This document shows, piece by piece, positions 1 through 64,000 of a stretch of DNA of 64,000 nt (position 1 is the stretch's first letter; the number at the start of each line of letters is the position of its first letter). Location: contig OX465286.1 of assembly GCA_949987705.1 (NCBI GenBank), positions 15,637,676 through 15,701,675 on the forward strand. The letters run 5' to 3'. The position numbers and the translations under genes are program-made. The notes under the pieces are model-generated. The model was not told the origin of the DNA. It ran no database searches and worked only from the letters and a program-made list of their open reading frames with translations. The stretch comes from Thereva unica. Lineage: Eukaryota; Arthropoda; Insecta; Diptera; Therevidae.

Positions 1-3000
1 ATTCCAAGGGGTTCGGGAGTTATGGCCGCCTTTGTGAATGGCCAAATGAGGGTGGCGAAATGCCCATTATCTCGGGAAATACTGGTCAGACCGGTGCGCG
101 ATTGAATTCACAGACTCCCTGGGAAGTCCCTAACAATTTCCCATTCAAAAAAGGGCCGCTCCGAAAATGTCCCAAAACCGGAAATTTTGCAAAGGGGTAC
201 CCCTTGGGATATTTTTGGTCGATTTCACGAAAGTGCTGGGATCTTAATGAGTGGGGCATCGTTGGAAAGGGCTCGCTCCCCCGAGTTCAACGCACAAAAT
301 TTGGTCCCAAAATTCCAAGGGGTTCGGAGTTATGGCCGCCTTTGTGAATGGCCAAATGAGGGTGGCGAAATGCCCATTATCTCGGGAAATACTGGTCAGA
401 CCGGTGTGCGATTGAATTCACAGACTCCCTGGGAGGTCCCTAACAATTTCCCATTCAAAAAAGGGCCGCTCCGAAAATGTCCCAAAACCGGAAATTTTGC
501 AAAGGGGTACCCCTTGGGATATTTTTGGTCGATTTCACGAAAGTGCTGGGATCTTAATGAATGGGGCATCGTTGGAAAGGGCTCGCTCCCCCGAGTTCAA
601 CGCACAAAATTTGGTCCCAAAATTCCAAGGGGTTCGGGAGTTATGGCCGCCTTTGTGAATGGCCAAATGAGGGTGGCGAAATGCCCATTATCTCGGGAAA
701 TACTGGTCAGACCGGTGTGCGATTGAATTCACAGACTCCCTGGGAGGTCCCTAACAATTTCCCATTCAAAAAAGGGCCGCTCCGAAAATGTCCCAAAACC
801 GGAAATTTTGCAAAGGGGTACCCCTTGGGATATTTTTGGTCGATTTCACGAAAGTGCTGGGATCTTAATGAATGGGGCATCGTTGGAAAGGGCTCGCTCC
901 CCCGAGTTCAACGCACAAAATTTGGTCCCAAAATTCCAAGGGGTTCGGGAGTTATGGCCGCCTTTGTGAATGGCCAAATGAGGGTGGCGAAACGCCCATT
1001 ATCTCGGGAAATACTGGTCAGACCGGTGTGCGATTGAATTCACAGACTCCCTGGGAGGTCCCTAACAATTTCCCATTCAAAAAAGGGCCGCTCCGAAAAT
1101 GTCCCAAAACCGGAAATTTTGCAAAGGGGTACCCCTTGGGATATTTTTGGTCGATTTCACGAAAGTGCTGGGATCTTAATGAATGGGGCATCGTTGGAAA
1201 GGGCTCGCTCCCCCGAGTTCAACGCACAAAATTTGGTCTCAAAATTCCAAGGGGTTCGGGAGTTATGGCCGGTTTTGTGAATGGCCAAATGAGGGTGGCG
1301 AAACGCCCATTATCTCGGGAAATACTGGTCAGACCAGTGTGCGATTGAATTCACAGACTCCCTGGGAGGTCCCTAACAATTTCCCATGCAAGAAAGGGCC
1401 GCTCCAAAAATGTCCCAAAACCGGAAATTTTGCAAAGGGGTACCCTTGGGATATTTTTGGTCGATTTCACGAAAGTGCTGGGATCTTAATGAATGGGGCA
1501 TCGTTGGAAAGGGCTCGCTCCCCCGAGTTCAACGCACAAAATTTGGTCCCAAAATTCCAAGGGGTTCGGGAGTTATGACCGCCTTTGTGAATGGCCAAAT
1601 GAGGGTGGCGAAACGCCCATTATCTCGGGAAATACTGGTCAGACCGGTGTGCGATTGAATTCACAGACTCCCTGGGAGGTCCCTAACAATTTCCCATTCA
1701 AAAAAGGGCCGCTCCAAAAATGTCCCAAAACCGGAAATTTTGCAAAGGGGTACCCCTTGGGATATTTTTGGTCGATTTCACGAAAGTGCTGGGATCTTAA
1801 TGAATGGGGCATCGTTGGAAAGGGCTCGCTCCCCCGAGTTCAACGCACAAAATTTGGTCTCAAAATTCCAAGGGGTTCGGGAGTTATGGCCGGTTTTGTG
1901 AATGGCCAAATGAGGGTGGCGAAACGCCCATTATCTCGGGAAATACTGGTCAGACCAGTGTGCGATTGAATTCACAGACTCCCTGGGAGGTCCCTAACAA
2001 TTTCCCATTCAAAAAAGGGCCGCTCCGAAAATGTCCCAAAACCGGAAATTTTGCAAAGGGGTACCCCTTGGGATATTTTTGGTCGATTTCACGAAAGTGC
2101 TGGGATCTTAATGAATGGGGCATCGTTGGAAAGGGCTCGCTCCCCCGAGTTCAACGCACAAAATTTGGTCTCAAAATTCCAAGGGGTTCGGGAGTTATGG
2201 CCGGTTTTGTGAATGGCCAAATGAGGGTGGCGAAACGCCCATTATCTCGGGAAATACTGGTCAGACCGGTGTGCGATTGAATTCACAGACTCCCTGGGAG
2301 GTCCCTAACAATTTCCCATTCAAAAAAGGGCCGCTCCGAAAATGTCCCAAAACCGGAAATTTTGCAAAGGGGTACCCCTTGGGATATTTTTGGTCGATTT
2401 CACGAAAGTGCTGGGATCTTAATGAATGGGGCATCGTTGGAAAGGGCTCGCTCCCCCGAGTTCAACGCACAAAATTTGGTCCCAAAATTCCAAGGGGTTC
2501 GGGAGTTATGGCCGCCTTTGTGAATGGCCAAATGAGGGTGGCGAAATGCCCATTATCTCGGGAAATACTGGTCAGACCGGTGTGCGATTGAATTCACAGA
2601 CTCCCTGGGAGGTCCCTAACAATTTCCCATTCAAAAAAGGGCCGCTCCGAAAATGTCCCAAAACCGGAAATTTTGCAAAGGGGTACCCCTTGGGATATTT
2701 TTGGTCGATTTCACGAAAGTGCTGGGATCTTAATGAATGGGGCATCGTTGGAAAGGGCTCGCTCCCCCGAGTTCAACGCACAAAATTTGGTCCCAAAATT
2801 CCAAGGGGTTCGGGAGTTATGGCCGCCTTTGTGAATGGCCAAATGAGGGTGGCGAAACGCCCATTATCTCGGGAAATACTGGTCAGACCGGTGTGCGATT
2901 GAATTCACAGACTCCCTGGGAGGTCCCTAACAATTTCCCATTCAAAAAAGGGCCGCTCCGAAAATGTCCCAAAACCGGAAATTTTGCAAAGGGGTACCCC

Positions 3001-6000
3001 TTGGGATATTTTTGGTCGATTTCACGAAAGTGCTGGGATCTTAATGAATGGGGCATCGTTGGAAAGGGCTCGCTCCCCCGAGTTCAACGCACAAAATTTG
3101 GTCTCAAAATTCCAAGGGGTTCGGGAGTTATGGCCGGTTTTGTGAATGGCCAAATGAGGGTGGCGAAACGCCCATTATCTCGGGAAATACTGGTCAGACC
3201 AGTGTGCGATTGAATTCACAGACTCCCTGGGAGGTCCCTAACAATTTCCCATTCAAAAAAGGGCCGCTCCGAAAATGTCCCAAAACCGGAAATTTTGCAA
3301 AGGGGTACCCCTTGGGATATTTTTGGTCGATTTCACGAAAGTGCTGGGATCTTAATGAATGGGGCATCGTTGGAAAGGGCTCGCTCCCCCGAGTTCAACG
3401 CACAAAATTTGGTCCCAAAATTCCAAGGGGTTCGGGAGTTATGGCCGCCTTTGTGAATGGCCAAATGAGGGTGGCGAAACGCCCATTATCTCGGGAAATA
3501 CTGGTCAGACCGGTGTGCGATTGAATTCACAGACTCCCTGGGAGGTCCCTAACAATTTCCCATTCAAAAAAGGGCCGCTCCGAAAATGTCCCAAAACCGG
3601 AAATTTTGCAAAGGGGTACCCCTTGGGATATTTTTGGTCGATTTCACGAAAGTGCTGGGATCTTAATGAATGGGGCATCGTTGGAAAGGGCTCGCTCCCC
3701 CGAGTTCAACGCACAAAATTTGGTCCCAAAATTCCAAGGGGTTCGGGAGTTATGGCCGCCTTTGTGAATGGCCAAATGAGGGTGGCGAAACGCCCATTAT
3801 CTCGGGAAATACTGGTCAGACCGGTGTGCGATTGAATTCACAGACTCCCTGGGAGGTCCCTAACAATTTCCCATTCAAAAAAGGGCCGCTCCGAAAATGT
3901 CCCAAAACCGGAAATTTTGCAAAGGGGTACCCCTTGGGATATTTTTGGTCGATTTCACGAAAGTGCTGGGATCTTAATGAATGGGGCATCGTTGGAAAGG
4001 GCTCGCTCCCCCGAGTTCAACGCACAAAATTTGGTCTCAAAATTCCAAGGGGTTCGGGAGTTATGGCCGGTTTTGTGAATGGCCAAATGAGGGTGGCGAA
4101 ACGCCCATTATCTCGGGAAATACTGGTCAGACCAGTGTGCGATTGAATTCACAGACTCCCTGGGAGGTCCCTAACAATTTCCCATTCAAAAAAGGGCCGC
4201 TCCGAAAATGTCCCAAAACCGGAAATTTTGCAAAGGGGTACCCCCTTGGGATATTTTTGGTCGATTTCACGAAAGTGCTGGGATCTTAATGAATGGGGCA
4301 TCGTTGGAAAGGGCTCGCTCCCCCGAGTTCAACGCACAAAATTTGGTCCCAAAATTCCAAGGGGTTCGGGAGTTATGGCCGCCTTTGTGAATGGCCAAAT
4401 GAGGGTGGCGAAACGCCCATTATCTCGGGAAATACTGGTCAGACCGGTGTGCGATTGAATTCACAGACTCCCTGGGAGGTCCCTAACAATTTCCCATTCA
4501 AAAAAGGGCCGCTCCGAAAATGTCCCAAAACCGGAAATTTTGCAAAGGGGTACCCCTTGGGATATTTTTGGTCGATTTCACGAAAGTGCTGGGATCTTAA
4601 TGAATGGGGCATCGTTGGAAAGGGCTCGCTCCCCCGAGTTCAACGCACAAAATTTGGTCCCAAAATTCCAAGGGGTTCGGGAGTTATGGCCGCCTTTGTG
4701 AATGGCCAAATGAGGGTGGCGAAACGCCCATTATCTCGGGAAATACTGGTCAGACCGGTGTGCGATTGAATTCACAGACTCCCTGGGAGGTCCCTAACAA
4801 TTTCCCATTCAAAAAAGGGCCGCTCCGAAAATGTCCCAAAACCGGAAATTTTGCAAAGGGGTACCCCTTGGGATATTTTTGGTCGATTTCACGAAAGTGC
4901 TGGGATCTTAATGAATGGGGCATCGTTGGAAAGGGCTCGCTCCCCCGAGTTCAACGCACAAAATTTGGTCTCAAAATTCCAAGGGGTTCGGGAGTTATGG
5001 CCGGTTTTGTGAATGGCCAAATGAGGGTGGCGAAACGCCCATTATCTCGGGAAATACTGGTCAGACCAGTGTGCGATTGAATTCACAGACTCCCTGGGAG
5101 GTCCCTAACAATTTCCCATTCAAAAAAGGGCCGCTCCGAAAATGTCCCAAAACCGGAAATTTTGCAAAGGGGTACCCCTTGGGATATTTTTGGTCGATTT
5201 CACGAAAGTGCTGGGATCTTAATGAATGGGGCATCGTTGGAAAGGGCTCGCTCCCCCGAGTTCAACGCACAAAATTTGGTCCCAAAATTCCAAGGGGTTC
5301 GGGAGTTATGGCCGCCTTTGTGAATGGCCAAATGAGGGTGGCGAAACGCCCATTATCTCGGGAAATACTGGTCAGACCGGTGTGCGATTGAATTCACAGA
5401 CTCCCTGGGAGGTCCCTAACAATTTCCCATTCAAAAAAGGGCCGCTCCGAAAATGTCCCAAAACCGGAAATTTTGCAAAGGGGTACCCCTTGGGATATTT
5501 TTGGTCGATTTCACGAAAGTGCTGGGATCTTAATGAATGGGGCATCGTTGGAAAGGGCTCGCTCCCCCGAGTTCAACGCACAAAATTTGGTCTCAAAATT
5601 CCAAGGGGTTCGGGAGTTATGGCCGGTTTTGTGAATGGCCAAATGAGGGTGGCGAAACGCCCATTATCTCGGGAAATACTGGTCAGACCAGTGTGCGATT
5701 GAATTCACAGACTCCCTGGGAGGTCCCTAACAATTTCCCATGCAAGAAAGGGCCGCTCCAAAAATGTCCCAAAACCGGAAATTTTGCAAAGGGGTACCCT
5801 TGGGATATTTTTGGTCGATTTCACGAAAGTGCTGGGATCTTAATGAATGGGGCATCGTTGGAAAGGGCTCGCTCCCCCGAGTTCAACGCACAAAATTTGG
5901 TCCCAAAATTCCAAGGGGTTCGGGAGTTATGGCCGCCTTTGTGAATGGCCAAATGAGGGTGGCGAAACGCCCATTATCTCGGGAAATACTGGTCAGACCG

Positions 6001-8251
6001 GTGTGCGATTGAATTCACAGACTCCCTGGGAGGTCCCTAACAATTTCCCATTCAAAAAAGGGCCGCTCCGAAAATGTCCCAAAACCGGAAATTTTGCAAA
6101 GGGGTACCCCTTGGGATATTTTTGGTCGATTTCACGAAAGTGCTGGGATCTTAATGAATGGGGCATCGTTGGAAAGGGCTCGCTCCCCCGAGTTCAACGC
6201 ACAAAATTTGGTCCCAAAATTCCAAGGGGTTCGGGAGTTATGACCGCCTTTGTGAATGGCCAAATGAGGGTGGCGAAACGCCCATTATCTCGGGAAATAC
6301 TGGTCAGACCGGTGTGCGATTGAATTCACAGACTCCCTGGGAGGTCCCTAACAATTTCCCATTCAAAAAAGGGCCGCTCCAAAAATGTCCCAAAACCGGA
6401 AATTTTGCAAAGGGGTACCCCTTGGGATATTTTTGGTCGATTTCACGAAAGTGCTGGGATCTTAATGAATGGGGCATCGTTGGAAAGGGCTCGCTCCCCC
6501 GAGTTCAACGCACAAAATTTGGTCTCAAAATTCCAAGGGGTTCGGGAGTTATGGCCGGTTTTGTGAATGGCCAAATGAGGGTGGCGAAACGCCCATTATC
6601 TCGGGAAATACTGGTCAGACCAGTGTGCGATTGAATTCACAGACTCCCTGGGAGGTCCCTAACAATTTCCCATTCAAAAAAGGGCCGCTCCGAAAATGTC
6701 CCAAAACCGGAAATTTTGCAAAGGGGTACCCCTTGGGATATTTTTGGTCGATTTCACGAAAGTGCTGGGATCTTAATGAATGGGGCATCGTTGGAAAGGG
6801 CTCGCTCCCCCGAGTTCAACGCACAAAATTTGGTCTCAAAATTCCAAGGGGTTCGGGAGTTATGGCCGGTTTTGTGAATGGCCAAATGAGGGTGGCGAAA
6901 CGCCCATTATCTCGGGAAATACTGGTCAGACCAGTGTGCGATTGAATTCACAGACTCCCTGGGAGGTCCCTAACAATTTCCCATTCAAAAAAGGGCCGCT
7001 CCGAAAATGTCCCAAAACCGGAAATTTTGCAAAGGGGTACCCCTTGGGATATTTTTGGTCGATTTCACGAAAGTGCTGGGATCTTAATGAATGGGGCATC
7101 GTTGGAAAGGGCTCGCTCCCTCGAAGTCAACGCACAAAATTTGGTCCCAAAATTCCAAGGGGTTCGGGAGTTATGGCCGCCTTTGTGAATGGCCAAATGA
7201 GGGTGGCGAAATGCCCATTATCTCGGGAAATACTGGCCAGACCGGTGTGCTATTGAATTCACAGACTCCCTGGGAGGTCCCTAACAATTTCCCATTCAAA
7301 AAAGGGCCGCTCCAAAAATGTCCCAAAACCGGAAATTTTGCAAAGGGGTACCCCTTGGGAAATTTTTGGTCGATTTCACGAAAGTGCTGGGATCTTAATG
7401 AATGGGGCATCGTTGGAAAGGGCTCGCTCCCTCGAGTTCAACGCACAAAATTTGGTCCCAAAATTCCAAGGGGTTCGGGAGTTATGGCCGGTTTTGTGAA
7501 TGGCCAAATGAGGGTGGCGAAACGCCCATTATCTCGGGAAATACTGGTCAGACCGGTGTGCGATTGAATTCACAGACTCCCTGGGAGGTCCCTAACAATT
7601 TCCCATTCAACAAAGGGCCGCTCCGAAAATGTCCCAAAACCGGAAATTTTGCAAAGGGGTACCCCTTGGGATATTTTTGGTCGATTTCACGAAAGTGCTG
7701 GGATCTTAATGAATGGGGCATCGTTGGAAAGGGCTCGCTCCCCCGAGTTCAACGCACAAAATTTGGTCCCAAAATTCCAAGGGGTTCGGGAGTTATGGCC
7801 GCCTTTGTGAATGGCCAAATGAGGGTGGCGAAACGCCCATTATCTCGGGAAATACTGGTCAGACCGGTGTGCGATTGAATTCACAGGCTCCCTGGGAGGT
7901 CCCTAACAATTTCCCATTCAAAAAACGGCCGCTCCGAAAATGCCCCAAAACCGGAAATTTTGCAAAGGGGTACCCCTTGGGATATTTTTGGTCGATTTCA
8001 CGAAAGTGCTGGGATCTTAATGCATGGGGCATCGTTGGAAAGGGCTCGCTCCCCCGAGTTCAACGCACAAAATTTGGTCCCAAAATTCCAAGGGGTTCGG
8101 GAGTTATGGCCGGTTTTGTGAATGGCCAAATGAGGGTGGCGAAACGCCCATTATCTCGGGAAATACTGGTCAGACCGGTGTGCGATTGAATTCACAGACT
8201 CCCTGGGAGGTCCCTAACAATTTCCCATTCAAAAAAGGGCCGCTCCGAAAA
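1..8251. repeat. 311-bp satellite array, block A (about 26.5 units)
   Basis: The sequence repeats head to tail every 311 bp, with occasional 310-bp units, at very high identity. Each unit has an EcoRI site, a KpnI site inside the perfect palindrome AAGGGGTACCCCTT, and the motif TCGTTGGAAA. Variant markers recur at multiples of the unit: a unit with CCATGCAAGAAAG plus a shortened GGTACCCTTGGG occurs near 1384 and near 5738, 14 units apart. This indicates higher-order duplication or gene conversion. Every unit holds an overlapping open frame of about 158 codons, but 311 is not divisible by 3, so these frames are by-products of the period and not genes. The array begins before the window. A centromeric or pericentromeric role is possible but inferred only. 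Confidence 0.97.
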
Positions 8252-9070
8252 TTTTTTTTTTTTTTTTTATGTGGCAGTGCTAAGCTCAGGAATCACCCTT
8301 TGTACTACTAGTCCGTCATGTCATTTGTCACGTCATGGTGCAATGTCTAGCAGTAAGCTTAGTACGGGGGGGGGGGGTTGGAGGGGTTATAAAGGAACGG
8401 GAGGGAATTGAAGAAGGTGGTGATGAACCCTGCGTTTGAACTCTTGGATGTTGTAGGAGCTCGGAAATACTGACTGCGAGAGATTATTCCACAGCCGAGT
8501 TGTTCTATTAACAAACGAATTCATATCTTGTTGAGTGCGTGAAAGGGGGAGTTGCAGGTGGAGGGAATGAGACGAGTGGGCTAATCTGGTGTTGCGGGTA
8601 TAAGAATGCCGTGGAGGCAGGAGAGCGTTTAGCTCGGAGGAACAGTCACTATGATAGTAGCGATAAAATTTTGTCAATGCTGCTACATTCCTACGGTGGC
8701 TGAGGGGGTCGATATTGGAGCAAGCGGTATCGTCGTCAATTAATTTAAGGGCCTTTTTTTGGACCTTATCTAACCATGCCAAGGTGGTTATTGGAGCGCC
8801 GCCCCAAACGAGGGAGTTGTATTCGAGAAGAGGCCGAATGTAGGATTTGTAAATAACAGCACGGGCCGATGGCTGGAGGAGGAACTTACACCTCTTAAGA
8901 AATCCCAAGCACTGAGATCCTTGTTTGGCGATTTGGAATATGTGGTCATTCCATCGCAAGTCCTTGGCTAATGTCACGCCTAAGATGTGTAAGGATGGTT
9001 CGGCCATTAGTTGAACTTCATTCACTTTCAAGGGTGGAGGGGTGTTGAACTTCTTTTTGGAGATAAGACA
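8252..9070 (-). mobile_element. 5'-truncated CR1/L2-like non-LTR retrotransposon inside the satellite
   Basis: The insertion splits block A from block B. Read on the minus strand it holds the end of a reverse-transcriptase ORF, a 3'UTR of about 120 bp with a run of ten or so C, and a poly(A) tail, seen as the T-run 8252-8268. The satellite sequence TCCGAAAA is present on both sides (8244-8251 and 9092-9099), which fits a target-site duplication. Between the truncated 5' end and the right copy lie two extra copies of TCCCAAATG, a small repeat made at the junction. The 5' part of the element (ORF1, endonuclease, RT core) is absent, as is usual for LINE insertions. Confidence 0.88.
8387..9070 (-). 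pseudogene. C-terminal fragment of LINE reverse transcriptase ORF2
   Basis: About 228 codons are open on the minus strand. The order of motifs is typical of the RT thumb and C-terminal region of CR1/L2/Jockey-group LINEs: LHILGVTLAKDLRWNDHI, then IYKSYIRPLLEYNSLVW, LDKVQKKALKLID, LSHRRNVAALTKFYRYY and a final RLWNNL. The catalytic YADD box, endonuclease and ORF1 are missing, so the fragment cannot be autonomous. The frame has no internal stop, so the insertion is probably young. An apparent ATG at 9160 lies in the flanking satellite, and the first 30 residues from it are satellite read-through, not element protein. Assignment to CR1/L2 rather than another clade of the group is by pattern only. 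Confidence 0.85.
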
Positions 9071-9091
9071 ATGTCCCAAATGTCCCAAATG

Positions 9092-12000
9092 TCCGAAAAT
9101 GTCCCAAAACCGGAAATTTTGCAAAGGGGTACCCCTTGGGATATTTTTGGTCGATTTCACGAAAGTGCTGGGATCTTAATGAATGGGGCATCGTTGGAAA
9201 GGGCTCGCTCCCTCGAGTTCAACGCACAAAATTTGGTCCCAAAATTCCAAGGGGTTCGGGAGTTATGGCCGCCTTTGTGAATGGCCAAATGAGGGTGGCG
9301 AAATGCCCATTATCTCGGGAAATACTGGTCAGACCGGTGTGCTATTGAATTCACAGACTCCCTGGGAGGTCCCTAACAATTTCCCATTCAAAAAAGGGCC
9401 GCTCCAAAAATGTCCCAAAACCGGAAATTTTGCAAAGGGGACCCCTTGGGATATTTTTGGTCGATTTCACGAAAGTGCTGGGATCTTAATGAATGGGGCA
9501 TCGTTGGAAAGGGCTCGCTCCCTCGAGTTCAACGCACAAAATTTGGTCCCAAAATTCCAAGGGGTTCGGGAGTTATGGCCGCCTTTGTGAATGGCCAAAT
9601 GAGGGTGGCGAAATGCCCATTATCTCGGGAAATACTGGTCAGACCGGTGTGCGATTGAATTCACAGACTCCCTGGGAGGTCCCTAACAATTTCCCATTCA
9701 AAAAACGGCCGCTCCGAAAATGCCCCAAAACCGGAAATTTTGCAAAGGGGTACCCCTTGGGATATTTTTGGTCGATTTCACGAAAGTGCTGGGATCTTAA
9801 TGAATGGGGCATCGTTGGAAAGGGCTCGCTCCCTCGAGTTCAACGCACAAAATTTGGTCCCAAAATTCCAAGGGGTTCGGGAGTTATGGCCGCCTTTGTG
9901 AATGGCCAAATGAGGGTGGCGAAATGCCCATTATCTCGGGAAATACTGCTCAGACCGGTGTGCTATTGAATTCACAGACTCCCTGGGAGGTCCCTAACAA
10001 TTTCCCATTCAAAAAAGGGCCGCTCCGAAAATGTCCCAAAACCGGAAATTTTGCAAAGGGGTACCCCTTGGGATATTTTTGGTCGATTTCACGAAAGTGC
10101 TGGGATCTTAATGAATGGGGCATCGTTGGAAAGGGCTCGCTCCCCCGAGTTCAACGCACAAAATTTGGTCTCAAAATTCCAAGGGGTTCGGGAGTTATGG
10201 CCGGTTTTGTGAATGGCCAAATGAGGGTGGCGAAACGCCCATTATCTCGGGAAATACTGGTCAGACCGGTGTGCGATTGAATTCACAGACTCCCTGGGAG
10301 GTCCCTAACAATTTCCCATTCAAAAAAGGGCCGCTCCAAAAATGTCCCAAAACCGGAAATTTTGCAAAGGGGACCCCTTGGGATATTTTTGGTCGATTTC
10401 ACGAAAGTGCTGGGATCTTAATGAATGGGGCATCGTTGGAAAGGGCTCGCTCCCTCGAGTTCAACGCACAAAATTTGGTCCCAAAATTCCAAGGGGTTCG
10501 GGAGTTATGGCCGCCTTTGTGAATGGCCAAATGAGGGTGGCGAAATGCCCATTATCTCGGGAAATACTGGTCAGACCGGTGTGCGATTGAATTCACAGAC
10601 TCCCTGGGAGGTCCCTAACAATTTCCCATTCAAAAAACGGCCGCTCCGAAAATGCCCCAAAACCGGAAATTTTGCAAAGGGGTACCCCTTGGGATATTTT
10701 TGGTCGATTTCACGAAAGTGCTGGGATCTTAATGAATGGGGCATCGTTGGAAAGGGCTCGCTCCCCCGAGTTCAACGCACAAAATTTGGTCTCAAAATTC
10801 CAAGGGGTTCGGGAGTTATGGCCGGTTTTGTGAATGGCCAAATGAGGGTGGCGAAACGCCCATTATCTCGGGAAATACTGGTCAGACCGGTGTGCGATTG
10901 AATTCACAGACTCCCTGGGAGGTCCCTAACAATTTCCCATTCAAAAAACGGCCGCTCCGAAAATGCCCCAAAACCGGAAATTTTGCAAAGGGGTACCCCT
11001 TGGGATATTTTTGGTCGATTTCACGAAAGTGCTGGGATCTTAATGAATGGGGCATCGTTGGAAAGGGCTCGCTCCCTCGAGTTCAACGCACAAAATTTGG
11101 TCCCAAAATTCCAAGGGGTTCGGGAGTTATGGCCGCCTTTGTGAATGGCCAAATGAGGGTGGCGAAATGCCCATTATCTCGGGAAATACTGGTCAGACCG
11201 GTGTGCTATTGAATTCACAGACTCCCTGGGAGGTCCCTAACAATTTCCCATTCAAAAAAGGGCCGCTCCGAAAATGTCCCAAAACCGGAAATTTTGCAAA
11301 GGGGTACCCCTTGGGATATTTTTGGTCGATTTCACGAAAGTGCTGGGATCTTAATGAATGGGGCATCGTTGGAAAGGGCTCGCTCCCTCGAGTTCAACGC
11401 ACAAAATTTGGTCCCAAAATTCCAAGGGGTTCGGGAGTTATGGCCGCCTTTGTGAATGGCCAAATGAGGGTGGCGAAATGCCCATTATCTCGGGAAATAC
11501 TGGTCAGACCGGTGTGCGATTGAATTCACAGACTCCCTGGGAGGTCCCTAACAATTTCCCATTCAAAAAACGGCCGCTCCGAAAATGCCCCAAAACCGGA
11601 AATTTTGCAAAGGGGTACCCCTTGGGATATTTTTGGTCGATTTCACGAAAGTGCTGGGATCTTAATGAATGGGGCATCGTTGGAAAGGGCTCGCTCCCTC
11701 GAGTTCAACGCACAAAATTTGGTCCCAAAATTCCAAGGGGTTCGGGAGTTATGGCCGCCTTTGTGAATGGCCAAATGAGGGTGGCGAAATGCCCATTATC
11801 TCGGGAAATACTGCTCAGACCGGTGTGCTATTGAATTCACAGACTCCCTGGGAGGTCCCTAACAATTTCCCATTCAAAAAAGGGCCGCTCCGAAAATGTC
11901 CCAAAACCGGAAATTTTGCAAAGGGGTACCCCTTGGGATATTTTTGGTCGATTTCACGAAAGTGCTGGGATCTTAATGAATGGGGCATCGTTGGAAAGGG

Positions 12001-13930
12001 CTCGCTCCCCCGAGTTCAACGCACAAAATTTGGTCTCAAAATTCCAAGGGGTTCGGGAGTTATGGCCGGTTTTGTGAATGGCCAAATGAGGGTGGCGAAA
12101 CGCCCATTATCTCGGGAAATACTGGTCAGACCGGTGTGCGATTGAATTCACAGACTCCCTGGGAGGTCCCTAACAATTTCCCATTCAAAAAACGGCCGCT
12201 CCGAAAATGCCCCAAAACCGGAAATTTTGCAAAGGGGTACCCCTTGGGATATTTTTGGTCGATTTCACGAAAGTGCTGGGATCTTAATGAATGGGGCATC
12301 GTTGGAAAGGGCTCGCTCCCCCGAGTTCAACGCAAAAAATTTGGTCTCAAAATTCCAAGGGGTTCGGGAGTTATGGCCGGTTTTGTGAATGGCCAAATGA
12401 GGGTGGCGAAACGCCCATTATCTCGGGAAATACTGGTCAGACCGGTGTGCGATTGAATTCACAGACTCCCTGGGAGGTCCTTAACAATTTCCCATTCAAA
12501 AAAGGGCCGCTCCGAAAATGTCCCAAAACCGGAAATTTTGCAAAGGGGTACCCCTTGGGATATTTTTGGTCGATTTCACGAAAGTGCTGGGATCTTATAG
12601 TGGGGCATCGTTGGAAAGGGCTCGCTCCCCCGAGTTCAACGCACAAAATTTGGTCCCAAAATTCCAAGGGGTTCGGGAGTTATGGCCGGTTTTGTGAATG
12701 GCCAAATGAGGGTGGCGAAACGCCCATTATCTCGGGAAATACTGGTCATTCCGGTGTGCGATTGAATTCACAGACTCCCTGGGAGGTCCCTAACAATTTC
12801 CCATTCAAAAAAGGGCCGCTCCGAAAATGTCCCAAAACCGGAAATTTTGCAAAGGGGTACCCCTTGGGATATTTTTGGTCGATTTCACGAAAGTGCTGGG
12901 ATCTTAATGAATGGGGCATCGTTGGAAAGGGCTCGCTCCCTCGAGTTCAACGCACAAAATTTGGTCCCAAAATTCCAGGGGGTTCGGGAGTTATGGCCGC
13001 CTTTGTGAATGGCCAAATGAGGGTGGCGAAATGCCCATTATCTCGGGAAATACTGGTCAGACCGGTGTGCTATTGAATTCACAGACTCCCTGGGAGGTCC
13101 CTAACAATTTTGCCATTCAAAAAAGGGCCGCTCCGAAATTGTCCCAAAACCGGAAATTTTGCAAAGGGGTACCCCTTGGGATATTTTTGGTCGATTTCAC
13201 GAAAGTGCTGGGATCTTAATGAATGGGGCATCGTTGGAAAGGGCTCGCTCCCTCGAGTTCAACGCACAAAATTTGGTCCCAAAATTCCAAGGGGTTCGGG
13301 AGTTATGGCCGCCTTTGTGAATGGCCAAATGAGGGTGGCGAAATGCCCATTATCTCGGGAAATACTGGTCAGACCGGTGTGCTATTGAATTCACAGACTC
13401 CCTGGGAGGTCCCTAACAATTTCCCATTCAAAAAGAGGCCGCTCCGAAAATGTCCCAAAACCGGAAATTTTGCAAAGGGGTACCCCTTGGGATATTTTTG
13501 GTCGATTTCACGAAAGTGCTGGGATCTTAATGAATGGGGCATCGTTGGAAAGGGCTCGCTCCCTCGAGTTCAACGCACAAAATTTGGTCCCAAAATTCCA
13601 AGGGGTTCGGGAGTTATGGCCGCCTTTGTGAATGGCCAAATGAGGGTGGCGAAATGCCCATTATCTCGGGAAATACTGGTCAGACCGGTGTGCTATTGAA
13701 TTCACAGACTCCCTGGGAGGTCCCTAACAATTTCCCATTCAAAAAAGGGCCGCTCCGAAAATGTCCCAAAACCGGAAATTTTGCAAAGGGGTACCCCTTG
13801 GGATATTTTTGGTCGATTTCACGAAAGTGCTGGGATCTTAATGAATGGGGCATCGTTGGAAAGGGCTCGCTCCCTCGAGTTCAACGCACAAAATTTGGTC
13901 CCAAAATTCCAAGGGGTTCGGGAGTTATGG
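9092..13930. repeat. 311-bp satellite array, block B (about 15.5 units)
   Basis: This continues the 311-bp satellite in the same orientation after the LINE insertion. Units here more often carry CTCGAG, GTGCTATTG and AACGGCCGCTCC variants than block A. Markers recur with longer periods: the shortened GGGGACCCCTTGGG is found near 9436 and 10369 (3 units apart) and the CTGCTCAGACC variant near 9948 and 11813 (6 units apart). One unit near 12597 has lost ATGAA. The array stops within a unit at GGAGTTATGG (13921-13930), where it joins the WWE-exon repeat through about 5 bp. Confidence 0.97.
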
Positions 13931-13935
13931 CTGAA

Positions 13936-14101
13936 AGAAAAATTGAAAGAAATTGATACACTTGTTTGCGGAAGTCTATATACAATCCAATTTGATGAAA
14001 TGGTTCAGTTTCCAAAAGATTTTGTACGCAGAAAAAGACGAATTAAACGCGAAAAAGTGGCCTTAGTCCAAAGAAAAGGAATTGCTGGTTTATCAGCTTA
14101 G
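13936..14101 (+). pseudogene. WWE-domain C-terminal half, copy 1 (5'-truncated, fused to satellite)
   Basis: The reading frame gives the second half of a WWE domain: EKLKEIDTLVCGSLYTIQF, then EMVQF, a basic RRKRRIKRE stretch and KGIAGL before the stop. The order xLEAF, GxLYxIxFxxMVQ, RRxxKR, KGxAGL fits WWE domains of RNF146/Iduna-type and related ubiquitin ligases, which bind poly(ADP-ribose). The two signature tryptophans lie upstream in that family and are absent here. The satellite runs directly into this copy and, by chance, in an open frame that starts at 13781. No complete gene is present. Confidence 0.6.
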
Positions 14102-14246
14102 ACGTCTTTTCTGTTAGAGTTCTGGCAATGCTGGAAAGGAAAAACTTTGTTTTTCTGTTTTTGTAAGCCTGCGTGCTTTATTGAGTTGAGTAGCTTTTTT
14201 AGTTCCTTGTTAAGTTGCCGGGCTGAGCGCATCACATGAAAGTCGA

Positions 14247-14441
14247 ATGTGTGAAGAATTAGAGCAAGCATTTACAGAAAAATTGAAAGAAATTGATACA
14301 CTTATTTGCGGAAGTCTATATACAATCCAATTTGATGAAATGGTTCAGTTTCCAAAAGATTTTATACGCAGAAAAAGACGAATTAAACGCGAAAAAGTGG
14401 CCTTAGTCCAAAGAAAAGGAATAGCTGGTTTATCAGCTTAG
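14247..14441 (+). pseudogene. WWE-domain C-terminal half, copy 2
   Basis: A 64-codon frame beginning MCEELEQAF, preceded in frame by SHESR, covers the helix and last strands of a WWE domain up to KGIAGLSA and a stop. In the known family the stretch before ELEQAF contains the WW pair, so the exon carrying the tryptophans has not been copied. It differs from copy 1 by Val to Ile changes (LICG, DFI) and a few silent bases, which fits very recent duplication. Function is unlikely without the first half. A neighbouring splice donor for it is not visible. Confidence 0.6.
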
Positions 14442-14586
14442 ACGTCTTTTCTGTTAGAGTTCTGGCAATGCTGGAAAGGAAAAACTTTGTTTTTCTGTTT
14501 TTGTAAGCCTGCGTGCTTTATTGAGTTGAGTAGCTTTTTTAGTTCCTTGTTAAGTTGCCGGGCTGAGCGCATCACATGAAAGTCGA

Positions 14587-14781
14587 ATGTGTGAAGAATT
14601 AGAGCAAGCATTTACAGAAAAATTGAAAGAAATTGATACACTTATTTGCGGAAGTCTATATACAATCCAATTTGATGAAATGGTTCAGTTTCCAAAAGAT
14701 TTTATACGCAGAAAAAGACGAATTAAACGCGAAAAAGTGGCCTTAGTCCAAAGAAAAGGAATTGCTGGTTTATCAGCTTAG
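14587..14781 (+). pseudogene. WWE-domain C-terminal half, copy 3
   Basis: The encoded 64 residues are identical to copy 2. Only this copy keeps the longer 3'UTR, which runs through TTCAGCTTTATTCTC to an AATAAA signal near 14945. It also marks the left edge of the 4-kb segment repeated at 28710-32626, where only the last 25 or so codons (from RKRRIKRE) survive. The family assignment (RNF146/Iduna-like WWE) rests on motif order, not on an alignment. Confidence 0.6.
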
Positions 14782-14915
14782 ACGTCTTTTCTGTTAGAGT
14801 TCTGGCAATGCTGGAAAGGAAAAACTTTGTTTTTCTGTTTTTGTAAGCCTGCGTGCTTTATTGAGTTGAGTAGCTTTTTTAGTTCCTTGTTAAGTTGCCG
14901 AGCTGAGCGCATCAC

Positions 14916-15408
14916 GCTTCAGCTTTATTCTCAGTTTATATAAATAAAAGACATATATTGTTAGAGCTGTTTTTAACAACATTTTCTAATATAATTTTTT
15001 ATGTATGAAAAAGAAATAAAAAGTGTAACGTTTTCCTCGAAAATATTCCATGTGTAAACGGTACATATGTTTACTATACATAAGCTGGACGTTCTTAAAA
15101 AAATCATATATTTTTGAAATGTGAATTACAAAAGGTTTATTTTAATCAATGTTTTATACCCCTATATTGATCATTGAGATAATAAAATTGAAAAGATTTA
15201 TTAATAAAGATCAGCTCTTAATTTGTTTGTCCTTAATATTTAAGCGTGATTTTTAAAGATGTTTCTTTTTATTTTGTGTTTCGGTATTCGGTTCTTAAAA
15301 TAACTCTGAAAGTAACTCAGATCAGATAGACCATCGTTTCTCAAACTTTTTAGGGTCGCAGTCCCTTGAAAAGGCAAAAAATGAGGTAACCAATACAGGA
15401 ATACCCCG
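14916..15408. other. AT-rich 3'-flank of the WWE exon; no gene seen
   Basis: The stretch holds the polyadenylation-type signal AATAAA near 14945 and otherwise AT-rich DNA without an open frame of note. At 15333-15375 the text TTTCTCAAACTTTTTAGGG followed by TCGCAGTCCC resembles the end of hAT-family repeats (the CAGTGGTTCTCAAAC type), but no partner terminus or target duplication was found, so this remains a weak similarity. Confidence 0.4.
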
Positions 15409-15467
15409 ATTTACGTCGTTTCGATTTACGTCGTCGAAATATTTGATCCTATAACTCGATTTACGTC
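15409..15467 (+). repeat. Three short direct repeats CGATTTACGTCG
   Basis: CGATTTACGTCG occurs three times within about 60 bp (near 15409, 15421 and 15457) and again in the duplicate at about 29408-29466. Spacing is irregular (12 and about 36 bp). The function is unknown. It may be a subterminal motif of an unrecognised transposon, since it lies just left of a MITE. Confidence 0.5.
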
Positions 15468-15540
15468 GCAAATTTTTCAACTCAAATTTTTTTTAAGTTT
15501 TTGTTTTTCATTTTTTTTTTCTTTAAACATTACTTCTATG

Positions 15541-15677
15541 AAGGGCCCAATACACGAGCGCTCCATCCGACTTACGCCAGATCAAAACAACAACAATTTG
15601 TATGCACTTGTCATTTGTGTATACAAATTGTTTTTGGCGTGGCGTGGTTGGATGGAGCGCTCGTATATTGGGCCCTT
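15541..15677. mobile_element. 137-bp hairpin MITE (copy in duplication 1)
   Basis: Terminal inverted repeats begin AAGGGCCCAATACACGAGCG and continue GCTCCATCC. The right arm matches except for one base (GTATATTG). The inner part (ACAACAATTTGTAT against ATACAAATTGTTTTTG) also pairs, so almost the whole element folds into one stem. No convincing target duplication is visible, so the superfamily is unassigned. Confidence 0.7.
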
Positions 15678-16604
15678 AAAACTACCTTTCGGAAGCCACA
15701 AACAAACCATGAAGCCATAAAACTGGTACGAGGCCATAAAAGTTGACCGAACAGTTCGCCGGAATCGTCACCTGCTTTTCAATTACCCTTTTTGTAATGA
15801 GTAAAAAGATTCCAATTTATTGCTTTTTAAGGAAAAACACAAGAACAACCCGAAAGAACGGGAAAAAACAAGTAATCCCTGAAAACCCATTTCATTTTTT
15901 TCAACATAGTAAAAAACGCTTGATGCCAAATTTCCCATTATAATTATCTCGCCCATTCATTTCATTCCCCCATTTGCAAATTTCACTCATCGGCCACGAA
16001 AACATCATTTTTTTATCCTCCTTGCCAGGGAGACTATACAAGGAGATATAACTCCGTGTTGTCACTTTTCGTTTGATTAATGAGGGCGCCACAGTCACAT
16101 GTACCCCAAAAAACATGGCCGATTATATTCATCCGGTCAACTATTAAGATATTTTATGTTTAAGCCTAACTTGAAAAATCAGTTTCTGATTTTTCGTATT
16201 TAACCATTTTATGGATTTTCCAATGAAGTTTTATTAATTCCCAATGAATTTTTTTTGCATTTCGGCTGACAATTTTGAAGAAATCGGCGAAATGGGTAAA
16301 ATTCAGCTAACTTCATGTGGGGCACGTCAGCTTTAGGCGACATCTGTGGCAAACAATGAACTAGAAATTTAGTTTCTGCTGGGTTTCCGTCGTGACATCG
16401 CACGAATGCGGACGCACTGCTGGACCTCTGAACCAAATAATAAAAAAAAATTAAAAAAAAACACGTGCAGCTAAAATAATTTAAAATTCAAAGTAGTGAT
16501 TGGTGGCTTAAATCCACCATTGTTTTTAATACAAATCTGGACAATTAAAGTGAAGATTACACTATCAATCTTAACAATAAAAAGTGTAGTTCCCGTTTCC
16601 CCAG

Positions 16605-16877
16605 GCTGATGGAGATCCCCATGAAGTCTTGGGCGAAAGTAGCACGAGGAATATAAATTTAATCCTTAAGAACAACATTAGTAGTAGCTGCCCTAAAAGG
16701 GACAGGAATAATGATCCTAACACGGATAAAGGGAATATTTCAATAAATAAAAATTCTACTCCAGAATTCGAAGAGTCTTTTGCTGAGATAGCATCAGACG
16801 TATCGTCGCACAGAGACACCGTTATACCCAGGACAGACAGCGCTCTTAAATTATCAATTTACGCTAATCATCGTTAA
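16605..16877 (+). other. Unidentified exon-like ORF (copy in duplication 1)
   Basis: A frame of 91 codons opens right after a good splice acceptor (pyrimidine tract then CAG at 16602-16604) and reads ADGDPHEVLGESSTRN, then a hydrophilic Asn/Ser-rich stretch with EFEESFAEIASDVSSH, ending at a stop. I do not recognise the family. The low-complexity, charged composition fits a disordered linker of a larger protein. It lies about 800 bp before the DOCK fragments, so it could come from the same parental gene, but nothing shows this directly. The duplicate at 30594-30866 keeps the frame with one Thr to Lys change. Confidence 0.35.
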
Positions 16878-17335
16878 CTGGAATGTGTGTCACCCTGAGT
16901 TGTTAGTTAATTCCCAATTTTTTGATGATTAACATCAAGTCTTAATTATCAAAATATTTTGATGATTAACGAGTAAATCGAGTTCGTTACAGCGGTTCTC
17001 TTAGTTTTACATTTTCTCATAGATGGTGCACCATGCACCACGCAGTTATTTTGACGTAAACGAATTGAGGTTAAACATTCTACGAGGTTAAACATTCTAT
17101 AAACTGCGAAAATGGATGAAAAAAAGTTATAAAAAGAGTTAAAATAAAATGTTTTAAAGAAGCTTTCCGTATTTTGTTGTTCATTTTTTTAAATTGTCAC
17201 TGTCAACAAACATATGTTCATTAAAGAACTCTAATGTCATGCAAATAGTGTCTGTCACCTTATTTTTTAATGTACATTAAGGGTCTAATGTTGATTAGGT
17301 AAATGTACATTAAGAGCGCTGTCTGTCCTGGGTAT
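16824..17335. repeat. 26-bp perfect inverted repeat flanking a 460-bp AT-rich loop
   Basis: The sequence at 16824-16849 (ATACCCAGGACAGACAGCGC followed by TCTTAA) recurs exactly inverted at 17310-17335. The left arm lies in the end of the 16605-16877 frame. The right arm precedes a second open stretch (about 17346-17459, beginning with Asn codons). The loop contains the near-palindrome TTAATTATCAAAATATTTTG ATGATTAA at about 16952, which is perfect in the duplicate copy. It is either a decayed insertion or an inversion scar. Confidence 0.6.
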
Positions 17336-17651
17336 TACCAGCGAGCAATAATAATAAGAGTGATGAGCTAGAACAAATTTTCAAAAATGTTTCAATGCCC
17401 TTGAGATCAGCTGATAAAAATTTCAGTAGGAGTGAAAAAGTCAAAATATCAAAGATGTAATATCTATGATAAAAGGAGGCGGAACTACTTTCACACAATA
17501 CGCAAAGTGTGTGAAAGCAAGATAAAAAATGACGGGGAAGTGACTGGAATGTGAACTGGAAATATTTTGACAGTTCTCATTTTAATGGCATCGAAATCGG
17601 ATGCAATAAGTCCAGAAGTTTACTTTTAAGTGAATGAAAATTGGAATGAAT

Positions 17652-18572
17652 TACTATATTGAAGGTTCATTAGCAACGGATATAATTGCTCAGGTTTCAA
17701 CAAATTCTGAAGTTCATCATAATTCATTAACGACCGTGTTTAAGGTTCTATTGCATGCTCTTTCACGGAATCAAAGCACACTCGCTCTGCAGAATTTATT
17801 TGCTACGCAGAGATCATTAATATTTTAATTTCATAACTTGTTGTTTGATGTGCATAGTGCCTCCTTAGTAGCAGAATATTTAAGTATGCTTGAATCTCAG
17901 CCGCATCTTCCTGTGGGTACTGGGTCTTTTCAAAAGATAGCACCAAACTCCCTCATGGAATCTGCTGTGTCTGAGGATGTCTTAAACCCCGGCGAAGATG
18001 GATTATGCCTTGGCAATCATTTTACTGAAAGTGGTCTAAAAGCATGGAAGAAGCAGCTAATGCTTTTCAAATAGCTGGAATGTATGAAGCTATGAATTAA
18101 GTTTATAAAGTATTGATACCAATATGTGAATTGAATCGTGGCTTCCTGGTGTTAGGTCTCAAGCGGCTGCGTCATTGTACTTGCTAATGAGGCAGAATTT
18201 TAAAATTCGGAATGTAAGTAGCTTATTTGTACTGTAAAATTGGTTATTTATAAATTATTTTTTCAGAACTTTGCCCGCGTTAAAATGCAAGTAACTATGT
18301 CCTTAAGTTCACTAGTCGGAACAAGTGCCACTTTCAGTGAAAAGTCTCTTCGTCGAGCCCTGAAAACTATTCTTGTCTATGCAGAATCTGATATAGATCT
18401 ACAAACCACATCCTTTCCCGAACAAGTCCAGGATCTACTATTCAATCAGCATATGATCCTTTCTGATACAGTAAAAATGAAAGAATATCAAGAAGATCCT
18501 GAAATGCTTCTTGTCTTAATGCAAAGAATCGCCAAAGGCTATCAAAACAATCCAGACTTACGCTTAACGAAT
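17652..18572 (+). pseudogene. DOCK6/7/8-like (zir-like) pseudogene with exon pieces out of order, copy 1
   Basis: Four pieces match the pattern of DOCK-C subfamily Rho/Rac guanine-nucleotide exchange factors around the start of the DHR2 region. Piece 1 (about 17652-17846) reads IEGSLATDI, LLHALSRNQSTLALQNLF and ATQRSLIF, stop, FHNLLFD. Piece 2 (about 17848-18148) reads [39 protein letters not shown], a frameshift, then [12 protein letters not shown]. Piece 3 (18151-18213) reads [18 protein letters not shown] 54-bp intron (GTAAGT to TTCAG, ending 18267) leads into piece 4, [20 protein letters not shown] to [11 protein letters not shown]. In the family the order is 1-3-4-2, so piece 2 has been moved upstream. 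Stops and a frameshift rule out a product. The retained intron argues against a retrocopy. Confidence 0.72.
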
Positions 18573-18635
18573 CGATTCCAATAATAATCTCGCCTATGGG
18601 CCAAAATGGCCATGCAAATGCCTCGCCGACTAGCC

Positions 18636-18836
18636 TATAAGCTTATGTCGAAAAGTTCCTACTAATACATAATTAGCGTCAAAATTTGTTATAACTTTAA
18701 TAGTAAAGGCCGTAGTATAAACACTTTCAACATTATTCATAGGAGCTACTCCAAGCTTTCTAATTTTGGGAAAAAGTTGTAGTTTAACTACATATTTGTT
18801 GGTAGTGTGAAATAGGTAGGAGTATCCAGCGTACAC
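18636..18836 (-). other. Unidentified minus-strand ORF kept in both duplication copies
   Basis: About 68 codons are open on the minus strand, with FHTTNKYVVKLQLFPKIRK and VESVYTTAFTIKVITNF. The frame is also open in the second copy (32405-32626), but the copies are too similar for that to be evidence of selection. No family was recognised. It may be a chance frame or a fragment of an element. Confidence 0.2.
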
Positions 18837-19080
18837 TGATGCCTTATTATGAGTTTATTTGACTAGATCGGACTGTCACACAGCGAGGACGAAAACTCTA
18901 AAAGAAAAAACTATTTTTTTTTTAAAGCAAGTATTTAAATATAAATTACCGCGGTACCGCGCCTATAAAATAGTGCCATACGCTATAAACGTTTAAAATA
19001 ATTTGATATTTTTAAAGTACAGTGCGTATAGTATTCCAAGTAACAAAAAGCGAAACGAACGCTGGGGAGCGGGCCATAAC

Positions 19081-20490
19081 ATGGACCCCCGTCCCTCAAA
19101 TAGTGCAGTGATTGCATTGACAATTAAAAAAACAAAAAAAACAAAAAAACTACTAACTCCGAGGAAATCAAAAATATCGCCAGCTGATGAGCTGACTGCA
19201 GCAACGGAGGATAACGGTAGCGGGGGCGACGAGAGTGTGCCATCTACAGACCCACAGCAACATCCGTCATATACTGGATTAGGAAACTCCTTCGCTCCAC
19301 TGATGACAAATGAGGAAGATGAGAAAGCGCTCGCAGAACTCATCAATACAGTGAAGGCAAAAAACTGCAGCAAACAGCCTCCTCTAGAAAAAGTGGCCGC
19401 AAAAACTTCATTGGAAGAAGCTACGAAAAAATCAGCAGCAGAAACAACAACAACGTCAACAACACCAAGAACAACGAAAACCAATTTCATAGGGAAGATA
19501 AGAAAAGAAAAGGTACCCCCAATTAATATATTTAAGCAAAGTGTCTCAGACACATTAGCTTTAGCTTTAAGAGTGATTGGGAGGGAAGGGTATTCCGTTA
19601 AGAGACAGTCTAACGGACACCATTCCCTTATGTGTGTGAAAATGGATGATTTTAAAAAAATGAAAAGTGTGCTTGAGCGAACGGAGACAGAATATTTCTC
19701 CTACACAGCAAAGGCGGATAAAAAAATAAACGTCCTCCTGAAGGGCCTGGATCCCGGTATGGACCCTGAAGAAATTCTTACTCTGCTAAAAGAGAAGAAA
19801 ATTGAAAATTTAAATTTTTTAACGGTGAAGCCATTTGCAACACCGCGTTCACGCGCAGCTAAAAAGACACTCCCTTTCTTTCTAGTTCAGCTATCCCCAG
19901 AGAGCCGACTAGACGCCCTTAAATCAATAAGGGATGTTGGTCATCTCATAGTGAGTTGGGAAAAAGTAACCATAAAAGATGGCGTCCTTCAGTGCATGAG
20001 ATGCCAAAGGTTCGGGCACGCAGCGCCTAACTGCCGAATGGCATTTAGGTGCATAAAGTGCGATAAAGAACACAAGCCAGGGGAATGCCCGCTGGGCAAA
20101 GAGCGGGTGGACGACATGACTAAGCTATACTGCGTGCTCTGCCGCTCAAAAGGACACCCCGCTAATTATCGGGGATGCCCGAAATACGCAGAGCTAAAAA
20201 AACGTATTCAAGCGAGAAAAAATTTAATTGAGGAACAGAAAAGGCAGAAAATGGCCATGTTCCAAAACATAGTACGGCCAAATGTATCCTTTGCCCAAGC
20301 GGCAATGGGAGCACAGGCAGTACCACAACAAGCTCCTAAAATAGCACAGGCCACACCCTCGGTGGACAGTGAGTTAAAGGCAATCTTGCTGTCTATCCAG
20401 GGACAATTGGCCAACATTCAAAGGCAGGTAAATGAGCACAATGCCAGACTGGACGTGGTTTATTCCGTGCTTTTCCACGCAGACCCGTAA
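19081..20490 (+). CDS. Jockey-type LINE ORF1 (gag-like, three zinc knuckles)
   Basis: A 469-residue frame from the ATG at 19081 (MDPRPSNSAV). The frame is open upstream to 19003, but the later ATG begins a Lys/Thr-rich basic tail typical of these proteins. Residues 1-160 are low-complexity and charged. Residues about 165-300 form the folded region before the knuckles (PRE_C2HC-type), with GREGYSVKRQ and KINVLLKGLDPGMDPEEI. Three CCHC knuckles follow at about 305-318 (CMRCQRFGHAAPNC), 324-336 (CIKCDKEHKPGEC) and 351-365 (CVLCRSKGHPANYRGC). A Gln-rich coiled-coil-like tail ends the protein. Known family proteins package the element RNA. ORF2 starts 7 bp after this stop, suggesting re-initiation. 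Confidence 0.9.
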   Translation: MDPRPSNSAVIALTIKKTKKTKKLLTPRKSKISPADELTAATEDNGSGGDESVPSTDPQQHPSYTGLGNSFAPLMTNEEDEKALAELINTVKAKNCSKQPPLEKVAAKTSLEEATKKSAAETTTTSTTPRTTKTNFIGKIRKEKVPPINIFKQSVSDTLALALRVIGREGYSVKRQSNGHHSLMCVKMDDFKKMKSVLERTETEYFSYTAKADKKINVLLKGLDPGMDPEEILTLLKEKKIENLNFLTVKPFATPRSRAAKKTLPFFLVQLSPESRLDALKSIRDVGHLIVSWEKVTIKDGVLQCMRCQRFGHAAPNCRMAFRCIKCDKEHKPGECPLGKERVDDMTKLYCVLCRSKGHPANYRGCPKYAELKKRIQARKNLIEEQKRQKMAMFQNIVRPNVSFAQAAMGAQAVPQQAPKIAQATPSVDSELKAILLSIQGQLANIQRQVNEHNARLDVVYSVLFHADP

Positions 20491-20497
20491 GCGCATA

Positions 20498-23400
20498 ATG
20501 CCAGTACTACAAGAGAACTCCATAAAAATCGTGGCAATAAATGCCAATTCAATCATTAGGATCGAGAGAAGAGCGAACCTCCTCTCGTTGTTGCAACACG
20601 AAGCTCCCGATGTGCTCCTTGTCAGCGAAACTAAGTTATCAGGGAAACATAAACTGGAGTACAAGGACTACGAGGTAGTCAGACGGGATCGTCCTGGGGC
20701 CGTCCAGGGCGGCGGAACGGCTATCCTTATCAGGAATGGAATAAAGTTTCGGGTCAAACAAAACAGAGACATTGAACGTTTTCGAGTGCTGGAAGCCTGT
20801 ATCGTATATATCCCTCTCCAAAGTGGACGAAGGATGTATGTGATCGCGGCCTACGCACCCGCAGCCCCTCAAGCAGAACGTTTCGTCAACGAATTGGAAC
20901 AACTCTTTCACATACTAGACCTGGGAGCGGAAGAAAATTATTACTTATTGGCCGGAGACTTAAATGCCAAACACGGAGCATGGGGAAATCAAACAGCCAA
21001 CACAAGAGGTAACCAGCTACAAAGATGGCTGGAGGACAACAGAATCCTGCAGAAGGTTTCACTACTTGCTACAGATATGCCATCGTACCCCAGAGGTGGT
21101 TCATATCTGGATCTATGCTTGCTTGACTCACGTCTAGACAACGGCCGACCAAATGACGAGAATATGAACTGCCTACAAACGGTTCCTTACGACAGCGACC
21201 ACTACGGACTCTCAATCACGGTGAAAGTGCCACGCGAGTCGATCGAGCTGGAACAATATGCTACAGTGCACCCCTATGCTTACCATAGGGCACACTGGCC
21301 ACGTTTCTCCAGCACGATTTCCCGCACCATACAGACGGAAGGAATAGCACCGCCGACAGACAGAACCCTGACTAAAGACGAAATCGACGATACACTGAAA
21401 AATATGGACCGAATCATTGTGCAAACAATGGACCGGACCATACCTAAAGTAAAAAGAGGCAACTGCACTGACTGTTACAGAAACTCAACGATTGACAATC
21501 TACAAAGACATAAAAGCATGCTGCTCTCGAGACTCAAGTCACTACACCGCCAATTCCAGGATCGACGGAATCCATAGATCGCAACAGTAAAGTCGATGAT
21601 CCGAAACCTCCAACAATTAATCAAGGAGAATTACTCCAAGGCCATAAATCTGTATTGGAGCAATAAGATCCGGTCCATAAAACCCACTGGTCCAGGCATG
21701 TTTCCGCAGATAAACAAAATCTTTAGGAGGAAAACGCACAATCGACTGGAGAAGTTGCGATTACCTAGGAATTCCGACAGTGAAGAGTTGATGCGAAAGG
21801 CAGGCCTAGATCCGGATACGCTTTACCGAGACGATGACGATTGTTATCATGTGGAAGATGAGCAGGACAGAGTAGATTTGGTGGGGGCATTCTGTCAGGA
21901 AGTCTACTCGGTAAACACTAGTGTTCGGCCGAATTTCGACCTGGAGAATCAAGCTCTGTTGAATCACTTCAACCTTCAGAACGAAATCAGAGTATGGATA
22001 TCTGAGAATCGACATTTAGTTGAATTCAATGAAGATTGCCCAGCGGACAACATCCCAAGGGCCACCGGATACTCAATATTCGTGAAGAAGGATGAACTTC
22101 TGCAAATCTTTCAAATGCTGAACAATAAGAAATCGTCAGGGATCGATGGCATCCCGAATGTGGTTCTGAAGCACCTACCTCCGTGTGCGATCGACATATA
22201 CACCACGCTGTTCAACAATTGCTTGAACAATGCCTATTTTCCAGAAAACTGGAAAACGGCTGTGGTATACCCTATACCTAAAGGAAACAAAGATAGATCA
22301 AACCCAGCTAATCTCCGGTCAATAAGCTTACTTCCAAACATCAGCAAAGTATTTGAAGTTGTAATTAATCATTCGCTGACAAGTTGGGTTGAGGAAAATA
22401 AAATAATTCCGGACAACCAGTTCGGATTTCGAGCGGAACATGGCACTATCCATGCTTGCGCAAAATTGGTGTCCGATATACACTGGAACTTTGCCAAGAG
22501 ACAGTGTACGGGAGCATGCCTGGTTGACTTGGAGAAGGCCTTTGACTCGGTATGGGTTGAAGGACTACTACTAAAGCTAACCAGGTATGGGATGAACGAT
22601 TCTCTGCTTCGCATAATTTACGACATGATAACGGGGAAAAAGTTTCTCGTTAAAAGTGGGAACCTTACCTCACAGGTCTTAGAAATTAAAAACGGGTTGC
22701 AACAAGGAGCAGTGAATTCGCCGCTACTCTTTAACATCTACATAAGTGATATCGTTGGATTGCTTCCGAATGCCCTGGCTTTCGCGGACGACCTTATTAT
22801 ATACAGGACAGGACCGAAGATTGACGTAATCCAGACGCGACTGCAACATGATTTCGATAAAATAGAGCGATATGCTGATGATTGGAAATTGAAAATCAAT
22901 CATGGAAAATGCGAAACGATTCTCTTTAGGACCCCTCTTAAGGGGGGAGCCTGCTTTAGAGGCTTCAAAAAATCTATTTTTTTGAGGAATTTTTAGGGAA
23001 GGAAATAAATATTTAATTGAAACGAAACTTTCAGGTATTATTGTTATATATTTCAACATTTTTCTCAAATTTTTTCATTAACATATATGTCATAATATGC
23101 CGGGTACAAGCATTTCGCCGAGGCGCCTCGAGCGTGCATGTGTCGTGTTGGCGGGAAAGATAGGAACAAAATTTAACGTCCTATCGAAACGAGACAAAAT
23201 TGATTGTATTCAGGATTAAATTCTCTTCTACTTGAACCTAAAAAATCTAAACAAAAGTGAGAAATTCAACAATTTTTCGCAACTTAAAAAAAAATTTTTT
23301 TTTTTGGAAAAAAAAATTTCACCTTAGATTGTTTAAAAAGTGGGTTAATTATAACTTTTTGTAAGGTTTTTTAGGTTCAAGTAGAAGAGAATTTAATCCT

Positions 23401-24461
23401 GAATACAATCAATTTTGTCTCGTTTCGATAGGACGTTAAATTTTGTTCCTATCTTTCCCGCCAACACGACACATGCACGCTCGAGGCGCCTCGGCGAAAT
23501 GCTTGTACCCGGCATATTATGACATATATGTTAATGAAAAATTTGAGAAAAATGTTGAAATATATAACAATAATACCTGAAAGTTTCGTTTCAATTAAAT
23601 ATTTATTTCCTTCCCTAAAAATTCCTCAAAAAAAATAGATTTTTTGAAGCCTCTAAAGCAGGCTCCCCCCTTAATAAAGCTCCACACGATGTTAGGAGGA
23701 ACTGGCGATCGTTTCATATTCGCAGCCATGCGGGACAAACGCTAGAGAAGAAAACCGAGGTTAAGTACCTAGGGATTTGGCTGGATCAGTACATGTATTA
23801 CGAGAGTCATATACGTGCTGCTATAGCCAAAACCCGTAAGGCTTTCCAAATGACGAAGAGGCTCTTTTTTAGTAAACACCTTAACTCACGGGTAAAGGTG
23901 AATTGCTACAAGACCTTAGTCAGACCGGTACTCACCTACGGTTGCCCCGTATGGTGGAACATATCCCCATCATATATGGAGAAGTTGAGGGTGTTCGAAA
24001 GACAATGCCTAAGGGCATGCTTAAGCATGTATAGAACGCCTGAGTCAAACTTCAAAAAATTCCATGCCAATGACATCCTGTACGGAAAAGCAGCAACCAT
24101 GAGGATAGACAATTTCATAATTAGATTGATCCGAAATTATGTTGTGAGAGCGGCAGAGAGCGCCAATCCTCTCATTTTTGGGGCTTACTACCCCAAACCA
24201 AGCTACAATGACATGACAAGACGGACAGGATATATACCACCCGAAGCATTCCCATGGCTAGATTCATTAGGACTGATACAAGACAGAGAGGGAGTACCTT
24301 TAATATACCACGTTTATCGTCGGGCGCGGGATAAACGTGTGTTACACGAACGAGCTGATGGACTGAATGCAGAGCTCCTGCGATTCAGCACGCGAGTCGG
24401 CCCTTCAGATAGGGAGGAGGCCTCCAGGGCCAGCACGAAGTACTGGTGGCTGGAGGAATAA
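20498..24461 (+). pseudogene. Jockey-type LINE ORF2: endonuclease and reverse transcriptase, interrupted
   Basis: The ATG is at 20498. Residues 1-235 are an exonuclease-endonuclease-phosphatase fold, with IVAINANSI, LLVSETKLSG, LAGDLNAKH and a catalytic SDH (in DSDHYGLSI). A TAG at 21575-21577 (codon 360) breaks the linker, and the same frame resumes at once. RT motifs follow: VVYPIPKGNK, NQFGFRAEHGT, CLVDLEKAFDSVW, GLQQGAVNSPLLFNIYI and the active site FADD (residues 762-765). A 729-bp MITE (22942-23670) interrupts the thumb. Removing it with one TTAA rejoins the frame exactly, then VKYLGIWLDQ and LVRPVLTYGCPVWW lead to the stop at 24461. No RNase H is present, as usual for Jockey. Target-primed integration needs an intact ORF2, so this copy is dead. 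Confidence 0.9.
22942..23670. mobile_element. 729-bp foldback MITE with TTAA target duplication
   Basis: The element is two inverted arms of about 309 bp (22942-23250 and 23362-23670) around an A/T-run loop. Its ends are GGGGGGAGCCTGCTTTAGAG and the exact complement, flanked by TTAA at 22938-22941 and 23671-23674. Arms are nearly identical, including CGAGGCGCCTCG, itself a palindrome. It lies in the LINE ORF2, giving a precise before-and-after reading frame. TTAA targets are typical of piggyBac-type transposases, but the ends do not show the usual CCC start, so the superfamily is open. Repeats beginning TTAAGGGGAGG at 57635 and 58437 may be relatives. Confidence 0.92.
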
Positions 24462-24650
24462 AAGAAATAAAGCATGTTAATGTGCGAATGAGTGTATGCA
24501 TGGTGTGAATGCAGGCGTTAGCCTAAGTAGGATTAGGATCCCTGTAGGGGAAATAGGGATAGATATAGAATTACCATTGTAATAAGTTTAGTTTTAAGAT
24601 AGATAGGTAGTTTTAAGGTTAGGTTTAGTCGAATAGGGGTAGTGTGCGCT

Positions 24651-24706
24651 GTCGGGCGAGAGGTATCAGTTTCTGTCGCCTGAGACTCTGATGGCTGTCG
24701 CCCGAC
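24651..24706 (+). other. Stem-loop in the LINE 3'UTR
   Basis: GTCGGGCGA (24651-24659) pairs with TCGCCCGAC (24698-24706), with an inner ATCAG/CTGAT pairing. It lies about 190 bp after the ORF2 stop. Conserved 3'UTR hairpins are recognised by the RT in some LINE clades. Such a role here is inference. Confidence 0.5.
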
Positions 24707-25050
24707 TAGACTAGTTCGTAGGATTTAAATGTGTAGATTAGATTAGGTAGTTGTAAGTCTTATTATTTAAGTTAAGTTTTATAAAATAGGTTAAATTAGC
24801 TAAGTTTTTCTTTTTTTTACAATTTTCTTAGCGTTAATTTTAGAGTTAAGCTTTGTAGTAATTAAATAAATAAAGAGGCCGAAAGGCAAAATTAATTAAT
24901 TTATTAAGTTAAATAGGGTTTAGCTTAGAGTGTCCGTGGAGGACCAGTAAGTTAGTTAAGTTAGATAGAGAAAGTAGGTTTAAGCATAGCCTATAAGTCT
25001 TATTATAATAAATAAAGAAATATGCTTAAAAAAAAAATGAGTTTATTTGA

Positions 25051-25320
25051 AGTATTATACGATTATAATAGTTTACACGAAGTTTCATTTCTAACAGTTT
25101 TTAGATGTCAAAGATATTGGCGTTTATTTGTTTGGCGGGCGCAGTTGTAACTTTTGTTGTGATAGTAAAAACCTGGTTTAAAAGTGAGATGTGCGGTTTT
25201 TAGGCCCAATTTTGGATTCATTCGTGAGTATATGTAATTAGCTATTAAAAATATATTATAAAATTTGTTTTGGGCTGCAATTTATTGATAAATTAACAAA
25301 TTTGCTCCAAAAGTCCCAGT
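25051..25320. other. AT-rich spacer; nothing recognised
   Basis: About 270 bp between the LINE target duplication and the pogo-like element. No open frame, repeat or motif of note was seen. It should be the original right neighbour of segmental-duplication copy 1 before the LINE inserted. Confidence 0.5.
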
Positions 25321-27841
25321 GGGGCAAGTTGGTACAAATCTTTTGGGGCAAATTGAAACAGTTTTTCGCCTGTTATTTTAATAACTTTAAAAATATATTT
25401 AAAATATTTTAAGTTTTTAAATCGGTTTTTGAATATTGTAGAACTTTTGCAACAATGAGAAACTAAAAAAAAAAACAGGTGAAGTTTCAATAGAAGCTCT
25501 TGAGGCAGCAGTTGATTACCATTTGAAGACAAAAGCGTCTTTGAGAAATGTCGCAAAGGAATTTAATATTCCAAGCCATGTTATCTTGAAAAGGTATGTA
25601 GATAAAGCCAAAGCAACTAATTCAGTTTCTTTTAAATACGTTGGCTATAAATCACCCAGACAAGTTTTCAGTGATGAGGAAGTTAATAAATTGGTTGAAT
25701 ACATTAAATTTGCTTCAAAAATTTATTACGGTTTAACTCCTCTTGAGGTAAGGAAATTTGCATTTCAATGTGCCCTAAAGTACGATATAAGTTGCCCAAA
25801 ATCTTGGCATGAAAATCAAATGGCAGGTGAGGATTGGTTGACCAATTTTTTGAAAAAAAAACCCATCGCTATCTATTCGTGTCCAAGAAGCGACTAGTTT
25901 GGGCCGGTGTATAAGTTTTAATAAAGCAAATGTGTCCTGCTTTTTCGACAAACTTGAATATGTACGAAACAAATATCACTTTGATGCATCTAAGATTTGG
26001 AATGTAGATGAAACAGCCGTAACTACTGTACAACGGCTTGGTAAGGTCTTGGCAGAAAAGGAGTGCAAGCAAGTAGGTGGTGTCACCTCAAGTGAAAGAG
26101 GAGAACTTGTTACCTTATGCGTCGCCGTTAATGCTATTGGAAACTCGGTTCCACCCATGTTTATATTTAAAAGAAAAAGATATTTCGATCATTTTATTAG
26201 AGATGGGCCCCCCGGCTGCATTGGTGCTGCTAACGGCTCTGGGTGGATGACATCTACAGAGTTTGCCCAATTTATTGAACATTTTAAAAAACACGTTTGT
26301 TCGACAAAAGAAACGCCAGTTTTATTATTATTAGATAATCATGAGTCACATCTGTATGTAAAAACACTTGATTATGCTAAAAACAATGGCATAATTATGC
26401 TTTCATTTCCCCCGCATTGTTCACATGCATTGCAACCGTTAGATAAAAGTGTTTACGGGCCCTTCAAAAAGTATTTAACAGCTACTCAAAAAGCATGGCA
26501 TCTTAATCACCCCGGAAAATCAATGAGCATTTACGACTTACCAAGCCAGGTATCAGATGCTTTGCCTAAAGCTTTAACACCGCAAAATATTTTATCAGGA
26601 TTTAGAGCAACCGGAATAGAGCCGTATAACAGGGATATATTCTCTGATGAATCATTTCTTCCCAGTTTTGCGACAGATCAACCTCTTCCTCCTGTTGAAC
26701 AAAGCTTAGGAAAGCAAAATTTGAATGAACCGAAAATTAATTTATTAGAAACCAATGAAGTTCTACCTCAATCTTTCGAAGTAGCAATGTCCGCTAGCAC
26801 TTTTGATTTTGACATTGAAGAGATGCCTGTTCTTTTGGTAGGATCAGAAGTCGAAATAATAGAGCAGTCTAGCCCTAGAGGTATGATCCAAATTTAAAAG
26901 AAGTATTTATCTATTTATTAATGTACTGCTTTTAGGTGAGAAGATTCAGGTTACTGAAGATATTAGTGCAGCAAATATTCCAATAAATCTTAACTCTAAC
27001 GACTCTCTAAAAAGTAAGAAATTGTCTTTAAACGATTTATAATTTTATTTGAGCTTGGAATTTTAGGTGTTAGAAATAATGCTGAAAAAAATATTGTCTT
27101 CTGCCCTGAGGATGTCCGTCCATTCGCAAAAGCCCATCCGAGAAAACCAAGCAATCGAAGCCGGAAGAAAAGAAAGTCCGCTGTCCTAACGGATACACCA
27201 GAAAAGCAAGCTCTTGAAGAGCAGACAAAAAGCCAATCTAAAAATAAAAAACCAAAAAAAATGGGGGTGTCAAAAAAATTTAAAAAAAATTATAATGACG
27301 ATTGCAGATGCCTTGTTTGCGATGAGCTATTTTCAAAAAGCAAATCAGGAGAGTATTGGGTCCAATGCACTGCCTGCAAAAATTGGGCACATGAGGAGTG
27401 TGCTGACATTACCACCGACCCTTTTGTTTGCGATTTTTGTTAACTGTATAATATTTTTTGTTTATTCTTGAATTTTTGTTTTGTTTATTCATTGTTTACT
27501 TTAAGAGAGGTTTGAATAAATCTGTTAAGTTTTAATTAAAAAAACTAATTTGCAATGAGGTAATGTTATTTTTCAATTCCCCGTTGTTAAATATGTTACA
27601 ACTTACCCCACCAATTGTTTCAACATACCCCCCGCGTGGGGTAAGTTGATACTTAGTGAACAGTAAAGAAAAATGCTAATTATTCCTAATTAACTTAAAT
27701 TTATGAAGTTAATACGACATCATTATTTAGAAAAAATGCTAATTTTACAGTATTTATTAAACTTTCATCTCAAGTTTTAAGTTTTCATTCACTTTTTTGG
27801 TAAAAAGCAAAAAGTGTTCCAACCATCCCCGGTCTCCCCTA
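25321..27841 (+). mobile_element. pogo/Tigger-like DNA transposon with repeated GGGGYAAGTTGRHAC sites
   Basis: A motif near GGGGYAAGTTGRHAC occurs at both ends of the transposase region: 25321-25335 and 25345-25359 on the plus strand, 27595-27609, 27617-27631 and 27816-27830 inverted, and 27638-27652 on the plus strand. They look like terminal or subterminal transposase-binding repeats. The exact ends and the expected TA target duplication could not be fixed, so limits are approximate. Between them lies an intron-containing transposase gene. The 27444-27594 stretch is AT-rich 3' sequence. Confidence 0.7.
25478..27443 (+). pseudogene. DDE/DDD transposase of pogo/Tigger (jerky, CENP-B-related) type with C-terminal PHD-like finger
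   Basis: An N-terminal helix-turn-helix region reads ALEAAVDYHLKTKASLRN and AKEFNIPSHVILKRYV. A central HTH region ends in WLTNFLKK. In the A-run 25852-25861 the frame slips by one base. In the next frame SIRVQEATSLGR continues into IWNVDET (first D), LLLLDNHESH (second D) and ALQPLDKSVYGPFKK (third D, 35 residues later). After FRATGIEPYNRDIF come two small introns (about 26883-26936 and 27014-27066). The last exon reads CPEDVRPFAKAHPRKPSNR, a phrase usual in this family, then a Cys/His finger, CLVCDELF to WAHEECADI to CDFC, and a stop. The start is uncertain: ATG 25455 is out of frame across an A11 run. Confidence 0.82.
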
Positions 27842-28089
27842 CATCTGTGATCTTTCATTAATTAAGAAACCCATCATCAACTTTCCTAGTGATGGTGTTT
27901 GAAAATTGATTCTTCTAGCTTCCTTGTAAACTATTCCAAATTTGAATGTATACTTACTTTAAATAGAAGTAACCTTAATATATTGTTCTACAGTCGACCT
28001 AAGGTCCAGTATTTAAAAATTAGTAAACTCTTTATTGGATTTTTATGTAATTAATTTTGGAATAAAACTGTTTTGAGTTGAGTTGAGTT
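27842..28089 (+). mobile_element. LINE- or SINE-like 3' tail ending in (TTGAG)n
   Basis: The last 65 bp, from TTTATTGGATTTTTATG through AATTTTGGAATAAAACT to GTTTTGAGTTGAGTTGAG, reappear on the minus strand at 62396-62450. Upstream of that tail the two occurrences differ. A shared 3' end plus a pentamer tail is the mark of a non-LTR retrotransposon or of a SINE using its machinery. No coding part is present. Confidence 0.5.
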
Positions 28090-28707
28090 GTTTTCAAATG
28101 CGCAAAGGGCTTTCACATAAACAAGAAAAAGTTTATTTCGGAAACTAACCATATATATCGGAGCATAAAACCCTGCGATACTAGCGCCCACAGGTCGTGG
28201 TGCCGTAGCCTGAAGTTAATTTGACTCGCGTTTGTCCATATCTACTTAGTATATAATCAATGTCGCCCATTCATTTCATTCCCTCATTGTCAAATTTCAC
28301 CCATCGGCCACGAAATCATCCTCATTTTTTCATCTTCCTTGCCCTTCCTCAATAAAACAACAGGGGTATATAATCAATGACCTCTATGAGTAAAAATAAA
28401 AGTTACCAATTACACCTTATATTTACGAAGATTACAACCAAGCTATCATCTTTACTTAACAGCTTTTAAAGGCTGGGTTGTTGACAATGCTCAAATTATT
28501 TAGCGAATACTTACACAATTCAGCGAATGTAATCACCCAAGTGGTAAGGAGTTTTGGTATTAATAGCTTTTTGGAGTGTGTCTTTGATAATTACCACCAT
28601 TAGTCGAAGAAATATTTTTGTTTTAAACAGACGAAATTATTTTGGGGCGTCATAATCAGAATTTATTGCTAAAAACCAGAAAATTAATACTATCTATGGG
28701 TTGCGAG
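28090..28707. repeat. 618-bp dispersed repeat, copy 1
   Basis: This is almost identical and colinear with 61579-62196, without net length change. It starts GTTTTCAAATGCGC and ends GGGTTGCGAG. It contains the phrase CGCCCATTCATTTCATTCCC and CATCGGCCACGAAA, which also occurs diverged at about 15948-16000 and 29948-30000. No gene was recognised. Its right edge is exactly where segmental-duplication copy 2 begins. Confidence 0.9.
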
Positions 28708-29540
28708 AAGAAAAAGACGAATTAAACGCGAAAAAGTGGCCTTAGTCCAAAGAAAAGGAATTGCTGGTTTATCAGCTTAGACGTCTTTTCTGTTAGAGTT
28801 CTGGCAATGCTGGAAAGGAAAAACTTTGTTTTTCTGTTTTTGTAAGCCTGCGTGCTTTATTGAGTTGAGTAGCTTTTTTAGTTCCTTGTTAAGTTGCCGA
28901 GCTGAGCGCATCACGCTTCAGCTTTATTCTCAGTTTATATAAATAAAAGACATATATTGTTAAAGCTGTTTTTAACAACATTTTCTAATATAATTTTTTA
29001 TGTATGAAAAAGAAATAAAAAGTGTAACGTTTTCCTCGAAAATATTCGATGTGTAAACGGTACATATGTTTACTATACATAAGCACTGGACGTTCTTAAA
29101 AAAATCATATATTTTTGAAATGTGAATTACAAAAGGTTTATTTTAATCAATGTTTTATACCCCTATATTGATCATTGAGATAATAAAATTGAAAAGATTT
29201 ATTAATAAAGATCAGCTCTTAATTTGTTTGTCCTTAATATTTAAGCGTGATTTTTAAAGATGTTTCTTTTTATTTTGTGTTTCGGTATTCGGTTCTTAAA
29301 ATAACTCTGAAAGTAACTCAGATCAGATAGACCATCGTTTCTCAAACTTTTTAGGGTCGCAGTCCCTTGAAAAGGCAAAAAATGAGGTAACAAATACAGG
29401 AATACCCCGATTTACGTCGTTTCGATTTACGTCGTCGAAATATTTGATCCTATAACTCGATTTACGTCGCAAATTTTTCAACTCAAATTTTTTTTAAGTT
29501 TTTGTTTTTCATTTTTTTTTCGCTAAACATTACTTCTATG

Positions 29541-29677
29541 AAGGGCCCAATACACGAGCGCTCCATCCGACTTACGCCAGATCAAAACAACAACAATTTG
29601 TATGCACTTGTCATTTGTGTATACAAATTGTTTTTGGCGTGGCGTGGTTGGATGGAGCGCTCGTGTATTGGGCCCTT
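29541..29677. mobile_element. 137-bp hairpin MITE (copy in duplication 2)
   Basis: Same element as at 15541. Here the two terminal arms (AAGGGCCCAATACACGAGCG plus GCTCCATCC) are exact complements, so this copy is closer to the founder. Confidence 0.7.
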
Positions 29678-30593
29678 AAAACTACCTTTCGGAAGCCACA
29701 AACAAACCATGAAGCCATAAAACTGGTACGAGGCCATAAAAGTTGACCGAACAGTTCGCCGGAATCGTCACCTGCTTTTCAATTACCCTTTTTGTAATGA
29801 GTAAAAAGATTCCAATTTATTGCTTTTTAAGGAAAAACACAAGAAAAACCCGAAAGAACGGGAAAAAACAAGTAATCCCTGAAAACCAATTTCATTTTTT
29901 TCAACATAGTAAAAAACGCTTGATGCCAAATTTCCCATTATAATTATCTCGCCCATTCATTTCATTCCCCCATTTGCAAATTTCACTCATCGGCCACGAA
30001 AACATAATTTTTTTATCCTCCTTGCCAGGGAGACTATACAAGGAGATATAACTCCGTGTTGTCACTTTTCGTTTGATTAATTAGGGCGCCACAGTCACAT
30101 GTACCCCAAAAAACATGGCCGATTATATTCATCCGGTCAACTATTAAGATATTTTATGTTTAAGCCTAACTTGAAAAATCAGTTTCTGATTTTTCGTATT
30201 TAACCATTTTATGGATTTTCCAATGAAGTTTTATTAATTCCCAATGAATTTTTTTTGCATTTCGGCTGACAATTTTGAAGAAATCGGCGAAATGGGTAAA
30301 ATTCAGCTAACTTCATGTGGGGCACGTCAGCTTTAGGCGACATCTGTGGCAAACAATGTAGTTTCTGCTGAGTTTTCGTCGTGACATCGCACGAATGCGG
30401 ACGCACTGCTGGACCTCTGAACCAAATAATAAAAAAAAATTAAAAAAAAACACGTGCAGCTAAAATAATTTAAAATTCAAAGTAGTGATTGGTGGCTTAA
30501 ATCCACCATTGTTTTTAATACAAATCTGGACAATTAAAGTGAAGATTACACTATCAATCTTAACAATAAAAAGTGTAGTTCCCGTTTCCCCAG

Positions 30594-30866
30594 GCTGATG
30601 GAGATCCCCATGAAGTCTTGGGCGAAAGTAGCACGAGGAATATAAATTTAATCCTTAAGAACAACATTAGTAGTAGCTGCCCTAAAAGGGACAGGAATAA
30701 TGATCCTAACAAGGATAAAGGGAATATTTCAATAAATAAAAATTCTACTCCAGAATTCGAAGAGTCTTTTGCTGAGATAGCATCAGACGTATCGTCGCAC
30801 AGAGACACCGTTATACCCAGGACAGACAGCGCTCTTAAATTATCAATTTACGCTAATCATCGTTAA
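30594..30866 (+). other. Unidentified exon-like ORF (copy in duplication 2)
   Basis: Duplicate of 16605-16877 with its acceptor CAG at 30591-30593 and the same 91-codon frame. One residue differs (DPNKDKG instead of DPNTDKG). The family is unknown. Confidence 0.35.
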
Positions 30867-31570
30867 CTGGAATGTGTGTCACCCTGAGTTGTTAGTTAAT
30901 TCCCAATTTTTTGATGATTAACATCAAGTCTTAATCATCAAAATATTTTGATGATTAACGAGTTAATCGAGTTCGTTACAGCGGTTCTCTTAGTTTTACA
31001 TTTTCTCATAGATGGTGCACCATGCACCACGCAGTTATTTTGACGTAAACGAATTGAGGTTAAACATTCTACGAGGTTAAACATTCTATAAACTGCGAAA
31101 ATGGATGAAAAAAAGTTATAAAAAGAGTTAAAATAAAATGTTTTAAAGAAGCTTTCCGTATTTTGTTGTTCATTTTTTTAAATTGTCACTGTCAACAAAC
31201 ATATGTTCATTAAAGAACTCTAATGTCATGCAAATAGTGTCTGTCACCTTATTTTTTAATGTACATTAAGGGTCTAATGTTGATTAGGTAAATGTACATT
31301 AAGAGCGCTGTCTGTCCTGGGTATTACCAGCGAGCAATAATAATAAGAGTGATGAGCTAGAACAAATTTTCAAAAATGTTTCAATGCCCTTGAGATCAGC
31401 TGATAAAAATTTCAGTAGGAGTGAAAAAGTCAAAATATCAAAGATGTAATATCTATGATAAAAGGAGGCGGAACTACTTTCACACAATACGCAAAGTGTG
31501 TGAAAGCAAGATAAAAAATGACGGGGAAGTGACTGGAATGTGAACTGGAAATATTTTGACAGTTCTCATT

Positions 31571-32347
31571 TTATTTGCTACGCAGAGATCATTAATATTT
31601 TAATTTCATAACTTGTTGTTTGATGTGCATAGTGCCTCCTTAGTAGCAGAATATTTAAGTATGCTTGAATCTCAGCCGCATCTTCCTGTGGGTACTGGGT
31701 CTTTTCAAAAGATAGCACCAAACTCCCTCATGGAATCTGCTGTGTCTGAGGATGTCTTAAACCCCGGCGAAGATGGATTATGCCTTGGCAATCATTTTAC
31801 TGAAAGTGGTCTAAAAGCATGGAAGAAGCAGCTAATGCTTTTCAAATAGCTGGAATGTATGAAGCTATGAATGAAGTTTATAAAGTATTGATACCAATAT
31901 GTGAATTGAATCGTGGCTTCCTGGTGTTAGGTCTCAAGCGGCTGCGTCATTGTACTTGCTAATGAGGCAGAATTTTAAAATTCGGAATGTAAGTAGCTTA
32001 TTTGTACTGTAAAATTGGTTATTTATAAATTATTTTTTCAGAACTTTGCCCGCGTTAAAATGCAAGTAACTATGTCCTTAAGTTCACTAGTCGGAACAAG
32101 TGCCACTTTCAGTGAAAAGTCTCTTCGTCGAGCCCTGAAAACTATTCTTGTCTATGCAGAATCTGATATAGATCTACAAACCACATCCTTTCCCGAACAA
32201 GTCCAGGATCTACTATTCAATCAGCATATGATCCTTTCTGATACAGTAAAAATGAAAGAATATCAAGAAGATCCTGAAATGCTTCTTGTCTTAATGCATA
32301 GAATCGCCAAAGGCTATCAAAACAATCCAGACTTACGCTTAACGAAT
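31571..32347 (+). pseudogene. DOCK6/7/8-like scrambled pseudogene, copy 2 (5' piece deleted)
   Basis: Second copy of the rearranged DOCK fragments. The 214-bp deletion removed most of piece 1 (the HALSRNQST stretch), leaving ATQRSLIF, stop, FHNLLFD. Piece 2 ([15 protein letters not shown]) then continues to [20 protein letters not shown] without the extra stop found in copy 1. Piece 3, the 54-bp intron and piece 4 ([11 protein letters not shown]) follow. The DLRLT codons are followed by NRFQ and a stop in both copies. Shared stops show the gene was already dead before the duplication. Confidence 0.7.
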
Positions 32348-32626
32348 CGATTCCAATAATAATCTCGCCTATGGGCCAAAATGGCCATGCAAATGCCTCG
32401 CCGACTAGCCTATAAGCTTATGTCGAAAAGTTCCTACTAATACATAATTAGCGTCAAAATTTGTTATAACTTTAATAGTAAAGGCCGTAGTATAAACACT
32501 TTCAACATTATTCATAGGAGCTACTCCAAGCTTTCTAATTTTGGGAAAAAGTTGTAGTTTAACTACATATTTGTTGGTAATGTGAAATAGGTAGGAGTAT
32601 CCAGCGTACACTGATGCCTTATTCAT

Positions 32627-32726
32627 TAAAATAGGTTATAGAATTACATAAATATAGGGTGATATGAAAAAATCTAGAAAAAAAATTCAAAACGCCCTAA
32701 TGGCTAAACCGTTACCATTTCCTCAG
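32627..32726. other. Short unique spacer between duplication copy 2 and the exon array
   Basis: About 100 bp, AT-rich, ending TTTCCTCAGGCCACTCAG, where the array sequence CTCAGTTATTTTTAAATT begins. It may keep the original left border of the amplified unit. No gene was seen. Confidence 0.4.
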
Positions 32727-33012
32727 GCCACTCAGTTATTTTTAAATTTATTATCACGGAATATTTTCTTTTCAGCCCAATTTACCAGCATCAGCTCCTC
32801 AGTTAGAAGAGATTCTTGAACATTATAGGAAAACTGGGCCTAGGAAATTCCCACCGATAAAATACGATGCAAAACCGAGCTCAAGTGAAGATAGTAATAG
32901 CTCAGAATTTTCTGAAAAGCCTACTCCAATTTTTGAGATATCTGACACTTCAGAGGAAGAAGAAATAAAACCTCCCCCCAAAAAAGCTAAGGTGAAATAT
33001 ACTCAGTTATTT
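32727..33012 (+). repeat. Exon array, first unit (left of the LOA-like LINE)
   Basis: One unit of the exon-intron repeat. The acceptor TTTTCAG ends at 32775. The exon 32776-32991 (216 bp, 72 codons, phase 0) begins PNLPASAPQLEEILEHYRK and ends KPPPKKAK. The donor-like AAG/GTGAAAT is at 32992. The next unit is cut after TTATTT by the LINE. Confidence 0.95.
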
Positions 33013-36000
33013 GGAACAGGGAAGTGGACGACTCGCATGTCAACGCAGTCACGCAGGAAAGCGTAGAAGCGGCGGCGAGCGAGCTAGTGAAGCTGAACCT
33101 GGAGGTATGCTCAGAGAAGGTGGACAATGCGATGCAGCAATGTGTCAAGAGGTCAGCCGGCTCTGGGCCTACGTTAGCGCAGGAATCCGACTCGGAAGTG
33201 AGGCTGCGAAAGCAGCTGAAGCAGAAGAGGAAGAGGGAGCGCAGAAGACAGAAGAAGGCATCTTCCTCTGTTGGGGGATCGGCCGAGTCCACTCCGGAGG
33301 AGGTGGGACCCACGAAGAGGTTTAGAGGTGAAAGTCTCTGCACCGCAGCCGTGGGTTCTACTGTCGAAGGGGAGGATAAGGCCAGGGAAAGGAAGGGTGG
33401 ACAACCTCAACCTGTAAAACAGGGAGGAGTCAACCCTTCTGTCTCGGGGGTCGTGCGTGCGGAGCCTGTGGCGGAGAATACCTACGCAGGCATAGCAGGC
33501 TGTGACCTCCGTTTGGGTGTGACCGACGATGGAAGGGAGGAGGGTCTGGGCACGAAGCAGGTAACCGTTTTTAAAGCGGCCCTGCTCAAGGCACTAGACT
33601 CTCTGCCTGACAACGCTGGCGACATCGGTATTACCGAGGTAGACTTGGAGGACGGGGTCATTGCACTCAGGTGCGTGAACCAAAAATCCAAGGCCTGGCT
33701 GTACGAAGCTGTCGGAAAGATGACTGACCTATGGGAAGGAGTCAATCTGAGAGTGGAGCGCCTTCACATCCTTAAGGATGTGAGGAGGATGATCATCCGA
33801 GTTCCCGGTTCGCCGGAGAGCAAGGAAACCATCCTAGCCAGATTACGTCGTCAAAATGCCTGTGTGACGGACACTTCTAAGTGGAGGGTCAGTCGCATAG
33901 GCAGATATCGTGACGCGAAAACCGGCGGTACCATTCTCACCGTATGGTGTCCGAAGGAGGAGGCGGAGGCGGTCAGGCGTGCAGGGGGGAAACTCAACTG
34001 CGGGCTGGACCTTGCCTACGTGCGATTCCAGAAGGACAAGCCGGAGGAAATGGTAGAGCCGGCCGGAAAGGCAGCTGAACAAGGGGACCAGTGAAATGGA
34101 ATCCTCGTCAGCTGGGCGGGAGGTGGGCCAGTTCCGGCAATTAAAGGTTTGCCAGTTGAATCTACACCATAGCAGAGCAGCATCAGCAATGATGACGCGA
34201 GGCTTCGGTGAGATGAAGCTGGATATTGCTCTCATACAGGAACCCTGGATCTACAAGGGTAGGATTAGGGGACTATCTGGGAGCTTTGACACTCTGTACG
34301 TTCCCAATGCGAATGAAAGAGTGAGGACGTGTGTGCTGGTGAAACACGGAGTGCAGGCGGTTTTACTGCCGCACTTGTGCACACCAGATCTCACAGCAGT
34401 ACGCGTAGGTACTGGAAGTGGGGCTTTCATTCTAGCCTCAGCCTACCTTCCGTACGATTCGCCAGATCCTCCGCCCACCAGGGAGTTGGAAATTCTGGTT
34501 ATTACCTGTGGCGAAAAAGGCACAGGGTTAATAGTTGGTTGCGACGCAAATGCACACAACACGGTGTGGGGAAGCACCAACGACAACCATAGAGGAGAGG
34601 CTTTGCTTGAATTTGTGGAATGCAACAATCTAGTTATTGCAAATAGAGGGGTAACCTTCGTCGATGCTAGACGAAGGGAAGTCATAGATATAACTCTATG
34701 CAGCAACCGGATGTTGACAAGATTAGCCAACTGGGAGGTGATGGATCGGACGACTATGTCAGATCACAGAGCCATTTCATTTGAGATAGAGTACGGAACC
34801 CCGGGCAGGGGAGACGGAATTAGAACAACGAGAATTCCCCGCAACACGGACACGTCTAGATATACTGAAATGTTGCGCAGGAATCTCGGGGAGCGCGTGC
34901 CAAGGGCACCGAAAACCACAAGAGAAGCAGAGTCTCAGTTGCATGTCCTGCAGACAGCGATAGAGAACGCTTTTCGAGTGGCGTGTCCTCTTACGTCAGT
35001 GGATGACCATGATCCCACACCCTGGTGGTGTAGGGAGCTGGAGAAACTGAAGAAAGAGGTCAGAAGGGCTTTCAACCAAGCGATGAGGTGCAATGACCCG
35101 GTTGCCTGGGAGAATTACAAAGCCAAGAAAAGAGAAATGAAACAAACTCTGCGACGACGGAAAATTGAGTCGTGGAGGGATTTCTGCTCGAGCATGGAGA
35201 GCATATCTGAGGCCAGCAGACTTCAGAAAATGATCTCCAGGGACCCGGTCTCCAAAGTCGGACTCGTTCGTGACCCGTCGGGGAGGATGACGGAGACGCT
35301 GGAGGAAACCAACAAGATCCTGATGGAAGTTCACTTTCCTGGCAGCTATATCTCGGGTAAATCTTGGACTATTCGTAACAGAATGGCTACAAGGATGAAC
35401 CGAGAGGAGGTTAACGGGGTGGTGACGGAAGAAGGGGTGAGACGTGCAATAGACACATTCTCTCCCTTCAAGACATCGGGGCGTGACGGAATATTCCCTG
35501 CGCTGCTTCAATGGGGCAAAGATATCATTGCACCCAGGCTTAGGGGAATATTCGTTACCTGTCTAGCAACAGGATACATTCCGGCGGTGTGGAGGGAAAC
35601 CAAAGTGGTATTTCTCCCTAAGCCAGGCAAGAAGGACTACACCGAGGCGAAGTCCTCCAGGCCAGTCAGCCTAACATCCTTTCTGTTGAAAACAATGGAA
35701 AGAGTGGTGGCAGACCACCTGGAGAGTACTATGCTAAGGAGGCACCCTTTAAGTAGAAGCCAGCACGCTTACCAGGCTGGCAGATCTACAGAAACGGCAC
35801 TTCACCAACTGGTGCGAGTAGCCGAGGGGGAACTGTATACCGGAGGCATAGCGATGGCCGTTATTATGGACATCGAAGGCGCCTTCGACAAGATACAGTT
35901 CAACAAACTCAAAGACGCTCTGGTGAGGCGCGAGGTCAGCCCCATGATTGTAAGGTGGGTGGACAGCATGCTGAAAAACAGAGCGGTAAGGATTCAGACA

Positions 36001-37560
36001 GGAGACTCGCGGCTTCGAGGGAGGGTCAGCAAGGGATGCCCACAGGGCGGGGTCCTATCGCCCCTCCTGTGGAACATCACTGTGGACACTCTGCTCAGGC
36101 GGCTAGAGGTAATGGGCGTGCATACCGTTGGGTATGCAGATGATGTAGCGATTGTGGCACGTGGCAAGTTTATGAGCACTACGGCAGATATCATGAGGAA
36201 TGCACTCCAAGTGGTTGAGCAGTGGTGTACGGAACAGGGCCTCACCATAAATGCCAATAAGACAGACGCGATAATCTTCACTAGGAAGATTAAAGATCTG
36301 GATTTTCAGCCCCTCATGCTTTTTGGATCGAGGATCAAGGTGTCTGGGATGGTCAAGTATCTGGGTGTATACTTGGACTCGCGACTAACCTGGAAATACC
36401 ACGTTGAAGAGAAGATTAAGAAGGCGACAAGGGTGCTTCACCAGTGCAGAAGAGTATGTGGACTAAGGTGGGGTATCTCACCAAGGTTAGCATACTGGAC
36501 ATATACCATGATGGTGAGACCCATCATAACTTATGCCTCGGTGGTCTGGTGGACTAAAGCCACACAGAAAACCGTCAAGAGGCATTTGGACAAGGTGCAA
36601 AGAATGGCCTGCGTAGGTGTGAGTGGTGCTTTCCGCACCACACCCGCCGCGGCATTGGAGGCGCTGTTAGGTCTGCTGCCGTTAGATCTCCAGGTGATGA
36701 AGACTGCGGCAGCCTCAGCGATTCGGATGAGACGTGATGCCGCATGGCAGGCGTCAGGAACCTTATATGGGCACATGAAGATCCTGGATCGCATTAAAGG
36801 GATTAGGGAGCTCATGATGCCCATGGAAGGGATCACAAAAATGAGGGTGACCGAAAGGTATCATAAAACCCTCATAGGGAACGGAACGCTCCGCGAAGGG
36901 AGACCGGAAGACATATATATCTTCACGGACGGATCCAAGATTGACGGCAGAGCAGGTGCGGGAGTCTTCTCGGAGGACTTAAATCTGACCTGCTCTCTGG
37001 CTTTGGGGAATTACACCTCAGTCTACCAGGCGGAAATGCTTGCTCTGCTGCACGCGCTGGATCACATAAGTGAGGGTCAGGTGCAGGGAAGAAGTATCCT
37101 TATAGCACTGGACAATCAGGCTGTGATTAAGCGCATGAATCAGACAGAGATTAATGCGTCTCTGGCGTTGGAATGTGTCCAAAAACTGAACAGGTGTGCG
37201 AAACAAAACAACGTGACGCTAGCTTGGGTTAGAGGACATACAGGCATCGATGGGAACGAAAAGGCTGACAACCTGGCAAAACAGGGGTCAACCTCGGAAT
37301 TCTGGGGACCGGAGCCATACTCTGCCATTGGCAGAGGGTTGGTGAGGAACTGCATCGAGAAATGGGTCGCTGAGGAACACCGGAGACGGTGGGACGCTAT
37401 GACCACGTGTAGGCAGGCTAAGATGGTGCTTACGTTGCCGATTACCGCAGCCAGAAGAAGGATCCTGCATATGCAAAGGAGAACCCTCAGATGGTTGGTG
37501 GCACTGATTACAGGACACGGATGTTTCAGGTATCACCTAAAAAGAATGGGAATTCTGGAG
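33013..37560 (+). mobile_element. LOA/R1-group LINE lacking both ends, inserted in the exon array
   Basis: The element carries a 5'-truncated ORF1 and an ORF2 with endonuclease, RT and RNase H, but no 5'UTR, no ORF2 C-terminal Cys/His region, no 3'UTR and no poly(A). Relative to an intact unit about 45 bp of array (end of the intron and start of the exon) is missing at the site, and there is no target duplication. Normal target-primed insertion keeps the 3' end, so the fragment probably came by rearrangement or repair. RNase H in ORF2 together with a DUF4780-like ORF1 points to the LOA clade. Confidence 0.85.
33015..34094 (+). CDS. LOA-type LINE ORF1 (5'-truncated)
   Basis: The frame is open from the junction with the array; no ATG precedes it, and GTG at 33024 is only an ORF-caller start. 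About residues 60-80 are a Lys/Arg-rich run (KQLKQKRKRERRRQKK), then a Pro/Gly/Val-rich linker. The last 170 residues are a folded domain: VTVFKAALLKALDSLP, VIALRCVNQKSKAWLYEAV, DLWEGVNLRVERL, MIIRVPGSP, LARLRRQNACVTDTSKWRVS, TILTVWC, CGLDLAYVRF. This order resembles the DUF4780 domain of LOA-clade ORF1 proteins (from memory of the pattern). No CCHC knuckles are present. TGA is followed after one base by the ORF2 ATG. Confidence 0.75.
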   Translation, partial: NREVDDSHVNAVTQESVEAAASELVKLNLEVCSEKVDNAMQQCVKRSAGSGPTLAQESDSEVRLRKQLKQKRKRERRRQKKASSSVGGSAESTPEEVGPTKRFRGESLCTAAVGSTVEGEDKARERKGGQPQPVKQGGVNPSVSGVVRAEPVAENTYAGIAGCDLRLGVTDDGREEGLGTKQVTVFKAALLKALDSLPDNAGDIGITEVDLEDGVIALRCVNQKSKAWLYEAVGKMTDLWEGVNLRVERLHILKDVRRMIIRVPGSPESKETILARLRRQNACVTDTSKWRVSRIGRYRDAKTGGTILTVWCPKEEAEAVRRAGGKLNCGLDLAYVRFQKDKPEEMVEPAGKAAEQGDQ

Positions 37561-38130
37561 GCATCAGCTCCTCAGTTAGAAGAGATTCTTGAACATTATA
37601 AGAAAACTGGGCCTAGGAAATTCCCACCGATAAAATACGATGCAAAACCGAGCTCAAGTGAAGATAGTAATAGCTCAGAATTTTCTGAAAAGCCTACTCC
37701 AATTTTTGAGATATCTGACACTTCAGAGGAAGAAGAAATAAAACCTCCCCCCAAAAAAGCTAAGGTGAAATATACTCAGTTATTTTTAAATTTATTATCA
37801 CGGAATATTTTCTTTTCAGTCCAATTTACCAGCATCAGCTCCTCAGAAGAGATTCTTCAACATTATAGGAAAACTGGGCCTAGGAAATTCCCACCGATAA
37901 AATACGATGCAAAACCGAGCTCAAGTGAAGATAGTAATAGCTCAGAATTTTCTGAAAAGCCTACTCCAATTTTTGAGATATCTGACACTTCAGAGGAAGA
38001 AGAAATAAAACCTCCCCCCAAAAAAGCTAAGGTGAAATATACTCAGTTATTTTTAAATTTATTATCACGGAATATTTTCTTTTCAGCCCAATTTACCAGC
38101 ATCAGCTCCTCAGTTAGAAGAGATTCTTGA
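34096..38130 (+). CDS. LOA-type LINE ORF2 (endonuclease-RT-RNase H) fused in frame to the exon array
   Basis: The ORF is 1344 codons. Residues 1-1155 are LINE. The endonuclease starts KVCQLNLHHSRAAS, then LIQEPWIYKG, VGCDANAHN and SDHRAISFE (about residues 16-235). The RT has VVFLPKPGKKDY, HAYQAGRSTETALHQL, AVIMDIEGAFDKI, KGCPQGGVLSPLLWNI and GYADDV (679-684). RNase H has TDGSK (D945), QAEMLAL (E980), LDNQAV (D1006) and VRGHTGIDGNEKAD. The protein is cut at KRMGILE, before the usual C-terminal zinc finger. From 37561 it reads ASAPQLEEILEHYKK, the exact phase-0 frame of the array exon, then through one intron and part of the next two units to a stop. All catalytic motifs are intact. The fusion protein is probably not functional for transposition. 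Confidence 0.85.
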   Translation: MESSSAGREVGQFRQLKVCQLNLHHSRAASAMMTRGFGEMKLDIALIQEPWIYKGRIRGLSGSFDTLYVPNANERVRTCVLVKHGVQAVLLPHLCTPDLTAVRVGTGSGAFILASAYLPYDSPDPPPTRELEILVITCGEKGTGLIVGCDANAHNTVWGSTNDNHRGEALLEFVECNNLVIANRGVTFVDARRREVIDITLCSNRMLTRLANWEVMDRTTMSDHRAISFEIEYGTPGRGDGIRTTRIPRNTDTSRYTEMLRRNLGERVPRAPKTTREAESQLHVLQTAIENAFRVACPLTSVDDHDPTPWWCRELEKLKKEVRRAFNQAMRCNDPVAWENYKAKKREMKQTLRRRKIESWRDFCSSMESISEASRLQKMISRDPVSKVGLVRDPSGRMTETLEETNKILMEVHFPGSYISGKSWTIRNRMATRMNREEVNGVVTEEGVRRAIDTFSPFKTSGRDGIFPALLQWGKDIIAPRLRGIFVTCLATGYIPAVWRETKVVFLPKPGKKDYTEAKSSRPVSLTSFLLKTMERVVADHLESTMLRRHPLSRSQHAYQAGRSTETALHQLVRVAEGELYTGGIAMAVIMDIEGAFDKIQFNKLKDALVRREVSPMIVRWVDSMLKNRAVRIQTGDSRLRGRVSKGCPQGGVLSPLLWNITVDTLLRRLEVMGVHTVGYADDVAIVARGKFMSTTADIMRNALQVVEQWCTEQGLTINANKTDAIIFTRKIKDLDFQPLMLFGSRIKVSGMVKYLGVYLDSRLTWKYHVEEKIKKATRVLHQCRRVCGLRWGISPRLAYWTYTMMVRPIITYASVVWWTKATQKTVKRHLDKVQRMACVGVSGAFRTTPAAALEALLGLLPLDLQVMKTAAASAIRMRRDAAWQASGTLYGHMKILDRIKGIRELMMPMEGITKMRVTERYHKTLIGNGTLREGRPEDIYIFTDGSKIDGRAGAGVFSEDLNLTCSLALGNYTSVYQAEMLALLHALDHISEGQVQGRSILIALDNQAVIKRMNQTEINASLALECVQKLNRCAKQNNVTLAWVRGHTGIDGNEKADNLAKQGSTSEFWGPEPYSAIGRGLVRNCIEKWVAEEHRRRWDAMTTCRQAKMVLTLPITAARRRILHMQRRTLRWLVALITGHGCFRYHLKRMGILEASAPQLEEILEHYKKTGPRKFPPIKYDAKPSSSEDSNSSEFSEKPTPIFEISDTSEEEEIKPPPKKAKVKYTQLFLNLLSRNIFFSVQFTSISSSEEILQHYRKTGPRKFPPIKYDAKPSSSEDSNSSEFSEKPTPIFEISDTSEEEEIKPPPKKAKVKYTQLFLNLLSRNIFFSAQFTSISSSVRRDS

Positions 38131-41100
38131 ACATTATAGGAAAACTGGGCCTAGGAAATTCCCACCGATAAAATACGATGCAAAACCGAGCTCAAGTGAA
38201 GATAGTAATAGCTCAGAATTTTCTGAAAAGCCTACTCCAATTTTTGAGATATCTGACACTTCAGAGGAAGAAGAAATAAAACCTCCCCCCAAAAAAGCTA
38301 AGGTGAAATATACTCAGTTATTTTTAAATTTATTATCACGGAATATTTTCTTTTCAGCCCAATTTACCAGCATCAGCTCCTCAGTTAGAAGAGATTCTTG
38401 AACATTATAGGAAAACTGGGCCTAGGAAATTCCCACCGATAAAATACGATGCAAAACCGAGCTCAAGTGAAGATAGTAATAGCTCAGAATTTTCTGAAAA
38501 GCCTACTCCAATTTTTGAGATATCTGACACTTCAGAGGAAGAAGAAATAAAACCTCCCCCAAAAAAGCTAAGGTGAAATATACTCAGTTATTTTTAAATT
38601 TATTATCACGGAATATTTTCTTTTCAGCCCAATTTACCAGCATCAGCCCCTCAGTTAGAAGAGATTCTTGAACATTATAGGAAAACTGGGCCTAGGAAAT
38701 TCCCACCGATAAAATACGATGCAAAACCGAGCTCAAGTGAAGATAGTAATAGCTCAGAATTTTCTGAAAAGCCTACTCCAATTTTTGAGATATCTGACAC
38801 TTCAGAGGAAGAAGAAATAAAACCTCCCCCCAAAAAAGCTAAGGTGAAATATACTCAGTTATTTTTAAATTTATTATCACGGAATATTTTCTTTTCAGCC
38901 CAATTTACCAGCATCAGCTCCTCAGAAGAGATTCTTCAACATTATAGGAAAACTGGGCCTAGGAAATTCCCACCGATAAAATACGATGCAAAACCGAGCT
39001 CAAGTGAAGATAGTAATAGCTCAGAATTTTCTGAAAAGCCTACTCCAATTTTTGAGATATCTGACACTTCAGAGGAAGAAGAAATAAAACCTCCCCCCAA
39101 AAAAGCTAAGGTGAAATATACTCAGTTATTTTTAAATTTATTATCACGGAATATTTTCTTTTCAGCCCAATTTACCAGCATCAGCCCCTCAGTTAGAAGA
39201 GATTCTTGAACATTATAGGAAAACTGGGCCTAGGAAATTCCCACCGATAAAATACGATGCAAAACCGAGCTCAAGTGAAGATAGTAATAGCTCAGAATTT
39301 TCTGAAAAGCCTACTCCAATTTTTGAGATATCTGACACTTCAGAGGAAGAAGAAATAAAACCTCCCCCCAAAAAAGCTAAGGTGAAATATACTCAGTTAT
39401 TTTTAAATTTATTATCACGGAATATTTTCTTTTCAGCCCAATTTACCAGCATCAGCTCCTCAGAAGAGATTCTTCAACATTATAGGAAAACTGGGCCTAG
39501 GAAATTCCCACCGATAAAATACGATGCAAAACCGAGCTCAAGTGAAGATAGTAATAGCTCAGAATTTTCTGAAAAGCCTACTCCAATTTTTGAGATATCT
39601 GACACTTCAGAGGAAGAAGAAATAAAACCTCCCCCCAAAAAAGCTAAGGTGAAATATACTCAGTTATTTTTAAATTTATTATCACGGAATATTTTCTTTT
39701 CAGCCCAATTTACCAGCATCAGCTCCTCAGAAGAGATTCTTCAACATTATAGGAAAACTGGGCCTAGGAAATTCCCACCGATAAAATACGATGCAAAACC
39801 GAGCTCAAGTGAAGATAGTAATAGCTCAGAATTTTCTGAAAAGCCTACTCCAATTTTTGAGATATCTGACACTTCAGAGGAAGAAGAAATAAAACCTCCC
39901 CCCAAAAAAGCTAAGGTGAAATATACTCAGTTATTTTTAAATTTATTATCACGGAATATTTTCTTTTCAGCCCAATTTACCAGCATCAGCTCCTCAGAAG
40001 AGATTCTTCAACATTATAGGAAAACTGGGCCTAGGAAATTCCCACCGATAAAATACGATGCAAAACCGAGCTCAAGTGAAGATAGTAATAGCTCAGAATT
40101 TTCTGAAAAGCCTACTCCAATTTTTGAGATATCTGACACTTCAGAGGAAGAAGAAATAAAACCTGCCCCCAAAAAAGCTAAGGTGAAATATACTCAGTTA
40201 TTTTTAAATTTATTATCACGGAATATTTTCTTTTCAGCCCAATTTACCAGCATCAGCTCCTCAGTTAGAAGAGATTCTTGAACATTATAGGAAAACTGGG
40301 CCTAGGAAATTCCCACCGATAAAATACGATGCAAAAGCGAGCTCAAGTGAAGATAGTAATAGCTCAGAATTTTCTGAAAAGCCTACTCCAATTTTTGAGA
40401 TATCTGACACTTCAGAGGAAGAAGAAATAAAACCTCCCCCCAAAAAAGCTAAGGTGAAATATACTCAGTTATTTTTAAATTTATTATCACGGAATATTTT
40501 CTTTTCAGCCCAATTTACCAGCATCAGCTCCTCAGTTAGAAGAGATTCTTGAACATTATAGGAAAACTGGGCCTAGGAAATTCCCACCGATAAAATACGA
40601 TGCAAAAGCGAGCTCAAGTGAAGATAGTAATAGCTCAGAATTTTCTGAAAAGCCTACTCCAATTTTTGAGATATCTGACACTTCAGAGGAAGAAGAAATA
40701 AAACCTCCCCCCAAAAAAGCTAAGGTGAAATATACTCAGTTATTTTTAAATTTATTATCACGGAATATTTTCTTTTCAGCCCAATTTACCAGCATCAGCT
40801 CCTCAGTTAGAAGAGATTCTTGAACATTATAGGAAAACTGGGCCTAGGAAATTCCCACCGATAAAATACGATGCAAAAGCGAGCTCAAGTGAAGATAGTA
40901 ATAGCTCAGAATTTTCTGAAAAGCCTACTCCAATTTTTGAGATATCTGACACTTCAGAGGAAGAAGAAATAAAACCTCCCCCCAAAAAAGCTAAGGTGAA
41001 ATATACTCAGTTATTTTTAAATTTATTATCACGGAATATTTTCTTTTCAGCCCAATTTACCAGCATCAGCTCCTCAGTTAGAAGAGATTCTTGAACATTA

Positions 41101-43710
41101 TAGGAAAACTGGGCCTAGGAAATTCCCACCGATAAAATACGATGCAAAACCGAGCTCAAGTGAAGATAGTAATAGCTCAGAATTTTCTGAAAAGCCTACT
41201 CCAATTTTTGAGATATCTGACACTTCAGAGGAAGAAGAAATAAAACCTCCCCCCAAAAAAGCTAAGGTGAAATATACTCAGTTATTTTTAAATTTATTAT
41301 CACGGAATATTTTCTTTTCAGCCCAATTTACCAGCATCAGCTCCTCAGTTAGAAGAGATTCTTCAACATTATAGGAAAACTGGGCCTAGGAAATTCCCAC
41401 CGATAAAATACGATGCAAAAGCGAGCTCAAGTGAAGATAGTAATAGCTCAGAATTTTCTGAAAAGCCTACTCCAATTTTTGAGATATCTGACACTTCAGA
41501 GGAAGAAGAAATAAAACCTCCCCCCAAAAAAGCTAAGGTGAAATATACTCAGTTATTTTTAAATTTATTATCACGGAATATTTTCTTTTCAGCCCAATTT
41601 ACCAGCATCAGCTCCTCAGTTAGAAGAGATTCTTGAACATTATAGGAAAACTGGGCCTAGGAAATTCCCACCGATAAAATACGATGCAAAAGCGAGCTCA
41701 AGTGAAGATAGTAATAGCTCAGAATTTTCTGAAAAGCCTACTCCAATTTTTGAGATATCTGACACTTCAGAGGAAGAAGAAATAAAACCTCCCCCCAAAA
41801 AAGCTAAGGTGAAATATACTCAGTTATTTTTAAATTTATTATCACGGAATATTTTCTTTTCAGCCCAATTTACCAGCATCAGCTCCTCAGTTAGAAGAGA
41901 TTCTTCAACATTATAGGAAAACTGGGCCTAGGAAATTCCCACCGATAAAATACGATGCAAAAGCGAGCTCAAGTGAAGATAGTAATAGCTCAGAATTTTC
42001 TGAAAAGCCTACTCCAATTTTTGAGATATCTGACACTTCAGAGGAAGAAGAAATAAAACCTCCCCCCAAAAAAGCTAAGGTGAAATATACTCAGTTATTT
42101 TTAAATTTATTATCACGGAATATTTTCTTTTCAGCCCAATTTACCAGCATCAGCTCCTCAGTTAGAAGAGATTCTTCAACATTATAGGAAAACTGGGCCT
42201 AGGAAATTCCCACCGATAAAATACGATGCAAAAGCGAGCTCAAGTGAAGATAGTAATAGCTCAGAATTTTCTGAAAAGCCTACTCCAATTTTTGAGATAT
42301 CTGACACTTCAGAGGAAGAAGAAATAAAACCTCCCCCCAAAAAAGCTAAGGTGAAATATACTCAGTTATTTTTAAATTTATTATCACGGAATATTTTCTT
42401 TTCAGCCCAATTTACCAGCATCAGCTCCTCAGTTAGAAGAGATTCTTCAACATTATAGGAAAACTGGGCCTAGGAAATTCCCACCGATAAAATACGATGC
42501 AAAAGCGAGCTCAAGTGAAGATAGTAATAGCTCAGAATTTTCTGAAAAGCCTACTCCAATTTTTGAGATATCTGACACTTCAGAGGAAGAAGAAATAAAA
42601 CCTCCCCCCAAAAAAGCTAAGGTGAAATATACTCAGTTATTTTTAAATTTATTATCACGGAATATTTTCTTTTCAGCCCAATTTACCAGCATCAGCTCCT
42701 CAGTTAGAAGAGATTCTTGAACATTATAGGAAAACTGGGCCTAGGAAATTCCCACCGATAAAATACGATGCAAAAGCGAGCTCAAGTGAAGATAGTAATA
42801 GCTCAGAATTTTCTGAAAAGCCTACTCCAATTTTTGAGATATCTGACACTTCAGAGGAAGAAGAAATAAAACCTCCCCCCAAAAAAGCTAAGGTGAAATA
42901 TACTCAGTTATTTTTAAATTTATTATCACGGAATATTTTCTTTTCAGCCCAATTTACCAGCATCAGCTCCTCAGTTAGAAGAGATTCTTCAACATTATAG
43001 GAAAACTGGGCCTAGGAAATTCCCACCGATAAAATACGATGCAAAACCGAGCTCAAGTGAAGATAGTAATAGCTCAGAATTTTCTGAAAAGCCTACTCCA
43101 ATTTTTGAGATATCTGACACTTCAGAGGAAGAAGAAATAAAACCTCCCCCCAAAAAAGCTAAGGTGAAATATACTCAGTTATTTTTAAATTTATTATCAC
43201 GGAATATTTTCTTTTCAGCCCAATTTACCAGCATCAGCTCCTCAGAAGAGATTCTTCAACATTATAGGAAAACTGGGCCTAGGAAATTCCCACCGATAAA
43301 ATACGATGCAAAACCGAGCTCAAGTGAAGATAGTAATAGCTCAGAATTTTCTGAAAAGCCTACTCCAATTTTTGAGATATCTGACACTTCAGAGGAAGAA
43401 GAAATAAAACCTCCCCCCAAAAAAGCTAAGGTGAAATATACTCAGTTATTTTTAAATTTATTATCACGGAATATTTTCTTTTCAGCCCAATTTACCAGCA
43501 TCAGCTCCTCAGTTAGAAGAGATTCTTCAACATTATAGGAAAACTGGGCCTAGGAAATTCCCACCGATAAAATACGATGCAAAAGCGAGCTCAAGTGAAG
43601 ATAGTAATAGCTCAGAATTTTCTGAAAAGCCTACTCCAATTTTTGAGATATCTGACACTTCAGAGGAAGAAGAAATAAAACCTCCCCCCAAAAAAGCTAA
43701 GGTGAAATAT
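37561..43710 (+). repeat. Exon array, block 2 (23 exon copies)
   Basis: Head-to-tail units of 271 bp (CTCAGTTAGAAGAG) or 267 bp (CTCAGAAGAG), starting inside an exon at the LINE junction and ending at the hAT-like MITE. In 271-bp units the exon is 216 bp, phase 0 at both ends, between a 55-bp AT-rich intron with TTTTCAG acceptor and a GTGAAAT donor. Encoded segments per exon: LEEIL(E/Q)HYRKTGPRKFPP, SSSEDSNSSEFSE, SDTSEEEE and PPPKKAK. Copies vary mainly at Pro/Ala (AAACCGAG or AAAGCGAG) and Glu/Gln (CTTGAAC or CTTCAAC). One unit near 38558 lost a C in the CCCCCC run, a frameshift. Confidence 0.96.
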
Positions 43711-44278
43711 CAGGGTTTCGAACCCTGTAAATTTTGGGTGCGGGTACGGGTTCGGGTTCAATACCCTGAAATTTAGTGGGTTCAGGTTCGGGTTCGGGTT
43801 CGGGTTCAAGCTTTTTCCCAGCAAAAACAAAACAAAGAATAGAGGTGAAACCAAAAAAGATGACGCCGGAGCGCGCATCTGGGGAAATGAAAACTGCACA
43901 CAAAAAGAAATTGCCCACATATGGATAAGAAACGTGCTTATGTATTTTCAAATTTCCCCTTCGAAATTTGTTGCGACTAGGCTAAGGGACGGGAATGGCA
44001 TGCGGGGATTCTACTGCGCATGGATATCGAGTCTTTTCTCGGCGTCATTTTTTTGGTTTCACCTCTAAAAATCTTGTTTGAAAGAAAAAGAAAATTCTCC
44101 GAAATCTGAAATTTAAATTTTTAAGCGCCGCACACTTAGATAATAATTGCCGTTAAAAATTGAACCTGAACCGAGTTTTTGATTGGGTTCGGGTCCGGGT
44201 TCGGGTTCAAAAAATTTAAAAAAAATCTTGAACCGGAGCGGGTTCAGGGTTCGGGTTCGGTTCGGGTTCGAAACCCTG
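43711..44278. mobile_element. 568-bp hAT-like MITE with 8-bp target duplication
   Basis: The ends are CAGGGTTTCGAACCC (43711-43725) and its exact inverse (44264-44278). The array sequence TGAAATAT is duplicated on both sides (43703-43710 and 44279-44286). An 8-bp duplication and a CAGGG start are typical of hAT elements. Both subterminal regions carry GGGTTC repeats in direct tandem. There is no transposase. It sits in the donor/intron part of a unit, so it postdates the amplification. Confidence 0.9.
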
Positions 44279-47200
44279 TGAAATATACTCAGTTATTTTT
44301 AAATTTATTATCACGGAATATTTTCTTTTCAGCCCAATTTACCAGCATCAGCTCCTCAGTTAGAAGAGATTCTTGAACATTATAGGAAAACTGGGCCTAG
44401 GAAATTCCCACCGATAAAATACGATGCAAAAGCGAGCTCAAGTGAAGATAGTAATAGCTCAGAATTTTCTGAAAAGCCTACTCCAATTTTTGAGATATCT
44501 GACACTTCAGAGGAAGAAGAAATAAAACCTCCCCCCAAAAAAGCTAAGGTGAAATATACTCAGTTATTTTTAAATTTATTATCACGGAATATTTTCTTTT
44601 CAGCCCAATTTACCAGCATCAGCTCCTCAGAAGAGATTCTTCAACATTATAGGAAAACTGGGCCTAGGAAATTCCCACCGATAAAATACGATGCAAAACC
44701 GAGCTCAAGTGAAGATAGTAATAGCTCAGAATTTTCTGAAAAGCCTACTCCAATTTTTGAGATATCTGACACTTCAGAGGAAGAAGAAATAAAACCTCCC
44801 CCCAAAAAAGCTAAGGTGAAATATACTCAGTTATTTTTAAATTTATTATCACGGAATATTTTCTTTTCAGCCCAATTTACCAGCATCAGCTCCTCAGTTA
44901 GAAGAGATTCTTGAACATTATAGGAAAACTGGGCCTAGGAAATTCCCACCGATAAAATACGATGCAAAAGCGAGCTCAAGTGAAGATAGTAATAGCTCAG
45001 AATTTTCTGAAAAGCCTACTCCAATTTTTGAGATATCTGACACTTCAGAGGAAGAAGAAATAAAACCTCCCCCCAAAAAAGCTAAGGTGAAATATACTCA
45101 GTTATTTTTAAATTTATTATCACGGAATATTTTCTTTTCAGCCCAATTTACCAGCATCAGCTCCTCAGTTAGAAGAGATTCTTGAACATTATAGGAAAAC
45201 TGGGCCTAGGAAATTCCCACCGATAAAATACGATGCAAAAGCGAGCTCAAGTGAAGATAGTAATAGCTCAGAATTTTCTGAAAAGCCTACTCCAATTTTT
45301 GAGATATCTGACACTTCAGAGGAAGAAGAAATAAAACCTCCCCCCAAAAAAGCTAAGGTGAAATATACTCAGTTATTTTTAAATTTATTATCACGGAATA
45401 TTTTCTTTTCAGCCCAATTTACCAGCATCAGCTCCTCAGTTAGAAGAGATTCTTGAACATTATAGGAAAACTGGGCCTAGGAAATTCCCACCGATAAAAT
45501 ACGATGCAAAAGCGAGCTCAAGTGAAGATAGTAATAGCTCAGAATTTTCTGAAAAGCCTACTCCAATTTTTGAGATATCTGACACTTCAGAGGAAGAAGA
45601 AATAAAACCTCCCCCCAAAAAAGCTAAGGTGAAATATACTCAGTTATTTTTAAATTTATTATCACGGAATATTTTCTTTTCAGCCCAATTTACCAGCATC
45701 AGCTCCTCAGAAGAGATTCTTCAACATTATAGGAAAACTGGGCCTAGGAAATTCCCACCGATAAAATACGATGCAAAACCGAGCTCAAGTGAAGATAGTA
45801 ATAGCTCAGAATTTTCTGAAAAGCCTACTCCAATTTTTGAGATATCTGACACTTCAGAGGAAGAAGAAATAAAACCTCCCCCCAAAAAAGCTAAGGTGAA
45901 ATATACTCAGTTATTTTTAAATTTATTATCACGGAATATTTTCTTTTCAGCCCAATTTACCAGCATCAGCTCCTCAGTTAGAAGAGATTCTTGAACATTA
46001 TAGGAAAACTGGGCCTAGGAAATTCCCACCGATAAAATACGATGCAAAAGCGAGCTCAAGTGAAGATAGTAATAGCTCAGAATTTTCTGAAAAGCCTACT
46101 CCAATTTTTGAGATATCTGACACTTCAGAGGAAGAAGAAATAAAACCTCCCCCCAAAAAAGCTAAGGTGAAATATACTCAGTTATTTTTAAATTTATTAT
46201 CACGGAATATTTTCTTTTCAGCCCAATTTACCAGCATCAGCTCCTCAGTTAGAAGAGATTCTTGAACATTATAGGAAAACTGGGCCTAGGAAATTCCCAC
46301 CGATAAAATACGATGCAAAAGCGAGCTCAAGTGAAGATAGTAATAGCTCAGAATTTTCTGAAAAGCCTACTCCAATTTTTGAGATATCTGACACTTCAGA
46401 GGAAGAAGAAATAAAACCTCCCCCAAAAAAGCTAAGGTGAAATATACTCAGTTATTTTTAAATTTATTATCACGGAATATTTTCTTTTCAGCCCAATTTA
46501 CCAGCATCAGCTCCTCAGTTAGAAGAGATTCTTGAACATTATAGGAAAACTGGGCCTAGGAAATTCCCACCGATAAAATACGATGCAAAAGCGAGCTCAA
46601 GTGAAGATAGTAATAGCTCAGAATTTTCTGAAAAGCCTACTCCAATTTTTGAGATATCTGACACTTCAGAGGAAGAAGAAATAAAACCTCCCCCCAAAAA
46701 AGCTAAGGTGAAATATACTCAGTTATTTTTAAATTTATTATCACGGAATATTTTCTTTTCAGCCCAATTTACCAGCATCAGCTCCTCAGTTAGAAGAGAT
46801 TCTTGAACATTATAGGAAAACTGGGCCTAGGAAATTCCCACCGATAAAATACGATGCAAAAGCGAGCTCAAGTGAAGATAGTAATAGCTCAGAATTTTCT
46901 GAAAAGCCTACTCCAATTTTTGAGATATCTGACACTTCAGAGGAAGAAGAAATAAAACCTCCCCCCAAAAAAGCTAAGGTGAAATATACTCAGTTATTTT
47001 TAAATTTATTATCACGGAATATTTTCTTTTCAGCCCAATTTACCAGCATCAGCTCCTCAGTTAGAAGAGATTCTTGAACATTATAGGAAAACTGGGCCTA
47101 GGAAATTCCCACCGATAAAATACGATGCAAAAGCGAGCTCAAGTGAAGATAGTAATAGCTCAGAATTTTCTGAAAAGCCTACTCCAATTTTTGAGATATC

Positions 47201-50200
47201 TGACACTTCAGAGGAAGAAGAAATAAAACCTCCCCCCAAAAAAGCTAAGGTGAAATATACTCAGTTATTTTTAAATTTATTATCACGGAATATTTTCTTT
47301 TCAGCCCAATTTACCAGCATCAGCTCCTCAGTTAGAAGAGATTCTTGAACATTATAGGAAAACTGGGCCTAGGAAATTCCCACCGATAAAATACGATGCA
47401 AAACCGAGCTCAAGTGAAGATAGTAATAGCTCAGAATTTTCTGAAAAGCCTACTCCAATTTTTGAGATATCTGACACTTCAGAGGAAGAAGAAATAAAAC
47501 CTCCCCCCAAAAAAGCTAAGGTGAAATATACTCAGTTATTTTTAAATTTATTATCACGGAATATTTTCTTTTCAGCCCAATTTACCAGCATCAGCTCCTC
47601 AGAAGAGATTCTTCAACATTATAGGAAAACTGGGCCTAGGAAATTCCCACCGATAAAATACGATGCAAAAGCGAGCTCAAGTGAAGATAGTAATAGCTCA
47701 GAATTTTCTGAAAAGCCTACTCCAATTTTTGAGATATCTGACACTTCAGAGGAAGAAGAAATAAAACCTCCCCCCAAAAAAGCTAAGGTGAAATATACTC
47801 AGTTATTTTTAAATTTATTATCACGGAATATTTTCTTTTCAGCCCAATTTACCAGCATCAGCTCCTCAGAAGAGATTCTTCAACATTATAGGAAAACTGG
47901 GCCTAGGAAATTCCCACCGATAAAATACGATGCAAAAGCGAGCTCAAGTGAAGATAGTAATAGCTCAGAATTTTCTGAAAAGCCTACTCCAATTTTTGAG
48001 ATATCTGACACTTCAGAGGAAGAAGAAATAAAACCTCCCCCCAAAAAAGCTAAGGTGAAATATACTCAGTTATTTTTAAATTTATTATCACGGAATATTT
48101 TCTTTTCAGCCCAATTTACCAGCATCAGCTCCTCAGAAGAGATTCTTCAACATTATAGGAAAACTGGGCCTAGGAAATTCCCACCGATAAAATACGATGC
48201 AAAAGCGAGCTCAAGTGAAGATAGTAATAGCTCAGAATTTTCTGAAAAGCCTACTCCAATTTTTGAGATATCTGACACTTCAGAGGAAGAAGAAATAAAA
48301 CCTCCCCCCAAAAAAGCTAAGGTGAAATATACTCAGTTATTTTTAAATTTATTATCACGGAATATTTTCTTTTCAGCCCAATTTACCAGCATCAGCTCCT
48401 CAGTTAGAAGAGATTCTTCAACATTATAGGAAAACTGGGCCTAGGAAATTCCCACCGATAAAATACGATGCAAAAGCGAGCTCAAGTGAAGATAGTAATA
48501 GCTCAGAATTTTCTGAAAAGCCTACTCCAATTTTTGAGATATCTGACACTTCAGAGGAAGAAGAAATAAAACCTCCCCCCAAAAAAGCTAAGGTGAAATA
48601 TACTCAGTTATTTTTAAATTTATTATCACGGAATATTTTCTTTTCAGCCCAATTTACCAGCATCAGCTCCTCAGAAGAGATTCTTCAACATTATAGGAAA
48701 ACTGGGCCTAGGAAATTCCCACCGATAAAATACGATGCAAAAGCGAGCTCAAGTGAAGATAGTAATAGCTCAGAATTTTCTGAAAAGCCTACTCCAATTT
48801 TTGAGATATCTGACACTTCAGAGGAAGAAGAAATAAAACCTCCCCCCAAAAAAGCTAAGGTGAAATATACTCAGTTATTTTTAAATTTATTATCACGGAA
48901 TATTTTCTTTTCAGCCCAATTTACCAGCATCAGCTCCTCAGAAGAGATTCTTCAACATTATAGGAAAACTGGGCCTAGGAAATTCCCACCGATAAAATAC
49001 GATGCAAAAGCGAGCTCAAGTGAAGATAGTAATAGCTCAGAATTTTCTGAAAAGCCTACTCCAATTTTTGAGATATCTGACACTTCAGAGGAAGAAGAAA
49101 TAAAACCTCCCCCAAAAAAGCTAAGGTGAAATATACTCAGTTATTTTTAAATTTATTATCACGGAATATTTTCTTTTCAGCCCAATTTACCAGCATCAGC
49201 TCCTCAGAAGAGATTCTTCAACATTATAGGAAAACTGGGCCTAGGAAATTCCCACCGATAAAATACGATGCAAAAGCGAGCTCAAGTGAAGATAGTAATA
49301 GCTCAGAATTTTCTGAAAAGCCTACTCCAATTTTTGAGATATCTGACACTTCAGAGGAAGAAGAAATAAAACCTCCCCCCAAAAAAGCTAAGGTGAAATA
49401 TACTCAGTTATTTTTAAATTTATTATCACGGAATATTTTCTTTTCAGCCCAATTTACCAGCATCAGCTCCTCAGTTAGAAGAGATTCTTGAACATTATAG
49501 GAAAACTGGGCCTAGGAAATTCCCACCGATAAAATACGATGCAAAACCGAGCTCAAGTGAAGATAGTAATAGCTCAGAATTTTCTGAAAAGCCTACTCCA
49601 ATTTTTGAGATATCTGACACTTCAGAGGAAGAAGAAATAAAACCTCCCCCCAAAAAAGCTAAGGTGAAATATACTCAGTTATTTTTAAATTTATTATCAC
49701 GGAATATTTTCTTTTCAGCCCAATTTACCAGCATCAGCTCCTCAGTTAGAAGAGATTCTTCAACATTATAGGAAAACTGGGCCTAGGAAATTCCCACCGA
49801 TAAAATACGATGCAAAAGCGAGCTCAAGTGAAGATAGTAATAGCTCAGAATTTTCTGAAAAGCCTACTCCAATTTTTGAGATATCTGACACTTCAGAGGA
49901 AGAAGAAATAAAACCTCCCCCCAAAAAAGCTAAGGTGAAATATACTCAGTTATTTTTAAATTTATTATCACGGAATATTTTCTTTTCAGCCCAATTTACC
50001 AGCATCAGCTCCTCAGTTAGAAGAGATTCTTCAACATTATAGGAAAACTGGGCCTAGGAAATTCCCACCGATAAAATACGATGCAAAAGCGAGCTCAAGT
50101 GAAGATAGTAATAGCTCAGAATTTTCTGAAAAGCCTACTCCAATTTTTGAGATATCTGACACTTCAGAGGAAGAAGAAATAAAACCTCCCCCCAAAAAAG

Positions 50201-53200
50201 CTAAGGTGAAATATACTCAGTTATTTTTAAATTTATTATCACGGAATATTTTCTTTTCAGCCCAATTTACCAGCATCAGCTCCTCAGAAGAGATTCTTCA
50301 ACATTATAGGAAAACTGGGCCTAGGAAATTCCCACCGATAAAATACGATGCAAAAGCGAGCTCAAGTGAAGATAGTAATAGCTCAGAATTTTCTGAAAAG
50401 CCTACTCCAATTTTTGAGATATCTGACACTTCAGAGGAAGAAGAAATAAAACCTCCCCCCAAAAAAGCTAAGGTGAAATATACTCAGTTATTTTTAAATT
50501 TATTATCACGGAATATTTTCTTTTCAGCCCAATTTACCAGCATCAGCTCCTCAGTTAGAAGAGATTCTTGAACATTATAGGAAAACTGGGCCTAGGAAAT
50601 TCCCACCGATAAAATACGATGCAAAACCGAGCTCAAGTGAAGATAGTAATAGCTCAGAATTTTCTGAAAAGCCTACTCCAATTTTTGAGATATCTGACAC
50701 TTCAGAGGAAGAAGAAATAAAACCTCCCCCCAAAAAAGCTAAGGTGAAATATACTCAGTTATTTTTAAATTTATTATCACGGAATATTTTCTTTTCAGCC
50801 CAATTTACCAGCATCAGCTCCTCAGAAGAGATTCTTCAACATTATAGGAAAACTGGGCCTAGGAAATTCCCACCGATAAAATACGATGCAAAAGCGAGCT
50901 CAAGTGAAGATAGTAATAGCTCAGAATTTTCTGAAAAGCCTACTCCAATTTTTGAGATATCTGACACTTCAGAGGAAGAAGAAATAAAACCTCCCCCCAA
51001 AAAAGCTAAGGTGAAATATACTCAGTTATTTTTAAATTTATTATCACGGAATATTTTCTTTTCAGCCCAATTTACCAGCATCAGCTCCTCAGAAGAGATT
51101 CTTGAACATTATAGGAAAACTGGGCCTAGGAAATTCCCACCGATAAAATACGATGCAAAAGCGAGCTCAAGTGAAGATAGTAATAGCTCAGAATTTTCTG
51201 AAAAGCCTACTCCAATTTTTGAGATATCTGACACTTCAGAGGAAGAAGAAATAAAACCTCCCCCCAAAAAAGCTAAGGTGAAATATACTCAGTTATTTTT
51301 AAATTTATTATCACGGAATATTTTCTTTTCAGCCCAATTTACCAGCATCAGCTCCTCAGAAGAGATTCTTCAACATTATAGGAAAACTGGGCCTAGGAAA
51401 TTCCCACCGATAAAATACGATGCAAAAGCGAGCTCAAGTGAAGATAGTAATAGCTCAGAATTTTCTGAAAAGCCTACTCCAATTTTTGAGATATCTGACA
51501 CTTCAGAGGAAGAAGAAATAAAACCTCCCCCCAAAAAAGCTAAGGTGAAATATACTCAGTTATTTTTAAATTTATTATCACGGAATATTTTCTTTTCAGC
51601 CCAATTTACCAGCATCAGCTCCTCAGAAGAGATTCTTCAACATTATAGGAAAACTGGGCCTAGGAAATTCCCACCGATAAAATACGATGCAAAAGCGAGC
51701 TCAAGTGAAGATAGTAATAGCTCAGAATTTTCTGAAAAGCCTACTCCAATTTTTGAGATATCTGACACTTCAGAGGAAGAAGAAATAAAACCTCCCCCCA
51801 AAAAAGCTAAGGTGAAATATACTCAGTTATTTTTAAATTTATTATCACGGAATATTTTCTTTTCAGCCCAATTTACCAGCATCAGCTCCTCAGTTAGAAG
51901 AGATTCTTGAACATTATAGGAAAACTGGGCCTAGGAAATTCCCACCGATAAAATACGATGCAAAACCGAGCTCAAGTGAAGATAGTAATAGCTCAGAATT
52001 TTCTGAAAAGCCTACTCCAATTTTTGAGATATCTGACACTTCAGAGGAAGAAGAAATAAAACCTCCCCCCAAAAAAGCTAAGGTGAAATATACTCAGTTA
52101 TTTTTAAATTTATTATCACGGAATATTTTCTTTTCAGCCCAATTTACCAGCATCAGCTCCTCAGTTAGAAGAGATTCTTGAACATTATAGGAAAACTGGG
52201 CCTAGGAAATTCCCACCGATAAAATACGATGCAAAAGCGAGCTCAAGTGAAGATAGTAATAGCTCAGAATTTTCTGAAAAGCCTACTCCAATTTTTGAGA
52301 TATCTGACACTTCAGAGGAAGAAGAAATAAAACCTCCCCCCAAAAAAGCTAAGGTGAAATATACTCAGTTATTTTTAAATTTATTATCACGGAATATTTT
52401 CTTTTCAGCCCAATTTACCAGCATCAGCTCCTCAGTTAGAAGAGATTCTTCAACATTATAGGAAAACTGGGCCTAGGAAATTCCCACCGATAAAATACGA
52501 TGCAAAAGCGAGCTCAAGTGAAGATAGTAATAGCTCAGAATTTTCTGAAAAGCCTACTCCAATTTTTGAGATATCTGACACTTCAGAGGAAGAAGAAATA
52601 AAACCTCCCCCCAAAAAAGCTAAGGTGAAATATACTCAGTTATTTTTAAATTTATTATCACGGAATATTTTCTTTTCAGCCCAATTTACCAGCATCAGCT
52701 CCTCAGAAGAGATTCTTCAACATTATAGGAAAACTGGGCCTAGGAAATTCCCACCGATAAAATACGATGCAAAAGCGAGCTCAAGTGAAGATAGTAATAG
52801 CTCAGAATTTTCTGAAAAGCCTACTCCAATTTTTGAGATATCTGACACTTCAGAGGAAGAAGAAATAAAACCTCCCCCCAAAAAAGCTAAGGTGAAATAT
52901 ACTCAGTTATTTTTAAATTTATTATCACGGAATATTTTCTTTTCAGCCCAATTTACCAGCATCAGCTCCTCAGTTAGAAGAGATTCTTGAACATTATAGG
53001 AAAACTGGGCCTAGGAAATTCCCACCGATAAAATACGATGCAAAACCGAGCTCAAGTGAAGATAGTAATAGCTCAGAATTTTCTGAAAAGCCTACTCCAA
53101 TTTTTGAGATATCTGACACTTCAGAGGAAGAAGAAATAAAACCTCCCCCCAAAAAAGCTAAGGTGAAATATACTCAGTTATTTTTAAATTTATTATCACG

Positions 53201-56200
53201 GAATATTTTCTTTTCAGCCCAATTTACCAGCATCAGCTCCTCAGTTAGAAGAGATTCTTGAACATTATAGGAAAACTGGGCCTAGGAAATTCCCACCGAT
53301 AAAATACGATGCAAAACCGAGCTCAAGTGAAGATAGTAATAGCTCAGAATTTTCTGAAAAGCCTACTCCAATTTTTGAGATATCTGACACTTCAGAGGAA
53401 GAAGAAATAAAACCTCCCCCCAAAAAAGCTAAGGTGAAATATACTCAGTTATTTTTAAATTTATTATCACGGAATATTTTCTTTTCAGCCCAATTTACCA
53501 GCATCAGCTCCTCAGAAGAGATTCTTCAACATTATAGGAAAACTGGGCCTAGGAAATTCCCACCGATAAAATACGATGCAAAAGCGAGCTCAAGTGAAGA
53601 TAGTAATAGCTCAGAATTTTCTGAAAAGCCTACTCCAATTTTTGAGATATCTGACACTTCAGAGGAAGAAGAAATAAAACCTCCCCCCAAAAAAGCTAAG
53701 GTGAAATATACTCAGTTATTTTTAAATTTATTATCACGGAATATTTTCTTTTCAGCCCAATTTACCAGCATCAGCTCCTCAGAAGAGATTCTTCAACATT
53801 ATAGGAAAACTGGGCCTAGGAAATTCCCACCGATAAAATACGATGCAAAAGCGAGCTCAAGTGAAGATAGTAATAGCTCAGAATTTTCTGAAAAGCCTAC
53901 TCCAATTTTTGAGATATCTGACACTTCAGAGGAAGAAGAAATAAAACCTCCCCCCAAAAAAGCTAAGGTGAAATATACTCAGTTATTTTTAAATTTATTA
54001 TCACGGAATATTTTCTTTTCAGCCCAATTTACCAGCATCAGCTCCTCAGAAGAGATTCTTCAACATTATAGGAAAACTGGGCCTAGGAAATTCCCACCGA
54101 TAAAATACGATGCAAAAGCGAGCTCAAGTGAAGATAGTAATAGCTCAGAATTTTCTGAAAAGCCTACTCCAATTTTTGAGATATCTGACACTTCAGAGGA
54201 AGAAGAAATAAAACCTCCCCCCAAAAAAGCTAAGGTGAAATATACTCAGTTATTTTTAAATTTATTATCACGGAATATTTTCTTTTCAGCCCAATTTACC
54301 AGCATCAGCTCCTCAGTTAGAAGAGATTCTTCAACATTATAGGAAAACTGGGCCTAGGAAATTCCCACCGATAAAATACGATGCAAAAGCGAGCTCAAGT
54401 GAAGATAGTAATAGCTCAGAATTTTCTGAAAAGCCTACTCCAATTTTTGAGATATCTGACACTTCAGAGGAAGAAGAAATAAAACCTCCCCCCAAAAAAG
54501 CTAAGGTGAAATATACTCAGTTATTTTTAAATTTATTATCACGGAATATTTTCTTTTCAGCCCAATTTACCAGCATCAGCTCCTCAGTTAGAAGAGATTC
54601 TTGAACATTATAGGAAAACTGGGCCTAGGAAATTCCCACCGATAAAATACGATGCAAAACCGAGCTCAAGTGAAGATAGTAATAGCTCAGAATTTTCTGA
54701 AAAGCCTACTCCAATTTTTGAGATATCTGACACTTCAGAGGAAGAAGAAATAAAACCTCCCCCCAAAAAAGCTAAGGTGAAATATACTCAGTTATTTTTA
54801 AATTTATTATCACGGAATATTTTCTTTTCAGCCCAATTTACCAGCATCAGCTCCTCAGAAGAGATTCTTCAACATTATAGGAAAACTGGGCCTAGGAAAT
54901 TCCCACCGATAAAATACGATGCAAAAGCGAGCTCAAGTGAAGATAGTAATAGCTCAGAATTTTCTGAAAAGCCTACTCCAATTTTTGAGATATCTGACAC
55001 TTCAGAGGAAGAAGAAATAAAACCTCCCCCCAAAAAAGCTAAGGTGAAATATACTCAGTTATTTTTAAATTTATTATCACGGAATATTTTCTTTTCAGCC
55101 CAATTTACCAGCATCAGCTCCTCAGAAGAGATTCTTCAACATTATAGGAAAACTGGGCCTAGGAAATTCCCACCGATAAAATACGATGCAAAAGCGAGCT
55201 CAAGTGAAGATAGTAATAGCTCAGAATTTTCTGAAAAGCCTACTCCAATTTTTGAGATATCTGACACTTCAGAGGAAGAAGAAATAAAACCTCCCCCCAA
55301 AAAAGCTAAGGTGAAATATACTCAGTTATTTTTAAATTTATTATCACGGAATATTTTCTTTTCAGCCCAATTTACCAGCATCAGCTCCTCAGAAGAGATT
55401 CTTCAACATTATAGGAAAACTGGGCCTAGGAAATTCCCACCGATAAAATACGATGCAAAAGCGAGCTCAAGTGAAGATAGTAATAGCTCAGAATTTTCTG
55501 AAAAGCCTACTCCAATTTTTGAGATATCTGACACTTCAGAGGAAGAAGAAATAAAACCTCCCCCCAAAAAAGCTAAGGTGAAATATACTCAGTTATTTTT
55601 AAATTTATTATCACGGAATATTTTCTTTTCAGCCCAATTTACCAGCATCAGCTCCTCAGTTAGAAGAGATTCTTCAACATTATAGGAAAACTGGGCCTAG
55701 GAAATTCCCACCGATAAAATACGATGCAAAAGCGAGCTCAAGTGAAGATAGTAATAGCTCAGAATTTTCTGAAAAGCCTACTCCAATTTTTGAGATATCT
55801 GACACTTCAGAGGAAGAAGAAATAAAACCTCCCCCCAAAAAAGCTAAGGTGAAATATACTCAGTTATTTTTAAATTTATTATCACGGAATATTTTCTTTT
55901 CAGCCCAATTTACCAGCATCAGCTCCTCAGTTAGAAGAGATTCTTCAACATTATAGGAAAACTGGGCCTAGGAAATTCCCACCGATAAAATACGATGCAA
56001 AAGCGAGCTCAAGTGAAGATAGTAATAGCTCAGAATTTTCTGAAAAGCCTACTCCAATTTTTGAGATATCTGACACTTCAGAGGAAGAAGAAATAAAACC
56101 TCCCCCCAAAAAAGCTAAGGTGAAATATACTCAGTTATTTTTAAATTTATTATCACGGAATATTTTCTTTTCAGCCCAATTTACCAGCATCAGCTCCTCA

Positions 56201-57454
56201 GAAGAGATTCTTCAACATTATAGGAAAACTGGGCCTAGGAAATTCCCACCGATAAAATACGATGCAAAAGCGAGCTCAAGTGAAGATAGTAATAGCACAG
56301 AATTTTCTGAAAAGCCTACTCCAATTTTGGAGATATCTGACACTTCAGAGGAAGAAGAAATAAAACCTCCCCCCAAAAAAGCTAAGGTGAAATATACTCA
56401 GTTATTTTTAAATTTATTATCACGGAATATTTTCTTTTCAGCCCAATTTACCAGCATCAGCTCCTCAGAAGAGATTCTTCAACATTATAGGAAAACTGGG
56501 CCTAGGAAATTCCCACCGATAAAATACGATGCAAAAGCGAGCTCAAGTGAAGATAGTAATAGCTCAGAATTTTCTGAAAAGCCTACTCCAATTTTTGAGA
56601 TATCTGACACTTCAGAGGAAGAAGAAATAAAACCTCCCCCCAAAAAAGCTAAGGTGAAATATACTCAGTTATTTTTAAATTTATTATCACGGAATATTTT
56701 CTTTTCAGCCCAATTTACCAGCATCAGCTCCTCAGAAGAGATTCTTCAACATTATAGGAAAACTGGGCCTAGGAAATTCCCACCGATAAAATACGATGCA
56801 AAAGCGAGCTCAAGTGAAGATAGTAATAGCTCAGAATTTTCTGAAAAGCCTACTCCAATTTTTGAGATATCTGACACTTCAGAGGAAGAAGAAATAAAAC
56901 CTCCCCCCAAAAAAGCTAAGGTGAAATATACTCAGTTATTTTTAAATTTATTATCACGGAATATTTTCTTTTCAGCCCAATTTACCAGCATCAGCTCCTC
57001 AGAAGAGATTCTTCAACATTATAGGAAAACTGGGCCTAGGAAATTCCCACCGATAAAATACGATGCAAAAGCGAGCTCAAGTGAAGATAGTAATAGCTCA
57101 GAATTTTCTGAAAAGCCTACTCCAATTTTTGAGATATCTGACACTTCAGAGGAAGAAGAAATAAAACCTCCCCCCAAAAAAGCTAAGGTGAAATATACTC
57201 AGTTATTTTTAAATTTATTATCACGGAATATTTTCTTTTCAGCCCAATTTACCAGCATCAGCTCCTCAGAAGAGATTCTTCAACATTATAGGAAAACTGG
57301 GCCTAGGAAATTCCCACCGATAAAATACGATGCAAAAGCGAGCTCAAGTGAAGATAGTAATAGCTCAGAATTTTCTGAAAAGCCTACTCCAATTTTTGAG
57401 ATATCTGACACTTCAGAGGAAGAAGAAATAAAACCTCCCCCCAAAAAAGCTAAG
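44279..57454 (+). repeat. Exon array, block 3 (49 exon copies)
   Basis: This continues the 267/271-bp array; for example exon 44333-44548 is 216 bp and exon 44604-44815 is 212 bp. Runs of consecutive 267-bp units give long open frames through exon and intron: 302 codons at 47521, 53434 and 54777, 388 at 50744 and 475 at 56120. Higher-order repeats are visible: 1343 bp (three 267 plus two 271) at 53434 and 54777, and 1080 bp (one 267 plus three 271) at 44549 and 49126. Identity between units is close to complete. A C deletion (CCCCCAAAAAAGC) occurs near 46423 and 49111. The terminal exon ends AAG at 57454. Confidence 0.96.
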
Positions 57455-57547
57455 GTGAGTTATTTAATAATTTTGAACTTTCTTCGTTCTTTACCAGCGT
57501 ATGTTCTGCATGGCTTCGTATATAAAACTCTTTCCAGTACCTCCTAA
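57455..57547 (+). promoter_or_regulatory. Strong splice donor ending the array, with possible downstream exon
   Basis: The last exon is followed by GTGAGTTATTT instead of GTGAAATATAC, so this unit alone has a near-consensus donor and leaves the repeat. Possible acceptors follow: TTTACCAG (ending 57497) and TTTCCAG (ending about 57539). The first would give a 43-bp intron and a 19-codon open end (RMFCMASYIK...) closed by TGA. The second gives an 85-bp intron. This suggests the right border of the ancestral host gene. It is not proven by transcript data. Confidence 0.45.
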
Positions 57548-57634
57548 CATCGTGTGAACACTGTACTATAGTATATGTACTTGATTTAAGATGAACAATT
57601 TTAATTCTTATTTTTTGTATTTAAACTTATGGCA
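57548..57634. other. AT-rich flank of the array; nothing recognised
   Basis: No gene, repeat end or motif was recognised before the TTAA element. Confidence 0.4.
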
Positions 57635-58242
57635 TTAAGGGGAGGTTCTGGTCAACTGGCCTTAAAAGTCGAACGTTTTCGGGATTTTTTTTAAGCTATT
57701 AAAACATAAAATAATAAAAAACGGTTTTTTTGTAGTTAAAGGTAAACAATTAAAGTTTACAAGAAAAAAAATTTTTTTTTCACAAAATCCAAAATGGTGG
57801 CTCATGCCAAGTTCTTGTGAGGTCGTGCGTGCAGCGAAATCATCTGCGCGGTACATTCCCCAGGGTTCCCCAGGTGTCTGAATTGCATGATATTCCACAT
57901 TAAGTTAGTTCAACATATTGGCAAGGGCTTATACCTAAAATTAGGATAATTTGACGAAAAAAAAGTGACAAAATAAAACAATTGAAAAAAATGTGTATTT
58001 TTTTCATTTTTTTTTTAAAAAACGGCTCATAAAACGATTAATTATGAAAAAATTTCATTTATTATTGGTATAAGCCCCCATAAATTCAATTGACTTCAAG
58101 AATTTCAAAGCTTGAAGGAAATCGGTTGAGCGGTTGCCGAGATATTAGGTACCGCGCACTTGAATTCGTCGTACGGAGATTATCAGCTTCAAAGTTCCGG
58201 GACAGATTTTCGGCTGGTAGAAGTGTGATACTTGCGAAATAT
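57635..58242 (+). mobile_element. TTAA-bounded repeat starting GGGGAGGTTCTGGTCAA
   Basis: TTAA (57635-57638) is followed by GGGGAGGTTCTGGTCAA. The same start recurs at 58437. AT-rich non-coding sequence with long A and T runs follows. The right part ends in a 60-bp arm (58183-58242) that is inverted at 58587-58646. It is probably a non-autonomous element, perhaps related to the TTAA foldback MITE in the LINE. The right limit is uncertain. Confidence 0.45.
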
Positions 58243-58646
58243 CATCTGACGAGCTTGCGGCTTTCTTCTTATTATTTTTATTTGTTGGTTTCTTCACAAT
58301 TCGAGTTACTGCAGGAGCTTCATCCGAATCTGAACTGTCGTCACTAGATGAATCCTGTTTCTTTGCGGGCGTCACTTTAGGTAGAGGTTTTTGAACGGCA
58401 GCTTTTGGCTAAAATTTAAAATTGTAATATAATAAATTAAGGGGAGGTTCTGGTCAAATGGTTTCAAAAAATTGACTTTTTTTTTCACATTCTTGAAATC
58501 TTTGTTATGTTAAAAATAAGTCCGTAAAACCGTTTTGCGTTTTTTTAATTTTTTCAAAAGTTACAGCGCTTCAAAGTGATGCGTGCATATTTCGCAAGTA
58601 TCACACTTCTACCAGCCGAAAATCTGTCCCGGAACTTTGAAGCTGA
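58183..58646. repeat. Perfect 60-bp inverted repeat around a 344-bp loop
   Basis: 58183-58242, beginning TCAGCTTCAAAGTTCC, is the exact reverse complement of 58587-58646. The loop holds a coding exon fragment on the minus strand and the start of the second TTAAGGGGAGG repeat. Perfect identity of the arms suggests recent formation or gene conversion. Confidence 0.85.
58243..58408 (-). pseudogene. Nopp140/NOLC1-like exon fragment
   Basis: On the minus strand an acceptor (TTTAAATTTTAG, ending at 58409) opens a frame: KAAVQKPLPKVTPAKKQ, SSSDDSSDSDEAPAV, a basic IVKKPTNKNNKKKAAS, then SSDD, where the inverted-repeat arm cuts in. Alternating acidic Ser/Asp clusters and Lys/Pro-Ala-Lys stretches are the hallmark of the nucleolar phosphoprotein Nopp140 and of treacle. 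In that family they are CK2 targets and bind Pol I and snoRNP factors. Low-complexity matches are weak evidence, so this is a class call, not an orthologue call. Only one broken exon is present. Confidence 0.5.
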
Positions 58647-58663
58647 CTATGCGCTTACCTTAA
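58437..58663 (+). mobile_element. Second TTAAGGGGAGG repeat, short
   Basis: It starts TTAAGGGGAGGTTCTGGTCAA like 57635 and stops near TTAA (58660-58663), including the right 60-bp arm. It is non-coding. Its 3' end does not mirror its 5' end, so it is probably truncated or rearranged. Confidence 0.4.
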
Positions 58664-58688
58664 GAAAACTCTGAAAATTGCTTTTAAG

Positions 58689-58982
58689 ATGATTCTCTGG
58701 ACCGATTCGAAGATAACCTTGTACTGGATCCACGGTGATTTAAAGAAATGGAAACCATATGTGGCTAACAGAGTAAAGGAGATACAAGAACTTACTAGTG
58801 ATGAGGAGTGGAGATATTGCCCCGGAGCCGATAATCCAGCCGATTTGGTAACTCGAGGAATAAGAGCGAAGCAGTTGATGAAATCGTCCATTTGGAAAGA
58901 GGGACCAGATTGGTTGAAGACTCTACCTACAAATTGGCTGCCAAACGAATTTGATAAGCACAATATTCCTGTACCTCTTTAA
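58689..58982 (+). pseudogene. BEL/Pao RNase H and linker fragment
   Basis: The frame gives MILWTDSKITLYWI, VANRVKEIQELTS, WRYCPGADNPADLVTRG and WLKTLPTNW. This is the end of the RNase H domain and the linker typical of BEL/Pao pol (TDS and NPADLxTRG motifs). It begins within the domain; the RT is absent. A TAA ends it, while the related text DHLQELFTSDEPLLQF continues just after in another register. Confidence 0.82.
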
Positions 58983-59055
58983 TGATGGAAGTAGACCACC
59001 TCCAAGAATTGTTTACTTCAGATGAACCGCTTCTACAATTTCAAAACTACAGCAA

Positions 59056-59811
59056 ATGGAGAAGGCTTTTGCGAATCACCGCTTATTGCTTACGCTTTGT
59101 ATTGTAGATCATGCGAAGGCGAGATGTCGTTTCAAATGTGATCATAATAAATTTTTGACTTGCTCTGAACTCCAACGTTCGGAGTTATACTGGATTAGTT
59201 ACACACAAAGGCTGTGGTACCGAGAAGAAATTGTTGCTGTTAGAACTGGGCGGAAGTTGCTTTCTACCTCTAAAATATTGACATTGTGCCCCACTTTAGA
59301 TGAAGAAGGACTTTTGCGAGTGGGTTCACGATTGCGATTTATGGATGACTTCAAAACCTCTTTTCCAATAATATTGCCCAAGGATTCTTATATTACTGAA
59401 CTGCTCGTAAAAGACAAACACGAAGAGACTCTGCATGGTGGTGTAAATTTGGTACTTTCGCGTGTACGAGAAAGATTTTGGATACCTAAAGGTCGCCAGT
59501 TGATAAAGGCAATAATAAAACGCTGTAGTGTTTGCCGAATGATTCAGACGAGACCAATGACTCAGCCCTTCGCACCGTTACCGCGTGAAAGAATGATGAC
59601 ATCACATCCTTTTGAGACCAGAGGTATAGACTTTGCTGGACCTTTATATACAAAGAAGGACGACGTGCAGAATAATGTTACTAAAAAGGTGTACATAATG
59701 TTGTTCACTTGTGCTACTGTTAGAGCTATACACTTGGAGCTCGTTTTAGATTTGACCACCGAAAGCTGCCTACTAGGGCTAAGGCGATTCCTAGCAAGAC
59801 GAGGCACTCCA

Positions 59812-59881
<70 letters not shown>

Positions 59882-60584
59882 CGACAACGCGCGCACTTTC
59901 AAGCGAGCGGCAAAGGAGATGGGTGTTTTGCAACATTTATTGAACGATGAGAATTTTCAAAATTTTTTAGGTACCCACCGTATAACTTGGAGATTTATCG
60001 TCGAGAGAGCGCCCTGGTGGGGTGGATTCTGGGAGAGGATGGTCCGCAGTGTAAAAAACATTCTGAAAGTTACTATTAGAAAATCCACACTCAACGACGA
60101 TGAACTGAACACATTACTAGCTGAAACTGAAAGCATCATTAATTCCAGACCATTGACATATATCTCGGATGATCCTTTAGACCTAGCTCCCTTGTCACCG
60201 ATGCATTTTTTGAATGGCAGGCATTCAGCTATCCTTTTACCTTCAGCAGCTGGCCCAACTGAACCGTCCAACGGGCAAATACGACAACTTTGGGCCGATC
60301 GATCCAAATTCAGCGACTTCATCTGGAAACGCTGGAGAATAGATTATTTACAGCAACTCCGGTCGTTACACCATAATAAAGGCGGGTTCTCTTCAACCAT
60401 CAAGCCCGATGATGTCGTCCAAGTCTACGATGCTTCTTCACCAAGACTCTTTTGGAAGTTGGCTGTGGTAACTACGATATTCCCAGGAAGAGATGGCAAG
60501 GTACGAGCCTGCGAGGTTCGCTTCTCCAATGGATCCAAATTGCGAAGACCGGTCCAGATGTTGTTTCCAGTTGAAATTTCTTAA
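59056..60584 (+). pseudogene. BEL/Pao integrase, frameshifted by a (TA)n expansion
   Basis: After a leader with SKILTLCPTLDEEGLLRVG comes an HHCC zinc region (HEETLHGG, then CSVCR) and the catalytic core: TRGIDFAGPLY (first D), a tract of Tyr-Ile codons from (TA)n, then SDNARTFKRA (second D) in a different frame and ERAPWWGGFWERM (E). C-terminal motifs LTYISDDPLDLAPLSPMHFL, WADRSKFSDFIWKRW and RRPVQMLFPVE end at the stop 60584. Without the expanded repeat the core would read GTPRYIYSDNARTF. The third part is otherwise clean. It is not functional as it stands. Confidence 0.85.
59814..59879. repeat. (TA)n microsatellite, about 33 repeats
   Basis: Uninterrupted AT dinucleotides inside integrase coding sequence. 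It grew from TATATATAT codons between conserved GTPR and SDNARTF, and its length shifts the downstream frame. Confidence 0.97.
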
Positions 60585-60614
60585 AACGACGTTCTTAGTT
60601 TGCGCGCCGGAGGA

Positions 60615-60860
60615 TGTAGAAAATCTTCACTACTCTGGAAAATAATGTACCGGTATTTCTACCCGGCTCTGCAACTTTGCTCTCTATAGAAATCACAAAT
60701 TCTAGTCTATGTATACCCACCGGACCGATCGTATCGTGTACTTTAATACAATAGCTAGGAATTGTTACCGAATTGATATTAAAACCGTTGTATAATTATA
60801 CCCGAAAGACTTTCATTAAAAATTACCTTAACCTTTTTCACAACACTCATTGTACGTCTT
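60615..60860 (+). repeat. Probable partial 3' LTR of the BEL/Pao element
   Basis: TG at 60615 follows a purine tract about 30 bp after the integrase stop. The sequence is non-coding and has no 5' partner in the window to confirm it. The end is uncertain. Confidence 0.35.
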
Positions 60861-61578
60861 CTTAATAAAGACATTTTTCAATATTTTAATACTCACAATT
60901 GTTATAAATATTATTAATATTGTTATTTTAATTAAAACGTTAATTCACGTTTTTAAATCTACTCTCACTCAAATTTAATTAGTTCACTTCTATATGATAA
61001 TGTAAGTCACTCTCAATGTTAATTTAAATCACTTTTATAAATCGTCTTAATAAAGATGTTTTTAAATATGCACTTTATAAGTACACTGGATAACTATAAA
61101 TTAACTAAAATTGCCGATAAAATTTCGAAAAATCGCACGACTCCCGCTTTTTTTACTGACAATACAACTGTAATTGAAATAACAGAAATGCTGTACCAAC
61201 ACGAAATTTTAACGCATACATTCTCAACATTTATACCGACTACACGTGCTCTGTTCCAATGTTACTTCCATTTGAATGTAAACATTCCAATAGGGGAAAA
61301 AAGGAACATCTTCCGTTTCTTTCATACTCCAGTGCTTTTTGCTTTTAGTGTATGACCATCTCGCGTTTGTTTTTTTTTTTTGAGAATTTTTACTTAATAT
61401 TATGGTTTATCTCTTCTTTCAAATGTTTAACTCTTTTACTTGGCCTTGAGCTCTACCTAATCACTCTTGTTATTATTGCTCGCTGGTATTACCTTCCTGA
61501 ACAAAACAACTGGAGCAAGCGCATAAGAATATTTTTAGATCCGCAGCCACTAAAATCAAAGCCGCAGCTTCTGATTTT
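60861..61578. other. AT-rich region without a recognised gene
   Basis: Two similar phrases CTTAATAAAGACATTTTTCAA (near 60861) and CTTAATAAAGATGTTTTTAAA (near 61047) hint at a degraded duplicate. The inverse of 17335-17365 (TACCAGCGAGCAATAATAA) lies at about 61465-61495, tying this stretch to the segmental-duplication sequence. Open frames at 61056-61355 and 61352-61609 are AT-driven and match nothing I know. Confidence 0.4.
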
Positions 61579-62196
61579 GTTTTCAAATGCGCAAAGGGCT
61601 TTCACATAAACATGAAAAAGTTTATTTCGGAAACTAACCATATATAGCGGAGCATAAAACCCTGCGATACTAGCGCCCCCAGCTCGTGGTGCCGTAGCCT
61701 GAAGTTAATTTGACTCGCGTTTGTCCATATCTACTTAGTATATAATCAATGTCGCCCATTCATTTCATTCCCTCATTGTCAAATTTCACCCATCGGCCAC
61801 GAAATCATCCTCATTTTTTCATCTTCCTTGCCCTTCCTCAATAAAACAACAGGGGTATATAATCAATGACCTCTATGAGTAAAAATAAAAGTTACCAATT
61901 ACACCTTATATTTACGAAGATTACAACCAAGCTATCATCTTTACTTAACAGCTTTTAAAGGCTGGGTTGTTGACAATGCTCAAATTATTTAGCGAATACT
62001 TACACAATTCAGCGAATGTAATTACCCAAGTGGTAAGGAGTTTTGGTATTAATAGCTTTTTGGAGTGTGTCTTTGATAATTACCACCATTAGTCGAAGAA
62101 ATATTTCTGTTTTAAACAGACGAAATTATTTTGGGGCGTCATAATCAGAATTTATTGCTAAAAACCAGAAAATTAATACTATCTATGGGTTGCGAG
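61579..62196. repeat. 618-bp dispersed repeat, copy 2
   Basis: Colinear with 28090-28707 with scattered substitutions. At its right end this copy continues GAAATATCGACATATTTC, where the other copy joins the WWE fragment. So the joint at 28707/28708 is a breakpoint. Confidence 0.9.
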
Positions 62197-62395
62197 AAAT
62201 ATCGACATATTTCAGTAAGTGAAAAATAGTTCACAATAGTCTTAACCTATAATCAATGGCGGTACCGCGTGGAATAATCGCGGCCATGAGATCTTTATAT
62301 GTGCTTTATATCAGTCACATTGGGTGCGCTGCTGTGCTTAAAGTTATCTACAAAGCTCGTTGCGGTTGTTGGATTTAATAAGTCAAAGTTAATAC
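62197..62395. other. Spacer; nothing recognised
   Basis: About 200 bp with GGTACCGCG and GATCTTTATATGTGC but no frame or repeat that I could identify. Confidence 0.4.
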
Positions 62396-62700
62396 ACTCA
62401 ACTCAAACTCAAAAAAGTTTTATTCCAAAATTAATTAGGTACATAAAAATCCAATAGAAAGTTAATACATAAATACAATCCAAATACAAAAAATGCTTCC
62501 TGTAAATAGCATTATAGCTGTATTCTCGGTTTGACAAATTAATCTTAAATTCTTGGAATTTGTTTTCAATTATACTGAAACATGTCCACAAGAATAAATT
62601 TCGTCTTTTATAACAGATGGCGATAGTGTCGCACTGGTCAAAATCCGTGGCTTCGGGTTTGTGAATTTGTAGTATTGGACTCAAGAAGGAGGTTGAGATC
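62396..62700 (-). mobile_element. LINE- or SINE-like 3' tail with (TTGAG)n, minus strand
   Basis: The first 55 bp are the inverse of the tail at 28025-28089 (AATTAATTTTGGAATAAAAC, then TTGAG repeats). The rest, read on the minus strand, has a 91-codon frame (62684-62409) with CDTIAICYKRRNLFLW that I cannot assign. It is probably the 3' part of a non-LTR element or SINE. Confidence 0.45.
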
Positions 62701-62741
62701 TTAGGGCTACTTATAGAAAGTCACTTCTCTGATTCTACACT

Positions 62742-62934
62742 GGGGCCTTATTACCGAATAAGTAATAACCACGTTTTTTATACAACTACTGCCTTTTTTA
62801 TTTACGAGCACCAAATTTCAATTGTTGACATTTACGATAAATTTGTTACGATTTGAGGGTAAATCGTATTCAGTGGTCCCAAAAATACGATTTACGATTA
62901 ATCCGAATCGAATCGTATTCGGTAATAAGGCCCC
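62742..62934. mobile_element. 193-bp MITE with GGGGCCTTATTACCGAATA ends
   Basis: GGGGCCTTATTACCGAATA (62742-62760) is mirrored by TATTCGGTAATAAGGCCCC (62916-62934), a perfect 19-bp terminal inverted repeat. The interior has short ACGATTTACGATT repeats. No clear target duplication, so no superfamily is given. Confidence 0.8.
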
Positions 62935-63277
62935 TGGTTTTATAATTTAAATGCCCCAGAGCAAGTGAATTCTTTTAATTCACCACTAAAAAATAGAAAT
63001 AGAAGCTTCAGCAGATAACAATATTTGATGAGACAACGCTATACGTTAGAAAGAGATGGTCGCCGGTGCATCTACATGCGATTATTTATCTAGCGCTTTC
63101 AGCACATTCAGTTTTTGGTAGCTGTGCTGTACTTCCGTGTTTTTAATTGTTACTCCTCTGTTTATTTACTGACGACTTACGCATTATTAAAGGACTTTTG
63201 GTGTTTCTACATTTGCAACTATCGACTTCGGCTTGTTTTGTGGACTTGATTTGTTATTGATTGGTTTATTACGAACT

Positions 63278-64000
63278 ATGGAAAATTTGTGTGTGACTTG
63301 TAGTCGGTCTTTGACTCGACAGCGAGTTAGACATGAAGTTTCAAGAACGATGTTAGAAGCAAGACCGCGTTTAGCTGACTATATTTCACAGCATATGAGA
63401 ATAGAACAGGTATGTTTAATATATGTAGTTATATATCTATACTCCCACACTTATAATGTTAATATTACTTGTTATTTATTTACACACGTTCTATAGTTTT
63501 TTTTTTCAGGGCCTATTGAACGAGCGGCGACACATTTGCCATCGCTGCTGGGTGGCGGCTACTCGTCATGAGGCTAGATTGAATCAACTTGACTTAAATC
63601 GTGTCGATCTTCAAGTTCCTGAAAATCAAAATGAACCAGAACCCGAAGATTTACACCAAAATCCGGAACAGCCATCAGTTGATGTTATGTTCATAACTGG
63701 ATATAAAAGAACTGCCAATACGTCCAACAGCTGTCTTTTTCCTAGTTGCCGAACAGTTAATCTGGTAAGAGTACCAGTTTTTATAAAATCACGGATGTTA
63801 GTGGAGTATAAGTTATATATTCCACCAAGTGCTCGCATCTGTCAGGTTCATTTAACTTCTAACGAATGGAACGAGTTAGAGGAGCTAAATAATTCATCTT
63901 TTACGGCTCAACACATAAAGGATATGTTAGATGTGTTAAGAGATGCCTGCCAACAATCTGGATTCAATTTCGATAATGTTGAATCTATGACAACATCTGA
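63278..64000 (+). CDS. Zinc-binding protein of transposase-associated type, 5' part (two exons, cut by window end)
   Basis: Exon 1 is 63278-63409 (44 codons from ATG, phase 0) and begins MENLCVTCSRSL. A 100-bp intron (GTATGT to TTTTTTTTTCAG) leads to exon 2, 63510 to beyond 64000, open throughout: GLLNERRHICHRCW, an Asn/Glu/Gln-rich spacer, then CLFPSCRTVNLVRVP, EYKLYIPPSARICQVHL, SNEWNELEEL and FTAQHIKDMLDVL. The CxxC...CxxC pair of exon 1/2 and the later CxxxC...CxxHL region resemble N-termini of insect proteins that continue into a DDE_4/Harbinger-like transposase domain (ISL2EU or PIF type). That domain would lie outside the window, so the call is provisional. It could be a host gene or a transposon gene. 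There are no stops or frameshifts. Confidence 0.6.

What the first reader, a model, noticed from the sequence alone, without database searches (positions are those of the whole stretch)
32727..57454. 73-copy tandem array of one small exon together with its mini-intron
Each unit holds an acceptor (TTTTCAG), a 216-bp symmetric phase-0 exon, a donor (AAG/GTGAAAT) and a 55-bp intron. I count 1 + 23 + 49 exon copies across three blocks. If transcribed and spliced, the array could encode a giant protein of repeated 72-residue blocks. If silent, it is a satellite born from a genic exon. Either is unusual, and I know of no described family for the repeat sequence.
Basis: partly seen in the sequence, partly recalled or inferred. 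Interest (0 to 1): 0.88.

Follow-up and report, generated by a model that had tools for sequence, protein, structure and literature searches.

The report
Satellite array born from one exon
A stretch of insect-like DNA repeats one small exon-like sequence and its mini-intron 73 times, but nearly half the copies are broken, so it is most likely a young satellite repeat made from a piece of a gene and not a giant gene.

Summary
The array is real: 73 exon copies in blocks of 1, 23 and 49 at 32730-57454; 70 of 73 following introns are complete (55 nt) and identical. But only 39 of 73 exons are exactly 216 nt. 31 of 73 share one 4-bp deletion, 3 (one of them also deleted) lack one base in a C-run, and one is cut by a LINE. 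If every exon were spliced, the frame would end in the third unit; the longest all-spliced frame from u03 on is 818 aa.

The exon looks genuine. Its frame stays open in 0.7% of shuffles. The acceptor is strong, and the last copy alone ends in a near-consensus donor, GTGAGT; elsewhere the unit junction, 4 nt into the intron, gives the weaker GTGAAA. Common variants are recombined and neighbours resemble each other. Insertions and flanks are transposon and pseudogene debris.

Best reading: a young satellite-like array made from one exon plus intron slices, kept uniform by unequal exchange and conversion. The parental gene was not found, because the genome search did not complete. Nopp140/treacle kinship is only a recalled lead. 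A giant protein is not supported.

The parts
32730..32775 (+). left edge of the array: last 46 nt of the unit's intron, ending in the acceptor TTTTCAG; the flank to its left (...CAGGCC) differs from the unit and lacks the GTGAAATAT donor half
32776..32991 (+). copy u01, 216-nt exon; GTGAAATAT follows, then 12 more intron bases to 33012
33013..37560 (+). non-LTR retrotransposon (ORF1 with DUF4780; ORF2 with endonuclease, RT, RNase H); lacks the C-terminal 60-72 residues that four relatives have, and its 3' end; ORF2 runs in frame into u02
37561..43710 (+). block of 23 copies u02-u24; u02 has lost its acceptor and the first 12 exon bases
43711..44278 (.). 568-bp MITE-like element with inverted ends CAGGGTTTCGAACCC and 8-bp target duplication TGAAATAT, inserted in the donor/intron after u24 (hAT-like by recalled criteria)
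44279..57454 (+). block of 49 copies u25-u73, mixed 271-bp and 267-bp (4-bp deletion) units
57455..57486 (+). right flank directly after the last exon: GTGAGTTATTT..., a near-consensus donor found after no other copy; taken (inference) as the parental intron start
57487..57556 (-). repeat fragment, 80% identical to window 23683-23752, which lies in a LINE-type frame (by its reading; Pfam gave that frame no family)
58145..58408 (-). 87-aa stop-to-stop frame whose first 56 aa (PKAAVQKPLPKVTPAKKQDSSSDDSSDSDEAPAV...) have the acidic/basic style of Nopp140 (recalled); opposite strand to the array; relation to it unproven
   Evidence: no Pfam match at E<=0.1, no PDB match at E<=10
31604..32359 (+). 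DOCK6/7-like exon pieces in shifted frames, second copy at 17.8-18.8 kb; the left flank looks like pseudogene material

Best explanation
A young, satellite-like tandem array whose unit is one real protein-coding exon (216 nt, phase 0-0) with 46 nt of the intron before it, the first 4 nt (GTGA) of the intron after it, and 5 nt of junction sequence. A first tandem duplication joined GTGA to the upstream intron; unequal exchange and gene conversion then spread and homogenised the 271-bp unit to at least 73 copies, together with a 4-bp-deleted 267-bp form. It lies among transposons and pseudogene fragments and does not encode a giant protein. Shown: anatomy, copy number in this assembly, frame breaks, variant mixing, debris flanks. 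Inferred: that the exon comes from a real gene, perhaps an acidic/basic nucleolar-type (Nopp140/treacle-like) protein; the order of events; that the array is heterochromatic and not translated.
For: Exon reality: frame 0 is open over 72 codons in 0.7% of 5000 dinucleotide shuffles, any forward frame in 1.6%.

No giant protein: 39 of 73 exons are frame-intact. Splicing everything from any start u03-u73 gives 26-818 aa.

Satellite dynamics: 70 of 70 complete introns identical. Three common variants occur in 7 of 8 combinations, all four gametes for each pair, one of them in a single copy. Adjacent units share a haplotype 43% of the time against 20% in shuffles, 0 of 5000 reaching it.

No protein constraint seen: 8 substitution sites, 7 nonsynonymous and 1 synonymous by my reading, against 476:135 opportunities plus 37 to stops, P = 1.

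Insertions and flanks: LINE, MITE, repeat fragment, BEL-like pol, DOCK pieces, 311-bp satellite.
Against: No parental single-copy exon could be shown: the genome search did not complete (19 calls), and two protein searches found nothing. The window cannot show whether the array is transcribed or where on a chromosome it lies. Eight substitution sites are few for a selection test. The near-identity could partly reflect assembly consensus. 39 of 73 exons are intact and one run of 11 is open over 792 aa, so partial coding is not excluded by sequence alone.
Confidence: 0.78

Rival explanations
1. A giant gene: the array is transcribed, spliced exon by exon, and makes a protein of repeated 72-residue blocks, as LPA makes repeated kringles.
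For: 39 of 73 exons are intact and phase 0-0; introns are uniform with canonical ends; one run of 11 intact exons (u12-u22) encodes 792 aa.
Against: 34 of 73 exons break the frame or are truncated. The all-spliced frame ends 26 codons into u03 and no start from u03 on gives more than 818 aa. A LINE separates copy 1 from the rest and internal donors are weak. No joining exon was recognised upstream (read by eye). Nonsynonymous variants are as common as chance allows.
Confidence: 0.03
2. An unspliced repeat protein: the 4-bp deletion makes a 267-bp (89-codon) unit that is open straight through the intron, so runs of short units code without splicing.
For: Stop-to-stop frames of 203-557 aa, the longest over six copies (u68-u73), run through retained introns.
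Against: A shuffled intron stays open in this frame 31% of the time (single-base shuffle). The longest run of 212-nt exons is 5, and in this frame a 271-bp unit entered through a retained intron meets a stop. The intron part reads as AT-rich polypyrimidine sequence.
Confidence: 0.02
3. A silencing array: sense or antisense transcripts of the array become small RNAs that pair with the parental gene's mRNA, as Su(Ste) repeats act on Stellate in Drosophila.
For: 73 near-identical copies of an exon sequence, 72 with their full 5' ends; neighbourhood of transposon fragments. PMC8794474 (passages) names Su(Ste) as a source of piRNAs.
Against: Nothing in the sequence shows transcription. That paper found no testis piRNAs, only some reads under 23 nt, for two amplified Y families of the simulans clade. 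The parental gene is not identified.
Confidence: 0.06
4. An ordinary satellite with chance splice-like borders and a chance open frame; no gene was involved.
For: No homologous protein was found. [quoted passage not shown]
Against: Open 72-codon frame, strong acceptor and a near-consensus terminal donor occur together with a length divisible by three; the encoded peptide has an acidic/basic/proline pattern.
Confidence: 0.1
5. Assembly artefact: the true copy number or order differs, or the array is a mis-joined collapse.
For: One-base losses in a C-run in 3 of 73 copies look like long-read errors; long identical tandem DNA is hard to assemble.
Against: Two insertions with unique junctions and a patterned mix of haplotypes along the array argue for real sequence.
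Confidence: 0.05

Closest known systems
Satellite DNA arising from local, non-transposon sequence (e.g. novel Y satellites of the Drosophila simulans clade, PMC8794474, passages; review PMC12692304, passages and section 7)
   Same: Tandem units next to transposons, a proposed birth by break repair with template switching and spread by unequal exchange
   Different: Here the unit is one exon with canonical splice borders. Section 7 of the review names transposons, rDNA spacers and other repeats as sources; the word exon does not occur in its main text
Ampliconic Y-linked gene families and Stellate/Su(Ste) of Drosophila (PMC8794474, passages)
   Same: Gene-derived, highly similar copies with gene conversion inferred from four-gamete tests
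   Different: Those units hold whole or nearly whole genes (recalled); here one exon and slices of introns, with no promoter or transcript shown
LPA kringle IV-2 repeat (5.6 kb per unit, 1-40 units; PMC11462820, abstract in search listing)
   Same: Tandem copies of exon plus intron, little variation between copies
   Different: LPA units code inside a working gene; here 34 of 73 units break the frame or are truncated and no surrounding gene was recognised
Tandem exon duplications such as Dscam exon arrays (PMC3236188, abstract in listing; PMC9013439, abstract in listing and two passages)
   Same: Tandem copies of one exon with its intron
   Different: Those are dozens at most and chosen one at a time; here 73 near-identical copies, many broken
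Nopp140 (NOLC1) and treacle (PMC9133508, PMC7197718, passages)
   Same: Acidic serine clusters between basic/proline stretches, four [ST]xx[DE] sites; a place just after a LisH domain is recalled, not tested
   Different: No sequence match obtained by any search; Drosophila Nopp140 has a long second exon (1650 bp in a figure legend), not a 216-nt one

Membership tests
Satellite DNA (long tandem array, non-coding) | head-to-tail units, high copy number, high identity | tested here: met
   73 copies, 271/267 bp, TRF 96% matches
Satellite DNA (long tandem array, non-coding) | homogenisation by unequal exchange or conversion | tested here: met
   7 of 8 haplotype combinations, all four gametes for each pair of common sites; neighbour identity 0.431 vs 0.199 shuffled
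Satellite DNA (long tandem array, non-coding) | not translated | tested here: inconclusive
   frame breaks or truncation in 34 of 73 units; no expression data
Satellite DNA (long tandem array, non-coding) | other arrays elsewhere in the genome or heterochromatic location | not testable with these tools
   The genome search did not complete (19 calls)
Giant repeat-protein gene (LPA-like) | repeats keep one open frame through the array | tested here: not met
   39 of 73 exons intact; longest all-spliced frame 818 aa, frame ends in u03
Giant repeat-protein gene (LPA-like) | upstream coding exon that can join to the first repeat | tested here: inconclusive
   left edge is mid-intron; open frames of at least 45 aa at 23000-32800 read by eye showed none, DOCK-like pieces instead; no gene finder, and an exon further away is not excluded
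Nopp140/treacle kinship of the exon | significant similarity to a family member | tested here: inconclusive
   protein searches: none of 21 candidates at E<=1, no candidate; PDB none at E<=10. The searches need shared exact words, and no Nopp140 sequence was aligned in a call
Pfam PF23357 (DUF7088) | curated score reached by a single copy | tested here: not met
   one copy 13.3 bits against cut-off 27.8; a typed three-copy chain reached 30.6, the only one of 11 families listed for it above its cut-off, by adding three weak matches

The most novel reading that the evidence does not exclude
The array is transcribed in the germ line, and its many near-identical sense exons (spliced, or read through the mini-intron in the 267-bp units) feed small RNAs or decoy transcripts that regulate the parental nucleolar-type gene: a satellite that keeps a dialogue with the gene from which its unit was cut.
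Probability: 0.06. Interest if true: 0.75.

Novelty: new member of a known kind. Interest (0 to 1): 0.36.

Why it matters
If the reading holds, it is a clean case of satellite birth from a genic exon with the birth junction still readable: the parental donor survives in the last copy only, and the others carry the junction 4 nt into the intron. Because it has few variants, it could be used to time unequal exchange and conversion, and to ask whether a satellite made of exons with splice-like borders is transcribed, spliced or silenced.

Tried and rejected
Giant spliced protein: rejected because 34 of 73 units break the frame or are truncated. Unspliced 89-codon protein from 267-bp units: the open frame across the intron is expected by chance 31% of the time. 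Tandem duplication through the 7-bp word GTTATTT shared by the right flank and the intron: a shared word that long arises in 62% of shuffles and the junction does not use it. Exon under constraint while intron drifts: the trend is the opposite, 8 variable sites in 216 against 0 in 55, not significant, P 0.37. Antisense coding of the unit: each of the three reverse frames has stops. DUF7088 match of the three-copy chain: repeated weak match, rejected. Searches for the unit by exact pattern: 0 matches in viral contigs and 0 in genome contigs (the tool says records of the window's own genome may be left out). Rfam, whole window, gathering threshold: 0 matches among 4227 families. Paper searches for exon-derived satellites, seen as listings: 1 of 1 listed; 3 of 3; 15 of 697; 1 of 1; 20 of 25; 17 of 17. 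No title or abstract start among those describes such an array; that is no proof of absence.
Full report
OBSERVATION. Tandem Repeats Finder reports a 271-bp period at 37561-57458, score 36231; its 73.8 copies include the length of a MITE. Anchoring on the donor side gives 73 exon copies and 72 acceptors between 32776 and 57454. The array proper starts in mid-intron at 32730. Of 73 sequences that follow an exon, 70 are complete 55-nt introns and all 70 are identical.

Exon lengths are 216 nt in 39 of 73 copies, 212 in 30, 215 in 2, 211 in 1; one copy (u02) is truncated by the LINE. The short copies, 31 of 73 counting the 211-nt one, share a 4-bp deletion, CAGTTAGAAG to CAGAAG. In the spliced frame they stop at codon 27. 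Three copies (u05, u32, u42; u42 is also deleted) lack one base in a run of C, which may be a sequencing error. Splicing all exons from any start from u03 to u73 gives frames of 26 to 818 aa, the longest from u12. So the array cannot make a 73-block protein by constitutive splicing.

A CURIOSITY. The deletion makes the unit 267 bp, 89 codons, and the frame then runs open through the intron: stop-to-stop frames of up to 557 aa occur unspliced. A shuffled intron with the same ends stays open in this frame 31% of the time, so I take this as chance.

WHY IT LOOKS LIKE A REAL EXON. Frame 0 of the 216-nt exon is open in 0.7% of 5000 dinucleotide shuffles, and any of three forward frames in 1.6%. The simplest reading is that the right edge is the parental exon-intron border, and that the first duplication joined GTGA to the upstream intron, costing the other copies the +5 G. 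The 5 bases AATAT at the junction are filler or upstream sequence. A 7-bp word shared by both sides is not significant.

HOW IT EVOLVES. In the alignment of the 73 exons the variation consists of eight substitution sites, the 4-bp deletion, the one-base C loss and the truncation of u02. The three common variants occur in 7 of 8 combinations, with all four gametes for every pair, one gamete in a single copy. Neighbours share a haplotype in 43% of cases against 20% in 5000 shuffles, none of which reached it. That is the mark of unequal exchange and conversion. Six rare substitutions (five private, one in two copies) in about 19.7 kb suggest a young or very actively homogenised array, with the caveat of assembly consensus. 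Seven of eight substitutions are nonsynonymous by my reading, against 476:135 opportunities plus 37 to stops, P = 1: no sign of protein constraint, though the sample is small. Exon and intron do not differ in variability (P 0.37).

NEIGHBOURHOOD. To the left lie two copies, 99.0-99.7% identical, of a segment with DOCK6/7-like exon pieces in shifted frames (PDB match to DOCK6, E 2.9e-43), a second LINE, a DDE transposase frame and a 311-bp satellite. The LINE inside the array stops where four aligned relatives continue with 60-72 residues, and its ORF2 runs in frame into u02. To the right, 32 bp after the last exon, a repeat fragment begins that is 80% identical to a LINE-type frame at 23.7 kb (LINE-type by its reading, Pfam gave that frame no family). 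Then come a minus-strand acidic/basic frame (58145-58408) and a pol gene with integrase and DUF5641 domains, BEL/Pao by recall. Reading the open frames on both sides by eye I recognised no exon that could join to the array; no gene finder was run.

WHAT THE EXON ENCODES. The 72 residues hold 14 acidic, 11 basic, 13 Ser/Thr and 12 Pro, with four [ST]xx[DE] sites. The style recalls the part of Nopp140 and treacle just after the LisH domain (recalled). PMC9133508 and PMC7197718 (passages only) describe alternating acidic and basic motifs in both proteins, and the former a LisH domain in treacle. No call gave an accepted match: protein searches found none of 21 candidates at E<=1 and no candidate, PDB none, Pfam none above its cut-off for a single copy; a three-copy chain passed the cut-off of DUF7088 only. 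Kinship stays a lead.

KNOWN OR NEW. PMC8794474 (passages) reports novel Y satellites near transposons that may derive from non-repetitive sequence. The review PMC12692304 (section 7 and passages) says a significant share of satellites come from transposons and other repeats, and that virtually any sequence can serve. Repeated exon-intron units in working genes are known (LPA KIV-2, abstract in listing). An array of one exon with its own mini-intron, with 34 of 73 copies out of frame or truncated, is an unusual birth but a known kind of object.

LIMITS. The own genome could not be searched: 19 identical requests did not complete. Transcription, copy number elsewhere, the parental gene and the species remain unknown. 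The insect-like assignment is an inference from the DOCK pieces and the transposons; among the 120 listed LINE relatives the ones with an organism name that I saw were Bactrocera tryoni and Anticarsia gemmatalis (37% identity each) and one labelled as a gammaproteobacterial MAG (41%).

Noticed in passing
1-13931: A second satellite: 311-bp unit, 26.5 and 15.6 copies in two blocks, split by a minus-strand frame at 8387-9175 that reads like a LINE reverse transcriptase end (family by recall, no search run).
   Followed up: no
13936-14915: 2.9 copies of a 340-bp unit at 99% matches, directly abutting the 311-bp satellite; part of the unit recurs at 28709.
   Followed up: no
14710-18848 and 28709-32623: Recent segmental duplication, 99.0-99.7% identical, carrying DOCK6/7-like exon pieces; a 622-bp piece ending at 28709 recurs at 61577-62198.
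   Followed up: partly
34057-38130: The LINE's ORF2 is fused in frame to array exon u02 and on through a retained intron, a 1357-aa stop-to-stop frame.
   Followed up: partly
23068-23277 and 23335-23544: Inverted repeat, 210-nt arms, 94% complementary, 57 nt apart.
   Followed up: no
58183-58242 and 58587-58646: Perfect 60-bp inverted repeat on either side of the Nopp140-like stretch, perhaps a small element that captured an exon.
   Followed up: no
59814-59879: 33 AT dinucleotides inside a BEL-like pol gene.
   Followed up: no
63240-64000: A frame that looks split by an intron (MENLCVTCSRSLTRQRV...) at the window's right end (read by eye), not identified.
   Followed up: no
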